Part shown: positions 1 to 64,000 of the stretch, in pieces
Position numbering within the stretch: position 1 is the first letter of the stretch
Layout: the number at the start of each line of letters is the position of its first letter
Origin: Isoetes taiwanensis
Lineage: Eukaryota; Streptophyta; Lycopodiopsida; Isoetales; Isoetaceae
Length of the DNA: 64,000 nt
Reading direction: 5' to 3'
Assembly (NCBI GenBank): GCA_021234155.1
Contig: JAJEKV010000003.1
Location: 22,535,569 to 22,599,568, forward strand
The notes under the pieces: model-generated
Databases searched by the model: none
What the model saw: only the letters and a program-made list of their open reading frames with translations
Told to the model about the DNA's origin: nothing
Position numbers and translations under genes: made by a program

Positions 1-2068
1 ATTAACGCAAACTATGCTCGCAAAGATTTAATACAAACTGAAACTATCCTTCAGATTGTGAAGATCCTAGGGCATATATTATTACAGAAAAAAATGTTTT
101 ATAGTTGACTAATTACACAAAGGTTTACGTTAAGTCTGTAGTCAACCTTTTGGTCATATGTCTGTCTTCGTGGTTACTTATAGGTAGCCAACAGTTGTGT
201 ATGATTTACCCAAGCAAGAAAAACACTTAAATGTATGATTTACCCCTGCAAGAAAAACACTTTTTGCACACACTAAAAATACTTACAACAAAGATTTTTC
301 CCACAGGTTAAAATTCCTGGTCGGAAGCACATTCCGAGGCAAATAGATATGCACTGTACACCCGCTTCGGCTTGTATACTGGGAAAGCTTTGCAAACATT
401 TGAAGGTAAAAGATCTTGCCAAAAGAATCATTTTCACTCTCCAGTACGCACATATGTTGTTTTAATATCTTCTTGCTATTGTTTTGATACCTTTTGCCCT
501 GTAAAAACTAAAGGTGAATCTAGAACAAGAAACCATATATTGCAACTCATTTTGCTATGTGGATGAACCAAAAACAAATGATGGTGTTCAAAAGATCACA
601 GAAGAGCATGCATCAACAAGCAATGTATCATTTTGATATCTGAAAATCTATCAAGCCTGTCTTCCATTCTAGATACATGCATGTGCAATGTGAAGGGCAT
701 ATTTTTCATGCCCATTGAGGCCTATCAAAGGTAATGCTTCACTAGACTTGCAAGAAAACTACTGCTTTCAAGCTAATTTCCAAGATCTCAGTACCATGGC
801 TAAACGAGATGGTTTTGTTTCTAAGTTTACATTGCAGCCGAGGAATAGACATGGGTAAAGAGGTTTCAAATACATTCGTGGCATAGATGTTCACAAGCAA
901 TGCATCAGTTCCACGTCCTATCATATGTTAACTGAATTCGTAAGTTTGCACTTGCAAAACACATCATTTTAAAGTGGCAACTCTTATGCACAGGTTGCAG
1001 CAATTAGGGGCATTGCAGCAATGCCAGAAAAGGCTTCCTTGAATAGCCCTTAAGTTTTGGAGAGGCCTATATATGAAAGGCACCAAAACAATAACTTCAT
1101 ATTAGATCTGACTTGTTTTGGTTTCAAAACATGAATGCTAGAGAAAATAATAAATTAGTGTGGAATGGAGATTCTGACATGTATTATAGCTATTATGTGA
1201 AATAACTAATCATGTTGATTTCTCTATGCACTTGGTCTTCACAAAAGCCAAGTTTTTATTATTGAATTATAATATTAAAAGGAGCCTCATTGTTGTTAGG
1301 CTAAAGGTGGTTACATATCAAAGTAGCCCATTCATTCCAATGTTGCTTGATTGGCAAAGGTTTTCCTTTTAGCTGAGATATAAAGCCTTTAGCAAGTCCA
1401 CAGGGAACATCCATTTGTTCAAGTCCTCGTTGTTCAGATTATCATGGTACTTGCGGAGCTATAGGGGTATGTTTTTTATTGTAATATGCATCTTGCTTCT
1501 TTTGACAAGTATCAAGATGCACATCCTATCAGTGTAACTCAATCCGTAGCTTTTCCCTTGCACACGAGCACAATCTTTCAAGTGATACCTCTTATGCATA
1601 TGCTGCAACAACGAGAGGCATAGCAGAAATACCAGAAAAGTTCGAATGGTACCTCTTATGTACAGCTTGCAGCAATTAGGGACATAGCAGAAAGACCAGA
1701 AAACACTTCCTTGGCTAGCCTTTAAGTGCAAAGAATCGGATGTGTAACTACTGAAATCTTTTCACACCCATCTGCTTCTAGCAATAGACCATGATTCTAT
1801 TGAAAGTCAAAGAATTGCTGATTACGCTTATTGCAAGCATAAACAACTCAAAGAGCGAAAGGGACTTTGCTGAGACCAGTCTCGTTATGGCAACGAAAGT
1901 GCAAGTTTGTACCTTTATCCACATCATTTGCATTTGCAAAAAAGCCAAAGTAAGAGATAGTTAACTTAAATGGGTTGTTTTACAGTGCACACTTGATTTA
2001 CACCAACTTTGATATATAAAAGTATTAATGTTAGCGTCTAACTCACATGAGAAAAATGCAAATGTTTT
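1..2068. other. Left flank, non-coding; not part of the large duplication
   Basis: AT-rich sequence with only short shadow ORFs and no recognisable protein. The first ~90 bases (starting attaacgcaaactatgct) match 20589-20678 and 52919-53010, which lie directly after a LINE 3' tail, so this edge is a dispersed or duplicated segment. Homology to the distal copy starts only at about 2069, where tttccacagcccc also occurs near 32264. I see no gene here. Confidence 0.6.
979..1728 (+). repeat. Three degenerate ~60-75 bp direct repeats
   Basis: Units lie at about 979-1055, 1586-1646 and 1650-1728. Each begins with (a/t)acctcttatg-like sequence, continues with a gcagcaattagggrcat-like core and ends in ccagaaaa. 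The last two are adjacent and the first is about 530 bases upstream. They are imperfect and not coding. They may be remnants of a small tandem array or of an old repeat. Confidence 0.5.
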
Positions 2069-3756
2069 CCACAGCCCCACAAATAGCAATCAGGCTAAAA
2101 CTTGCATAGAATATGTTCTTCTATTTAATTGTAGATTGTGAGACAAGTTGTGGCTTAATAAGGCCCATACTTCTGTGGTCACAATGTCTAAAGCTCCATC
2201 ACAAACTTAACTATCATTAAACATCTGAACAAGCAGTAGCAGATGAGTCTTCCGCATCAAATACTTTGGGTTCCTTTCTTGAACTGCTACTTAGAGAGTT
2301 CCAGTAAAAATTTTATTTGATCTTGAATCACATGCCGTAGATGTTCCTTCCTTCTCATTCCTGGAAATTCCTCATTTAGTTGGTTCAAGCAAAGACCATA
2401 GTTTTCTTGTTGATTGTTTTCCAGCTACGCTCATAGGGAAGTTACTTCTTCAGACTTGTGTAACAAGCAGGATAAGCTATATTGATGTGCAACTTGTGTA
2501 AGACTACAGAGATAGTCTTCCTTTTTTGATCTTCAACGTCGTCGCGAATTAATTTTCTAGCACTCATGTTCCCGCACCAACGAGAGCAGGCAGGTCAAGT
2601 CCATGCTCTATAGCATCAGCATGATCTTGTAGCACATAATGATTAGACTAGTTCTTCCTATCAACTTTAATATCAACGTTCTGTATAGTAGAAAAAGTGT
2701 GTACATGTGCAGTATCCAAGCATTCTACTAGTACGATTCACAGCTTATGCCACATTTCATTGAGGACTTCAGCCTTGAATTGAGAAGAACTAGCATGTAA
2801 ACGGTGCAGTCTTTATTCCTTCTAATAGTTTAGAATACTCTTTGTTGCTATTATGGGATCCTGGAGCACAGAGAGACTTTATTCGTTCGTGCCAATTGGG
2901 TGGTTTATGGGTTTACTCTTTTCTATAGACAGAGGTTTGCAACATATCCTTATTATCATACAATATAGTAGTGGTTAACATATTGATAGCTTAGCTTAGG
3001 GGAAATCAGAAATTTGTCATTATGCACAACATAAGAGTCATTATAAAAGTCTCAAACGTTTTTGTACATGAGAAGAATGGAAACGTTTTCCACAATGCCA
3101 AAGAACTGTGCTAAACTTGCATAGAATATGCCGCCCATGAAAATATAGAACGTGAGGAGCTTGTGGCTTAAAACGCCCATGTTTCGTGATTCACAAATGT
3201 CCAAAGCTCCATGGCAATCTCAAGTATTATTGAACCTCTGAACAAGCAGTGGGTCTTCTGCATCAAATACACTTCCAAGGATCTTAACATTCATATCCAT
3301 GTTCTTTTAATTTTGCCAATGAGTTTCTAATCTTCACTTATTTAAAATAGATCAAGGACAAGAATCCCTTTCTAGGTTCCTTTCTTGAACTGCTACTTAA
3401 GGAGTTCCAGAAAAGTTTTTTGTTGATCCTGAATCACATGCTGTAGATTTTCTAAAAGTGTAAGGCAGTTTGTGCTCTTAATAAGGTAACTTTACAGGCA
3501 TTAGAAGCCATGATCAAGAGCCCTTTATTAAGTTTCCTAGCATTCAACAGATGGCGTTGCTCTGCAAAGATCCAAGAATTCTACTAATACAAGTCGTTGT
3601 CTATGTCACATTACATTGTGGACTTTAACCTTCACTTGAGAACAACTAGCATGCAAACAAAATCTAGAGGACTGCTCTTTTCTATAGGCAGAGGTTTGCA
3701 ATGCGTCCCTACCATACATCCCTTGCAGGAAGCCTCTAATATACAATGTGGAGTAG
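2069..3756. other. Non-coding segment upstream of the inverted repeat
   Basis: AT-rich sequence with no convincing ORF. Two stretches of it resemble each other (agttccagwaaa followed by a tgatc(t/c)tgaatcacatg motif near 2300 and near 3400), so it contains an old internal repeat. It is retained in the distal copy at 32265-34565, where part of it is tandemly duplicated. Confidence 0.5.
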
Positions 3757-4435
3757 TGGTTAACACGTTGACAGTTGAGCTTAGGGGCCAAATCACAAAG
3801 TTCTCATTATCCATAACTAATTTGCCAGCACGTATTTGCCATTAAGGCCAAAAATTATCTGACAAATGTGTACTCATAGGAGTAGGGAACAAGTTATACA
3901 TTTTTGGGAAATAAAAGCACCGGTTACTGAGACAAGTAGATGGAGATTCCTTTGTGTCATAGCTAGTAACTTGATATGGAGATTCCTTTGTGTCATAGCT
4001 AGTAACTTGATATTGTCAAAGTGTAAGGCAATTTGTGCTCTTACATTGAATAAGCCATATATGATCGGTGCAACTCCCATTATGAAGCTTCTAAGCTACT
4101 TGTTATAACATGCACTCTGCCCTTTGACACAACATGCTTGGTTGTAGAGGCAGTGGTAAATGGGGCCAGAAGTGTGGTTAGAAACTGCATTGACCTCTTC
4201 ATACTTAATAAGGCTAATCTCACTTTATTTCGGGCATTAAAGCCATCATCGGTCAACAGCTTCGTAGTGTTAACTTTTTAACATACTTGTTATAACATGC
4301 AGAACTCACTCTGCCTTTGACATAACATGCATGATTTGTGGCATAAGCATTAGTAAGTGTGGCAGTCCATAAGAATGCATTGTGCGCAGGCATGGTGCTA
4401 GAAATATACAAGTTTGCACACATAATGATTAGACT
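3757..4435 (+). repeat. Left arm of a long inverted repeat (proximal copy)
   Basis: The reverse complement matches 9098-9812. The outer edge is ttaacacgttgaca and the inner edge is aatgattagact. The arm contains two copies of a module with ttgttataacatgc, then gcctttgacataacatg (around 4100 and 4285), and a 36 bp tandem duplication. The two arms and their spacer look like a large foldback or inverted-repeat transposon, about 3.3 kb once the younger LINE is subtracted. I see no transposase in the spacer. Confidence 0.7.
3940..4011 (+). repeat. Perfect 36 bp tandem duplication
   Basis: Two identical adjacent 36 bp units, each starting atggagattcctttgtg and ending agtaacttgat. The right arm has only one comparable unit, so the duplication arose after the arms diverged. 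The distal copy near 34735-34805 keeps both units in mutated form. Confidence 0.85.
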
Positions 4436-6113
4436 AGATCTTCCTATTATCTTCAGTAACCAAGTTTCTGTATACTAGGAAAGGTATACTACATCTGATA
4501 GCATAGACATGAAAAGATAAAAGACCAAGCAACCAAAATAAAAGGAAGTGAATCTGTTTGAGCAAGTGAATCAGGCCTTGTAGGGTGTTTTGTGCAGATT
4601 TTTGTTGGCAAGCAATGTTCGGCCCTATTGCCCATTTTACATACCTTTCGCGTCATAGGTATCTGTGAAGCAACTTAGAAAACTTGAACCAAGTTTTATT
4701 CTTATTTTCAAAAGGAAGCTGATCAAACTTAGTAGTGGCATATGGCCTGGACTAAAAACTCTGCAACATAATTGCATATATCAGATATGCATGCTATTTT
4801 AGGCCTTTGCATGGTCTTTGGATTTATTTTTTAGGTCATGCTTCTTCAAGAAACTATTGTAGGCTTTAGGATACTTCTTTGCTTGTCTATTGCAGATGTT
4901 TGCAAATATGTAGATGGTAGTTTCACTTTCGTATATTATTGGAGTAATTAGCCTGATTCATATCTATGAATCAAATTAATGCTAAAATACATGCTACATT
5001 TGTGATTTTCTATCTAATGGCAAGTGTTTTCTATTTCAGTATTTTCATGCATAACAAGATAGTTCAAGAAGAAGTCTCTAGATACGGATGTATTGGCTAA
5101 GTGCGCATGTTTTGCAATCTCGAAGGGGTCATTTTGATTTTTTTTAATTTGATGTTGCAGGGCAGATTGGCATATGGGCCTTATATTTCAGTAAGTCATG
5201 AGGTCTATCTTCACAACCAATATTCCATTGCGGTTGCTGGCCTTTATACCAAGAAGGATTATTGTTGGGTCTTTTAAGTTAGAGCTTTTGCAGGAAGTAC
5301 TTTCTGCGGAAGAAATTCTAGGTACAAGCATTCCATTTTTTTGTTTTTATTTTATGTTCTACTGGCTCAAACTGTTCAATCTGCTGGATACATACATATA
5401 GCTACAAGACAATCTTTCATGATGTAGAGATCTGGCTATAGTGCATCAGCTCCTTTTATGCATTGCTAGCCTGTTAACTTCCCATGACGCTCTTGCAAAT
5501 GGCCACCACTCTGATAAAACAAATGGCCACCTCTCAGATAAATGCCATTGATCCCAATCTGAACTCCAAAGAATTTGTATATATACCCTTGCATCCTATT
5601 CATCTAGGCAAATACAAAGTGTAACCACATTGATGGCTTACAGATCTTTTTGCATCCTTGATGAGTTAACACCTTGATCATTCTTTTATATCCAACATTA
5701 GATGCATGATATATTTGGGAAAGGGACTATAAAAATCGATTCTTATGTATATGGTCTTCTTTATCTCTATTTTGCATATTGCTTCTATTTTAGTTTCATA
5801 AATTCGAGAGTCTGAGCTGTCTGGCAGAAATAGACATGCTCGGTTACAAATACATTATGTGACAGAAATAATGCTTAATGGTTAAGCACACATATGTGCT
5901 GACGTGGCAGCCTGTGTATTTACATAGGACCATGATTTATAGTTTAGCATATATTTAAGTTCATGTATGCCCCTAGCTAGGTTAGGTGTCAACATGCTGT
6001 GCTCTACACGTCATATACGTGACCATCTTCTGTAGCACCGAAGAAAAACAATCCAATCCATCATTTCTTTTTCTGAGTTCTTATACACATTAGAATTCAT
6101 TCAATTCTTCTTT
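4436..6113. other. Spacer of the inverted-repeat element, left part; no clear gene
   Basis: AT-rich and present in both copies (distal counterpart 35247-38590, with an extra retroposon). Around 5150-5340 there is a splice-like stretch: ttgatgttgcag acceptor, an open segment, then ctagGTACAAG. The peptide matches no family I recognise and the distal copy is broken there. I therefore do not call an exon. Confidence 0.45.
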
Positions 6114-8877
6114 TCGGGTGGGCACAGACAGTCGGGATGAGGAGGTCGACTCAGATCACCTCCCACTATATTTGGACCTGGTTTGGCGAGCCGCCAGAAC
6201 CCCCACTATGCCAGCCCCTCGCCGTCCTCAGTTGAGACTCGATTATGAGCAGGCAGAGGACTACGCCGAGATGCTCATGGACGCCCTCCCAGTAATTCTC
6301 GGAGACCTCCACACTAGAGCGTGCAGATGCACCCGGTGACTTCGCTATTACGGGATGCGGCGGACAGTGCTTTGGCGGACCCCCGTCGCCGCCGAGTCAG
6401 CAACATTCCCGCGAACCGATGGTTTGATGCGGTCAGAAAAACGCATAGCGGCGGCTCCGCCACATTCTCGATCCGGTACCCGCCAGGCCACCACCGCAAT
6501 GTCGCGCCCATCCGGCGAGGACACAAAGGCGCTTGTACCTTGCCAAGCATCGTGGGAGATGTTCGCCCTCTGGGACACTCATCCTCGAACCTTTGGCGCA
6601 GAGTGCTTGAAGGCCAGCCCGACCCTCTGGGGACATCACACCCGGCAAGTGGGAATAGTACTTGCAAAGCGGCTCTATGACCCGCCAGGGGACGCGTACG
6701 CCCATACCCCCCCAGGGATGGCCCCCCATTGGTTCTCGTGGGCCCGAGGATGTTGAGGAGGGCCTGCAACGGCTAGCTAATGGGAAGGCGGTGACCTCGA
6801 TGGTATCTTGCCGAAGTTACTCAAGTGGGCGGGCGGCCCGGCTTGTGCCGGTCCTCACTACCCTTCAACAACGCATTGCGGGGAGGGTTTCCCCGACAAT
6901 GGACCCTGGCGGGGTTGTTCCCATTCACAAGGCGACGACCCACACCGTCCGGCCAATTCTGGGACGATCATGGTCGGTTTCGATATTTGCCAAACCGTTG
7001 GCGGCATTCTCGAAAGCAGCAGTTGACCCGCTGGGCGAGGCGCGCGGATGTGCGAGCCCTCACACGCGAAGCTTTTCGACCCGCCACTCAACGATTGACC
7101 ATATCTTTACGCTGCGGGCATCGATTGAAGACAAAACCCGGAATCATCTACCGGACTTGTATTGTTGCTTTGTGGACTTCGCAAAGGCTTTTGATCTGGT
7201 CCCCCTGAAAAGATGTGGGCTAGACTACGTCCAACTGGGGCTCCCGCGCCGCGCGAATGCCATATACAAAGTTGTATGAGAGTTGTTTTGGCAGATGCAC
7301 CCGACGGGCCAAGCATTCACCAAGTAGTATCGGGTCCCAAGCGGGTTGCCCCTCTCGCCAACACTTTTTGGCCTCTACATTGATCAGTTAGAGCCCCGGC
7401 TTCATCGAGCATGGGGGATGGCATACGACTTTTGCACCAGGTCATCCGCCACCATCTATGCGACGATGTTGGCCTGCTGGCCCACACCCCCGAAGCTATG
7501 CGGTCTCACCTGGATGCCCTAGACACATTTTGTCGCTGGAGACATGACATGCGCGTCAATCTGCCAAGACCGGGGTGGTTCTCATATCCTTTCTTCACGT
7601 CACCCCATGCCTCCCCGCACTCACATATCGGGGGACACTCAGGGACGCCACGCCCCACCTACAAGTACCTAGGGGTGGAGTTCCCCTCCTCGCTCTGGCT
7701 GGGAGGCGCCTATCCGCTATGGGTGACAGTGGTCGGGAAGCTTTATGCCATGCGTAACAAATCACCAGGCGAGCTATATGATTGGGGCCATCAATCACAT
7801 CCGTTCCGCACCGGTCGAGCCCGTCCTTCAGACGGGGTCGGTTTGGGGCCCGGCCGTCTCTTTGGCGACTGGAATGACTTGGAGCAGTCAGTGTAAGGCA
7901 TTTTGGCACGGGCACTTGGGGTGAAACCTTCAGTCCCTATCGGTTCTCGCTGCAGAAACTGGATTCTTGCCGCCGGCCGGCAGCCCTTTGATAGACACAT
8001 CGTCTATTTTCGAGAAAGTGGTTACTATGGGTGATGCTCGGCTCCCGCACTGGCTTACACTATGGCCATGAGTCCAGCGGTTTGAGGGCCTGTTGGAGGG
8101 TAAGAGAGATCGGTGGTTCGCCCGATGGAACGTCGCAGAGCACGATGTCGCATACTGGGCGCAATGTGACCGATCGTGGCGTACCGCGGGAGTACCTAGA
8201 TGCTTGTTTCCTTGGCAAGCTCGGGACCCCATTGCTCTAGAGCAGGTCAAAATGGCCCATTACAAGGAGCACATCAACCCTCAGTTAGCCCGGGGCCCAC
8301 AAAATCTACCTCGTTCCCGGTGCCCCCGAAAAGCGCCACTCATTGCCTCCATTCGCATTGGTGCCCACCATCTTCGCGATCGAGACGGGCGGTGGATTGG
8401 GAGCCCCCGCCAGACAGGGCTCTGTCGGTCTTTGTCAAGCGGGTGCCATTGAGGATGAGTCTCACACTTTCCGTGAGTTGCCCAAGGTGTTCACCGGTCC
8501 GGGCGATCACGCTCCCTTAGTAATGCGGCGGACGTGCCCTTGCATTTGCCGATGAACACACCGTCGATGCGTGCCACGGGTCATACATCCAGAGGTACCG
8601 GACCCAAGAGGTCACATTTGCCCCGCACTTTGGTCATCCAATACTAGGCACTACGGGGTGGTGCATGACCAGATATATTGGGATGTTTTCATTTTTATAT
8701 GATTAGCACGGTTTTGTCGCAGGGGCCGATTGCTGCCACGGTTTTTCCCTCGAAAACCCTTTGGGGCGGGGGTTTTTTAATCCGGGCAGTAATCCGCTTG
8801 CTGCGTTTTTGTATTGGGTCCCATAGACCGATTGGTCTCCGTGGACGATAAAAGTACCTTCCTTCCTTCCTTTCTTA
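6114..8877 (+). mobile_element. GC-rich, 5'-truncated non-LTR retrotransposon (LINE), proximal copy only
   Basis: The GC content is visibly higher than in the AT-rich surroundings and switches abruptly at both ends. The distal copy has the uninterrupted site at about 38575-38600, and a related repeat at 10030-10060 also runs straight through, which proves insertion. The element starts inside the endonuclease domain, as expected from incomplete target-primed reverse transcription. It ends with gataaaagtac followed by a CTTC-type tail (about 8860-8877) instead of poly(A). Short ttctt sequences flank both ends and may be the target-site duplication, but I am unsure of its length. Confidence 0.85.
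6118..8560 (+). pseudogene. LINE endonuclease/reverse transcriptase polyprotein, frameshifted
   Basis: Signals run in order across all three frames. The endonuclease C-terminus S-D-H-L-P is at 6151-6165. An RT N-terminal block (LANGKA, then VVPIHK) lies around 6760-6930. The RT catalytic block FVDFAKAFD is at 7169-7195. GLPLSPTLFGLYID lies near 7345-7385. The second catalytic block is C-D-D-V at 7459-7470, where YADD has lost one base. A C-terminal cysteine/histidine segment with A-I-E-D-E-S-H is at about 8448-8468. The product would copy the element's RNA at a nicked chromosomal target. At least four frameshifts and the missing 5' half make it non-functional. The clade cannot be fixed by eye. 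Confidence 0.8.
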
Positions 8878-9090
8878 CATCTTTATTTAAATATATAATT
8901 TGCCGATACTATATAAAGGGAGTCCTAAAAGGGATTAGCCAGGTAATGGCACATAAAATACAATGCCACTACATCTACTGAGTGCACTACATGATGTCAC
9001 AATCAGATATGTTTATGGATCTATAGGGAATGATGTGAATGTAGTATATGATACAATTAAGTCCCAACGCTTGGATATATAATCACCACG
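8878..9090 (+). repeat. Direct repeat unit A (pairs with 10050-10275)
   Basis: About 215 bp that recur in direct orientation at 10050-10275. Both contain ctatataaagggagtccta and atgatgtcacaatca. With the LINE removed, the homology extends upstream to about 6090. The TATATAAAG string resembles a TATA box, but no coding sequence follows. Distal counterparts are 38592-38805 and 39706-39920. Confidence 0.65.
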
Positions 9091-9097
9091 CTCTAAA

Positions 9098-9812
9098 GTC
9101 TAATCATTACATGTGAAAACTTGTATATTTCTGGCACTATGCCTGCGCACAATGCATTCTTATGGACATAAAATGTAGACTCTAAATCACAGCCTTCCTG
9201 TCACACTTGTCAATGCTTATGCTACAAACCAAGCGGGTTATGTCAAAGGTGGAGTCAGTTCTGCATGTTATAACAAGTACGTAAAAAATATAACACAGCG
9301 AGCTGCACTGATCATGGCTTCTAAGCCCGAAATAAAGTGAGATTAGCATGATTAAATGTAAGAGCACAAACTGCTTTACGCTTGAGAAGATCAAGTTACT
9401 AGCTAAGGCATAAAGAAATCTCAATGCAGTTTCTAACCACACTTCATGCCACACTTACCAATGCCTCTACAAGCAAGCATGTTATGTCAAAGGCAGAGTG
9501 CATGTTATAACAAGTAGCTTAGAAACTTAATAATGGGAGATGCACCGATCATATATGGCTTATTGAATGTAAGAGCACAAACTGCCTTACACTTTCACAC
9601 AAAGGAATCTCCATCTAGTTGTCTCAGTAACCAGTAACCGATGCTTTTATTTCCAAAAAACGTATAACTTGTTCCTTGCTCCTAGAAGTCACATTTATCA
9701 GATTATTGGCAAACTAGGTGCGCTTAATGGCAAATACATGCTGGCAAGTTAGTTATGCTTAATAAGAACTTTGCAATTCTGCCCCTAAGCTCAGCTGTCA
9801 ACGTGTTAATTG
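9098..9812 (-). repeat. Right arm of the long inverted repeat (proximal copy)
   Basis: Reverse complement of 3757-4435 with moderate divergence. It keeps the same order of modules, including both TTATAACATGC/GACATAACATG pairs. It differs in carrying one unit of the 36 bp motif and some extra sequence between modules. Distal equivalent is 38808-39463. Confidence 0.7.
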
Positions 9813-9833
9813 CATGAGTCCCAAGCAATATTC

Positions 9834-10040
9834 TTAAACTATTTTCTGGAGAAATGACATGGGGTATATTTCCCATGTAGAGATGTTACACATGGGAGTC
9901 CAACTAAGCTGGTGTCTAAAATCTTGAAGATGCTCTAACTCGTGTGCTTTCCTCCTAGCTCCATCTACAAAGGCTGCCTTCTTGGACATGGCATTGGGAT
10001 TTAAAGACTTATAAATTGCATCATTGCAGTTACAATTCAT
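9834..10040 (-). CDS. Small unrecognised ORF, 68 aa
   Basis: Reads MNCNCNDAIYKS at the start and has a central basic/charged stretch, SKKAAFVDGARRKAHELEHL. It matches no family I can name. It sits between the inverted repeat and the copia 5' LTR. The distal copy (39480-39690) retains the DNA but is frameshifted, so there is no sign of selection. It may be an exon fragment or chance. Confidence 0.2.
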   Translation of the reverse strand: MNCNCNDAIYKSLNPNAMSKKAAFVDGARRKAHELEHLQDFRHQLSWTPMCNISTWEIYPMSFLQKIV

Positions 10041-10049
10041 TCAATTGTC

Positions 10050-10275
10050 CTTAGCGTCTTTATTTAAATATATAGTTTGTCGATACTATATAAAGGGAGT
10101 CCTAAAAGGAATTAGCTAGGTATGGCACATAAAATACAATGCTACTATATCTACTGTGTGCACTACCTGATGTCACAATCATATGTTTATGAATCTATAG
10201 GAAATGATATGAGTGTAGTATCTGATACAATTAAATCCCAGTGCTTGGACATATAATCACAAAACTCTAAAGTGT
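10050..10275 (+). repeat. Direct repeat unit B (pairs with 8878-9090)
   Basis: Direct copy of unit A, reading tttatttaaatatatagttt, then ctatataaagggagtccta. It lacks the LINE that interrupts the edge of unit A, so it serves as a second empty site for that insertion. Confidence 0.65.
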
Positions 10276-10742
10276 TTATGATAAGAAAGATAGAATTTGA
10301 GAAATCCAGCTAATTGAAAGATTTTCATTTTGATTATATTTTACCCAACTAAAATGCCACATTTGTAGTCTTAGATCCATACGTTAATTACTCGCTTGTC
10401 CAACAGGTTTGCAAACTTTATTCTATTCTAATTTGCTTTTAGAAATTCTAATGGGACAGAATATACCTCAGTAGTAGATTTTATGTAAGTAATGCATCTG
10501 CAGTGACGATGCCAACATAATGCTCTTCGTACTTAATATTGTTCTTGCATCCACTGCACATGAATGCCAAGATTAACATAAGATGAAACACACAAAATAC
10601 AACACATATTTATGCGTGGCTTGTTGACATCATGGGAGGCGGTCAGACATCTTTTTTGGCCATGCCCCTCTATCCACACCATATTGGAGACTCCATGGTG
10701 GTGGGCACCACTGCCTCCACACCCCTCAAAACCCCCATTGGC
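10276..10742. other. Non-coding flank of the copia insertion
   Basis: No gene seen. The last ~90 bases become C-rich (ctctatccacaccatattgg and ccacacccctcaaaa) and, once the copia element is removed, join directly to the sequence at 18619. The copia element therefore inserted here, at the edge of the LINE-derived segment. Confidence 0.5.
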
Positions 10743-10747
10743 AGCAT

Positions 10748-11144
10748 TGTAGAATTATATGTGCTATGGTTTTTATAAACCATAGAGAAGCTAATGGTCA
10801 TTGAATATTATTGTTTGGTAATGATTCGATGATTTTGAATCTTACCATTAAGCATATTTCTAGATAACCCTAAATTCTAGCTCGGTGAACAGTATCCCGG
10901 GCCAGGTGGAAATAAAAGCTTTGATCTAGCTGCCGATTAGATCAACGAGTAGATATGATGATGGGGTTGCCAGATTTCGGTGATCCCCTAATATATTTAA
11001 GCAGTAGTTTACATTGTACAGGCAGGCAGATTGATTGTGAGAATGAATTGAATTCGTACATTCATTTTTGGCTATAGTTCAATTGTGTGACATTGATGCA
11101 ATAGGATAAGGTATTGTAGTCAGTTGATAAATTATTATCTTTCA
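10748..11144 (+). repeat. Copia 5' LTR (397 bp)
   Basis: Starts TGTAGAATTATATG and ends ATTATCTTTCA, immediately before the primer-binding site. It contains ccctaatatatttaagcag, a plausible TATA region about 145 bp before the 3' end. Five related LTRs occur in the window (10748, 18216, 40391, 48709, 50551). Confidence 0.93.
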
Positions 11145-11145
11145 T

Positions 11146-11157
11146 TGGTATCAGAGC
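11146..11157 (+). promoter_or_regulatory. Primer-binding site for initiator tRNA-Met
   Basis: TGGTATCAGAGC lies one base after the 5' LTR. This is the standard plant copia site, complementary to the 3' end of initiator methionine tRNA, where minus-strand DNA synthesis starts. In the distal copy (40780-40791) it reads TGGTATCGTAGC, altered exactly at CAG. Confidence 0.93.
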
Positions 11158-11168
11158 TAGATAGAACA

Positions 11169-11942
11169 ATGTCCACATGTTTTGGAGCTACATTGCTAAG
11201 TTCTGTTGAAGTATTTCAGGGGATTGGAGGCTTTCAGATATGGAAAGAAAGAATTAAAGAAGTCTTACAATTTGAAGGATTATGGCATATAATTGAGTCT
11301 AATGGTGGTGTTGATGATGAAGCTAGCAGCTCAGCAATAGGAGAGGCTTCAACTGCAAAATCTGGAGAGTCTGCTGCAAAATCTAAAGAGGTAAGTGTTA
11401 GTAGTGATAGAACAAGTGATGACTTAAAAATAAGTCAGGCTAAGGCTATAATTATGTGCAAGGTTGCACCAAGCATAATGCTTAAACTAAGGGATTTGAG
11501 TCCTAGAGATGCTTGGAAGTATTTACTCAAGACATATCAGACGAAAAGCTCATCCCAGATAGATGTTCTGGAAAAGGAAATTAGAAAGATGAGATTTGAT
11601 GAGAAAACTGAGCTGACCACAATGTTCCATAAGTTTGATTCCCTTTGTGCAGATTTAGAGGCAGCAGGGGTAACTATGTCTGTAAGTCATCAAATCTTGG
11701 CAATTTCCAAAATGTTTGCTAATTTTGGGACCTTGGCTACACTAATAAGGACTGTAGCTAGGACGAGGGAAGAGGCTGAGCAGATTGCAAGGACTGAAAT
11801 AGAGCAGAAGTCTGGTGTTGAAAATGAAAATGAGGATGAGGAAGATTCTGCAGAAGTGTTAGTGGTAAAAAAGGGAAAAGCCTATAATGAGTCAATGACA
11901 GAGGTAGGCAACTTGGTCCATGTTTTGGTTGTGGGGAAGTAG
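11169..11942 (+). CDS. gag: Copia Gag, N-terminal capsid part
   Basis: Opens at the first ATG after the primer site (MSTCFGATLL) and runs 257 codons. It shows the copia Gag pattern: an early F-Q-I-W-K-E tryptophan motif, GLWHII, a Ser/Ala-rich acidic linker, then DAWKYLLKTY, IDVLEKEI and a helical region ending in an E-rich tail. The protein packages element RNA into virus-like particles in the cytoplasm. The frame ends at TAG at 11940 within sequence that, one frame over, encodes the first zinc knuckle. A 1-base shift between about 11891 and 11921 therefore separates it from Pol. It could be a programmed shift, but a sequence error or mutation is more likely because most plant copia elements use one ORF. 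Confidence 0.9.
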   Translation: MSTCFGATLLSSVEVFQGIGGFQIWKERIKEVLQFEGLWHIIESNGGVDDEASSSAIGEASTAKSGESAAKSKEVSVSSDRTSDDLKISQAKAIIMCKVAPSIMLKLRDLSPRDAWKYLLKTYQTKSSSQIDVLEKEIRKMRFDEKTELTTMFHKFDSLCADLEAAGVTMSVSHQILAISKMFANFGTLATLIRTVARTREEAEQIARTEIEQKSGVENENEDEEDSAEVLVVKKGKAYNESMTEVGNLVHVLVVGK

Positions 11943-12832
11943 GGCATTTGAAATATAACTGCCCAAGAAGTGGTCAGAATGTGAGGACTTGTTGCACATG
12001 TGGAGGAGTAGGACATGTGGCGTCTAAATGCCCAAGCCCAAAGGACAGTGGCAGGGGCAGGGGCAGGAATAATTGGAATACAAATAGAGGTCGAGGCAGG
12101 AGTGCCAAAGCAGCTAGCACAAATGTTGTTGTTGTAGAATGTGAGGAGGAAGATTCAGAAGAGGAGGTAACAAATACTTTTTCTAATTATTTGAACAAAG
12201 TACAAAATGCTGAAGCATCTTTTGTTGTAGATTCGAGAGCTGAAAGAACAATCATAGGATCTTCAGATTGGCTGACAAGATGTGATAAAGAGCAGAAGAC
12301 AAAGAATATACATTTGGGAGATGGTAGGGTTAAAGAAGTGAAGGCTGGAGGCATGCTGAAATTATTTGATTTGCAAGGAAGACCAGTAGAAATAGAAAAG
12401 GTTCTTTGTGTGCCTTTTATAGTGAAAATTTTGATTTCTGTAAGTCAATTAGTTGACCTTGATTATCAGGTCCTATTTGACAAGCGTGTTTGTAGAGTTG
12501 TGAAAGATAATAAAACATGTTTTTTGGGCAAAAGGGTTAAGGATCTCTTTGAGTTGGATGTTTTTGAAAATGTGCCAGCAGTTAATCATGTATCAATTTC
12601 CAGTTATAAAACTTGGCATGAACGTTTAGGACATACAAATATAAACAATGTGAAAGCTCTGGACAAACTTGGATACATTAATGCCGCCAAAGAAGATCGA
12701 GAAGAATTTTGTTTTATGGGGTTGCATGGTAGGAAAAAGTACTTTCGACTTCCTTTTGGCGGGGAGATTCAAGAGAGCGAAAACACCATTGAACCGGTTC
12801 ATACGCATACATATGTGGCCCACTTAATATAA
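11891..12832 (+). pseudogene. pol: Copia Gag zinc knuckles, protease and pre-integrase
   Basis: The frame is open from 11891. Two CX2CX4HX4C knuckles follow, C-F-G-C-G-E-V-G-H-L-K-Y-N-C at 11921 and C-C-T-C-G-G-V-G-H-V-A-S-K-C about 65 bases later, for RNA binding. The aspartic protease site is present as V-V-D-S-R-A (about 12226-12243), where the family has D-S-G-A. The Gly-to-Arg change should inactivate it. The GAG-pre-integrase segment with W-H-E-R-L-G-H lies near 12616. The frame ends at 12832 after a 1-base shift inside the start of the integrase core, where the first catalytic aspartate of the usual HTD motif is not readable. Confidence 0.85.
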
Positions 12833-13630
12833 GAAGTCTTTCTGGAAAAAGGTATTTCATCATCTTTATAGATGATTTCACTAGAAAAGCAAAATGCTAC
12901 TGTTTAAGAAAAAAATATGAAGCTTTGAAAGCATTTAAAGAATATGTGAATGAAGTAGAAAGAGAAACAGGTACAAAAGTGAAATGTTTAAGATCTGACC
13001 GGGGTGGTGAGTATATCTCAAAGAATTTTAAGGCCTTTTGCATTGAGAAGGGAATTAAAAGACAATTAACATGTAGGTATTCTCCCCAGCAGAATGGGGT
13101 AGCAGAAAGAAAGAATAGAACATGTTTAAATGCAGTCAGTTCTATGCTAAAGCATGCTGGATTACCAAATATGTTGTGGGAAGAGGCATTGAAGACTGCA
13201 ATTTACATACAAAACAGGGTTCCAAGTGCAAGTATTGATGGAGAAATACCTGAGCTGCTGTGGTCTAAACGAATGCCATCATATGAAAGGTTTAGAATCT
13301 ATGGTTGCTTGGCATATGTACACATTCCAGAAGAATTGAGAAATAAATTAGATGACAGGGCCTTGACTGGTTTTTTAATTGGATATGATGAAGAATCTAA
13401 GGCATATAGGTGTTATGTCCCAAGCAGGAGGAAAATAGTGATAAGCAGGGATGTTATATTCTCAGAAGAACAGCTATATAAGGATCTTAAGGATCTGGAT
13501 GTACAAAACAAGAAGAAGACAGTTGAAATGGAAAACACAAATCATAAGTCTGAAATTGATAGTGATGATGATGGGGACTCAGACAAAAAATCACAGGTTG
13601 GCATAGAGGATAATAATCCTGACAAAGAGA
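12815..13630 (+). pseudogene. pol: Copia integrase, interrupted by nested element
   Basis: From C-G-P-L-N-I-R the frame gives F-I-I-F-I-D-D-F-T-R-K, then the second catalytic aspartate in L-R-S-D-R-G-G-E-Y (about 12991) and the catalytic glutamate in Q-N-G-V-A-E-R-K-N-R (about 13093). The C-terminal copia region follows with GCLAYVHIP and V-I-F-S-E-E. The enzyme inserts the cDNA into the host genome. The reading frame runs into the nested LTR element at 13631 and resumes in phase at 16386 after the 5 bp AGAGA repeat. Confidence 0.88.
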
Positions 13631-13804
13631 TGATAGCCTGAGGAAATCCTGAAGGATGAAGGAAAGACAAGGACAGAAGCGTAAGCGCCTACTAGCTCCT
13701 AGAGAGTGAACCGAGAAGAATGAGGCGTGACTATGGCTAATATAGAGTGCCATGTCAGCAACAAGTGATGACTCAGCATGCACAGTCATCATCATACTCT
13801 AACA
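13631..13804 (-). repeat. LTR of the nested element (3' LTR on the minus strand)
   Basis: 174 bp, nearly identical to 16212-16385. Plus-strand ends are tgatagcc and tctaaca. Shared internal text includes actagctcctagagagtg and gaggcgtgactatggc. Differences again sit at CAG-containing words. Confidence 0.9.
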
Positions 13805-13812
13805 TCCCCCCT
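13805..13812 (-). promoter_or_regulatory. Polypurine tract of the nested element
   Basis: Minus strand reads AGGGGGGA directly before the TGTTAGAG start of the LTR, the position where plus-strand DNA synthesis is primed. A second tcccccct near 13865 is a partial duplicate of this border. Confidence 0.75.
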
Positions 13813-15059
13813 GATGATGTGCATGGCTGAAAAAAACAAAACTATAAATCCTAGGGCTAACATCCCCCCTGAGATGTTACATGTCCTAAAATTCAGCATA
13901 TAAAGCAAGCTCAACCACATAAGTAACCATGGGTGCCACTGAAACTTGGTTTTAAACCATATTTTTCTGCCTCTGTACCATTCTCGTGTCTTTGTGATGT
14001 AGACATTCATACTAATTGATATAAGATCCAAAGATGGGACCGATAACCCATATCAACAATATATATCTTCGCAGCGGCATATACCTTTCTCAAAAAATCT
14101 GATTCATTGCTATGGTAGAACTCACAAATCACATCCGACAATCTTCCAATCATATCAAGATCATACAAATCCAATGAATTATTGTTTGAAGATTCGATTG
14201 ATCCACCCCAAAACCGCTCTAGTAGACTTTCAAGAGAGTGACTTGTATGGTCATATATATCAAGAATAATTAATACCGATTCTCACATGCAAGCATCCGT
14301 AATTTACCTTTAGCCTATTGGTGAATCCCCGCAATACCGTGGTAAGAAATATACCCCAAACAAATATCCAAGTTAGAATGATCCTCCACCTTCCCATCAT
14401 GTGTGCAAGCAAATGGAATATGTAGATGAATATAAAGTGGAAAATCGACTTCATGTTTACTAACCTTGGTGATTATGGAACTAAAACCAAAGATTCTCGC
14501 TCATATATATCCATGCAAGGAAGTTGAAGAACCAACTCATCTTTGAAATCTGCAGATACACTTGATGCTCAAATATTTCATCCCTATGCTCATGCAGACA
14601 AGCCACATGCAAATCATCTTGTTCAGATTCAACTATAACATCTTGGTCTTGTTCTAAATCAGTAGGTGCAACTGTTTCCATATATGAATTATTTTGACCT
14701 TTGTCGTACATGATCTTCTAGGAGACATAAACTAGTGAGAGCATCCGGCGCCCAGGCTTCCATGGCTTATTTTCCAGCCTAACCTTTGCAAAGATACTCG
14801 ATATGGACATGAAGATAAATCAAATCAACCTCAAGATAATCATCATATTTACCTTCACAGAGCTGAAATTCTTGTGAAAAATGGGAAACATCATAGCTTT
14901 TCAGCAAATTCATATTGTCTTTGACAATAAAAACCATATCGGACTGCTCGCTTGATCCATGCAAAGATGCTCTTCTTCATCTTGTAATCACCATGGCACA
15001 ACGCTCCAAGAACTCCTTCTTGAACAATTTCAAGATCATCTCTCATGTCCGCCATAACG

Positions 15060-15410
15060 ATCTATCTCAAATTTAAACTCCAATGAATCCACCATAGTTC
15101 CTTAGAACTAGAGAACACATCTAATACCCAAGGATGTATTTCTTTATCAATTGCCGCTTAATAGTACTCAAAGCAATTTCATCTATCGCATCAAAATTGT
15201 CCTTGTCTTCTCGTGATCTCTAACCGTGTATGCTTCCCAAGAACAATATCCAAATGTTCCCGCCCATAGGAGTAAAGAAGCTTATGCATGAAAATTTTCC
15301 AGCTAGAATAATTTTCATGTGCTAAGAACTCAAATGAAGCCCAATCATATGCTTTGATGGCATCTGCCCGTAGAAGTCCATAGATCCACCCAAAGATACG
15401 GTCCTACTAT
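15060..15410 (-). pseudogene. gag: Partial copia-type Gag in the nested element
   Basis: Minus-strand translation across two frames gives A-Y-D-W-A-S-F-E-F-L-A-H-E-N-Y-S-S-W-K, then L-L-Y-S-Y-G-R-E-H-L-D-I-V, then D-E-I-A-L-S-T-I-K. After a shift comes H-P-W-V-L-D-V-F-S-S-S-K-E-L-W-W. The N-Y-x-x-W-K motif, the D-x-x-A-L-x-x-I-K helix and the K-E-L-W-W end are the order seen in copia Gag proteins. The distal copy (45546-45728) keeps the same N-Y-S-S-W-K segment. Nothing after it resembles pol. Frameshifts coincide with copy-to-copy differences, so the intact reading frame is not certain. Confidence 0.5.
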
Positions 15411-16211
15411 TGATCTATATGCTTTTGATTATCAATAACCGTAGTGCAAATAATCGCACAAATGCTAGCATAGACGCCCGCATCCTAGCCCAAACTTGAG
15501 ATCCGGAAATAATCAAGGTTCCCAAACTTGAGATCCGCACAACAAAGTTGAGATCCGCAAGAACTCGTGCCGCAAAATCCAGATCCAACCAAATTCAGAG
15601 CCAAATCGAGCTCCAAGTTCTAAATTCGGTGCCCCTCTGTCAGAATTCCAAGTGTGGCCCTATCCGACCAACAAAAATAGAACGCACCTTTTTTTTTTTC
15701 TCCCGATAAGCCACGAACCAAAATAATTGTGCCCACCATGCAATATATCTCCGATTATACAAATTTATTGTCGATTTGCCATATGGCACAAATCCGACTC
15801 AAAATATCTTCGCACGTAAATCCGACCCTTTTAGGGTTCTAACCTTCGATCCGCAAGATCCGCATGCTAAAAACACCGATCCGAAAGCAAATCCTTCATA
15901 TTCTTCTTCAACCTTGTGGTGTAGATCCGCACAAAATCCATTACAATGCAAAGAACGCCATTCGTGAGCTTTGCTCCTTTGCAGCCAATTGATCTTGCAA
16001 GGAATCTTGCCAAGAAATTGACTCGAGTTTCACTCGATCTAATCCATCCCGCATTTCTAGAGCATCCAGATCAAGAGATCTCGTAACATCCGTGTGTCAA
16101 TCGCACCAAGCCTTTGAGAGCTTAACTTCCAAGTCAAAAAACTCACCGAGAATTTTGAAGATCAACCGTGATCGACTTGCTAACCTCCCCCTTCGATCGG
16201 CCTCGATACCA

Positions 16212-16385
16212 TGATAGCCCCGAGGAAACTCAAGGATGAAGGAAAGACAAGGACGTAAGCGTAAGCACCTACTAGCTCCTAGAGAGTGAACCGAGAAGAA
16301 TGAGGCGTGACTATGGCTAATATAGAGTGCCATGTCAAGAACAAGTGATGACTCAAAGATGCACAAATATCATCATACTCTAACA
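16212..16385 (-). repeat. LTR of the nested element (5' LTR on the minus strand)
   Basis: 174 bp partner of 13631-13804, followed on the minus strand by the primer-site-like TGGTATCGAGGCC at 16199-16211. Distal partners are 43986-44157 and 46520-46690. Confidence 0.9.
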
Positions 16386-17330
16386 AGAGATAGTACAAGA
16401 AGAAATTATTGTTAGTAAACAAAGGAAAAGGATGTCCAAGCGTAAAGACTTAAAAAAAGAATTGGCGCACAAAGGAATTAAGGTTGATGAGCTTGGAAGG
16501 GAGGCTGATGGAAAAGCAAGAGATTAGAGATAGTAGTAGAAGAAGTGGTCCCACATTTGATGGCCGTAATGGACAATGATGTGCCACACACACCTATGAA
16601 GAAGCAATAAATGATAAAAACAACAAATATTGGCAAAATGCCATGAATGAAGAGATGTTAGCTTTTAAACGATCGAGACATTTGAAGTAGTTAACAGCCG
16701 AGGGAGAAGAATATTGTGGGAAACAGATGGATTTTAAGATAAAAGATCTTCCGTGATGGATCAAAAAATTTAAGGCTAGACTTGTTGTTCGTGGATTTAC
16801 ATAGCAAAAGGGAGTTGATTATAATGACACGCACTCATCAATAGTGAAATTATCCAAAGATAAGAATTATGCTAGCACCGCCAACTCAATGAACCGGAAA
16901 TTCATCATATGGATGTTAGTACCGCATTTCTAAATGCAGAGTTGGAGAAAGAAATTTACATGAAGCCACCCTTAGGATTTGAAGAGAAGAAAGATAAAAT
17001 ATGGAGGTTAAAGAGGGCAAGATACCTGGACTTAAACAATCACCTAGAGCATGGTATACATGTATGGATAAATATCTCACGTAATGGGATTTGGAAAGCT
17101 GAATGGAGATGGGAATTTGTATGTATTCAAGCAAAGATGATCATTTTTGTCTCATTGCACTTTATGTAGATGATTGCGTTATGTTCTCTAATAATTTGGA
17201 TTGCTTGGAAATGTGCAAGAAATTAGTTAAATCCAGATTTAAGATGACAGACCTTGGAGAGTTGAAGAAGTTCTTAGGGATTAAGGTGATCGAAATAGAG
17301 AGGAGTGAGTCAAGTTGATTATGTGCAAGC
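16386..17330 (+). pseudogene. pol: Copia reverse transcriptase, frameshifted
   Basis: Pol resumes with IVQEEIIVSKQRKR. The RT core shows H-H-M-D-V-S-T-A-F-L-N-A-E-L (first catalytic aspartate, about 16912), I-Y-M-K-P-P-L-G-F, G-L-K-Q-S-P-R-A-W-Y in a shifted frame near 17040, and the catalytic Y-V-D-D in L-Y-V-D-D-C-V-M-F at about 17162-17182. L-G-E-L-K-K-F-L-G-I follows. The segment 16540-16900 is broken by stops and shifts in several frames. It would reverse-transcribe element RNA, but as written it is dead. Confidence 0.85.
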
Positions 17331-17557
17331 CGTGCTTGAGAGATTTAAAATGGTTGAATGTAATATAGTAGGTACTCCTCTCGATCCCGTGACATAAGAT
17401 CAGCAAGAAAATGTGCCCCTCAAACCGAGGAAGAGATTGAATATATGAAAGGTTCCATACAGAAAGTTTAATTGGTTGTTTGTTACATCTATCGTGGGCT
17501 ACAAGACCCGACATTGCTTTTGGCAAATAATTTATTAAGTAGATATAACAACAACCT

Positions 17558-18071
17558 GTGGAGACAAAGATCAAGCAAGCAAATAAACGTGTTCTAAGGT
17601 ATTTGAAAGGAACAATAGATCAGGGAATAATATTTAGAGACAGAGGATGCATCATTGAGGGATTTGCGTGCATGCACCGGGGTGGGGATGTGGATCAAAG
17701 ACATTCAACATCAGGTTATGTAGTTCTGATTGGAAAAAATCCAGTAAGCTGGAAATGTAAAAACCAGAGCACAGTGGCATTATCTAGTGCAGAGGCTGAA
17801 TATACAGCCATAACTTTAGCATCTAAGGAAATCATATGGATAAGAAGACTTTTAGTCGAAACATATTGAGATGAAACAACATTTCATAAGAGAGATGGTG
17901 CAAAGAAAAATGATAGCAGTTAAGTATGTTTCTACAGAAAGACAATTAGCAGATATATTGACTAAGGCTCTAAGGGAACCTAGATTTAACATGTTAAAAA
18001 ATCTGTTAAGTGTTCAGAGAATAGAAGGAAGAAGAAGTGGTAAAGAAGAAATAATGGTCGAAAAAAATTAG
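17558..18071 (+). pseudogene. pol: Copia RNase H and C-terminus
   Basis: Open from 17558 with RVLRYLKGT, then G-D-V-D-Q-R-H-S-T-S-G-Y and the very typical A-L-S-S-A-E-A-E-Y-T-A (about 17785-17815), giving the RNase H acidic residues. After a 1-2 base shift near 17869 the tail continues as H-F-I-R-E-M-V, V-K-Y-V-S-T-E-R-Q-L-A-D-I-L-T-K to 18071. This domain degrades the RNA strand during cDNA synthesis. The region between 17330 and 17558 (connection domain) is frameshifted. Confidence 0.88.
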
Positions 18072-18205
18072 GTCTGCGGGCAGCTATTACCCGGACCTCG
18101 CCACGCACACCGTGGAACCTCGTGGAACCCCAAAAATTTTGCCGATTAGGGTTTCGCGCCGATTTTTAAGTTTACAATCATGAGTTCAATCCAGGAATAT
18201 TCAAT

Positions 18206-18215
18206 GATGGGGAAG
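18206..18215 (+). promoter_or_regulatory. Copia polypurine tract
   Basis: The sequence gatggggaag lies immediately before the TGTAGAATT start of the 3' LTR and would prime plus-strand synthesis. The same border recurs before the LTRs at 48709 and 50551. Confidence 0.85.
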
Positions 18216-18613
18216 TGTAGAATTATATGTGCTATGGTTTTTATAAACCATAGAGAAGCTAATGGTTATTGAATATTATTGTTTGGTAATGGTTCGATGA
18301 TTTTGAATCTTACCATTAAGCATATTTCTCGATAACCCTAAATTCTAGCCTCGGTGAACAAGATCCCGGGCCGTGGAAAACAAAAGCTTTGATCTAGCTT
18401 CCGATTAGATCAACGAGTGGATATGATGATGGGGTTGCCGATTTCGGTGATCCCCTAATATATTTAAGCAAAGAGTTCACATTGTACGCATAAAGTGCAT
18501 TGATTGTGAGAATGAATTGAATTGCATATTCATTTTTGGCTATAGTTCAATTGTGTGACATTGATGCAATAGGATAAGGTATTGTAGTCGGGCTGATAAA
18601 TTATTATCTTTCA
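18216..18613 (+). repeat. Copia 3' LTR (398 bp)
   Basis: Same ends as the 5' LTR, followed by the AGCAT target-site duplication. It differs from the 5' LTR at a small number of places, several of them CAG words (cagtatccc becomes caagatccc, ccaggtgg becomes ccgtgg). Confidence 0.93.
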
Positions 18614-18899
18614 AGCATCGCTTCATCCCCTTGCACGTAGACGATGAGTTCTCGCAGTGTTGTCTCTATTCAAGCATGGTATGAAGCGGTCACCTACTAT
18701 CTTGGCCCAATTTTCGTGCAAAGTTCCCGCTTCTCGTTGGGATGTATCTCTATGGGAGAATATCGCAAAAATTTGCCTCTTATAGTGCAAGGTGGTGTTG
18801 TCCGAAAGGGTGCCATGGTCATGAAAATATTCACAAAGGCAAGCACTTTGTCGGGTTGATGAAAATATTCACAAAGGCAAGCACTTTGTCGGGCAGTCG

Positions 18900-19330
18900 C
18901 ATATGGCGATGGCTTTGGGATAGGTTGCTCCACCCTAAAGTCTCTCGACTATGGTGGCGGGTTATCCACAAAAGCCCGCAGGTTAATGCCTTCGACATCA
19001 CTATGATCCTCGTGATACGCAAGATGCCCGCCTGCCTTTTCGTGACGCTGAGACTCTTGAGCATTGTCTCTTTGATTGTTCTGAGGTTCAACCAGCGTGG
19101 TCCTGGCTACAAGGTTTATTTAAAAGTACATTGGACTGCCGATGCATCCTCTTGGCGTCCTATCCCAATGCATGGCCTCCAGCTAAACAAAGGGCATTCC
19201 ATCTTGGTTCTCGGTTGGCTCCTATGGTCAATATGGGACCATCGCAGACACCACATCTTTCGTGGCATTAATTCATTTGCATGCAAGTGTTATTACGGGA
19301 CCCGTAAAAAGATATTGATGTACCGAAGGA
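18900..19330 (+). pseudogene. zf-RVT (reverse transcriptase zinc-binding) fragment
   Basis: Reads I-W-R-W-L-W-D, then H-P-K-V-S-R-L-W-W-R-V. In the next frame it gives D-A-E-T-L-E-H-C-L-F-D-C-S-E-V-Q-P-A-W-S-W-L, then W-L-L-W-S-I-W-D-H-R-R-H-H-I-F. The order P-K-V..W-R, E-H-x-L-F-D-C, W-S-W-L and W-S-I-W is the signature of the zf-RVT domain found at the end of plant LINE ORF2 and in LINE-derived genes. Frameshifts coincide with copy differences. It functions, when intact, as part of the RT polyprotein's nucleic-acid binding tail. Confidence 0.65.
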
Positions 19331-19775
19331 AGTACAACACATATTTATCCCTTATGAATCCTCCCCCGAGAAACAGAGGATTTTGTATTTTCTCGAACAC
19401 CTAAGATTTGGGAAAGGGGAGGGTTTCCCTAGCACTCTCCCATCTTCGCATCTTGATTAAGTGGAAGAATGCGGTATCATATGGTTGCAACACCGTGGTT
19501 AAATATCGATGGAATAGTTGTAATGGGCACAAGCAAAGAATTTCCTCCGCTAAGGAAGGTGACAGACAACGTTACGGAGATCCTCAAGAATGTCACTTAT
19601 GTTTCGTGAGTTGTTGGGTTACAAGAAAGGTGGCTACCGATGGATGTCAACATTACAAAGGTGTCAAAGATCTATCAATTTCTAGGTCAAGACGCCCGCT
19701 AAAAGCGTAGATAAGACCGAATGAGTAACGCCGTGGCTAAAGCGTTTTAGCCAATTCTTAGAAATCCATCAGCCC

Positions 19776-19915
19776 AAGAAGATTCAATTCTTCATATGGA
19801 TGGCCCTTGAAGGGGGGCTAAGTACAAATGTGAGTTTATATAACAGGGGTATAACAGATGTAGACAAATGCTCATTTGGATGTTCGGTTCGGGAATCCAT
19901 TGGGCATCGATGATC
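19776..19915 (+). pseudogene. Second zf-RVT-like fragment
   Basis: Open frame K-K-I-Q-F-F-I-W-M-A-L-E-G-G-L-S-T-N, followed by D-K-C-S-F-G-C and R-E-S-I-G-H. This is again the zf-RVT layout (K-I-Q-F-F-I-W .. L-x-T .. C-x-x-x-C .. E-x-x-x-H). It is distinct in sequence from the fragment at 18900. Either two different LINE ends are juxtaposed here or the domain is duplicated. Confidence 0.6.
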
Positions 19916-21026
19916 ATGGTTGGATCATGATCTTTGCCCCATGATCATGGAGTACCGACATTGGGTTAGCCCCATCATTCGCTTGTTTGTCCTCGAATTA
20001 GAATGGTCATGACCGATATTGATCTCGATAGAAGTCGTATTGATGCCTCACTTGTGAACATTGCTCTTTAGCTGGTCCGGAAATACCATTGTGGTTTATG
20101 CATTGAAGGGCTTGAGATTTCTATTGCAAAACTAAAAACATGTTTAATCTGAAGTAGCATTGATGGGTTTATCGCACCATAGGCGTAAGGGTAGGAGATA
20201 TAACAAAATACTTGATAGACTAGGTGCTTTGAAGGATTCTATTCCTTCTTTGGATGCATTCGCTCAACAAGGATGGGATAAAGGAAAATGATGCCGACAA
20301 TGTTGCTGCAAATGTGGCAGTTATTTAATGTTAACTATATCGAGTATCAAGTGGGGGTTCTAGGTGTGGAAAAGGAGTTGCCTCTCTCTATAGTACCTTT
20401 CCCTTTGGAGAAGATTCGTGATCCCCATATAGTATCCACATGGTGGGGAGAAAAGATGATGCTCTCTTGAGTAATCGCATTGGTAAAACCCTCCACATTT
20501 AGCTGTAATTGCTCTCTATCTTCCTCTACATGGGACCACGCCTTTTATATTATAATTTAATCTAATCTCCCTCAAAAAGAAGAAAAACAATTAACGCAAA
20601 CTATGCTCACAAAATTTTAATACAAACTATCCTTCGATTGTGAAGATCCTAGAGCATACATTATTATCCGTGTTGGACAGCTAAGATTCATAAAAGACAT
20701 TAATAGCAATCAGCCCCTAGATAAGCATATTGCAGTGTCCATGCCATACTTCTAGCATTATGTGAGGTTTATAGTCGAGAACTTAACCCAATTCCATTAC
20801 TATAGAAAACAAAATCTACCATCAACATTTATGCTAAGTTCATCTATTGCTCGAATCAATCAACCTAATGGTAGATCCGTTTATGTTTGTTCTTGCTGGT
20901 CATGAATGGAACTATAAGCCCAAAGAGTATCTCGTCAAGCTTGATAAGTTCATACATATAATGAACAATGGAAAGGGAAATAAATGAATCACATTCATTT
21001 AGTTTGTTTTTATATGTTTTTACGTG

Positions 21027-21366
21027 ACCGAAAAGATGCCAAGGTTTGCAATGCAACCACTGGTGCTGGGTTGATGGATGCACCGGGCAACGAAAAGTTC
21101 AAGTTACGCCACACCGCCGCCGGATTATGCAAAGGTAATGCCATTTTATTATCGCGGCAAAGAATCACATGGTTAACATATTTTGTTCTTATTCCTCGTG
21201 TCCGGTGATGTGGTGCGATATAGGATTCACAGAGCTTAAAAGAAAAATAAATGATCAGCTTGAGGATAGGAATGCAATTCAAGAATATATTTGTCCAAAT
21301 GCAAGTTGTGGTCATAGATTCGCACTCTCTAATTCTAAATTAGTGAACTTCTCGCCTTTTTATGGA
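21027..21366 (+). pseudogene. TFIIE-alpha-like gene fragment, two exons (proximal copy)
   Basis: Exon 1 (about 21027-21134) reads K-D-A-K-V-C-N-A-T-T-G-A-G, then G-N-E-K-F-K-L-R-H-T. With one frame change it ends D-Y-A-K directly before a GTAATG donor at 21135. After ~72 bases exon 2 (from about 21207) reads D-V-V-R-Y-R-I-H-R, then K-R-K-I-N-D-Q-L-E-D-R-N-A-I-Q-E-Y-I-C-P-N and a Cys/His-type C-x-x-x-x-C-G-H-R-F. TFIIE-alpha of plants has this succession (A-K-x-Y-N-A, K-x-K-L, D-Y-A, D-V-V-R-Y-R-x-H-R, E-Y-x-C-P-N-C) leading into its zinc ribbon. TFIIE-alpha recruits TFIIH to RNA polymerase II. No earlier or later exon is visible, so this is a fragment, and the splice acceptors are altered at CAG words. 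Confidence 0.6.
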
Positions 21367-22289
21367 ATCATGCTAACGATAAGCACGGTACTTATATCGA
21401 TTCACTCCGCGGCATATAAAGGTACTCAAAGATTGATGCTCCACGATTGATGGTTCCATGCATATTGTTAAATTTCTTATTATGCTTACAATTAAATCCA
21501 TTATTGGCGCATTGCATATCCTCAAGGTAATTTTTGTTTCGATATGTCATTCTTTGAAGCCAATCGCCTAAACTTTTTGCTTTGATGATTCTTAACAAAG
21601 ATATTAGTTCTTTGTTGAGATTGCAAATAATGCATCATATATGACCGACATAATGACTTGGGTAGGCCAATACTTGTAAGCAAAGGACTTTATCAAGCTT
21701 TCCGCTCAAGAGCAGCCTCCTCTTCTCCCTATTTGCTAACCGATAATGCTAATAGGTCTTCATAATGCTTCTTGGGCATCATCAAACCTTGATATTGTTA
21801 TAATAGATAATCAACTGTGATGGCTAACTCAATTGATATGGTCACAAATACAGTACATAAGATTTATGACTTGATGTTGTCAGATCCGTGATGCCCACTT
21901 ATCGTTCTTTTTTCTTACTTCCGTATATATCGTAGAAGTAAGAAAAAGCGCTTAAACAAAGAAAGAACTTTTAGACGAAAACAATATAGGGGAACACAAA
22001 GAAACGCAAAGAGACAGAAAAACGCAGGAGACAAAAAATGTGGAATACAAATGATATATGACTACAAAGTAACAAGGAGGACCAAGCTGTAAGGATCAAG
22101 ACAACGCACAACGGGAAAAAAAAAACAACAAGGAAAAAGGTGGTGGACAATAATGGCCCGAGACTAGACCACAACAGAGAGGCGCCAAAAACAGTACACA
22201 GCTGAACAAGATGTTGAAGTTAAGATATTCGCAAAACAACGCAAAAAAAGGAACGGACCCGTGATATATAGTAAATGTTCGTGACGGTA
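21367..22289. other. Non-coding, AT-rich
   Basis: No coherent frame. It may contain TFIIE-alpha intron sequence at its left end. From about 21920 (ggtatatatcg-like in the distal copy, then gaaagaacttttaga) it grades into the 5' leader of the downstream LINE. The exact LINE start cannot be fixed. Confidence 0.45.
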
Positions 22290-22319
22290 AAGTGTACGTA
22301 AAAAGTTGGCGATCGTGAG

Positions 22320-22698
22320 AGATTCAACCTCCGCCGACACCAAGATAGCGAGGGGCCGCACCCACCAACCGGGTTAAGTGTACCAACATAAATTCCCAAA
22401 AGGCATGAGTAATGGAAGATCGCAAGATCCAAAGAGTAAAAGGCGACGGAATAAGATACGGACGTAGATGCTCAGCCTCCGCCAGACACCGTGATAGCGA
22501 GGGCTAGACCCACCAACCGGTAAATCCGACCACTATAAACTCGACAAATCGTGAAACCGCAAAAAGTTGCGCAAAAAAGCACATTAAGTAGACCGAAAAG
22601 AGTATAAAGAGGACTAAAAAGTTACGGACGAGAGGTTCCACCTCCGGCCAGACACCGTGATAGCTGAAGGGCCAAAAGAACCCACCAACCGGTATCCG
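22320..22698 (+). repeat. Tandem 5' monomers of the LINE (three units)
   Basis: Three units of about 150-170 bp. Each has a core like ccgccagacaccgtgatag followed by gagggc and cccaccaaccgg. Cores lie near 22327, 22478 and 22645. Distal equivalents are near 54655, 54808 and 54970. Tandem monomers ahead of ORF1 act as promoter units in some LINEs; that role here is inference. Confidence 0.75.
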
Positions 22699-23219
22699 AC
22701 CACTATACACTCAAAATACAGGAAGGAGAACAAAAATACAAAAATACAATTAAAAAGGACGGACTTTGATACACGGGACAAGGTATATGGGCCAAGGAAG
22801 TTAAGCGGATCTCAACTAACTCCTGAACACGACTAAGGACATAAAGACAACTACCGAATCCCATAACATGGAGGGAGGAGATCACTCATAGCTTAAATCT
22901 TCATAGAGAGACACCGAGGGATCAAACTAAAATAAATGATGGGGCAGAATAATTAAGGGTAGCTATCCCAATATTTCAATTCAAAAATGGGATTAACGGT
23001 GATAATTTTGAATTTTCAATTAGAGGACCGCTCAAGAGCGCAATATATAGACTCAACATAGTAAGGATACCAACCCTCCCACGGATTTGGTAAGGGGCGC
23101 CAGCACAAAGAAGAATCCACAAAGACTCGCAAGAAGCTCAAGAGCAATGGCGGAAAGCAGCCAGCCTCAAACAAAGAAAGGAAAGCGTAAATGGCAAGGG
23201 TAGCAAGACCTCCAAGATT

Positions 23220-23680
23220 TTCTCGCCGATGGATAAGCACCGGAGTCCGTGATCCCTCGATGGATGCCCTTAACACACTAGCGTAAAACGCCAACCGTAA
23301 TACGGCAGCCATCTCCAACATGGACGGAGGATAGAAGAGGTGGAAAAGACAAGCGAGGAGATGCAAATACAGATGAACGAAATTGAGGAGGAAAAAGCCA
23401 AGATCCGAAAAGGTTGGTTGAATTAGAAAAAGGAAATATTGATGGGAATCATTTGATAGAATAAAACCGCACATCATGGAGTATGAGGAGCGTAATAGAA
23501 TTAAGCATGACATTAGGGCTGATAGGGGTAGCAGAGAAACCTAACGAGGACACATATCGAAGTTATCGCAGGCGATGGAGACGGTGTTCAAGGAGCACGG
23601 AGTGTCATTGTCAAAGCAAAGACGATCGTGACAATGGAGAGGGCGGTGAGGTATATAAACCCCGACTCTCGTGAGACCTG
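23220..23680 (+). pseudogene. LINE ORF1-like coiled-coil protein (proximal copy)
   Basis: In mixed frames a Lys/Glu-rich heptad-like region (R-I-E-E-V-E-K-T-S-E-E-M-Q, L-V-E-L-E-K) is followed by I-M-E-Y-E-E, then R-L-I-G-V-A-E-K-P-N-E-D-T-Y. Coiled coil followed by an R-x-x-G-V-x-E-x-x-N-E-D block is the layout of L1-type ORF1p, a trimeric RNA-binding protein. The frame is intact only in the distal copy, 55811-56008. Plant L1 ORF1 proteins more often end in a zinc knuckle, so this resemblance is notable. Confidence 0.55.
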
Positions 23681-25130
23681 ACAGCCAAGGAGAGAATACT
23701 GCGCACGGGGTCCAGACTGAGAAATGGGATCATAGTTCAGGAAGCTCTAACCATCATGCAACGACAAGGACTGCACAGGGAACTAGCCAAAGCAAGGGAA
23801 CTAAATCAGGCAGGAATACAGGCAGGGGTCAAGAATGGCAAGGTGTTCCTGCACAAAAGGACACGGGAATTTGCAGGGCCAGGACAAGGACAGAAGGAGG
23901 GGATATCGGAACCAGGGAAGGAGACCGATGTGGGGAAGGAGAACATCAACCCGGTAATGATACCAACAAAAGGGCAGGAGAACAGGACATCAGGGGGAAC
24001 AGTAACAGCAATAGCTCTCGAGGCGAGCCATCACAAAGAAGGAGGAAGAAACGAAAAAGGGGAAGGCGCAAACCGAGGTCCCTCGGGTGGGAGCGTGGGT
24101 ACAACCCCAGCAGCAAGGACCAGGGGGCGACCGAGAAGGATGGTGAACGAAGCAGAACAAACAGAAACCCCGAGAGGGCAACCGCGAGGGAGGAGACGCT
24201 GAAGATATGGTACTGGAACTGCACTGGGTACCCGTGGGACGACGGAGAGAGGCTGGAGGGAGCGCATAGCAGTGACATAATATGCCTAGTAGAAACATGG
24301 GAACACAACATAAAGAGGCTACCGGAAGAGGAGGGCTACCAGCTATTCACCTGTTGGAAAGATAAGAACTTCAAAGTAGGAAGAGGAAGTGCAGGCCTAG
24401 CCTGTTATGTCAAGGAGAATGTAGCAAATGGTACATGTATTTTACACTCAGATGTCAATAAAAGATACATGGTACTTAGTATGCAATTGCAAAATAAAAA
24501 AGATCTAATACTGATCATACCGAGTAGTGACAAACTAGAACTGTTAGAATTGGGGAAACCATGATGAAGTGGAAGGAACAGACCAATGATACTAATAGAG
24601 ATCTAAATGCCGTAATGTGTCAGAGCAAGCACGATATACAAGTATAGATGAAACAAATGGACAATGGACCCAAACGGTAAGATCGAAATAATGGAATAGA
24701 CGAACTGAGGACAAGGCAGAGATCAATGCTAAGGGGAAACTACTGCTCGAGGTATGCACGACCACAGGGGCCATCATAGCCAATGGGGTTCAGAGATGGC
24801 CAGATCGGGAATTCACAAGTCGAACGCCATGGGAGAAGTATAGTAGATTACGTAATAATGAATGAACAGGCAGCAGGTACAGTATCAGAAATTGTGACCC
24901 TAGAATGGCCAATTGGGAGGAGGGAGACTCACAGGCCCATGCGGTTGACAATTACAGTGGGGGAACAACCAAAGAATGAAGAACAGCATGGACAGGAGAG
25001 AGATAGGGGAAAGCTGGAAATACATTTCCAGAACAAACACGCAGACACGTTTGTGCAAGTAATCAAAGAGGAAATGGGAAAATGGAAATGGGAGGAGCAC
25101 AGGCGCACGAGAATGGAGATGCGCCAATGA
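23671..25130 (+). pseudogene. LINE ORF2 N-terminus: basic linker and AP-type endonuclease (proximal copy)
   Basis: A 297-codon frame (23671-24564) starts with a Gly/Arg/Glu/Lys-rich low-complexity segment and then enters the endonuclease: K-I-W-Y-W-N-C-T-G, D-I-I-C-L-V-E-T-W with the catalytic glutamate, and G-L-A-C-Y-V-K-E. The G-D-L-N block is disrupted here but intact in the distal copy. After a break, 24783-25130 continues with R-S-I-V-D-Y-V-I-M-N and a degraded S-D-H-R-P-M (reads T-H-R-P-M). The enzyme nicks target DNA to prime reverse transcription. Confidence 0.8.
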
Positions 25131-25144
25131 CATAACAAAGGAAA

Positions 25145-27300
25145 GTGGCATTAGAAATATTCGGGAAAAGAAGGAAGAGAAAGGAAAATAATGCCTTCAA
25201 ATCTTCAATATGGTATGACGATGAGTGCAAGGAACAGAGAAGGAAAGTCAAGGCGCTCAGAGGTAAGGAAACATATCAAAAGGAAAGAGCGATATATCTA
25301 AAGTTACTGAAAGCAAAGAGGAATAAGAATCTGATGCAGCATCAATGGGGACTGGCCAAGCTAATCAAGAAACAACCACGTAAGTTCCGGGTGGATTTAA
25401 AGAGAAAAGCAAGGGAATAAGGGAAGTGAAATCACACAGGCAGCATTGGAACATCGGATGGGAGAACTATCCGAAAAACTATATAAGATGTGGGCACCCC
25501 CAAAGACCAATACCGAATCGCAAATAACGGACCGACCATGCTTCGACGCATGTGAAGTGATGATAGCATTGAATGGGATGGCCAATAACAAGGCCCCGTG
25601 ACTTATACCTGGATTAACTGCGGGAAGTACCAGCGTATACCATTATAGTAAAGCAGACAGAGATATTCAATGGTATAATACACACATGTGGCTCCCTACG
25701 CATGGGCGCATAACAGATCATACCCCTACACAAGGGGGGAAGTAAACAGAACCCGAAACTACAGACAATAATGGTAAGTTCCATTTTCGCAAAGTGGTAA
25801 TGGGAAGGTTCTAGACAATAAATTAAAGCAATGGGCGTGAGGCAGAAATTTGAGAGCACAGGGCAAGGTGCTTCTGCACTGTAACACTCAATAACGCATC
25901 ATCTAGTGACCCTCCTGATACTAATAGAGCATAATAGAGGCCACTGAAAAGAAAGTGATATGTCAAGTTTTGTGGACTTCGTAAAAGCTTTTGACACAAA
26001 GACCAAGGGAAAAGCTTATACAGAGGCTTGTAGACATGCAAGCACCGAGAGACATGGTAGGGGCAATTGCGGATTATACTATAAATGTATATGCAAAAAT
26101 AGAAGAAGAAGGAAAGGCAATAGATCGTGACACGAGTCAAACAGGATGTCCCTTATCTCCAACATCGCTCGAATATATATATAGATGCCCTACAGATTTT
26201 ATAGCGTAACAGCAAGGGGACGGGACGCCTACACTGGGGAACCAAGGTACCTATCATGCTATATGCTGATGATTTGGGCATGATGGCCACAAAGAACAAG
26301 GGAATGCAATGTGTTATTGAAACTACTAGAGATCTTATGTGAAAAGACAGGCTAATAAAGAATCTCACAAAACCAAAATAGTCTTTTTTGGTAACAGAAT
26401 AATCACAAGTCGCTCAAATATCTAGGGACGTGACTTAGAAGAAGCAACAGAAAGACAAGTATCTAGGTATGATACACATGGCATGGTGGAAATGGGTTAA
26501 AGGGCAGATAAGCAGATTCCAAGCAGCAATAGGAAGCTACTATAACATGAAAACTTCTCGCAATGTAAATGTATTAATAGAATGGGAAATTAATGCTACT
26601 CTATTCTGACAGAGTCGTCACAACATAGCTATACGGGCGAAGCCTGGGGACCGGGGCTGGGCTTTCTAGACAAGAAATGGGAAAAGAAGGAATTCTACGC
26701 CCATACAAACAGAATTCAAACTAAGAGCAACACACCATTGACAACCATAGTGTATGAGACAAAAGTTAGAAACCTGAAGTGAGGAGTATTGGGAAAGGAC
26801 CATCAGATACATCATAAGAAATAATGCAGTGAAAAGTCGAGAAGTTAGCAAGCATCGCAATCACCTAATCAACAAGGTTTACATAACCACAAGGATGGTT
26901 TAGGGATGTAGTAACATGGACCAAGAACAATAACTGAGCGAACTCGATCGATGAAGGCCAATGAATGAGGAGGGCAAGTAAAGCTACGTGCATGGTCGCA
27001 AAAGCACACAGATCTGAAACACTGGGCTTGTATCAATATTCAATCCGTGAGCAAAGGATAGGGACAACAAATGTACCCAAGATAACATGCTTGAAAACCT
27101 GAGAAGAGATATCTTAGCAAAGTTCAGATGGATGTCAGATCCGAGAATTGAAAAGGGACAGTGGAGAAAAAATAGACAATGTGATGTGCTATGCACCGCG
27201 ATGAGTGGAAATAGAGGACGAAAAGCACATGCTTAATGAATGCCCAATTCTACATGCATATCAGGAAAAGTACAGAGAGTAAGATGGGGACAATCAAGAC
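25145..27300 (+). pseudogene. LINE ORF2 reverse transcriptase and C-terminus (proximal copy)
   Basis: 25145-25420 is a Lys/Arg-rich linker. The RT N-terminal region near 25560-25860 is broken. The block V-D-F-V-K-A-F-D is at about 25973-25996. The catalytic Y-A-D-D is at 26262-26273, followed by L-G-M-M-A. The C-terminal motif I-E-D-E-K-H-M-L-N-E-C-P is at about 27210-27245, after a C-D-V element. Stops and shifts occur throughout; the distal copy is better preserved between 57903 and 58700. Confidence 0.82.
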
Positions 27301-27657
27301 ATACCATAATGGCAAGTGATGTAAACACCGGGAGATTTGGCAGATGCAATACGGAGATGTCAAATGCATAATCTCGAAGTATTATGAACAAAAGGGTTTA
27401 ATATATGATTTGGCTCAAGAGGCAAATCATAGACGCCCATCAAATGCATGCCAAATTTTAAAGCTTGATAGACAAGACACCGCACGGCCCAGAAGCCGAA
27501 TAAAGTAGGGTGGCCGTATCAATAGGGGAAAGTGAGCCTCGTGTGCTACAAAACAACGATATTAGTAGCCCCACTGTGGAGCCCGCCCACGCCACACAAG
27601 TCCGTAGGCCTGTGTTAAATATGGGACAATAATGTATTCTATTCTATTCTATTCTAT

Positions 27658-28317
27658 ATCCATATCCGATTTGTAATGGAGTTACTTTAATAACCCGATC
27701 TTTGTTAGGTCTAAGATGGCTTCTTCCCGCTCTTTGTAAAATACCATTTATGGTCATTTATGCCAAAAAGTGCTTTCTTCTCATAATTGTGTATTACCAA
27801 TGTTTACAAAAGCATGATTACTTAGCATTTTCTAATATATGAGGGTTAAGGTAAGATGGCACGTCTAAAAACATTAAATTCAACTGGGAAAGTGGTTCCA
27901 ACAGTTCATCTTGATGACTCCAAAGTTATTATTGTGGTAAAACAACAAATGTAACTTTTTATTATTATGGTTTTTATGTGCGGTGATAAACATTAGGTAT
28001 GTTGGCGTCTCCTCCAATGCATATTATCCATAAAGTAGAAGAACTATGTCACGTTAGGCTCGTGATTTACTATTTATTTTGCATACGTTAGCTTCATTCA
28101 TGTAATCGGAATGGGATTGTAGGACATAGATGTTGTCCGATTAGACCAGATATTGAGGGATCAACAGATATGACATGGAATTGGCATATGACAAAAGCAA
28201 AGCAGAGTTGCGCCGTGAGTAGTTGTCCTAAGCTTGAAACCATCTTTGTATATTTTATACTTATAATTTAATCGCATTTTGAAAAATGCTTTTTTTCTTC
28301 TCTCATCTCTTGTTCAA
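27658..28317. other. Non-coding, AT-rich
   Basis: No gene seen. Collinear with 60056-60740, with many small length differences between the copies. Confidence 0.5.
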
Positions 28318-28440
28318 ATGTATTGCTGTCCATTGCTGGCAAACCAGCAGATCTTGTGTTCAAGTCTCCTCGGGGTCCGCCATGTCCTCATGATGCCGCC
28401 AATGTGGCATGATCAAAAATACTACCTCATCTATCTAGTT
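28318..28440 (+). mobile_element. tRNA-derived SINE remnant (proximal copy)
   Basis: Contains a B-box-like word in gatcttgtgttcaagtctcc and a 3' end ggcatgatcaaaaatac followed by a short, degraded catctatctag tail. The distal counterpart has the same body but long TATC tracts. The internal promoter and a simple-repeat tail are SINE hallmarks; the A box is poorly conserved. Confidence 0.5.
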
Positions 28441-29440
28441 TAAATTTACTTGAACACTTAAATGTAATTAACTCCAAATGTCTCAAATGATGGCGATCGC
28501 CTACCTTTAAATGTAATTAACCTGAAGAACTAAAAATGATGGCAAGATCATCGTTAATTAAGAGATTCTAATATGCAAGAGCTTTTAGAGGCTCATTTTT
28601 TTCTTAATTTAATTCATATGTAATTTGACCCGTTACAACGAATGTCACATGTGACAAATGACCATTAACAAATACAAAAATTATGGTTCAGACGTAGCAA
28701 TCCGTAATTAATTTATCACATGTCACAAATGAAGAAGATCGCAACGCCGTGACAGATTTATATTTTGTCACGCTACATAAGTGGTTTTGTTGCTAACGCG
28801 TCACAAATCGTATTATGTAACTGAAATTAAAAAATGCTTTCTGTTAATGTATTTTTCAAAAGAACGGACAAATAATATTATATCTATTAATTAATGTTTC
28901 TAACCTAATTGTTATAACATGCGAACTCGACCGCCTTTTGACATAATATTTGGTTTTATTAGCACGACCATTTGTAAGTGTGGCGGTGAAGGTCGATTTA
29001 GAGTCTACATTTTGATAGTCCATTAGAATGCATTAAAGTGAGGTATAGTACTAGAAATATATCAAGTTTGCACACGTAATGATTAGATTAGATCTTCCTA
29101 TTATCTTCAATACCAACTTTCATATACTAGAAACAGATACTACACCCTCCGAGCAGCATAGACATGAAAAGATAAAAGACCAAGTAGTCAAAATAAAAGG
29201 ACATCAAGTGCAAAAAAACAAACAAAAGGACATCAAGTGCAAAATCTTTATAAATTCTCCACGGATGGCAACTCAAATGGGAGCTATATATTCCAACTAG
29301 TATAGAAATGGCAAGACAATTTCAATATGAATATACAAGGGTCGAACATTCTCAAATGTTAAGTTCTCATTGAAGAATAATCTTGCCTTTTAGGGTTTCT
29401 AGATTGTGGAGGCTTTCGAGGTCCTAACACTTTAGTTTGC
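28441..29440. repeat. Non-coding stretch with GTCACAAAT motifs and the ATAACATGC module
   Basis: 28620-28820 holds several GTCACA(A/T)-type words on both strands (cacatgtgacaaatg, cacatgtcacaaatg, acgcgtcacaaatcg), as in subterminal repeats of DNA transposons. 28905-29190 is a third copy of the module from the inverted-repeat arms (ttgttataacatgc, then tagatcttcctattatcttc), in the same orientation as the left arm. No gene is visible. Confidence 0.5.
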
Positions 29441-29449
29441 TCCTCAATA

Positions 29450-30120
29450 AATTAATTCTCTTGCAGCTTCAAGACGACACCGGGTTGGCCTTGTTTATTG
29501 TTCATAACATGTGTTATCACCTTTGAGTCGCTATTTCTTGTGGCATAGTTGCTGTTTGTTGCTATTCGTCCGGCCTAAGTTGAATCGAGTTGGTAACTAT
29601 CTTCTCCTCTTCTTCATCTTTGAGTCGCTTATTCCTTGTGTTGCTTGTTGCCCCATGGTCGCCATTCACGCTGATACGCATAAGGTTCCAATACTCTGTC
29701 CAACCGATGCATTGACCAAGCTGCGTATGGTCAGACCGCTTCTTTTCCTGCCTAACTTCACTATCTCCTTGCGTAGATTTTCTTTGTATTGATTGAAAAG
29801 TTGATAAAGTCCTCGCCTAGGACTTCCAACTCTTTTTCTTTTGTGACGTTTAGGTCAAGCTTAAGCAAGTTTTCTTCTCAAATAAGTCCCCGCCAAAATC
29901 ATCAAGAACGCCTAAAGTAGGAGCTGGAAAAGACGATTGAGCAAGTCTTCATTTCTTTCAACACAAAGTGCTCATCGGCATCAAGTACTGCCAATAGATG
30001 TGCTAGGGCGTCCTTCCGTCCAAGCTCCTCAGATAGTTGAATTCTCCGGCACAAATAAATTTCACGCTTAAGCTCCGCCATTGTGAAAGTCCTCTTGAAA
30101 ATGTCAGAATGCGACATGGA
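29450..30120 (-). pseudogene. Broken copy of the acidic ORF at 62218-62886
   Basis: Collinear with the intact 222-codon minus-strand ORF of the distal copy. The start region (T-F-T-M-A-E-L) is recognisable at about 30080, but the frame breaks within 10 codons and again downstream. Breaks coincide with CAG/CTG differences, so the true sequence may be intact. Confidence 0.5.
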
Positions 30121-31200
30121 ATGAATGGAGCCCGAGCAGACCGTCTGTTGCCTTGATTCCCAAGTTATCCTCTATTTAAAAATATCTCCAAATATATCGT
30201 TGATATTTAGTGGGAAAGCTGTATTAGACAAGACACTCATTGAGCATTGGGAGTCATTACCATGGATATGCCCAACACGTATTGTATTCTGACGGCCAAG
30301 TAGATGGAGCAAGGGCTTCAAAAGGAGGAACAAGATGTGCACTATTTTTCAAAGAAATGGCGTGGAATTTCACGAGGAGCATAATGCATGTAGATTTGGC
30401 TATGGCAGTGTTAGAAGTTTTAAATCCACTGTAAATCCTTGGTAATTTAGGTTTTCGCACTTCCTTTCCTTAAAATTCTGTATTCTAATGGTTATATCAG
30501 CGGGTTGCAAGAATGCACCATGGCAGCTTGAATTTCTTACAGAGAAATGGCCGCAGCCCGTGAACTATTTTATACCGGGAAGGTACCAAACATGGACCAT
30601 CGATAGGTGTATCACCGTATAGGCCATTTTATGCAACCGCTGGCGGTGTTTCCTCTCATACAACTCGTAATTTAGTAGAGATTCCGAGTTTCCATGTTTC
30701 ATAGAAGGTTAGCATCAGACAGTGTAGACAAGTGTGGCATCAATGTTTAAAGGCAAAATATTGGCTAAAAATATTAGTAGGTTTCAATAATGGACCTTCA
30801 TTGGGCTAGATTTTGACCAGTTGTAAGCTTCTAGTGGCTGTTTTAATTTCGTGATCACCAGTAGAGATAGTGGACACTTTTGAATCGCTGGGCGATAGGG
30901 AATTGCAAAAATAATATCTGGGAGATAAATGGTGTGCTATGAGGGTGCACCTATGATGTATTCCGCTTTGATTATTGAATGAAACCTTTGATATGTTCAT
31001 TGAAGAGGCTATTTATATGGAGAGCAAGAATAAATTTTGCTTTTGGCATGTAATCGTTGAAGGATTGAGGAATAAAGCCTATGACATGATTGCGTGATTG
31101 CACGTGGAGTCAGAAGAATCCCTATGAAGTTCAAGACCCTATGGACATACATTATGAAGGTGGTATACTGAACCCAAAACAAAAAGTGATGATGTAAGCA
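30121..31200 (+). other. Weak transposase-like region, frames broken (proximal copy)
   Basis: Around 30990-31150 the plus strand reads M-E-S-K-N-K-F-C-F-W-H-V and R-N-K-A-Y-D-M-I, then P-M-K-F-K-T-L-W-T-Y-I-M-K-V-V-Y. A C-x-W-H-V followed by a basic helix and L-W-x-Y resembles the core of MULE/FAR1-type transposases. The match is short and I give it low weight. Upstream words (F-F-K-E-M-A-W-N-F) are not recognised. Confidence 0.3.
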
Positions 31201-32264
31201 GCAGTAGGTTGCTTGCTACCGGAAAAGATAACAGAAATGTAGAAGGGAAGAGTAAGATCGATGGAACGAAGAAATTCGCTAAGCCGCCCACCAAAGGAAC
31301 CTGCCTCAACCGCCTTTGGAAACAGAGAGCTCAATCTACTCCGATCCGGGCGGAAGGAAATGATCTGAACCAGTGGAGAAGTTATACAGGGGTTATATGT
31401 CCAAGGAGAGGTTGGAAGGGTTGATTTACCAATGGTAGGTCTCGTGATCGTGACCGCACCAACAGACACATCTTGTCAATACATTTGAGGTACGCAATCG
31501 TAATATATTGTTTAGCCCCAAGTAAAATAATGTAATGGTCATTGTGGACATGCGCACATTTTATGTCTTTTATACTATATAATTTGGCCCGACATAATGT
31601 AACCATGCCCTCGAGCACAAGCCCTAGATATAACCAAATTTTTGCAAGGTATCGATGGGTCGTAATGGGTTCTCATATTTTTGTACTTAAGCAATCCAAT
31701 GTTCTCGATGCAAACATCATGATGCAATGCAATGCATGGGGCCATAAATTTTATACACAATCTTACGATTTGTATAGAATTGTTTTGGACTGCTATAAAT
31801 CGTACTTTTGGGTATTGTATAATTGATCACGGATAGCAAATTTACCAAAGACCATGAATCTTTTGGAGACTTTCATCTTTTTGAGGCTAAAGTGGACTGA
31901 TAACGAAGATCCGATGATGATTTGCTTGAATACTAAGTGTCATTGTTCGATAATATGCAAAGATCGAGCTATAATAGCATGCCAACAATAAAGATGGCTG
32001 GTACCTAAAGATCATGATTATCTGCATTTGGTACTTATGTCATTTCTCCGATGCCATGCAAAGGATCTTTAATTATAATAGCATGCCAACAATGATACCG
32101 TTGTTAGCACGCCTCTAGGTATGTTTCTAACCTTCGGCTATGGTTTGTATTATGCGCAGAACTGCTATAGCTCGAACTCTTCCTTAGATCATAAATGCAT
32201 ATCCTTGCCTTTTTGCCAAATGCCTTCCTTTGGTGTTTAGTAAGATTTTTTTGTTTATTCTTTT
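31201..32264. other. Junction region between the two large copies
   Basis: Continues past the part visible at the right edge of the distal copy, so it has no partner within the window. Short ORFs on both strands look random. The distal copy starts abruptly at about 32264 after cttttcc, matching 2069. This is where a duplication breakpoint or an assembly join should be sought. Confidence 0.55.
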
Positions 32265-32605
32265 CCACAGCCCCCACAAATAGCAATCAGGCTAAAACTT
32301 GCATAGAATATGTCGTTTCATTTAATTGTAGATCAGAGACAAGTTGTGGCTTAATAAGGCCCATACTGCGGGTCACAATGTTCAAAGCTCCATCACAAAC
32401 TTAACTACTATTAAACATCCTGAATAAGCAAAGAGTGTATGAGTCTTCCGGTGATCAAATACTTTGGCCCTTTCTGAACTGGGTTACTAGAAAGAAAATT
32501 TTATTTTGATCTTGAATCACATGTCAGATGTTCTTCATTCCCGAAATTTCTATTTAGTTGGTTCAAGTAAAGACCATAGTTTTCTTGTTGATTGTTTTCC
32601 GTACC

Positions 32606-33947
32606 ACGCTATAGGAAGTTACTCTTCCGCACTTGTGTAACAAGGTGATGTTGGTATTGATGTGCAACTTGTGTAAGACTCACAGAGGCCTTCCTTTTGA
32701 TCTCAACGCCGCTAATTAATTTCTAGCACTCATGTTCCCACCAACGAGAGTGTGCGGTGTCAAGTCCAGCCTATAGCATCAAAGATGATCTTGTAGCACA
32801 TAATGATTAGACTAGTTCTTCCTATCAACTTAATATCAACGCTCCGTATAGTAGAAAAGTGTGTACATGTGCAGATCCAAGCATTCTACTAGTGTACTAT
32901 CTACAGCTTTATGCCACATTTCATTGAGGACCAGCCTTGAATTGAGAAGAACTACATGTAAACCAGGCAGTTTTTTATTCCTTCTAATAGTTTAGAATAC
33001 TCGATCCCGGAGCATGTAGAGACTTTATTGCTCGTGCTAATTATTGGTTTATGGGTTTACTCTTTTCTATAGACAGATATTTGCAAGACATCCTTATTAT
33101 CATACAATATAGTAGTGACAATATATTGATAGCTTAGCTTAGGGAAATCAGAATTTGTCATTATGCACAACATAAGAGTCAATATAAAAAGTCTCAAACG
33201 CTTTTGTACATGAGAAGAATGGAAATGTTTTCTACAATGTCAAGAACTGTGCTAAACTTGTCAGTTACGTATTGCTTCTCTCAGACTGTGTAACAAAGGT
33301 GATGTGCCATATTGATGTGTAACTTGTGTAAGACCATGGTGATAGTCTTCCTTTTGATCTTCAACGCCGCCAATTAATTTTCTAGCACTCTGCTATGTTC
33401 CGCATCAACGAGCAAAAGGTGTCAAGTCCATGCTCTATAGCATCGCATGATCTTTGTAGCACATAATGATTAGACTAGTTCTTCCTATCAACTTTAATAT
33501 CAACGCTCCGTATAGTAGAAAAGTGTGTATAGCCAAGATCCAAGCATTCTACTAGTATTTATCTACAAAATTTTATGCTACATTTCATTGAGGACTTTCA
33601 AATTTTGAATTGAGAAGAAGAACTAGCATGTAAACTGCAGCAGCCTTTATTCCTTCTAATAGTTTAGAACACTTTGTTGCTATTACAGGATCCCGGAGCA
33701 TGAGAGACTTGGTCTGCTCGTGCCAATTGGGTGGTTTATGGGTTTACTTCCTTTTCTATAGACAGCAGGGTTCAAAACATATCCTTATTATCATACAATA
33801 TAGTGGTTAAATACATTGATAGCTTAGCTTAGGGAAATCAGAATTTGTCATTATGCACAACATAAGAGTCATTATAAAAGTCTCAAACGCTTTGTACATG
33901 AGAAGAATGGAAATGTTTTCCATAATGCCAAGAATCTGTGCTAACTT
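32606..33947 (+). repeat. Local tandem duplication, unit ~653 bp (distal copy only)
   Basis: Units of about 32606-33258 and 33259-33947 are each homologous to 2440-3115, which is present once in the proximal copy. Both begin near gtgtaacaa(a)ggtgatgt and end near ctgtgctaaacttg. The two units differ by many small indels. Confidence 0.8.
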
Positions 33948-34565
33948 GTACAGAATATGCGCCGCTACCATGAAAATATAGAACGGAGGAGCTGTGGCTT
34001 AAAACGCCCATGTTTTGATTCAAGGAAAGGTCCAAAGCTCCATGGCAATCTCAAGTATTATTGAAATTCAACAAGCAAGTGGGTCTTCTCATCAAATACA
34101 CTTCCAAGAATCTTAACATTCATATCCATGTTCTTTAATTTTGCCAATGAGTTTTAATCTTCACTTATTTAAAATAGATCAAGGACAAGAACTTTTCTAG
34201 GTTCCTTTTCAACTGCTACTTAAGGAGTTCCAGAAAAAGCTTTTTGTTGATCCCGAATCACATGTCAGAGATTTTCTAAAAAGGCAAACAGTTTCCATTA
34301 CAATTGCTGTAATAGAAGCTATGATCAAGAGCCCTTTATTAAGTTTCCTAGTATCTAACAGATGAAGGTTTCAAAGATCCAAGAATTTACTAATACAAGC
34401 CGCTGTCTATGTCACATTACATTGTAATTTTAACTCTCTTTACTTGAGAACAACTAGCATGCAAACAAAATCTAGAGGATCGCTTTTTCTATAGGCAAGA
34501 GGTTTGCAATGTCCTTTTACCACATTCCTGCGGTGAAGCTTCTAATATACAAATGTGAGTAGTGG
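33948..34565. other. Non-coding counterpart of 3116-3756
   Basis: Collinear with the proximal non-coding segment, with numerous small indels. No gene seen. Confidence 0.5.
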
Positions 34566-35246
34566 TTAACACGCGATGTTGAGCTTTAGCGTAATCACAA
34601 AGTTCTTTATTATCCATAATTAATGGCGCGACGTATTTCAGCATTAAGGCCAAAATTATCTGATAAAATGTACCATAGAGTAGGAAAACAAGTTATACAT
34701 TTTAAAATAAAAGCACCGCCATCGAGACAAGTAGATGGAGATTCTCAGTCATAGCTAGTAACTTGATATGAGATTCTTTTGTGTCATAGCTAGTAACTTG
34801 ATATTGTCAAAGTGTAAGCAATTTGTGTTTACATTGAATAAGCCATAAGGACTCCAAGGTAACTCCCATTATGAAGTCAAGCCACGAGTTATAATATGCA
34901 CTCGCCTCTTTGACACAACACACATGCTTGGTCAGAGGCAGTGGTAAATGGGCCAAGTGTATAGAAACCCGATTGATTCCTTTCATACTTAATAAGGCTA
35001 ATTCACTTTATTTTGGGGCATTAAAGTATCATCAAGTAAATTAGAGTGTTAAGTTTTAACATACTTGTTACATAAGATGCGTAACTCACTGCTTTTGATA
35101 TAACATGCTTGATTTGTAGCATAAGCATTAGTAAGTGTAAGGTGAAGGCCGTGGATTTAGGAGTCTACATTTTGATGGTCCATAAGAATGCATTGTGCCA
35201 GCATGGTGCTAGAAATATACAAGTTTGCACACATAATGATTAGACT
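34566..35246 (+). repeat. Left arm of the long inverted repeat (distal copy)
   Basis: Counterpart of 3757-4435. It pairs in inverted orientation with 38808-39463 and keeps the ATAACATGC modules and the duplicated 36 bp motif in mutated form. Confidence 0.65.
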
Positions 35247-35730
35247 AGATCTTCCTATTATTTCTACAAGTTTCAGATACTAGGAAAGGTATACTAAGCA
35301 TCCGATAGCATAGAAAATGAAAAGATAAAAGACTCAAGCAGCTCAAAATAAAAAGGAAGTGAATCTGCTTTGAGTGCGAATCATGCCCTAGTGTTTTGTG
35401 CATTTTGTTGGCAAGCAATGTTTGGTCCTATTGCTCCACTTTTACATACCTTCAAGGCTATAGGCATCTCAGAAGCAATCTTAAAAACTTTGAACCAAAA
35501 GTTTTATTCTTATTTTCAAAAGGGAAGTTTCACCAAATTTAGTAGTGCATATGGTTCGGACTAAAACTCGCAATATAATTGCATATATCGATATGCATGC
35601 TATTTTAGGCCTTTGCATGGTCTTCGGATTTATTTTAGGTCATGCTTCTTCAAGAAAACTATTGGGTGCTTGATACTTTGCTTATCTATTGCGGTGAGCG
35701 TTTGCAAATATGTGTATGGTAGTTTCACTC

Positions 35731-37433
35731 AGATATTATTTTTTTTTTTTTTTTTGAAGGCAAGTTTTTACTATAATAAAAAATGGTATAAGATCTATTT
35801 AGACTCCCACATGGGCCAAATAGGAAGTATTTTAGCAAATGGCTCCACTTAGCCAAATGCAATGCTTTCAAGACAAACTCCTGTAAAGAATGTGGGTTCT
35901 AGTAAAAGACAACCTCAAACAACCTTATTACATCAGAGAGTGATCCCGATATCCAAACAGACACTTTAAGTTCCACCACCTAGGAGTGCAACACGAAACA
36001 GAAAAAGGGTAGATTTCTATCTTCGTTAACTCTACTTCCATTACTTTACCAATGCCACAAAGACTAATGTGGGAGAGAGCAACCTTTCCACTTTCGCACT
36101 TAGAGCTCCATACTCACTCAGCTTTACATAGGCATAAAAGCTCACCCTAAAAGGTGGTCTCGTGATCCACCTATCACATGACATTGCTTAGATTTCATCC
36201 TGCTTTAGCTCTACTTCCATACTAGAGCAATGAGAAACATATGGCCTCCCGTCCAATGTCTCATCGAACCCATTCCCCAACAGACATTGCTTTGCAGACC
36301 TTAAAACCCACATCTCCTTCCAACGGATGGAAGAGGGACAACATGAAGAGGAAAATCCTTCCAAGTACACATACACATGCTACATAATTGTGACCAACCA
36401 TGGCCGAACTTGAACAAGCATTACATACAACTGAAGCTCCCCAAATCACTAAGCTTCCTCCGCTAAAATCGATTATTCCGAAGGTCTCTTCGCACACCCT
36501 GTCACCCGAGACTGCATGCTAAGGGGCCCGCCTGTGGATAGAACGACCAACCAGGGCTCGCTGACCGCACTACTACAAGCCAAAGAAGAACCTGCAATAA
36601 GAGTAATCTCTTAGATGCCGCAAATAATATGTCCAAAGAGCACTTTCTGAGTGTCCAAATTGCTGTAATCAAAAACATGACATATCCGTAGTTAAACGAG
36701 TGTAGTCAGAGCCCTGGGATAGTAGAACTGCACTATACTAGGTTCATGTCACCACAATTGAATCCCCAATGCAACACACATAGCACAAAAGAATAATTTC
36801 GCCCATCATGTTTAAAGTTGAAGAAAACTCCACCAACTAAATATAAATTGCCAATCTTTCCAACGATGCATCAAACTAATACCTTGGCTCAAAAGTCAGC
36901 AGCTGAGTGCAAGATCTCGGGTCAAGTAGCGGAGTGCAATGGCGAGAAGACTACAGTTGAGTGCGTATCTCCAAGACCCGAGAAAGAGGGCTGCAGAGGC
37001 AAAGATGTCCATCCTCGACCGGGAGCATGGCCAAATACACCCAATGTAGCAGAAATAAAGCTTACTGGTTGAAGCTTCTCCTACAAAACAGAGCTAATGG
37101 CTACCATGGATGCAAGAACTTCCTAGACTATGGGCTGAATCGCAGAAGAAAGGCCGGACGGCCGATCTGGCCTTTATATCTTGCGCGACAGAGCAATATT
37201 CACGAGCTAAAGGAATTCTAACAAAACCTCGGTCACAAGATCAACTTGGGCTTCCAATTCTTGGAGCAAACGTAAGAAAGTATGGCTACGGTTAGTGGCC
37301 AAAGGATTGCCTCTCACCACTCTTCCAAAGAAGATTAGAGGATTTTGGCTTGCTTCACGAGTTAGCGGCCGCCACCGCTCTAGCCGCACCCTAACCCTAA
37401 CATCTCCGAAAAAGATCCTTTCAAGATATTATT
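35731..37433 (-). mobile_element. Poly(A)-tailed retroposon of 1.68 kb, distal copy only
   Basis: The insert is 35741-37423. On the plus strand it starts with a run of T (to 35755), i.e. a poly(A) tail on the minus strand. It is bounded by AGATATTATT at 35731-35740 and 37424-37433, a ~10 bp target-site duplication. The proximal copy has the empty site near 4930. The minus-strand body carries several short ORFs (36188-36376, 36261-36497, 37207-37389) with no RT or other motif I recognise. It may be a processed pseudogene or a 5'-truncated or non-autonomous LINE derivative. Confidence 0.85.
37207..37389 (-). CDS. Unrecognised 60 aa ORF near the 5' end of the retroposon
   Basis: The first sizeable frame from the 5' end of the insert, beginning MRLERWRPLTREAS and ending in an amphipathic L-L-Q-E-L-E-A-Q-V-D-L helix. 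It recalls nothing I can name. Its position ~35 bases from the element's 5' end would suit the first ORF of a retrocopied mRNA. Function unknown. Confidence 0.25.
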   Translation of the reverse strand: MRLERWRPLTREASQNPLIFFGRVVRGNPLATNRSHTFLRLLQELEAQVDLVTEVLLEFL

Positions 37434-38591
37434 GAGTAATTAGCCCCGATTCATATCTATGAATCAAATTAATGCTAAAATACATGCTACATTTGTGATT
37501 TTCATCTAATGGCAAGTGTTTCTATTTCAAAGATTTTCATGCATAACAAGATAGTTCAAGAAGAAGTCTCAGATACTGATGTATCGCTAAGTGCGCATGT
37601 TTTGCAAATCTCGAAGGGTCATTTTGATTTTTAGTTTGATGTTGCAGGCGATGGGCATGGCATCTTATATTTCAAAAGTAAGTCATGAGGTCTATCTTCA
37701 CCCAATATTCCATTGCGGTTGCTTACCCTTTATACCAAGAAGGATTAATGCTAGTCTTTGAATTAGAGCTTTTGCGGTGGAAGTACTTTCTCAAGGAAGA
37801 AATTTAGCAAAAGCATTCCATTTTTTTTTGTTTTATTTTATGTTCTAATCGGCTCAAACTGCTCAATCACTGATACATACATATAGCTACAAGACAATCT
37901 TTCATGATGTAGAGATCCGCTAGCACGCCCTTTTATGCATTGGTTAGCTCATAACTTCGCATGGACGCCTGGGTAAATGGCCACCACTCAGAGTAAACAA
38001 ATGGCTACCACTATGTAGTGAAATGCCATTGATCCCAACTCAACTCCAGCACTGTATATATACCCTTGCATCCTATTCATCTAGGCAAATACAAAAGTGT
38101 AACCACATTGATGGCTTTCATAAATCTTTTGCATCCCCGATGAGTTAACACCTGATCATTCTTTATATCCAACATTAGATGCATGATATATTTTGGGAAA
38201 TGTAAGTATATCTCTCTTTTATCTCTATTTTGCATATTACTTATTTTAGTTTCCATAAATTGAGAGTCCGAAATGTCTCAAGTAAATGCCATAGATATTC
38301 TACATAAAATACATTATGTGACGTAAATAATGCTTAATGGTAAGCATGACATATGTGTCGACGTATGTACCTATGTATTTACATAGGACCACATGATTTA
38401 TAGTTTAGCATATATATTTAAGTTCATGTATGCCCCTAGCTAGGTTAGGGTGTCAACATGTCAGGCTCTTACACGCCATATAATGCGACTCATCTCTCAG
38501 AGTAATCAAGAAAACAATCCAATCCATCATTTCTTTTTCTCGAGTTCTTTAAGGGCTAAGCTTACTAGAATCTATTCAATTGTTCTCAACA
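37434..38591. other. Non-coding counterpart of 4935-6113 and empty site of the GC-rich LINE
   Basis: Collinear with the proximal spacer. At 38575-38600 the sequence runs tctattcaattgttctcaac, then atcttatttaaata without interruption, where the proximal copy carries the 2.76 kb LINE. Confidence 0.7.
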
Positions 38592-38805
38592 TCTTATTTA
38601 AATATATAGTTTGGCCGACACTATATAAAAGGGAGTCCCGGGAAAAGGGATTAGGCCAGTAATGGCAATAAAAATACAATGCCACTACATCTATTGAGTG
38701 CACTATGATGTCACAACCAGATATGTTTATGGATCTGTGGGGAATGATGGAATGTAGTATATGATACAATTAAGTCCCAATGCTTGGATATATAATCACC
38801 ACGCC
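38592..38805 (+). repeat. Direct repeat unit A (distal copy)
   Basis: Counterpart of 8878-9090, with the TATATAAAAGGGAGTC motif. It pairs with 39706-39920. Confidence 0.6.
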
Positions 38806-38807
38806 TA

Positions 38808-39463
38808 AAGTCTAATCATTACATGAAAACTTGTATACTGGGCACTATGCCTCGCGCACAATGCATTCTTATGGACATAAAATGTAGATTCTAAATCTGC
38901 ACCCTCCCGCTACACTTTGTCAATGCTTATGTTACAAAACCAAGCTGGTTATGTCAAAGGTGGAGCCGGGCTTCAGATGTTATAACAAGTAATGAAAATA
39001 TAATACAACAGTCAAGACTGGATCAAGGCTTCTAAGTTCAAATAAAGTGAGATTAGCCCTGACGAAATTTCAAGAGCACAAACCCATGACGCTTTGAGAA
39101 GACTGGGTTACTAGCTAAGGTATAAAGAGGCTCAATGCGCTCTAACCACACCTCTCATGCCACTTACCAATGCCTCTACAAGCAAGCATGTTATGTCAGT
39201 GGCAAAGTGCATGTTATAATGCTAGTTAGAATAATGGAGATGACCGACTATATATGGCTTATTGAATGTAAGAGCAATAAAGGAATCTCCATCTAGTTGT
39301 CTCAGAATCAAAGAATCAATATGCTTTTTATTTCCAAAAACGATAACTTGTTCCTTGCTCCAGAAGTCACATTTACCGGGACATTGCAAACTAGGTGCGC
39401 TTAATAAAAATACGCCGGCAAGGTTGGCGCGTAATAAGAAAGCCCAGTCACAACGTGTTAATC
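38808..39463 (-). repeat. Right arm of the long inverted repeat (distal copy)
   Basis: Counterpart of 9098-9812 and inverted partner of 34566-35246. Shorter than the proximal arm because of small deletions. Confidence 0.6.
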
Positions 39464-39705
39464 TGCATGAGTCCCAAGCAATATTCTTAAACTATTTCGA
39501 GAAATGACATGGGGTACTTCCCATGTAGAGATGTTTCACATGGGAGTCCAACTGTCAGGCCTGGCAAATCTTGAAGATGCTCTAACCTCGTGTGCTTTCC
39601 CCAGCTCCATCCTCAAGAAGGCTGCCTTCTTGGACATGGCATTGGATTTAAAGACTTATAATCAGACCATTGCGCCATAATTCATTCAACTCGGCCCTTA
39701 GCATC

Positions 39706-39920
39706 TTTATTTAAATATATAGTTTGTCGACACTATATAAAGGGTCCTAAAGGAATTAGCTAGGTATGTGGTACATAAAATACAATGCTACTAAGTATTC
39801 ACTCTGTGGTGCACCACCGAAGGTCACAAGGCAATCATATGTTTAAGTGAATCCATAGGAAATGATAAGGAGGTAGTATCCGTATACAATTAAATCCTGC
39901 TTGACATATAATCACAAAAC
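39706..39920 (+). repeat. Direct repeat unit B (distal copy)
   Basis: Counterpart of 10050-10275. From here to the copia 5' LTR at 40391 the sequence is non-coding, as in the proximal copy. Confidence 0.6.
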
Positions 39921-40390
39921 TCAAGTGTTTATGATAAAGATAGAATTTGAGTAGAACCACTAATTGAAAGATTTTCATTTTGATTATATTTTTACCCAAC
40001 TAAAAATGCCACATTTGTAGTCTTAGATCCATACGTTAATTACTCGCTTTGTCCAACAAAGTTGCAAACTTTATTCTATTCTAATTTGTTTTAGAAATTT
40101 AATGGGATGTAATATACCAAAGAGTAGATTTTATGTGTTAATGCATCCGCAAAGTGATTTATGCCAACATAATGCTCTTCGCATTTCATTATTGTTCTCG
40201 TGATCCACCGCATATGAATGCCAAGATTAACATAAGATGAAACATCAAAATACAAATACATATTTATGCGTGGTTTGTTGACAAAGATGGAGGCGGTCGA
40301 CATCTTTTGGCCATGCCTCTATCCACACCATATTGAGATCGCATGGTAGGGCACCACCGCTTCCACACCCCCAAAACCCCATTGGCAGAG

Positions 40391-40778
40391 ATTAGAATTA
40401 TGTGCTATGGTTTTTTATAAACCATAGAGAAGCTAATGGTCATTGAATATTATTGCTTGGTAATGGTTCATGATTTTGAATCTTACTATTGCTATTTCTA
40501 GATAACTCCTAAATTCTAGTCGGTGAACAGATCCCTGCTGTGTGGAAAATAAAAGCTGGATCTAGTCAGCCGATTAGATCAACGAGTAGATATGATGATG
40601 GAGTTGCCGTATTTTGATCCCCTAATATATTTACGCAGAGTTTATACTTTGTACGCATAAAAATTGATTGTGAGAATGAATTGGAATTGTGACATTTATT
40701 TTTGGCTATAGTTCAATTGTGTGACATTGATGCAATAGGATAAGGTATTGTAGCGGGCTGATAAATTATTACTTTTCA
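40391..40778 (+). repeat. Copia 5' LTR (distal copy)
   Basis: About 388 bp. The start reads agattagaatt where the proximal LTR has cattgtagaatt, so the TG terminus is blurred. The end, ttttcattggtatcg, leads into the altered primer site at 40780-40791. Confidence 0.85.
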
Positions 40779-40802
40779 TTGGTATCGTAGCTAGATAGAA
40801 CA

Positions 40803-42096
40803 ATGTCCACACGCTTTGGAGCTACATTACAGCCCTGAAGTATTTCAGGACTGAGGCTTTCAGACATGGAAAGAAAGAATTAAAGAAGTCTTACAATTTG
40901 AAGGATTTTTATGGCAAGAGTAACTGAGTCTAATGGCAGTTGATGATGAAGCTAGCAGCCTCAGCAATAGGAGAGGTCAAATCGCAAAACTGGAGAGTCT
41001 CAACAAAATCTAAAGAGTGTAAGTGTTAGTAGTGATAGAACAAGTGATGACTTGAAAAATAAGCCGCTAAGGCTATAATTATGCAAGGTCAAATCAAGCA
41101 TAATGCTTAAACCGAGGATTTGAGTTCTAGAGATGCTAAAGCATTTGTATCAAGCATATCACGATTTAAAAGCCTGTCCTGTGAGTAGATGTCTGGAAAA
41201 GGAAATTAGGAAAGATGAGGACGGATGAGAAAATCGATGACCACAATGTTCCATAAGCTCATGATCTCCCTTTGTGCGTATTTAGAGGCAAAGTAGGGTA
41301 ACTATGTCCGTAAGTCATCAAATCTTGGCAATTTCCAAAAATGTTCATAATTTTGGGACCTTGGCCACACTAATAAGGACTATAGCTAGACGAGGGGAAG
41401 AGTCAAGCAAATTGTGCAAGGACTGAAAGTAGAGCAAGTCCTGTGTTGAAAATGAAATGAGGATGAGGGGAAGATTCATGGTATGTTAGTGGTAAAAAGG
41501 GAAAGCCTAAATGACAGAGGTAGGCAACTTGGTCCATGTTTTGCTGTAGGGAAGTAGGGCATTTGAAATATAAATCGCCAAGAAGTGGTCAATGTGAGGA
41601 CTTGTTACACATGTGGAGGAGTAGGGACATGTGGTTATTTAAAATGCCCAAGCCCAAAGGACAGCAAGGTGGGCAAAGGGTAGGCGGGCAGGGAATAATT
41701 GGAATACAAATAGAGGTCGAGGAGTGCCAAAGCAGCCTAAAGCCAAATGTTGTTGTTGTAGAAATGTGAGGAGGAAGATCTTAAGAGGAGGTAACAAATA
41801 CTTTTTCTAATTATTTGAATAAAGTACAAAATGTCAAGCATCTTTTGTTGTAGATTCGAGTCGAAAGAATAACCAGGGATCTTCGACACGACAAGATGTG
41901 ATAAAGAGCAGTACATAAAAGAATATACATTTGGGAGATGTAGAGTTAAAGAAGTGAAGGCTGAGGCACAAATTGTTTGATTTTGGTACAAGCAGACCAA
42001 GAGAGAAATAGGAAAGGTTCTTTGTGTGCCTCTATAGTGAAAAATTTTGATTGTAAGTCAATTAGTTGACCTTGATTATCGTGTCCTATTTGACAA
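40803..42096 (+). pseudogene. Copia Gag, zinc knuckles and protease (distal copy)
   Basis: The start codon at 40803 matches the proximal Gag start, but the frame breaks repeatedly. Knuckle remnants sit near 41540-41650 (V-G-H-L-K-Y visible in the frame from 41536). The protease region V-V-D-S-S lies near 41848. The sequence stops being collinear at 42096, where the MITE begins. Confidence 0.8.
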
Positions 42097-42868
42097 CATG
42101 GAATAAATTACTACTCCTATGTTTTGGTGTAGCCAAAATAGGGTTTGGCTAAAGTAATTCTCAAATTGAGCTTGAAGTTTCTAGCACTTGGCTAAACTAG
42201 ATGATTTTTTCTCTATCACTATTTCTTGGCTTTGGCTAAACTTTTAAAATATGGAGGCAAAATAATAGCCATCACATTACACTAATTTTAAAAGGTCCAA
42301 GCTTCCTGACAGAGACATTAAATTCATTGTTATTACAATGTAATCAATATGGACAAAGTAAACGATAATCAATACAATGTGGCATAATTGACTTTAATTA
42401 TACCATTATTATAACTTCCCATACAAAAGAAGCAACAAAGATATAAAGATACATGAACATGTTCAAAACTAAAAAAAAAAAGGAAGTACATTGTTCCTTC
42501 TAGATATGATCAACCTGGGCGGATGCTTCCAACTCGTACTCCAGGATAAGGAAAAATAAAAACAAAGAACAAAAAATTGAACCCTACTTGGTGGTTTCTC
42601 AAAGTCCTACAAGTCTTGATGTCAGCTTGTAGGCTAATTCACCCATTTTCCAAGCCTCTTTCTTAGGTTTAGCTAATCGATGTTCTAGTTGGGTTGTCTA
42701 GAGGTGGAGGTTTATTCAACTTGTAAGTTCACCGGGCGCAAAAACTGTAGCTAAAATTTTATTTTTTTTGGCGTTTTTCCCATTTAGTTTAGCCATTTTT
42801 CTTGTAAAAAGCCGGCAAATAGCCATTTGGCTAACCTTAGCTGCTATATTTTATTCCATGTTTGACAA
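42089..42868. mobile_element. hAT-type MITE, 764 bp, distal copy only
   Basis: The insert 42097-42860 begins CATGGAATAAA and ends TTTATTCCATG, perfect 11 bp terminal inverted repeats. It is flanked by an 8 bp duplication TTTGACAA (42089-42096 and 42861-42868). The proximal copy has a single TTTGACAA at the empty site near 12476. An 8 bp duplication is typical of hAT transposons. Inside are many copies of TTTGGCTAAA-like words in both orientations, a likely subterminal transposase-binding pattern. No transposase ORF; mobilised in trans by inference. Confidence 0.92.
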
Positions 42869-43980
42869 GCGTGTTTGTAGAGTTGTGAAAGATAATAAAC
42901 ATGTTTGGGGCAAAAGGGTTGGAGATCTCTTTGTTGATGTTTGAAATGTGCCAAGAAGAATCACATGTATCAATTTCCAGCTATAAAACTTGGCATGAAC
43001 ATTTATAGGACATAAGCAAATATAAACAATGTGAAAGCTCGACAAACTTGGATACATTAACAATGCCGCCAAAGAAGATCAAGAATTTGTTTCAAGGGGT
43101 TGTATGGTAGGAAAAGTACTGACTTTTAAGGTGGAGATTCAAGAGAGCAGTAAACACCATTGGAATCGGGTTCATATGTATACATGTGGCCCACTAATAT
43201 AAGAAGTCTTTTCCGAAAAGGTATTTCATCATCTTTATAGATGATTTCACTAGAAAAGCAAATGCTACCGCTTTAAGAAAAAATACAAGCTTTGAAAGCA
43301 CGAAAGAATATGTGGAATGAAGTAGAAAGAGAAACAGGTACAAAGGAAATGTTTAAGATCCTAATCGGGTGGTGAGTATATCCTAAAGAATTTTAAGGCC
43401 TTTTGCATTGAGAAGGGAATTAAAAGACAATTAATATGTAGGTATTCTCCCAAAGAGAATGGGGGTAGCAGAAAAGAAAGAAGAACATGTTTAAATGCAA
43501 CAGTCTATGCTAAAGCATGTCGGATTACCAAATATGTTGTGGGAAGAGGCATTGAAGATCGCACTTATATACAAAACAGGTCTCCAAGTGCAAGTATTGA
43601 TGGAGAAACACTGAGCCGCTGTGGTCTAAACGAATGCCATCATATGAAAGGTTTAGAATCTATGGTTGCTTGGCATGTACACATTCCGTAAGAATTGAGA
43701 AATAAATTAGATTATGTGGCCTTGATCGGGTTTTTAATTGGATATGATGAAGAATCTAAGGCATAGGAAAAGTAGTCCCAAGCAGGAGGAAAATAGTGAT
43801 AAGCAGGGATGCTATATTCTCGTAAGAATGTTTCATATAAGGATCTTAAGGATCCGATGTACAAAATAAGAAGAAGACATTGAAATGGAAATACAAATCA
43901 TAAGTCCGAAATTGATAAAGGATGATGATGGACTCGCATAAAAAATCACAGTTGGTACACAGAGGATAATAACTCGACAA
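42861..43980 (+). pseudogene. Copia pre-integrase and integrase (distal copy)
   Basis: Resumes directly after the MITE and parallels 12475-13625: W-H-E-x-F near 42990, L-C-x-x-x-K-R-Y-F near 43210, and N-G-V-A-E-x-K near 43455. The second catalytic aspartate codon in L-R-S-D-R-G-G is lost (tctgaccgg appears as tcctaatcgg). No long open frame. Confidence 0.75.
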
Positions 43981-46695
43981 AGAGATGATAGCCGAGGAAA
44001 CTCAAGGATGAAGGAAAGACAAGGATGGGCTTAAGCAATTCCACTAGCTCCTAGAGAGTGAACCGGAGAAGAATGAGGCGTGACTATGGCTAAGGAGCAG
44101 AGTGCCATGTCAGCAACAAGTGATGACTCAAGATGCACATCATCATCATACCTATCATCCCCTATGACGCATGGTCAAAACAAAACTATAAATCCTAGGA
44201 CTAACATCCTCCCCAGATGTTATACGTCCTAAAAATTCAAAGATATAAAGGCAAGCTCAACTTACATAAGTAACTATGGGTGCCACTGAAACTTGGTTTC
44301 AAACCATTTTCTCGCCTGCACTCATTCTCGTGTCTTTGTGATGTAGACATTCATACTACCCATATAAGATCCGTGATGGACCGATAACCCATATCAACAA
44401 TATATATCTTCAGCGTATATACTTTTCTCAAAAATCTGATTCAAGTTATAGAAATTTTGGCTGGAAATCACATCCGGCTAAATCTTCCAATCATATCGGC
44501 TAGTAAATCCAATGAATTATTGTTTGAAGATTCAGATTGATCCACCCCAAATCGCCTCCGTAGACTTTCGTAGAGTGGACTTATGGTCATATATATCAAG
44601 AATAATGACACCGATTTCTCACATGCAAGCATTCTAATTTACCTTTAGCCTATTGGTGAATCCCCGCAATACTGTGGTAAGAAATATACCCCAAATACCA
44701 TCCAAGTTAGAATGATCCTCCACCTCCCATCATAAAAAGCAAATGGAATATGTAGATGAATATAAAGGAAAATCGATCATGTTTACTAACCTTGGTGATT
44801 ATGGAACTAAAACCAGCATTCCGCCTATATATATCCATGCAAGGAAGTTGAAGAACCAACCCATCTTTGAAATCTGGCAGATACACTGATGCTCAAACAT
44901 TTCATCCCTATGCTACATGCTTACATGCAAATCATCTTGTTCAGATTCAACTATAACATCTTGGTTCCTGTCCCAACTGTAGGTGCAATCAAGCTTCCAT
45001 ATATGAATTATTTTGACCTTTGCTATACATGATCTTCTAGGAGACATAAACTAGTGAGAGCATCTCATGTACCGCCTACGTGGCTTATTTTCCGCCCAAA
45101 CTCCTTAAAGACACCGATATGGACATGAAGCTTGCACTAGTGAAGATAACCAAAGAACCCTCAAGATAATCATCATTTACCTTCACAGAGCTGAAATTCT
45201 TGTGAAAATGGAAACATCATAGTTTTCAAAGAAATTCATATTGTCTTTGACAATAAAACCATATCGGATCGCTTCCTCGCTTTGATCCATGCAACAGGCT
45301 CTTCGCCTTTGTAATCACCATGGCACAACGCTCCAAGAACTCCTTCTTGAACAATTTCAAAGATCATCTCCTCGTCCCATAATCGCAGATCTATCTCAAA
45401 TTTAAACTCCAATGAATCCTATAGTTCCTAGAACTAGAGAACACATCTATCACCCAAGGATGTATTTCTTTTATCAATTGCCAAGCGCATTAGTACTCAA
45501 AGCAATTTCATCTACTGCATCAAAAATTGTCCTCGTCTTCTGCATCTAACTGTGTATGCTTCCCAAGAACAATATCCAAATGTTCCCCGCCCATAGGAGT
45601 AAGAGAGGCTTATGCAGAAAATCTTTCCAGCTAGAATAATTTCTATGTGCTAAGAACTCAAATGAAGCCCAATTATATGCTGATGGCATCCCCGCCCGTG
45701 AAGTCCATAGATCCACCCAAAGATACAAATTCTACTATTGATCTATATGCTTTTGATTATCAATGGAATCGTGAGTGCAAATAATCGCATAAATGCTAGT
45801 ATAGACGCCCGCATCCTAGCCCAAACTTGAGATTTGGCAAGCAACTGCTGTCTCTAAACTTGAGATCCGGCACAGTTGGAGATCCGGCAAGAATCGCGCC
45901 GCAAAACCAGATCCAACCAAATTCAGAGCTAAATCGAAGCCCAAGTTCTAAAATTCGGTGGCCCCTCTCACAGAATTCCAAGTGTGGCCTTATCCGACCA
46001 ACAAAAATTAGGTTCCACCTTTTCTTTTCTCCGAATAAGCTACTAACCAAATAATATACCACCATGCAATATATCTCCGACATAAGAATTATTGTCGATT
46101 TGCCATATGGCACAACCGACCCAAAATATCTTCGCACGTAAATCCGAATTTTAGGGTTCTAATCTCGTGATCCTAAGATCCGTATGCTAAAACACCGATC
46201 CGAGCAAACTCTTCATATTCTTCTTCAACCTTGTGTGTAGATCCGCGACCACAACTATTGGCCAATGCAAAGAACGCTCATTCGTAGCTTTGTTTCGGTA
46301 CAATTGATCTTGCAAGGGACCGTTAAGAAATGGACTCGAGTTTCACTGATCTAATCCATCCTGCATTTCTACGAGCATCCGATTAAGAGATCTCGTATCC
46401 AGGTGCCAACTCGTATCAAGTTTTGAGAGCTTAACTTCCAAGTCAAAAATCACCGAATTTGAAGATCAACTGCGGATCGACGGAAAGCAATCCTCCCTTC
46501 GGGACGGGCCTCGATACCATGATAGTCTGGGAGGAAATCTCAAGGATGAAGGAAAGACAAGGACAGGCTGCAAGCACCTACTAGCTCCTAGAGAGGAACC
46601 GAGAAGACGAGGCGGACTATGGCTATTATGAGTGCCATGTCAAGAACAAGTGATGACTCAAGATGCAAATATCATCATCATACTCTAACAAGAGA
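43981..46695 (-). mobile_element. Nested gag-only LTR element (distal copy)
   Basis: LTRs are 43986-44157 and 46520-46690, with AGAGA at 43981-43985 and 46691-46695, the same insertion site as 13631-16385. The insertion therefore predates the large duplication. The gag remnant is at about 45546-45728 (minus), with Y-N-W-A-S-F-E-F-L-A-H-R-N-Y-S-S-W-K. Confidence 0.85.
45546..45728 (-). pseudogene. Partial copia-type Gag in the nested element (distal copy)
   Basis: A 60-codon frame that includes the N-Y-S-S-W-K-D-F-L-H-K block seen in the proximal element in a different frame context. The same residues survive in both copies at this spot, supporting a real coding ancestor. The preceding and following parts are frameshifted. 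Confidence 0.45.
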
Positions 46696-48240
46696 TAGCA
46701 TAAGAAATTATTGTTATAAACAAAGAAAAAGGATGTCCGGGCGTAAAGACCTAAAAAGAATTGGCGCACAAAGGAATTAAGGTTGATGAGCTTTGGAAGG
46801 AGGTCAGATGGAAAAGCAGAGATTTAGAGATAGTAGTAGGCTGTATGGTCCTACATTTGATGGCTGAATGGACAATGATGTGCCACACACCTATGAAGAA
46901 GCAATAAATGATAAAATAACAAAATATCGCAAAATGCCATGAATGAAGAGATGTTAGCTTTAAGCGCATCGAGACATTTGGAAGTAGTTAACAGCGAGAG
47001 AAGAATATTGTGGAAATGATGGATTTTAAGATAAAAGATCTTCCAGATGGATCAAAAATTGGCCAGGACTTGTTGCCTGTGGATTTACATAGCAAAAGGG
47101 AGTTGATTATACGACACGACCATCAATAGTGAAATTATCCAAGATAAGAATTATGCTAGCACCGCCAACCTAATGAACCGGGAAATTCATCATATGGATC
47201 GTTAGTACCGCATTTAAAATGCAAGAGTTGGAGAAAGAAATTTATATGAAGCCACCCTTAGGATTTGAAGAGGAAGAAAGATAAATATGGAGGTTAAAGA
47301 GGGCGATACTGACTTAAACAATCACCTATAGAGCATGGTATACATGTATGGATAAACATCTCAAGGCATTGTGTGGATTTGGAAAGTTGAATGGAGATGG
47401 AATTTGTATGTATTCACAAGATGATCATTTTTGTCTCATTGCACTTTATGTAGACAACGATTGCATGTTCCCAATAATCTGGATTGCTTGAAACAAAAGA
47501 AATTAGCAAATCCAGATTTAAGATGGATGACCTGGAGAGTTGAAGAAGCTCCTTAGGGATTACAAGGTGACTGTAAATAGAGGAGAGTCAAGTTGATTAT
47601 GTGCAAGCCGCGGCTTGAGAGATTTAAACAAGAATGTAATATAGTAGGTACCGATCCCGTGACATAAGATCAACAAGAAAAAATGTGCCTCAAACTCGAG
47701 GAAGAGATTGAATATATGAAAGGTTCCATACAGAAGTTTAATTGGTTGTTTGTTACATCTATCGTGGGCTACAAGACCGACATTGCTTTTCGTACCAATT
47801 TATTAAGTAGGTATATAACAACGACTCAGGAGATGTGACCGCGTTTCAAACGTGTTCTAAGGTATTTGAAAGGAACAATAGATCGTGGAATAACATTTAG
47901 GGACAGAGGATGCATCATTGAGGGATCGGCAGAGTACCGGGGTGGGATGTGGGATCAAAAGACATTCAACATCAAAGCGTAGTTCGCTGAAAAATCCAAA
48001 GAAGATGGAAATGTAAAGCGCAAACCAGAGCACAGCATTATCTAGTGCAGGGCCGAATATACAAATGGCTAACTTTAGCATCTAAGGAAATCATATGATA
48101 AGAAGACTTTAGTCGAAACATATTGAGATGAAACAAGATTTCATAAGAGAGATGGTGCAAAGAAAATGATAGCAAAGTAAGCATGTTTCTACGTAAAGAC
48201 AATTAGCGGGTGATATATTGACTAAGGCTCCCCATAAACT
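46691..48240 (+). pseudogene. Copia reverse transcriptase and RNase H (distal copy)
   Basis: Collinear with 16386-18060. Fragments of the M-D-V-S-T-A-F-L-N block near 47200, of the Y-V-D-D region near 47450, and of R-V-L-R-Y-L-K-G-T near 47848 are readable in alternating frames. No intact domain remains. Confidence 0.75.
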
Positions 48241-48291
48241 TAGATTTAACATGTTAAAAAAATCATGAAGTGTTCGTAGAATAGAAGGAAG

Positions 48292-48293
<2 letters not shown>

Positions 48294-48322
<29 letters not shown>

Positions 48323-48541
48323 GGGTATTTTAACGTCACTACTCAGGGCAAGATCCAACCTGACATGTGACCACACCATAATATATCGCCACGCCTGGGC
48401 CCCTCGCCCCCAACCACTTTATATTGCATCTCGTGGGTTTTGACACCTAACAGCCTGTGAAAAGAGCCCGGGCGTCTCGAACTGAGACCCATAGTTGCAA
48501 GAACTAGTGTTACCACTTCAATTCGCAAACACCCGTGACGC
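48294..48541 (-). mobile_element. tRNA-derived SINE, distal copy only
   Basis: Absent from the orthologous proximal site near 18045. On the minus strand it starts GCGTCACGGGTG, has an A-box-like GAAGTGGTAACAC and a B box GGTCTCAGTTCGAGACGCC about 30 bases later. It then has a tRNA-unrelated body and ends TGACGTTAAAATACCCC plus seven TATC units (48294-48322 on the plus strand). AAGAAGA occurs at both edges and may be the target-site duplication. The two boxes form a polymerase III internal promoter. The 3' end closely resembles that of the SINE at 60740. Confidence 0.85.
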
Positions 48542-48708
48542 AAAGAAGAAATAATGGTCAAAAAAATTAGGTCCGGCGGGGCAGTTTATTACCCGGACGA
48601 CGCATACCGTAAACCCTGTGTACCCCATGCCTCACGATTAGGTTTCGCTACCGATTTTCAAGTTTACAATCATAAGTTCAATCCGGTGAATATTCAATGA
48701 TGGGGAAG

Positions 48709-49100
48709 TGTAGAATTATATGTGCTTATGGTTTTTATAAACCATAGAGAAGCTAATGGTTATTGAATATTATTGTTTGCAATGGTTCGGCTGATTTTGA
48801 ATCTACCATTAAGCATATTTCCGATAACCCTAAATTCTAGCCCTAAGAATAAAGATCCCGCTGTGTGGAAACAAAAGCTTGATCTAGCTTCCGATTAGAT
48901 CAACGAGTGGATAAGGATGATGGGGTTGCCGATTTCTGTGATCCTAATATATTTGTATGCCAGTAGTTCAGCATTGTACGACAGTGTATTGACTGTGAGA
49001 AATTAGAATTGAATTGCACATTCATTTTTGGCTATAGTTCAATTGTGTGACATTGATGCAATAGGATAAGGCATTGTAAGTCAACATACCATTATCTTCA
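48709..49100 (+). repeat. Copia 3' LTR (distal copy)
   Basis: Preceded by the polypurine border gatggggaag; starts TGTAGAATT and ends ATTATCTTCA. It is followed by agaccggctcatcccctgc, corresponding to the LINE remnant after the proximal 3' LTR. Confidence 0.88.
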
Positions 49101-50389
49101 AGACCGGCTCATCCCCTGCATGCAGACTATGAGTTCGTGCAGGTGTTGTCTCTATTCAAGCATGGTATGAAATGGTCACCTACTATCTTGGCTTCAATTT
49201 TCGTGCAAAGTTCCCGCCTTCGGATGTATCCTATGGGAGAATATCGCAAAAATTTGCCTCTTATAGTGCAAGGTGGTAAGGCCGAAGTGTTATGGTCATG
49301 AAAAGATTCACAAAGGCAAGTAATTGGTCGCTGATGAAAATATTCACAAAGGTACACTTTGTCGCCTGTGTCGTGACAGGCGTGTATGGCTTTGGGATAG
49401 GTTGTTCCACCCTAAAGTCTCCGCATTTGCGGTGGCAAAAGTTATCCATGTGTGCCCCGCAGGTGTTAATGCCTTTCACATCACTATGATCCTCGTGACA
49501 CGCAAGATGCCCGCTTCCTTCGTATTGAGACTTTGAGCATTGTCTCTTTGATTGTTCTGAGGTTCAACCAGCGTGGGTCCTCGCCAAGGCGTTTATTTAA
49601 AGGCATGGACCGCCGATGCATTCTTGGCGCCCTATCCCAATGCATGCTACCCGCCCAAACAAAGGGCATTCCATTTGCTCCGTTGGCTCCTATGGTCAAT
49701 ATGGGACCATCGCAGTATAATTACATCTTTCAGCATTAATTCATTTTGCATGCAGTAGTTATTACTATGACCTGTGAAAAGATATTGACAAAATGAAGGA
49801 AGTACAACACATATTTATCTCTCATGAATCCTCCCCGGAGAAACAGGAGGATTTTGTATCGGACTTAAGATTTGGGAAAGGGGAGGGAGCCCCTTAGCAA
49901 GTACTCTCCCATCTTCGTGATCTCGATTATGGAAGAATGTATCATACGGCCAGTAAATAATTGTGGTTAAATATCGACATGGAATAGTTGTAATGGGCTA
50001 CCAAGCAAAGAATTTCTCCGCTAAGGAAGCGTGACAGTGATAACGTTACGGAGATCCTCAAGAATGTCACTTATGTTTCAGGAGTTGTTGGGTTACAAGA
50101 AAGGTGGCTACTCCGATGGATGTCAACACATAAAGGTGTCAAAGTATCTTATCAATTTCTAGGTCAAGACGCTCCGTTAAAAGCGTAGATAAGATCGAAT
50201 GAGAATGTTGCATAAAGTGCTTTTAGCCAATTTAGAATCCATCAGCTCCAAGAAGATTCAATTCTTCATATGGATGGCCCCTTTGAAGGGGGGCTATACA
50301 AATGTGAGTTTATATAATGGTATAACAGATGTAGACAATGTCATTTGATGTTCGTCTTGGAATCCATCAAATGATGATCATGGTTGGAT
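49101..50389 (+). mobile_element. LINE 3' remnant with zf-RVT segments, truncated copy
   Basis: Matches 18619 to about 19925 and contains both zf-RVT-like parts in degraded form. The KIQFFIWMA word lies near 50250. It stops matching at about 50389 and is followed by ~100 bases of unrelated sequence before the next repeat unit. Confidence 0.65.
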
Positions 50390-50550
50390 CCTATATGGAG
50401 ATATCCTTCTACAAAGTGTGCATGTATACAAAAGTTTTGCCCAACGGATGTGTGGTGAGTTGGTATAGGCCTAGTAATGCCAAAATAAATGCGCCGATTT
50501 TCAACTTTACAATCATGAGTTCAATCCAGGAATATTCAATGATGGGGAAG

Positions 50551-50950
50551 TGTAGAATTATATGTGCTATGGTTTTTATAAACCATAGAGAAGCTAATGG
50601 TCATTGAATATTATTGTTTGGTAATGGTTCGATGATTTTGAATCTTACCATTAAGCATATTTCTGGATAACCCTAAATTCTAGCTCGGTGAACAGTATCC
50701 CGAGCCAGGTGGAAACAAAAGCTTTGATCTAGCTTCCGATTAGATCAACGAGTGGATATGATGATGGGGTTGCCAGATTTCGGTGATCCCCTAGTATATT
50801 TAAGCCGTAGTTCACATTGTACGACAAAAGTGCATTGATTGTGAGAATGAATTGAATTCGCAGACATTCATTTTTGGCTATAGTTCAATTGTGTGACATT
50901 GATGCAATAGGATAAGGTATTGTAGTCGGTTGATAAATTATTATCTTTCA
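50551..50950 (+). repeat. Extra copia LTR from the local duplication (400 bp)
   Basis: Starts TGTAGAATT, ends TTATCTTTCA and is followed by AGCATCGGGCTTCATC. Because the copia polypurine tract and 3' untranslated end precede it, it is not a classical solo LTR formed by LTR-LTR recombination. It was carried along by tandem duplication. Confidence 0.85.
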
Positions 50951-52918
50951 AGCATCGGGCTTCATCCCCTGCACGTAGATCTATGAGTTCTCGCAGTGTT
51001 GTCTCTATTCAAGCATGGTATGAAGCGGTCACCTACTATCTTGGCCTAATTTTCGTGCAAAGTTCCCCTCTCTCGCTGGGATGTATCTCTATGGGAGAAT
51101 ATCGCAAAAATTTGCCTCTTATAGTGCAAGGTGGTGTTGCCGAAAGGGTGCCATGGTGAAAATATTCACAAAGGCAAGCACTTTGTCGCTTGATGAAAAT
51201 ATTCACAAAGGCAAGCACGCGGTCGCACATGGCGATGGCTTTGGGATAGGTTGCTCCACCCTAAAGTCTCTCAGACTATGGTGGCAGGTTATCCATTGTG
51301 TGCCACGGGTTAATGCCTTTCGACATCACTATGATCCTCGTGATACGCAGTAAAGATGCCCGCCTCGTTTTTCGTGACGCTGAGACTTTGAGCATTGTCT
51401 CTTTGATTGTTCTCGAGGTTCAACCAATAAGTGGTCCTGGCTACAAGGTTTATTTAAAAGTACATTGGATCGCCGATGCATCCTCTTGGCGCCCTATCCC
51501 AATGCATGGCCTCCAGCCTAAACAAAGGGCATTCCATCTTGGTTCTGGTTGGCTTCTTATGGTCAATATGGGAGCATCGCAGACACCACATCTTTCGTGG
51601 CATTAATTCATTTGCATGTTGTTATTACGGTGGCCCGTAAAAGATATTGATACCGAAGGAAGTACAACACATATTTATCCTCTATGAATCCTCCCCGAGA
51701 AACAGGAGGATTTTGTATTTTTTGGAACACGAAGATTTGGGAAGGGGAGGGTTTCCCTTAGCACTCTCCCATCTTCGATCTTGATTAAGTGGAAGAATGC
51801 AGGTATCATATGGTTGCAACACTGTGGGTTAAATAGCGATGGAATAGTTAAACGGCACAAGCAAAGAATTTCCTCTCGCTAAGGAAGGTGACAGACAACG
51901 CTATTTCGGAGATCCCAAGAATGTCACTTATGTTTCGTGAGTTGTTGGGTTACAAGAAAGGTGGCTACCGATGGATGTCAACATTACAAAGGTGTCAAAG
52001 ATCTATCAATTTCTAGGTCAAGACGCCCGCTAAAAGCGTAGATAAGACGGGAATGAGTAACGCCGTGGCTAAAGTAGTTTTAGCCAATTCTTAGAAATTC
52101 ATCAGCTCCAAGAAGATTCAATTCTTCATATGGATGGCCCTTGAAGGGGGGCTAAGTACAAATGTGAGTTTATATAACAGGGGTATAACAGATGTAGACA
52201 AATGCTCATTTGGATGTTCGGGTTCGGGAATCCATTGGGCATCGATGATCATGGTTGGATCATGATCTTTTGCCCCATGATCATGGAGTACTGACATTGG
52301 GTTAGCCCCATCATTCGTTTGTCTGTCCTCGAATTAGAATGGTCATGACTGATATTGATCTCAGATAGAAGCTGTATTGATGCCTCACTTGTGAACATTG
52401 CTCTTTAGCTGGTCTGGAAATACCATTGGTTTATGCATTGAAGGGCTTGAGATTTCTATTGCAAAACTAAAAACATGTTTAACTGGAAGTAGCATTGATG
52501 GGTTTATCGCACTATAGGCGTAAGGGTAGGAGATATAACAAAAATACTTGATAGACTAGGTGCTTTGAAGGATTCTATTCCTTCTTTGGATGCATTCGCC
52601 AACAAGGATGGGATAGAGGAAAATGATGCCGACAATGTTGCCGCAAATGTGGCGCTTATTTAATGTTAACTATATCGAAAGTATCAAGTGGGGGTTCTAG
52701 GTGTGGAAAAGGAGTTGCCTCTCTATAGTACCGCCTTTGGAGAAGATTCGTGATCCCCATATAGTATCCACATGGTGGGGAGAAAAGATGATGCTCTCTT
52801 TGAGTACCGCATTGGTAAAACCCTCCACATTTAGCTGTAATTGCTCTATCTTCCCTACATGGGACCACGCCTTTTTATATTATAATTTAATCTAATCTCC
52901 CTCAAAAAAGAAGAAAAA
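50951..52918 (+). mobile_element. LINE 3' remnant with zf-RVT segments, third copy
   Basis: Collinear with 18619-20588 through the A-rich tail (ctccctcaaaaaagaagaaaa) at about 52900-52918. The W-x-x-L-W-D..H-P-K-V and C-L-F-D-C words are readable near 51240 and 51400, and F-F-I-W-M-A near 52120. The sequence is closer to the proximal copy than 49101-50389 is. Confidence 0.65.
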
Positions 52919-53364
52919 ACAATTAACGCAAACTATGCTCACAAAATTTTAATACAAACTATCCTTCAGATTGTGAAGATCCTAGAGCATACATTATTAT
53001 CCAGGTTGGACAGCTAAGATTCATAAAAGACATTAATAGCAATCAGCCCCTAGATAAGCATATTGCAGTGTCCATGCCATACTTCTAGCATTATGTGAGG
53101 TTTATAGCTGGAGAACTTAACCCAATTCCATTACTATAGAAAACAAAATCTACCATCAACATTTATGCTAAGTTCATCTATTGCTCTGGAATCTGAATCA
53201 ACCTAATGGTAGATCTGTTTCATGTTTGTTCTTGCTGGTCATGAATGGAACTATAAGCCCAAAGAGTATCTCGTCAAGCTTGATAAGTTCATACATATAA
53301 TGAACAATGGAAAGGGAAATAAATGAATCACATTCATTTAGTTTGTTTTTTATATGTTTTTTAC

Positions 53365-53702
53365 AGACTCGAAAAGATGCCAAGGTTTGCAATGCAACGC
53401 GGCAGTTGGTTGATGGATGCACCGGGCAACGAAAAGTTCAAGTTACGCCACACCGCCGCCGGATTATGCAAAGGTAATGCCATTTTATTATCGCGGCAAA
53501 GAATCACATGGTTAACATATTTTGTTCTTATTCTCGTGTCCTGTGATGTGGTGCGATATAGGATTCACAGATTTTAAAAGAAAAATAAATGATCAGCTTT
53601 GAGGATAGGAATGCAATTCAAGAATATATTTGTCCAAATGCAAGTTGTGGTCATAGATTCGTGACTCTAATTCTAAATTAGTGAACTTTCGGGCCTTTTA
53701 TG
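53365..53702 (+). pseudogene. TFIIE-alpha-like gene fragment, two exons (distal copy)
   Basis: Here the exon 1 acceptor is intact: tttttacag precedes actcgaaaagatgcc. The frame gives A-K-V-C-N-A and G-N-E-K-F-K-L-R-H-T, ending D-Y-A-K before GTAATG at 53474. Exon 2 from about 53545 gives D-V-V-R-Y-R-I-H-R, then (after a shift) K-R-K-I-N-D-Q with E-Y-I-C-P-N following. The second acceptor reads tcctgtgat, where an AG is expected. The two copies complement each other at splice sites, supporting a genuine two-exon origin. No flanking exons seen. Confidence 0.6.
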
Positions 53703-54619
53703 GAATTGCTAACGATAAGCACGGTACTTATATCGATTCACCGCGGCATATAAAGGTACTCAAAGATTGATGCTCCACGCATTGATGGTTCCATGCATAT
53801 TGTTAAATTTCTTATTATGCTTACAATTAAATCCATTATTGCGCATTGCATATCCTGCTGTAATTTTTGTTTCGATATGTCATTCTTTGAAGCCAATCGC
53901 CTAAACTTTTGCTTTGATGATTCTTAACAAAGATATTAGTTCTTTGTTGAGATTGCAGTACCAATGCATCATATATGATCGACATAATGACTTGGGTAGG
54001 CCAATACTTGTAAGCAAAGGACTTTATCGTTTTTTCCGCTCAAGAGCAGCCTCCTTCTCCCTATTTGCTAACCGATAATGCTAATAGGTCTTCATAATGC
54101 TTCTTGGGCATCATCAAACCTTGATATTGTTATAATAGATAATCAACTGTATGGCTAACTCAATTGATATGGTCACAAATACAGTACATAAGATTTATGA
54201 CTTGATGTTGTCAGACTGGTGATGCCCACTATCGGGTCTTTTTTTTCTTTCTGGTATATATCGAGAAGTAAGAAAAAGCAGCTAAACAAAGAAAGAACTT
54301 TTAGACTAAAACAATATAGGGGAACACAAAGGAAACGCAAAGAGACGTGAAAACGCAGAGAGACAGCCTGTGGAATACAAATGATATAATGACTACAAAG
54401 TAACAAGGAGGACCAAGCGTAATGATCAAGACAACGACAACGGAAAAACAACAAGGAAAAAAGGTGGTGGACAATAATGGCCCCGAGACTAGACCACAAA
54501 ACAGAGAAGGCCAAAAAAAGTGTACAGCTTGAACAAGACAAAGGAAGTTAAGATATTCGCAAAACAACCAAAAAAAGGAACGGACCCGTGAGATATATAG
54601 TAAATGTTCGGGACTAAAA
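53703..54619. other. Non-coding counterpart of 21367-22289
   Basis: AT-rich and without a coherent frame. The right end merges into the LINE leader. Confidence 0.45.
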
Positions 54620-55560
54620 GTGTACAGAAAAGTTGGCGATCGAGAGATTCAACTCCTCCGCGACACCAAGATAGCGAGGGCCGTAATCCACCAACCGTTA
54701 AGTGTACCAACATAAATTCCCAAAAGGCATGAGTAATGGAAGATCGCGAAGATCCAAAGAGTAAAAGGCGGACGGAATAAGATACCGGACAGAGATGCTC
54801 AGCCACCGCAGACACCGTGATAGCGAGGGCTAGACCCACCAACCGGTAAACCGACCACTATAAACTCGACAAATCGTAAAACCGCAAAAAGTTGCGCAAA
54901 AGCACATTGGTAGACCGAAAAAGAGTATAAAGAGGACGGAAAAGTTACGGGACGTAGAGGTTCCACCTCCGCCGCATACACCGTGATAAGGAAGGGCCAA
55001 AAGAACCCACCAACCGGTATCCGGACCACTATACACTCAAAATACGTGGAAGGAGAACAAAAATACAAAAATACAATTAAAAAAGGACGGACTTTGATAC
55101 ACGGGACAAGGTATATGGGCCAAGGGAAGGCGGCATCTCAACTAACTCCCTCGAACACCACTAAGGACATAAAGACAACTACCTAATCCCATAACATGGA
55201 GGGAGGAGATCACCATAGCTTAAATCTTCATAGAGAGACACCCGAGGGATCAAAACTAAAATAAATGATGGGGCAGGAATAATTAAGGGTAGCTATCCCA
55301 ATATTTCAATTCAAAAATGGGATTAACGGTGATAATTTTTGAATTTTCAATTAGAGGACCGCTCAAGAGTTAAATATATAGACTCAACATAGTAAGGATA
55401 CCAACCCTCCCACGGATTTGGTAGCGGCGTTTCGTGCACAAAGAAGAATCCACAAAGACCGCAAGAAGCTCAAGAGCAATGGCGGAAAGCAGCAGTCTCA
55501 GCCAGCAAAGGAAAGCAGAAATGGCAAGGGTAGCAAGACCTCCAAGATTTTCTCGCTCAG

Positions 55561-56008
55561 ATGGATAAGCACCTGGAGTCCAGGATCCCTCGTATGGATG
55601 CCCTTAACACACTAGCAGAAACGGCCAACCGTAATACGCAGAGCCATCTCCAACATGGACGGAGGATAGAAGAGGTGGAAAAGACAAGCGAGGAGATGCA
55701 AGCAGATGAACTAAAATTGAGGAGGAAAAAGCCAAGATCTGGAAAAGGTTGGTTGAATTAGAAAAAGGAAATATTGATGGGAATCATTTGATAGAATAAA
55801 ACCGCACATCATGGAGTATGAGGAGCAGAATAGAATTAAGCATGACGTTAGGCTGATAGGGGTAGCAGAGAAACCTAACGAGGACACATATCGAGTTACT
55901 GCAGAAGTGATGGAGACGGTGTTCAAGGAGCATCGGAGTGTCATTGTCAAAGCAGTACGATCAGGACAATGGAGAGGGCGGGCGAGAGATATAAACCCCG
56001 ACTCGTGA
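55561..56008 (+). pseudogene. LINE ORF1-like coiled-coil/RRM-like protein (distal copy)
   Basis: Frame 55561-55761 (MDKHLESRIPRMDALNTL, then R-I-E-E-V-E-K-T-S-E-E-M-Q-A-D-E-L) is a clear coiled coil. After one shift, 55811-56008 gives M-E-Y-E-E-Q-N-R-I-K-H-D-V-R-L-I-G-V-A-E-K-P-N-E-D-T-Y and a basic R-G-R-A-R-D end. The layout is that of L1-type ORF1p, which coats LINE RNA. It is better preserved here than at 23220-23680. Confidence 0.6.
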
Positions 56009-56618
56009 GACCGACAGCCCAAGGAGAGAATATCGCGACCGGGTCCGTGACCGAGAAATGGGATCATAGTTCAGGAAGCTCTAACCATCATGCAACGACA
56101 AGGACTGCACAGGGAACTAGCCAAAGCAAGGGAACTAAATCAGGCAGGAATACAGGCAGGGGTCAAGAATGGCAAGGTGTTCCTGCACAAAAGGACACGG
56201 GAATTTGCAGGGCCAGGACAAGGACAGAAGGAGGGGATATCGGAACCAGGGAAGGAGACCGATGTGGGGAAGGAGAACATCAACCCCAGAATGATACCAA
56301 CAAAAGGGCGTGGAGAACAGACATCGTGGGGAATAAAGAATAAAGAATAGCTCTCGAGGCGAAAGCCATCACAAAGAAGGAGGAAGAAACTAAAAGGGGG
56401 AAGGGCGAAACCGAGGTCCCCGGTGGGAGCTGGGTACAACCCCAGCAAAGAAGGGACCAGGGGGGCCACCGAGAAGGATGGTGAATGAAGCAAGTAACAA
56501 ACGTAAACCCCGAGAGGGCAAACCGCGAGGGAGGAGACGCCAAGATATGGTAATCGAACTCAGACCGGGCACCGTGGGACACGAGAGAGGCCGGAGGGAG
56601 CGATAGCGCTGACATAAT

Positions 56619-57032
56619 ATGCCTAGTAGAAACATGGGAACACAACATAAAGAGGCTACCGAAGAGGAGGGCTACCAGCCTATTCACCGTTGGAAAGATA
56701 AGAACTTCAAAGTAGGAAGAGGAAGTGCAGGCCTAGCCTGTTATGTCAAGGAGAATGTAGCAAATGGTACATGTATTTTACACTCAGATGTCAATAAAAG
56801 ATACATGGTACTTAGTATGCAATTGCAAAATAAAAAAGATCTAATACTGATCATACCGAGTAGTGACAAACTAGAACTGTTAGAATTGGGGGAAACCATG
56901 ATGAAGTGGAAGGAACAGGGACCAATGATACTAATAGGAGATCTAAATGCCAGAACAGGTCAGGAGCAAGCACGATATACAAGTATAGATGAAACAAATG
57001 GACAATGGACCCAAACGGTAAGATCGAAATAA
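56619..57032 (+). CDS. LINE endonuclease central part, intact frame
   Basis: 137 codons with G-L-A-C-Y-V-K-E-N-V, then L-I-L-I-I-P-S-S-D-K, then I-L-I-G-D-L-N-A-R-T-G. The Asp and Asn of G-D-L-N at 56937-56948 are the conserved catalytic pair of AP-type LINE endonucleases. The N-terminal W-N and E-T-W blocks lie just upstream in other frames, and the S-I-V-D-Y-V-I block follows near 57185. In the proximal copy the G-D-L-N block is destroyed by three small changes, two at CAG/CTG words. Confidence 0.82.
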   Translation: MPSRNMGTQHKEATEEEGYQPIHRWKDKNFKVGRGSAGLACYVKENVANGTCILHSDVNKRYMVLSMQLQNKKDLILIIPSSDKLELLELGETMMKWKEQGPMILIGDLNARTGQEQARYTSIDETNGQWTQTVRSK

Positions 57033-57902
57033 TGGAATAGACGAACTGAGGACAAGGCAGAGATCAATGCTAAGGGGAAACTACTGCTCGAGGTATGCAC
57101 GACCACAGGGGCCATCATAGCCAATGGGGTTCAGAGATGGCCAGGATCAGGGGAATTCACAAGTCAGAACGCTCATGGGAGAAGTATAGTAGATTACGTA
57201 ATAATGAATGAACAGCAAAGCAGTACAAGATCGTAAATTGTGACCCTAGAATGGCCAATTGGGAGGAGGGAGACTCACAGCCCATGCGGTTGACAATTAC
57301 AAAGGGGGGAACAACCAAAGAATGAAGAACAAAGATGGATGTGAGAGAGATAGGGGAAAGCTGGAAATACATTTTTAACAAACACGCAGACACGCTTTGT
57401 GCAAGTAATCAAAGAGGAAATGGGAAAATGGAAATGGAGGAGCACAGGCGACGAGAATGGAGATGCGCCAATGACATAACAAAGGAAAGTGGCATTAGAA
57501 ATATTCGGGAAAAGAAGGAAGAGAAAGGAAAATAATGCCTTCAAATCTTCAATATGGTATGACGATGAGTGCAAGGAACAGAGAAGGAAAGTCAAAGGCC
57601 AGAGGTAAGGAAACATATCAAAAGGAAAGAGCGATATATCTAAAGTTACCGAAAAGCAAAGAGGAATAAGAATCTGATGCAAAGATCAATGGGGACCGCC
57701 AAGCTAATCAAGAAACAACCACGTAAGTTCGGGGTGGATTTAAAGAGAAAAGCAAGGGAATAAGGGAAGTGAAATCACACAGTGGCAGCATTGGAACAGC
57801 AGGATGGGAGAACTATCCGAAAAACTATATAAGACAGGGCACCCCCAAAGACCAATACCGAATCGCAAATAACGGACCCACCATGCTTCGAACGCATGTG
57901 AA

Positions 57903-58700
57903 GTGATGATAGCATTGAATGGGATGGCCAATAACAAGGCCCCAGACTTATACGGATTAACTGTGGAAGTACTAGCAGATACCATTATAGTAAAGCAGGT
58001 GACAGAGATATTCAATGGTATAATACACACAGGGCTCCCGGACAGATGGGCGTACAACAGGATCATACCCCTACACAAGGGGGGAAGTAAACAGGAACCT
58101 GGAAACTACAGGACAATAATGGTAAGTTCCATTTTCGCAAAGTGGTACGGGAAGGTTCTAGACAATAAATTAAAGCAATGGGCAGAGGCAGGAAATTTGA
58201 GAGCACAGGGCAAGTAGGCTTCGCACTGTAACACTCAATAACAGACCATCTAGTGAGTGACCGGATACTAATAGAGCATAATAGAGGCCACGGAAAGAAA
58301 GTGATATGCTGTTTTGTGGACTTCAGAAAAGCTTTTGACACAGTACCAAGGGAAAAGCTTATACAGAGGCTTGTAGACATGCAAGCACCGAGAGACATGG
58401 TAGGGGCAATTGCGAGATTATACTATAATGTATATGCAAAAATAGAAGAAGAAGGAAAGGCAATAGATCTGCGGACACAGGAGTCAAACAGGGATGTCCC
58501 TTATCTCCAACACTGTTCGAATATATATAGATGCCCTACAGGATTTTATAGCAGAACAGCAAGGGGACGTGGACGCCCCTACACTCGGGGGAACCAAGGT
58601 ACCTATCATGCTATATGCTGATGATTTGGGCATGATGGCCACAAAGAACAAGGGAATGCAATGTGTTATTGAAACTACTAGAGATCTTCCGTGAAAAGAC
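57903..58700 (+). pseudogene. LINE reverse transcriptase core, best-preserved stretch
   Basis: 57903-58217 reads N-N-K-A-P-D-L-Y-G-L-T-V-E-V-L, then W-A-Y-N-R-I-I-P-L-H-K-G-G-S. 58253-58621 reads C-C-F-V-D-F-R-K-A-F-D-T-V-P-R-E-K-L, the first catalytic aspartate block. 58494-58694 has I-Y-I-D-A-L-Q and the catalytic Y-A-D-D at 58614-58625, followed by L-G-M-M-A. Only two or three small shifts separate these frames. This is an endonuclease-type LINE RT; exact clade needs a tree. Confidence 0.85.
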
Positions 58701-59499
58701 GTGGCTAACAAAGGAATCTCACAAAACCAAAATAGTCTTTTTTTGGTAACAGAATAATCACAAGTCGCTCAAATATCTAGGGGACAGACTTAGAAGAAGC
58801 AACATAGTACAAGTATCTAGGGTATGATACACATGGCAATGTGGAAATGGGCTTAAAGGGGCAGATGCTAGATTCCAAGCAAAGAATAGGAAGCTACTAT
58901 AACATGAAAAACTTCGCAACGTAAAACGTAATAATAGAATGGGAAATTAAATGCTACCTATTCGCACGGTAGTCGCCACAACATAGCTATACGGGCGGAA
59001 GCCCGGGGACCGGGCTAACGTGACAAGAAATGGGAAAAGCAAGAAGGAATTCTCGACAGCCTACATAAAACAGAATTCAAACTAAGAGCAAACACACCAT
59101 TGACAACCATAGTGTATGAGACAGTCGTAAAACCTATGGAAGTGAGAGCATGGGAAAGGACCATCGATACATCATAAGAAATAATGCAGGTGAAAAGTCG
59201 AGAAGTTAGCAAGCATCGCGAATCAACTAATCAGCAAGGGTCGCATTATAACCACAAGCAAAAGGGATGGTTTAGGGATGTAGCAATATGGACCAGAGAA
59301 ATGGGGCTGAACTGTTTAACCGATCGATGAAGGCCAATGGAATGAGGAGGGCAAGTAAAGCTACGCGGGCATGGTCGCAAAAGCACACAGACCCAAAACA
59401 CTCGGGCTTGTATCAATATTCAATCCAGAGCAAATGATAGGACAACAAATGTACCAAGATAACATGCTTGGAAAAAACGGAGAAGAGATATCTTAGCAA

Positions 59500-59680
59500 A
59501 GTTCGTGATGGGATGTCATGATCCGAGAATTGAAAAGGACAGTGGAGAAAAATAGACAAACAGACAAAGCTATGCGAATCCTGTGATGTAATGGAAATAG
59601 AGGACTAAAACCACATGCTTAATGAATGCCCAACTTACACGCACATCGTGGAAAAGTACAGAGAGTAAGATGGGGACAAT
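59500..59680 (+). pseudogene. LINE ORF2 C-terminal Cys/His motif (distal copy)
   Basis: Reads L-C-E-S-C-D-V, M-E-I-E-D, one stop, then H-M-L-N-E-C-P, a C-x-x-C..H..C arrangement at the end of ORF2. The GC-rich LINE ends with a similar A-I-E-D-E-S-H motif, suggesting related families. Confidence 0.7.
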
Positions 59681-60060
59681 CAAGACATACCATAATGGCA
59701 AGGACGTAAACAATGGGAGATTTGGCGATGCAACACGGGAGATGCCGAATGCATTAATCGGAAGCACATGAACAAAAAGGGTTTACGATATGATTTGCTC
59801 AAGAGGCAAATCATAGACGCCCACTAAAATGTACAAATTTTAAAGTCGCTTTTGATATAGACGACACCGCACGCCTAGAAGCCGGAACAAAGTAGGGTGT
59901 CGGGCATTAATAGGAAAAAGTGAGCCTTCTAAAAGGCTACAACAAACAAACATGGATGAGATAGTAGCCCCCACCGTGGGAGCTCACCCACGCCACACAA
60001 GTCCAGAGGCCTCGTGGCACAAGGGACAATAATGTATTCTATTCTATTCTATTCTATATC

Positions 60061-60739
60061 CGATATCCCGATTTGTAATGGAGTTACTTTTAACAACTCG
60101 ATCTTTTGTTAGGTCTAAGATGGCTTTTCTCCCGCTCTTTTGTAAAGTCATCATTTATGGTCATTTAAGTACAAAAGTGCTTCCCTATACCGTGGTCATC
60201 TAATGTTTACAAAAGCATGATTACTTAGCATATTTTTCTTAATATATGAGGGTTAAGGTAAGATGGTAACGCTCAAAAACATTAAATTCAACCGTAAAGT
60301 GGTTCCAAATAGTTCATCTTGACACTCCAAAGGGCTATTGTGGTAAAACAACAAATGTAACTTTTATTATTATGGTTTTTATGTGCGTGATAAACATTAG
60401 GTATGTTGGCAAAGTCCCCCTCCGAATGCATATTATCCATAAAGTAGAAGAACTTATAAGCTGAAGGTTAGCTCTCAGCATTTACTATTTATTTTGCATA
60501 TGCCAGCAGTTTCTATTCACATGTACTGGAATGGGATTGTAGGACATAGATGTTGAACCCAAGATTAGACCAGATATTGAGGGATCAAGAGCGACATGAC
60601 ATGGGAATTGGCATGCATGACAAAAGCAGCAGTAGTTATGCTGCATAGTTGTCCTAAGCTTTGAACCATATCTTTTGTATATTTTATACTTTATAATTTA
60701 ATCGATTTTTGAAAAATGCTTTTTTCTTCTCTCATTCCC
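60061..60739. other. Non-coding counterpart of 27658-28317
   Basis: AT-rich, no gene seen. Confidence 0.5.
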
Positions 60740-60849
60740 TCTTGTTCGGTTTATTGGCTAGTCCATTGGGTTAGCAACTAAGAGATCTTGTGTTTAAGTC
60801 TCTGGGGGTCCGTCATATGTCCTCATCAATGTGGCATGACGTCAAAATA

Positions 60850-60850
<1 letters not shown>

Positions 60851-60926
<76 letters not shown>
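60851..60926 (+). repeat. (TATC)19 microsatellite
   Basis: 76 bases of perfect TATC, directly after tgacgtcaaaatac. The long Y-L-S-I frames across it on the plus strand are artefacts. Confidence 0.97.
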
Positions 60927-60951
60927 ATCAATGTGGCATGACGTCAAAATA

Positions 60952-61074
<123 letters not shown>

Positions 61075-61076
61075 GC

Positions 61077-62217
61077 TTTAAATTTGTACTTTGAACACTT
61101 TAAATGTAACTAACTCCAAATGCCCAAATGATGGCAGTACTGCCTGTTAATTAAGAGATTCTAATATGCAAGAGCTTTAGAGGCTCTGCCCTTTTTTTTT
61201 CTTAATTTAATTCATATGCAATTTGACCCGTTACAACGAACTTTAGTAAAATGTCACATGTGACAAATGACCATTAACAAAATACAAAAATTATGGTTCG
61301 TGGACGGTGGCAACCGTAATTAATTTTATCACATGTCACAAATACAAGATCAAGAACGCTGCGATGATTTATATTTTTGTCACGCGTTACAAGTGGTTTT
61401 TTGTTGCTAACGCGTCACAAATCGTATTATGTAACGGAAATTAAAAAATGCTTGTTAATGTATTTTTCGTTAAAAAGAACGTGACAAATTATATTATATT
61501 CTATTAATTAATGTTTCTAACCTACTTGTTATAACATGCAGAACTGACTCCGCCTTTGACATAATATGCTTGGTTTATTAGCAGGACCATTTGTAAGTGT
61601 GGGTGAAGGTCGTGGATTTAGAGTCTACATTTTGATAGTCCATTAGAATGCATTGTGCGGAGGCATAGTACTAGAAATATATCAAGTTTGCACACGTAAT
61701 GATTAGATTAGATCTTCCTATTATCTTCAATACCAACTTTCTATATACTAGAAACAGTATACTACACCTGATAGCATAGACATGAAAAGATAAAAGACCA
61801 AGTAGTCAAAATAAAAGGACATCAAGTGCAAAAAACAAACAAAGGACATCAAGTGCAAAAATCTTTATAAATTCTCCACGTATTTACAACCCAAATGGGA
61901 GTCAGATAATCTCAATAACCATATAGAAATGGCAAAGATAATTTCAATATGAATATACAAGTGGCTGAACATTCTCAAATGTTAAGTTCTCATTGGAAGC
62001 AACAATCTTGCCTTTAGGTTTCCTAGATTGTGGAGGCTTTCGAGGTCCTAACACCCTTAGTTTGCCCCCAACAGTCCACTCCCTCTTGCAGCCTTCAAGA
62101 CGATAACCGGGTTGGCCTTGCTTTTATTGTTCATGTAGTCGGCTGTGTTATCACCGAAACACCGAGGGCAATCAAGATGGGGCATCTCTATCTTCTCGCT
62201 TCTTCATCCTTGAGCTG
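61077..62217. repeat. Non-coding stretch with GTCACAAAT motifs and the ATAACATGC module (distal copy)
   Basis: Counterpart of 28441-29450. The GTCACA-type words cluster at 61250-61440 and the ATAACATGC module is at about 61520-61810. No gene seen. Confidence 0.5.
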
Positions 62218-62886
62218 TCATTTTTGTGGCATAGTTGCCATGCTTGTCGTTGTTCGTCCGCTTCCAAGTTGAATCGAGTTGGCAACTATCTTCCTCTTCT
62301 TCATCTTTGGAGCTGCCATTCCTTGTGTTGCTTGTTGCTCCCATGGCTGCCATTCACGCGGATACGTACAAGTGTTCCAGTGTTCACTTCCAAGTCCAAT
62401 TGATGCATTGACCAAGTCATGCATGGCTGTACTGGCTTCTTCTGCTTCAACTTCACTATCTCCTTTGCAGAGATTTTCTTGTATTGATTGAAAAAAGTTG
62501 ACAAAGTCCTCGTCTAGGACTTCCAACTCTTTTTCTTTTTGTGACGTTTCTAGGTCAAGCTTAAGCAAGTTTTCCTCAAATAAGTCCTCGTCAAAATCAT
62601 CAAGAACGTCTAAAGTAGGAGCTGGAAAAGACGCATTGAGCAAGTCTTCGTTACCTCTTTTCAACACAGGCGGTTCATCGGCATCAAGTACGTCAATAGA
62701 TGCTAGGGCGTCCTTCTGGTCCAAGCTCCTCAGATAGTTGAATTCCTCCGCAGTCAAAATAAATTCTTCGTCGTCAAGCTCCGCCATTGTGAAAGTCCTC
62801 CTTGAAAATGCTGTAATGCGACATGTGGAATGAATGGGAGTCTTATAGACCCCGTCTTGTTGCCTTGATTCCCAAGTTATCCCCAT
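62218..62886 (-). CDS. Acidic protein of unknown function, intact ORF
   Basis: The longest uninterrupted non-TE-looking frame in the distal copy: 222 codons, or 189 if translation starts at the methionine at 62787, which begins the compositionally coherent part (MAELDDEEFILTAEEFNYL). It is very rich in Asp, Glu and Leu, with a central D-V-L-D-D-F-D-E-D-L-F-E-E-N stretch, then a Trp-containing segment and a basic end, M-K-K-R-K-I-V, that could be a nuclear localisation signal. No membrane segment or signal peptide. I do not recognise the family. The proximal copy is frameshifted. It may be a host exon, or an ORF of the nearby putative DNA transposon. Confidence 0.45.
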   Translation of the reverse strand: MGITWESRQQDGVYKTPIHSTCRITAFSRRTFTMAELDDEEFILTAEEFNYLRSLDQKDALASIDVLDADEPPVLKRGNEDLLNASFPAPTLDVLDDFDEDLFEENLLKLDLETSQKEKELEVLDEDFVNFFQSIQENLCKGDSEVEAEEASTAMHDLVNASIGLGSEHWNTCTYPREWQPWEQQATQGMAAPKMKKRKIVANSIQLGSGRTTTSMATMPQK

Positions 62887-64000
62887 TTCTTAAAATATCT
62901 CCTAAATATATCAGTGATATTTAGGGGAAAGCCGTGTACAGATGCCCTGCTGGAGCACAGAGCCGCGGCCATGGATATACCAACACAGATTGCATTCCGA
63001 CGGCCATAGATGGAGCAGTTTCAAAAGGAGGAACAAGAGATGTGGTACTATTTTTCAAAGAAATGGCGTGGAATTTCTTGCCGAGGAGCATAATGCACAG
63101 AGATTTGGCTATGGCAGGTTGTAGCTCTTAAATCCATCAGAAATCCTTGGTAATTTAGGTTTTCATGCACTTCCTTTCCTTAAAATTTCAATATTCTAAT
63201 GGTTATATCAGCGAAGTTGGTAAGAATGCACCTATGGCAGTTGAATTCTTACAGAGAAATGGCTGCAAAGCCCGTGAACTATTTTATACTGAAAGGGTGC
63301 ATCTTCAAAACATGGACCACTGATGTGGTGCATCACCGCATAGGCCGCCTATGCAAACCGTTATGCAGGTTTCTCTCATACAAACTCGCAATTTAGTAGA
63401 GATTCCGAAGTTTTCCATGCCTTTCATAGAAGGTTAGCATCGATTGCAAAAGATGCGGGTGGCATCAATGTTTAAAGGCAAAAATAATTGGCTGGAAAAT
63501 ATTAGTAGTGGTTTTCGCCAATGGACCTTCATTGGGCTAGATTTTTGACCGCCAGGGTGCCTTCTAGTGGCTGTTTTAATTTCGTGGATTGACCAAAGAG
63601 AGATAGTGGGAGACACCATTTTTGAATTGGTTGGGCAGATAGGGAATTGCACAGAATATCTGAGACAGTTGGTGTGCCATGAGTGGTGCACCTATGATGT
63701 ATTCAGTTTGATTATTGAATGGAAACCTTTGATATGTTCATTGAAGAGGCTACTTTATATGGAGAGCAAGAATAAATTTTGCTTTTGGCATGTACCGTTG
63801 AAGGATTGGAGGAATAATAAAGCTCATGACATGATAAAAAAGATTGCACGGAGCTAGAAGAATCCTCTATGAAGCCCTGAAGACTCCTATGGACATACAT
63901 TATGAAGGTGGTATACGGAACCCAAAAAAAAAAGGATGATGTAAGCAAAGGCAGGTTGCTTGTTATTTCAAAAGAAGATATTGAGAAACAGAAGAAGGGA
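62887..64000 (+). other. Weak transposase-like region (distal copy)
   Basis: The best frame is 63567-63857: I-V-G-D-T-I-F-E-L-V-G-Q-I-G-N, then Y-M-E-S-K-N-K-F-C-F-W-H-V and N-K-A-H-D-M-I-K-K-I-A-R. In the next frame comes L-W-T-Y-I-M-K-V-V-Y. The C-F-W-H-V then basic helix is reminiscent of MULE/FAR1-type transposase cores, but catalytic acidic residues cannot be assigned. Upstream, P-M-A-V-E-F-L-Q-R-N-G-C-K-A near 63233 is open but unrecognised. Confidence 0.3.

Follow-up and report, generated by a model that had tools for sequence, protein, structure and literature searches.

Among described systems, the locus analyzed here comes closest to the EPSPS array of Kochia scoparia, for which unequal crossing over together with a microhomology junction has been proposed (PMC6808082). 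According to the accessible part of that paper, the likeness lies in several further features: both are tandem arrays in plants, their units measure tens of kilobases and come in more than one length, a copy lies inverted at the site and a mobile element is at play. The Kochia array contains a selected herbicide-target gene and a mobile element is implicated between its units, whereas the Isoetes units meet at a bare T-run, and those read yielded transposon domains and an acidic open reading frame but no dosage-selected gene. Two descriptions of assembly damage are also relevant. In homotype false duplication, as far as the available text of PMC9516828 goes, read errors block the merging of overlaps, as we see at 33264/33277 and 50390/50494, and this covers two small repeats only, not a 30-kb unit with a recurring junction. 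Gap filling with error-prone long reads by TGS-GapCloser inserts raw segments that need correction (PMC7476103), and raw long-read segments set among better contig sequence are what we find here as well; the retained adapter sequence and unmerged overlaps of our locus are not described for TGS-GapCloser in the accessible part of that paper. The system is of a kind already known: an ordinary segmental array that resembles Kochia EPSPS most and contains an unpolished fill.

The window, by which we mean the whole stretch of 64,000 nucleotides that was analyzed, is divided as follows.

C1034:22535569-22599568: the window, covering the left end of the array
1-2064, no strand: left flank of the array; 1500-2054 found only in the window's own copy, with no further copy in the 17 loci tested
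2065-2068, plus strand: T-run, left breakpoint, with the ancestral left form CAAATG-TTTT-CCACAG
2069-32264, plus strand: array unit 1, 30,196 bases long
32265-64000, plus strand: unit 2, cut by the window end
32254-32270, plus strand: junction between unit end and unit start, TTTATTC-TTTT-CCACAG, present in 8 of 8 plus-strand loci examined, its own included

Self-comparison of the window gave a direct collinear chain of matches from 2065/32261 to 31218/63965, with 81-91% identity in each block and offsets of 30.2 to 32.7 kb, which bears out the direct duplication of about 30 kb across the window that the initial annotation had described. Its edges at 2069 and 32264 are exact to the base, as TTTT stands at 2065-2068 and at 32261-32264 and is followed by CCACAGCCCC at both places. 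The segment 31201-32264 had been called unmatched. It has indeed no partner within the window, because the window stops where the partner begins: the genome search, which covered 1.66 Gb in 1110 contigs and whose match counts are lower bounds, places it at C1034:22599561-22600608, directly at the window end at 22599568. Homology past 31218 is shown by this search, unlike by the last 35 bases of the window alone, for which the match was not significant (101 of 1000 shuffles were as good). In the left flank, positions 2-1513 recur with 90% identity at C1034:22800358-22801850 and, inverted, at 22808891-22810321.

Transposons and open reading frames in the window are listed below.

6112-8876, plus strand: LINE-like insert seen in unit 1 alone, about 2.8 kb long; left edge approximate, RVT_1 E-value 0.084, below the cut-off
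10748-18613, plus strand: Copia element with LTRs at 10748-11144 and 18216-18613 and, at 11146-11157, what we take to be the primer site
35741-37422, minus strand: retroposon-like insert private to the patch described below, with a poly-T start on the plus strand and the target duplication (C)AGATATTATT
42097-42860, no strand: hAT-like insert of 764 bases, private to the patch, with the 8-base target duplication TTTGACAA and the ends CATGGAATAAA/TTTATTCCATG
62218-62889, minus strand: acidic open reading frame of 223 amino acids, broken by indels in its unit 1 partner, which lies inside the patch

Three shifts of the offset correspond to inserts present in a single copy, namely one of about 2.8 kb in copy 1 and, in copy 2, one of 1.7 kb and one of 764 bases. 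The earlier claim that offsets shift only at private insertions thus holds for these three; other shifts come from two repeats read as unmerged overlaps, from simple repeats and from 247 bases private to copy 2 (48295-48542), which start with an AGAT repeat. Neither copy 2 nor the two following units contain the insert at 6112-8876, which shows no clear target duplication; in the LINE-like region, endonuclease (E 0.031) and RVT_1 (E 7.8e-06) both remained under the Pfam cut-offs. Both inserts private to the patch have an empty site in the next unit. The Copia element recurs collinearly in copy 2 and the next units, carries gag, integrase and SH3-like domains and is flanked by the target duplication AGCAT (10743-10747 and 18614-18618). 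With two LTRs, this 5-base duplication, the presumed primer site and gag and integrase of the Copia type, it has the features of a Ty1/Copia element. Its gag matches at 95-97% at three more places of the array and at 56%, with seven stops, at a fourth. The acidic frame matched no Pfam family above the cut-off, and neither an Rfam family at gathering score nor a tRNA was found in the window.

The duplication is the left edge of a longer, real head-to-tail array of units of about 30 kb. The unit tail (31.2-32.26 kb) has at least 45 matches, the query and fragments counted, with 43 on C1034 and 2 on C945; those on C1034 (at least 43, counted in the same way) span 22.57 to 24.44 Mb on both strands. 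Eight consecutive plus-strand tails are spaced by 32.8, 28.5, 24.0, 34.7, 40.0, 35.0 and 27.5 kb, so that the "two copies" of the initial annotation understate the locus. We examined the junction at 12 of the at least 45 tail matches, of which 8 have it and 4 do not. In all eight plus-strand loci examined (L001-L008, seven on C1034 including that of the window, one on C945) the T-run joins unit end and unit start at the same place. In all four minus-strand copies examined (L015, L020 and L028 on C1034, L025 on C945) the tail instead runs into other sequence, reading TTTATTC-T(n)-ACTTTGC or ACTCTGC. The left form CAAATG-TTTT-CCACAG occurs a single time in the sequence examined, at 2059 of the window. 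Both other forms of the junction are therefore visible nearby, the T-run is their only common part, and the breakpoint is a short T-run microhomology. Whole units also adjoin head to tail: a complete unit of 28.5 kb (22600606-22629076) lies between two junctions and is directly followed by the start of the next unit. The recurrence of the junction in seven other plus-strand loci and this complete downstream unit support a tandem segmental duplication with nested transposons. It can hardly be called fresh, as the initial annotation had it, since the clean plus-strand copies on C1034 are only 91-96% identical over 4 kb.

Our preferred reading, which we hold with high confidence, is a real array that arose by duplication at the T-run followed by divergence, with an unpolished nanopore block of about 25 kb in the window. 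In a first step, a tandem duplication would have joined two unrelated points at the T-run, using about 4 bases of microhomology; on the sequence evidence, this is the best supported origin of the first duplication. The units would afterwards have increased in number and drifted apart by a few per cent, with unequal crossing over between them as the most likely mechanism and with transposons still inserting into single units. This continued insertion would explain why the distances between successive tails range from 24 to 40 kb. As for the assembly, about 25 kb (25.5-50.39 kb) would be unpolished nanopore sequence in which one adapter was left and two overlaps were not merged, and any count of the true units behind this patch should be read as an estimate. 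The array could also have grown through a circular intermediate, an extrachromosomal circle being copied and reinserted, instead of by unequal crossing over. The plus-strand units examined share one junction, which also occurs in a copy on C945, and this would suit such a circle, but the units differ from each other and some form nested groups, which fits stepwise growth, and C945 may belong to this region as an unplaced contig. We regard the circular route as unlikely.

The assembly features on which the second part of the preferred reading depends are the following.

25500-50390, plus strand, corresponding to about C1034:22,561,070-22,585,960: unpolished patch, read as raw nanopore reads from an identity step and a C/T skew; left edge placed to about 100 bases
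33261-33276, plus strand: exact match to the final 16 bases of the nanopore ligation adapter; 3e-5 such 16-base matches expected by chance
32622-33953, plus strand: head-to-tail repeat of 0.65 kb with versions at 32622-33264 and 33277-33953, taken for an unmerged overlap
48542-52261, plus strand: repeat of 1.85 kb at the end of the patch (48542-50390, noisy; 50494-52261, cleaner), read as an unmerged overlap

The adapter, whose sequence is printed in PMC7490894, has its end between the two versions of the 0.65-kb repeat, and these versions are equally noisy, with 66 versus 65 private changes. Since the adapter belongs to the rightward molecule in either direction of reading, position 33277 would be the end of a molecule. 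A PacBio hairpin was considered as well and rejected, as its scores lay within the range of shuffled sequence. The two versions of the 1.85-kb repeat are unequal, with 290 private changes in the noisy and 86 in the cleaner one (counted from alignment column 300 onward), and 103 bases (50391-50493) separate the two. From these comparisons, both small repeats of copy 2 are best read as overlaps that stayed unmerged owing to read noise, that is as homotype false duplication, and gap filling with raw reads is the probable source of the patch.

Faulty joining within the window raises the question whether the duplication as a whole is an assembly artefact, with two haplotypes or several reads of the same locus laid head to tail and no tandem duplication at all. 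The raw-read noise, the adapter and the two unmerged overlaps would agree with this, and so would copies with different transposon inserts, as haplotypes can have. However, the breakpoint is repeated in the seven other plus-strand loci on two contigs, on C1034 in low-noise sequence, and two junctions enclose a complete unit; the window also contains no N that would mark a gap between the copies, and, with its junction inside the patch, a gap may have been filled there. Two haplotypes joined end to end, the alternative offered by the initial annotation, lack support: false joins made independently would not fall on one and the same breakpoint, and a join particular to one place is not what is seen. 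We consider the artefact very unlikely, and as the explanation of the whole locus a false join of haplotypes or reads was rejected on account of the recurring junction and the complete downstream unit. The position 32264, proposed earlier as a place to decide the matter, is poorly suited to this, as the sequence around it sits in the unpolished patch.

The unpolished block also accounts for most of the apparent divergence between the copies. Compared with the next 40 kb of the contig, mean best identity is 94.8% at 2.1-25.4 kb, 84.1% at 25.6-50.3 kb and 91.8% at 50.6-63.4 kb, where the right-hand mean comes mostly from one next unit and the left-hand mean from the better of two; the steps between the window and the next units lie near 25.5 kb and at 50.4 kb. 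The ratio of C/T to A/G mismatches is 180:194 to the left of the patch, 744:394 within it and 145:147 to its right. Such strand-skewed mismatches point to error, as the strands of evolving DNA should not differ in this way and base-called reads of a single strand can. The commonest nanopore substitution in read orientation is an A-G exchange, according to the part of PMC8486125 available, and together with the C/T skew this suggests that the reads of the patch would be on the minus strand.

Support also comes from the LTRs of the one Copia insertion, which have 36 and 49 private changes inside the patch and 4, 5 and 2 outside (rate tests, p 4e-7 and 2e-9). In addition, the copy that spans the junction of the window (L001) is 78-83% identical to the ten other copies compared, L002-L007 are 91-96% identical to each other and the copy on C945 (L008) is 86-89% identical to L002-L007. 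In trees, the pieces from the patch have end branches of 0.19, 0.13 and 0.12 and the other C1034 copies of 0.002-0.033; the two C945 copies have long branches too (0.05-0.12). The term clean is relative here, as the clean parts still contain 1.6 and 2.6 indel events per 100 columns. Moreover, CpG sites carry an excess of C/T and G/A mismatches between the window copies, similar on both strands (0.24 versus 0.10-0.11 and 0.17 versus 0.03-0.05), which indicates that part of the divergence is real or linked to methylation. Hence the apparent divergence of the copies is mostly sequencing error confined to one block, and not all of it is. Of the substitutions in a three-way alignment, 50 set the clean piece of unit 2 apart from unit 1 and the noisy piece, which share the base, whereas 23 set unit 1 apart from both pieces of unit 2, noisy and clean; this pattern could be explained by polishing errors. 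Codon-position counts are roughly flat and fit error and decay alike. Five clean LTR columns group the two 5' LTRs together, which indicates that the LTRs of the Copia element had begun to differ before the copies parted. That the window is accurate and its copies are simply old, at about 15% divergence, might be read from the CpG-enriched transitions on both strands, which we take as a real part of the divergence, and from the diverged C945 copies, but it is extremely improbable and was rejected, as private changes differ tenfold between LTRs of the same insertion, skew and noise end at sharp edges with an adapter inside, and the other C1034 copies are 91-96% alike.

Pieces of a SLAC1-type anion channel (Pfam, E 2.4e-18) were detected in two minus-strand copies at 22.82 and 22.87 Mb, and none at the corresponding point in the window or the next units. 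Together with the presumed primer site of the Copia element, these pieces would point to a plant as the source of the sequence. One might imagine an amplification of about 1.9 Mb that started from one microhomology-joined tandem duplication, has sister copies carrying SLAC1 and is still growing by crossover or circle, with dosage variation of the channel gene; we regard this as highly doubtful.

Under the preferred reading of a real array partly covered by raw sequence, a duplication date taken from the window would come out several times too old, the two small "tandem repeats" would pass for biology and read errors for broken genes. The raw patch is also a warning that repeats in the assembly need polishing before use. 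The analysis tells the true array apart from the assembly damage that overlies it, and the junction, whose two other forms survive nearby, shows how a plant array with long units can start.

Two copies of the repeat unit that lie on the minus strand of contig C1034 carry pieces of a SLAC1-type anion channel, whereas the units in the window are without such pieces at the corresponding point:

C1034:22823281-22824851, minus strand, SLAC1-type pieces (positions 4281-5851 of the copy L015)
C1034:22876909-22878477, minus strand, SLAC1-type pieces (copy L020)

Pieces of L020 are 100% identical to L015, but the frame changes between them, and this perfect match in changing frames suggests that indel errors have been left in the sequence. 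The second unit contains an acidic open frame of 223 amino acids (62218-62889) without any Pfam family above the cut-off. Related frames occur in other units as well as on the minus-strand copies, where the two better-kept ones compared gave values of 51-79%.

Within the unit, an older internal repeat of about 1 kb (2045-4500 at the unit start, about 71-89% identity in pieces) is present in both copies, and two simple repeats were reported in copy 2 only:

48293-48322, AGAT/CTAT, 7.5 units
60850-61074, AGAT/CTAT, about 56 units

The 103 bases separating the two overlap copies (50391-50493) had no match among the window sequences tested.

Most of the left flank upstream of the array (1-1513) recurs with about 90% identity near 22.80 Mb on C1034, once per orientation and not far from where the row of plus-strand tails has its last member:

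C1034:22800358-22801850, left-flank recurrence
C1034:22808891-22810321, left-flank recurrence, opposite orientation

On a second contig, C945:1592872-1608955 (L025-L027) comprises a unit end, the array junction and a unit start, all in plus orientation, together with an inverted tail lacking the junction. This stretch may belong to the array and have been left unplaced, or it may represent the array's other haplotype.
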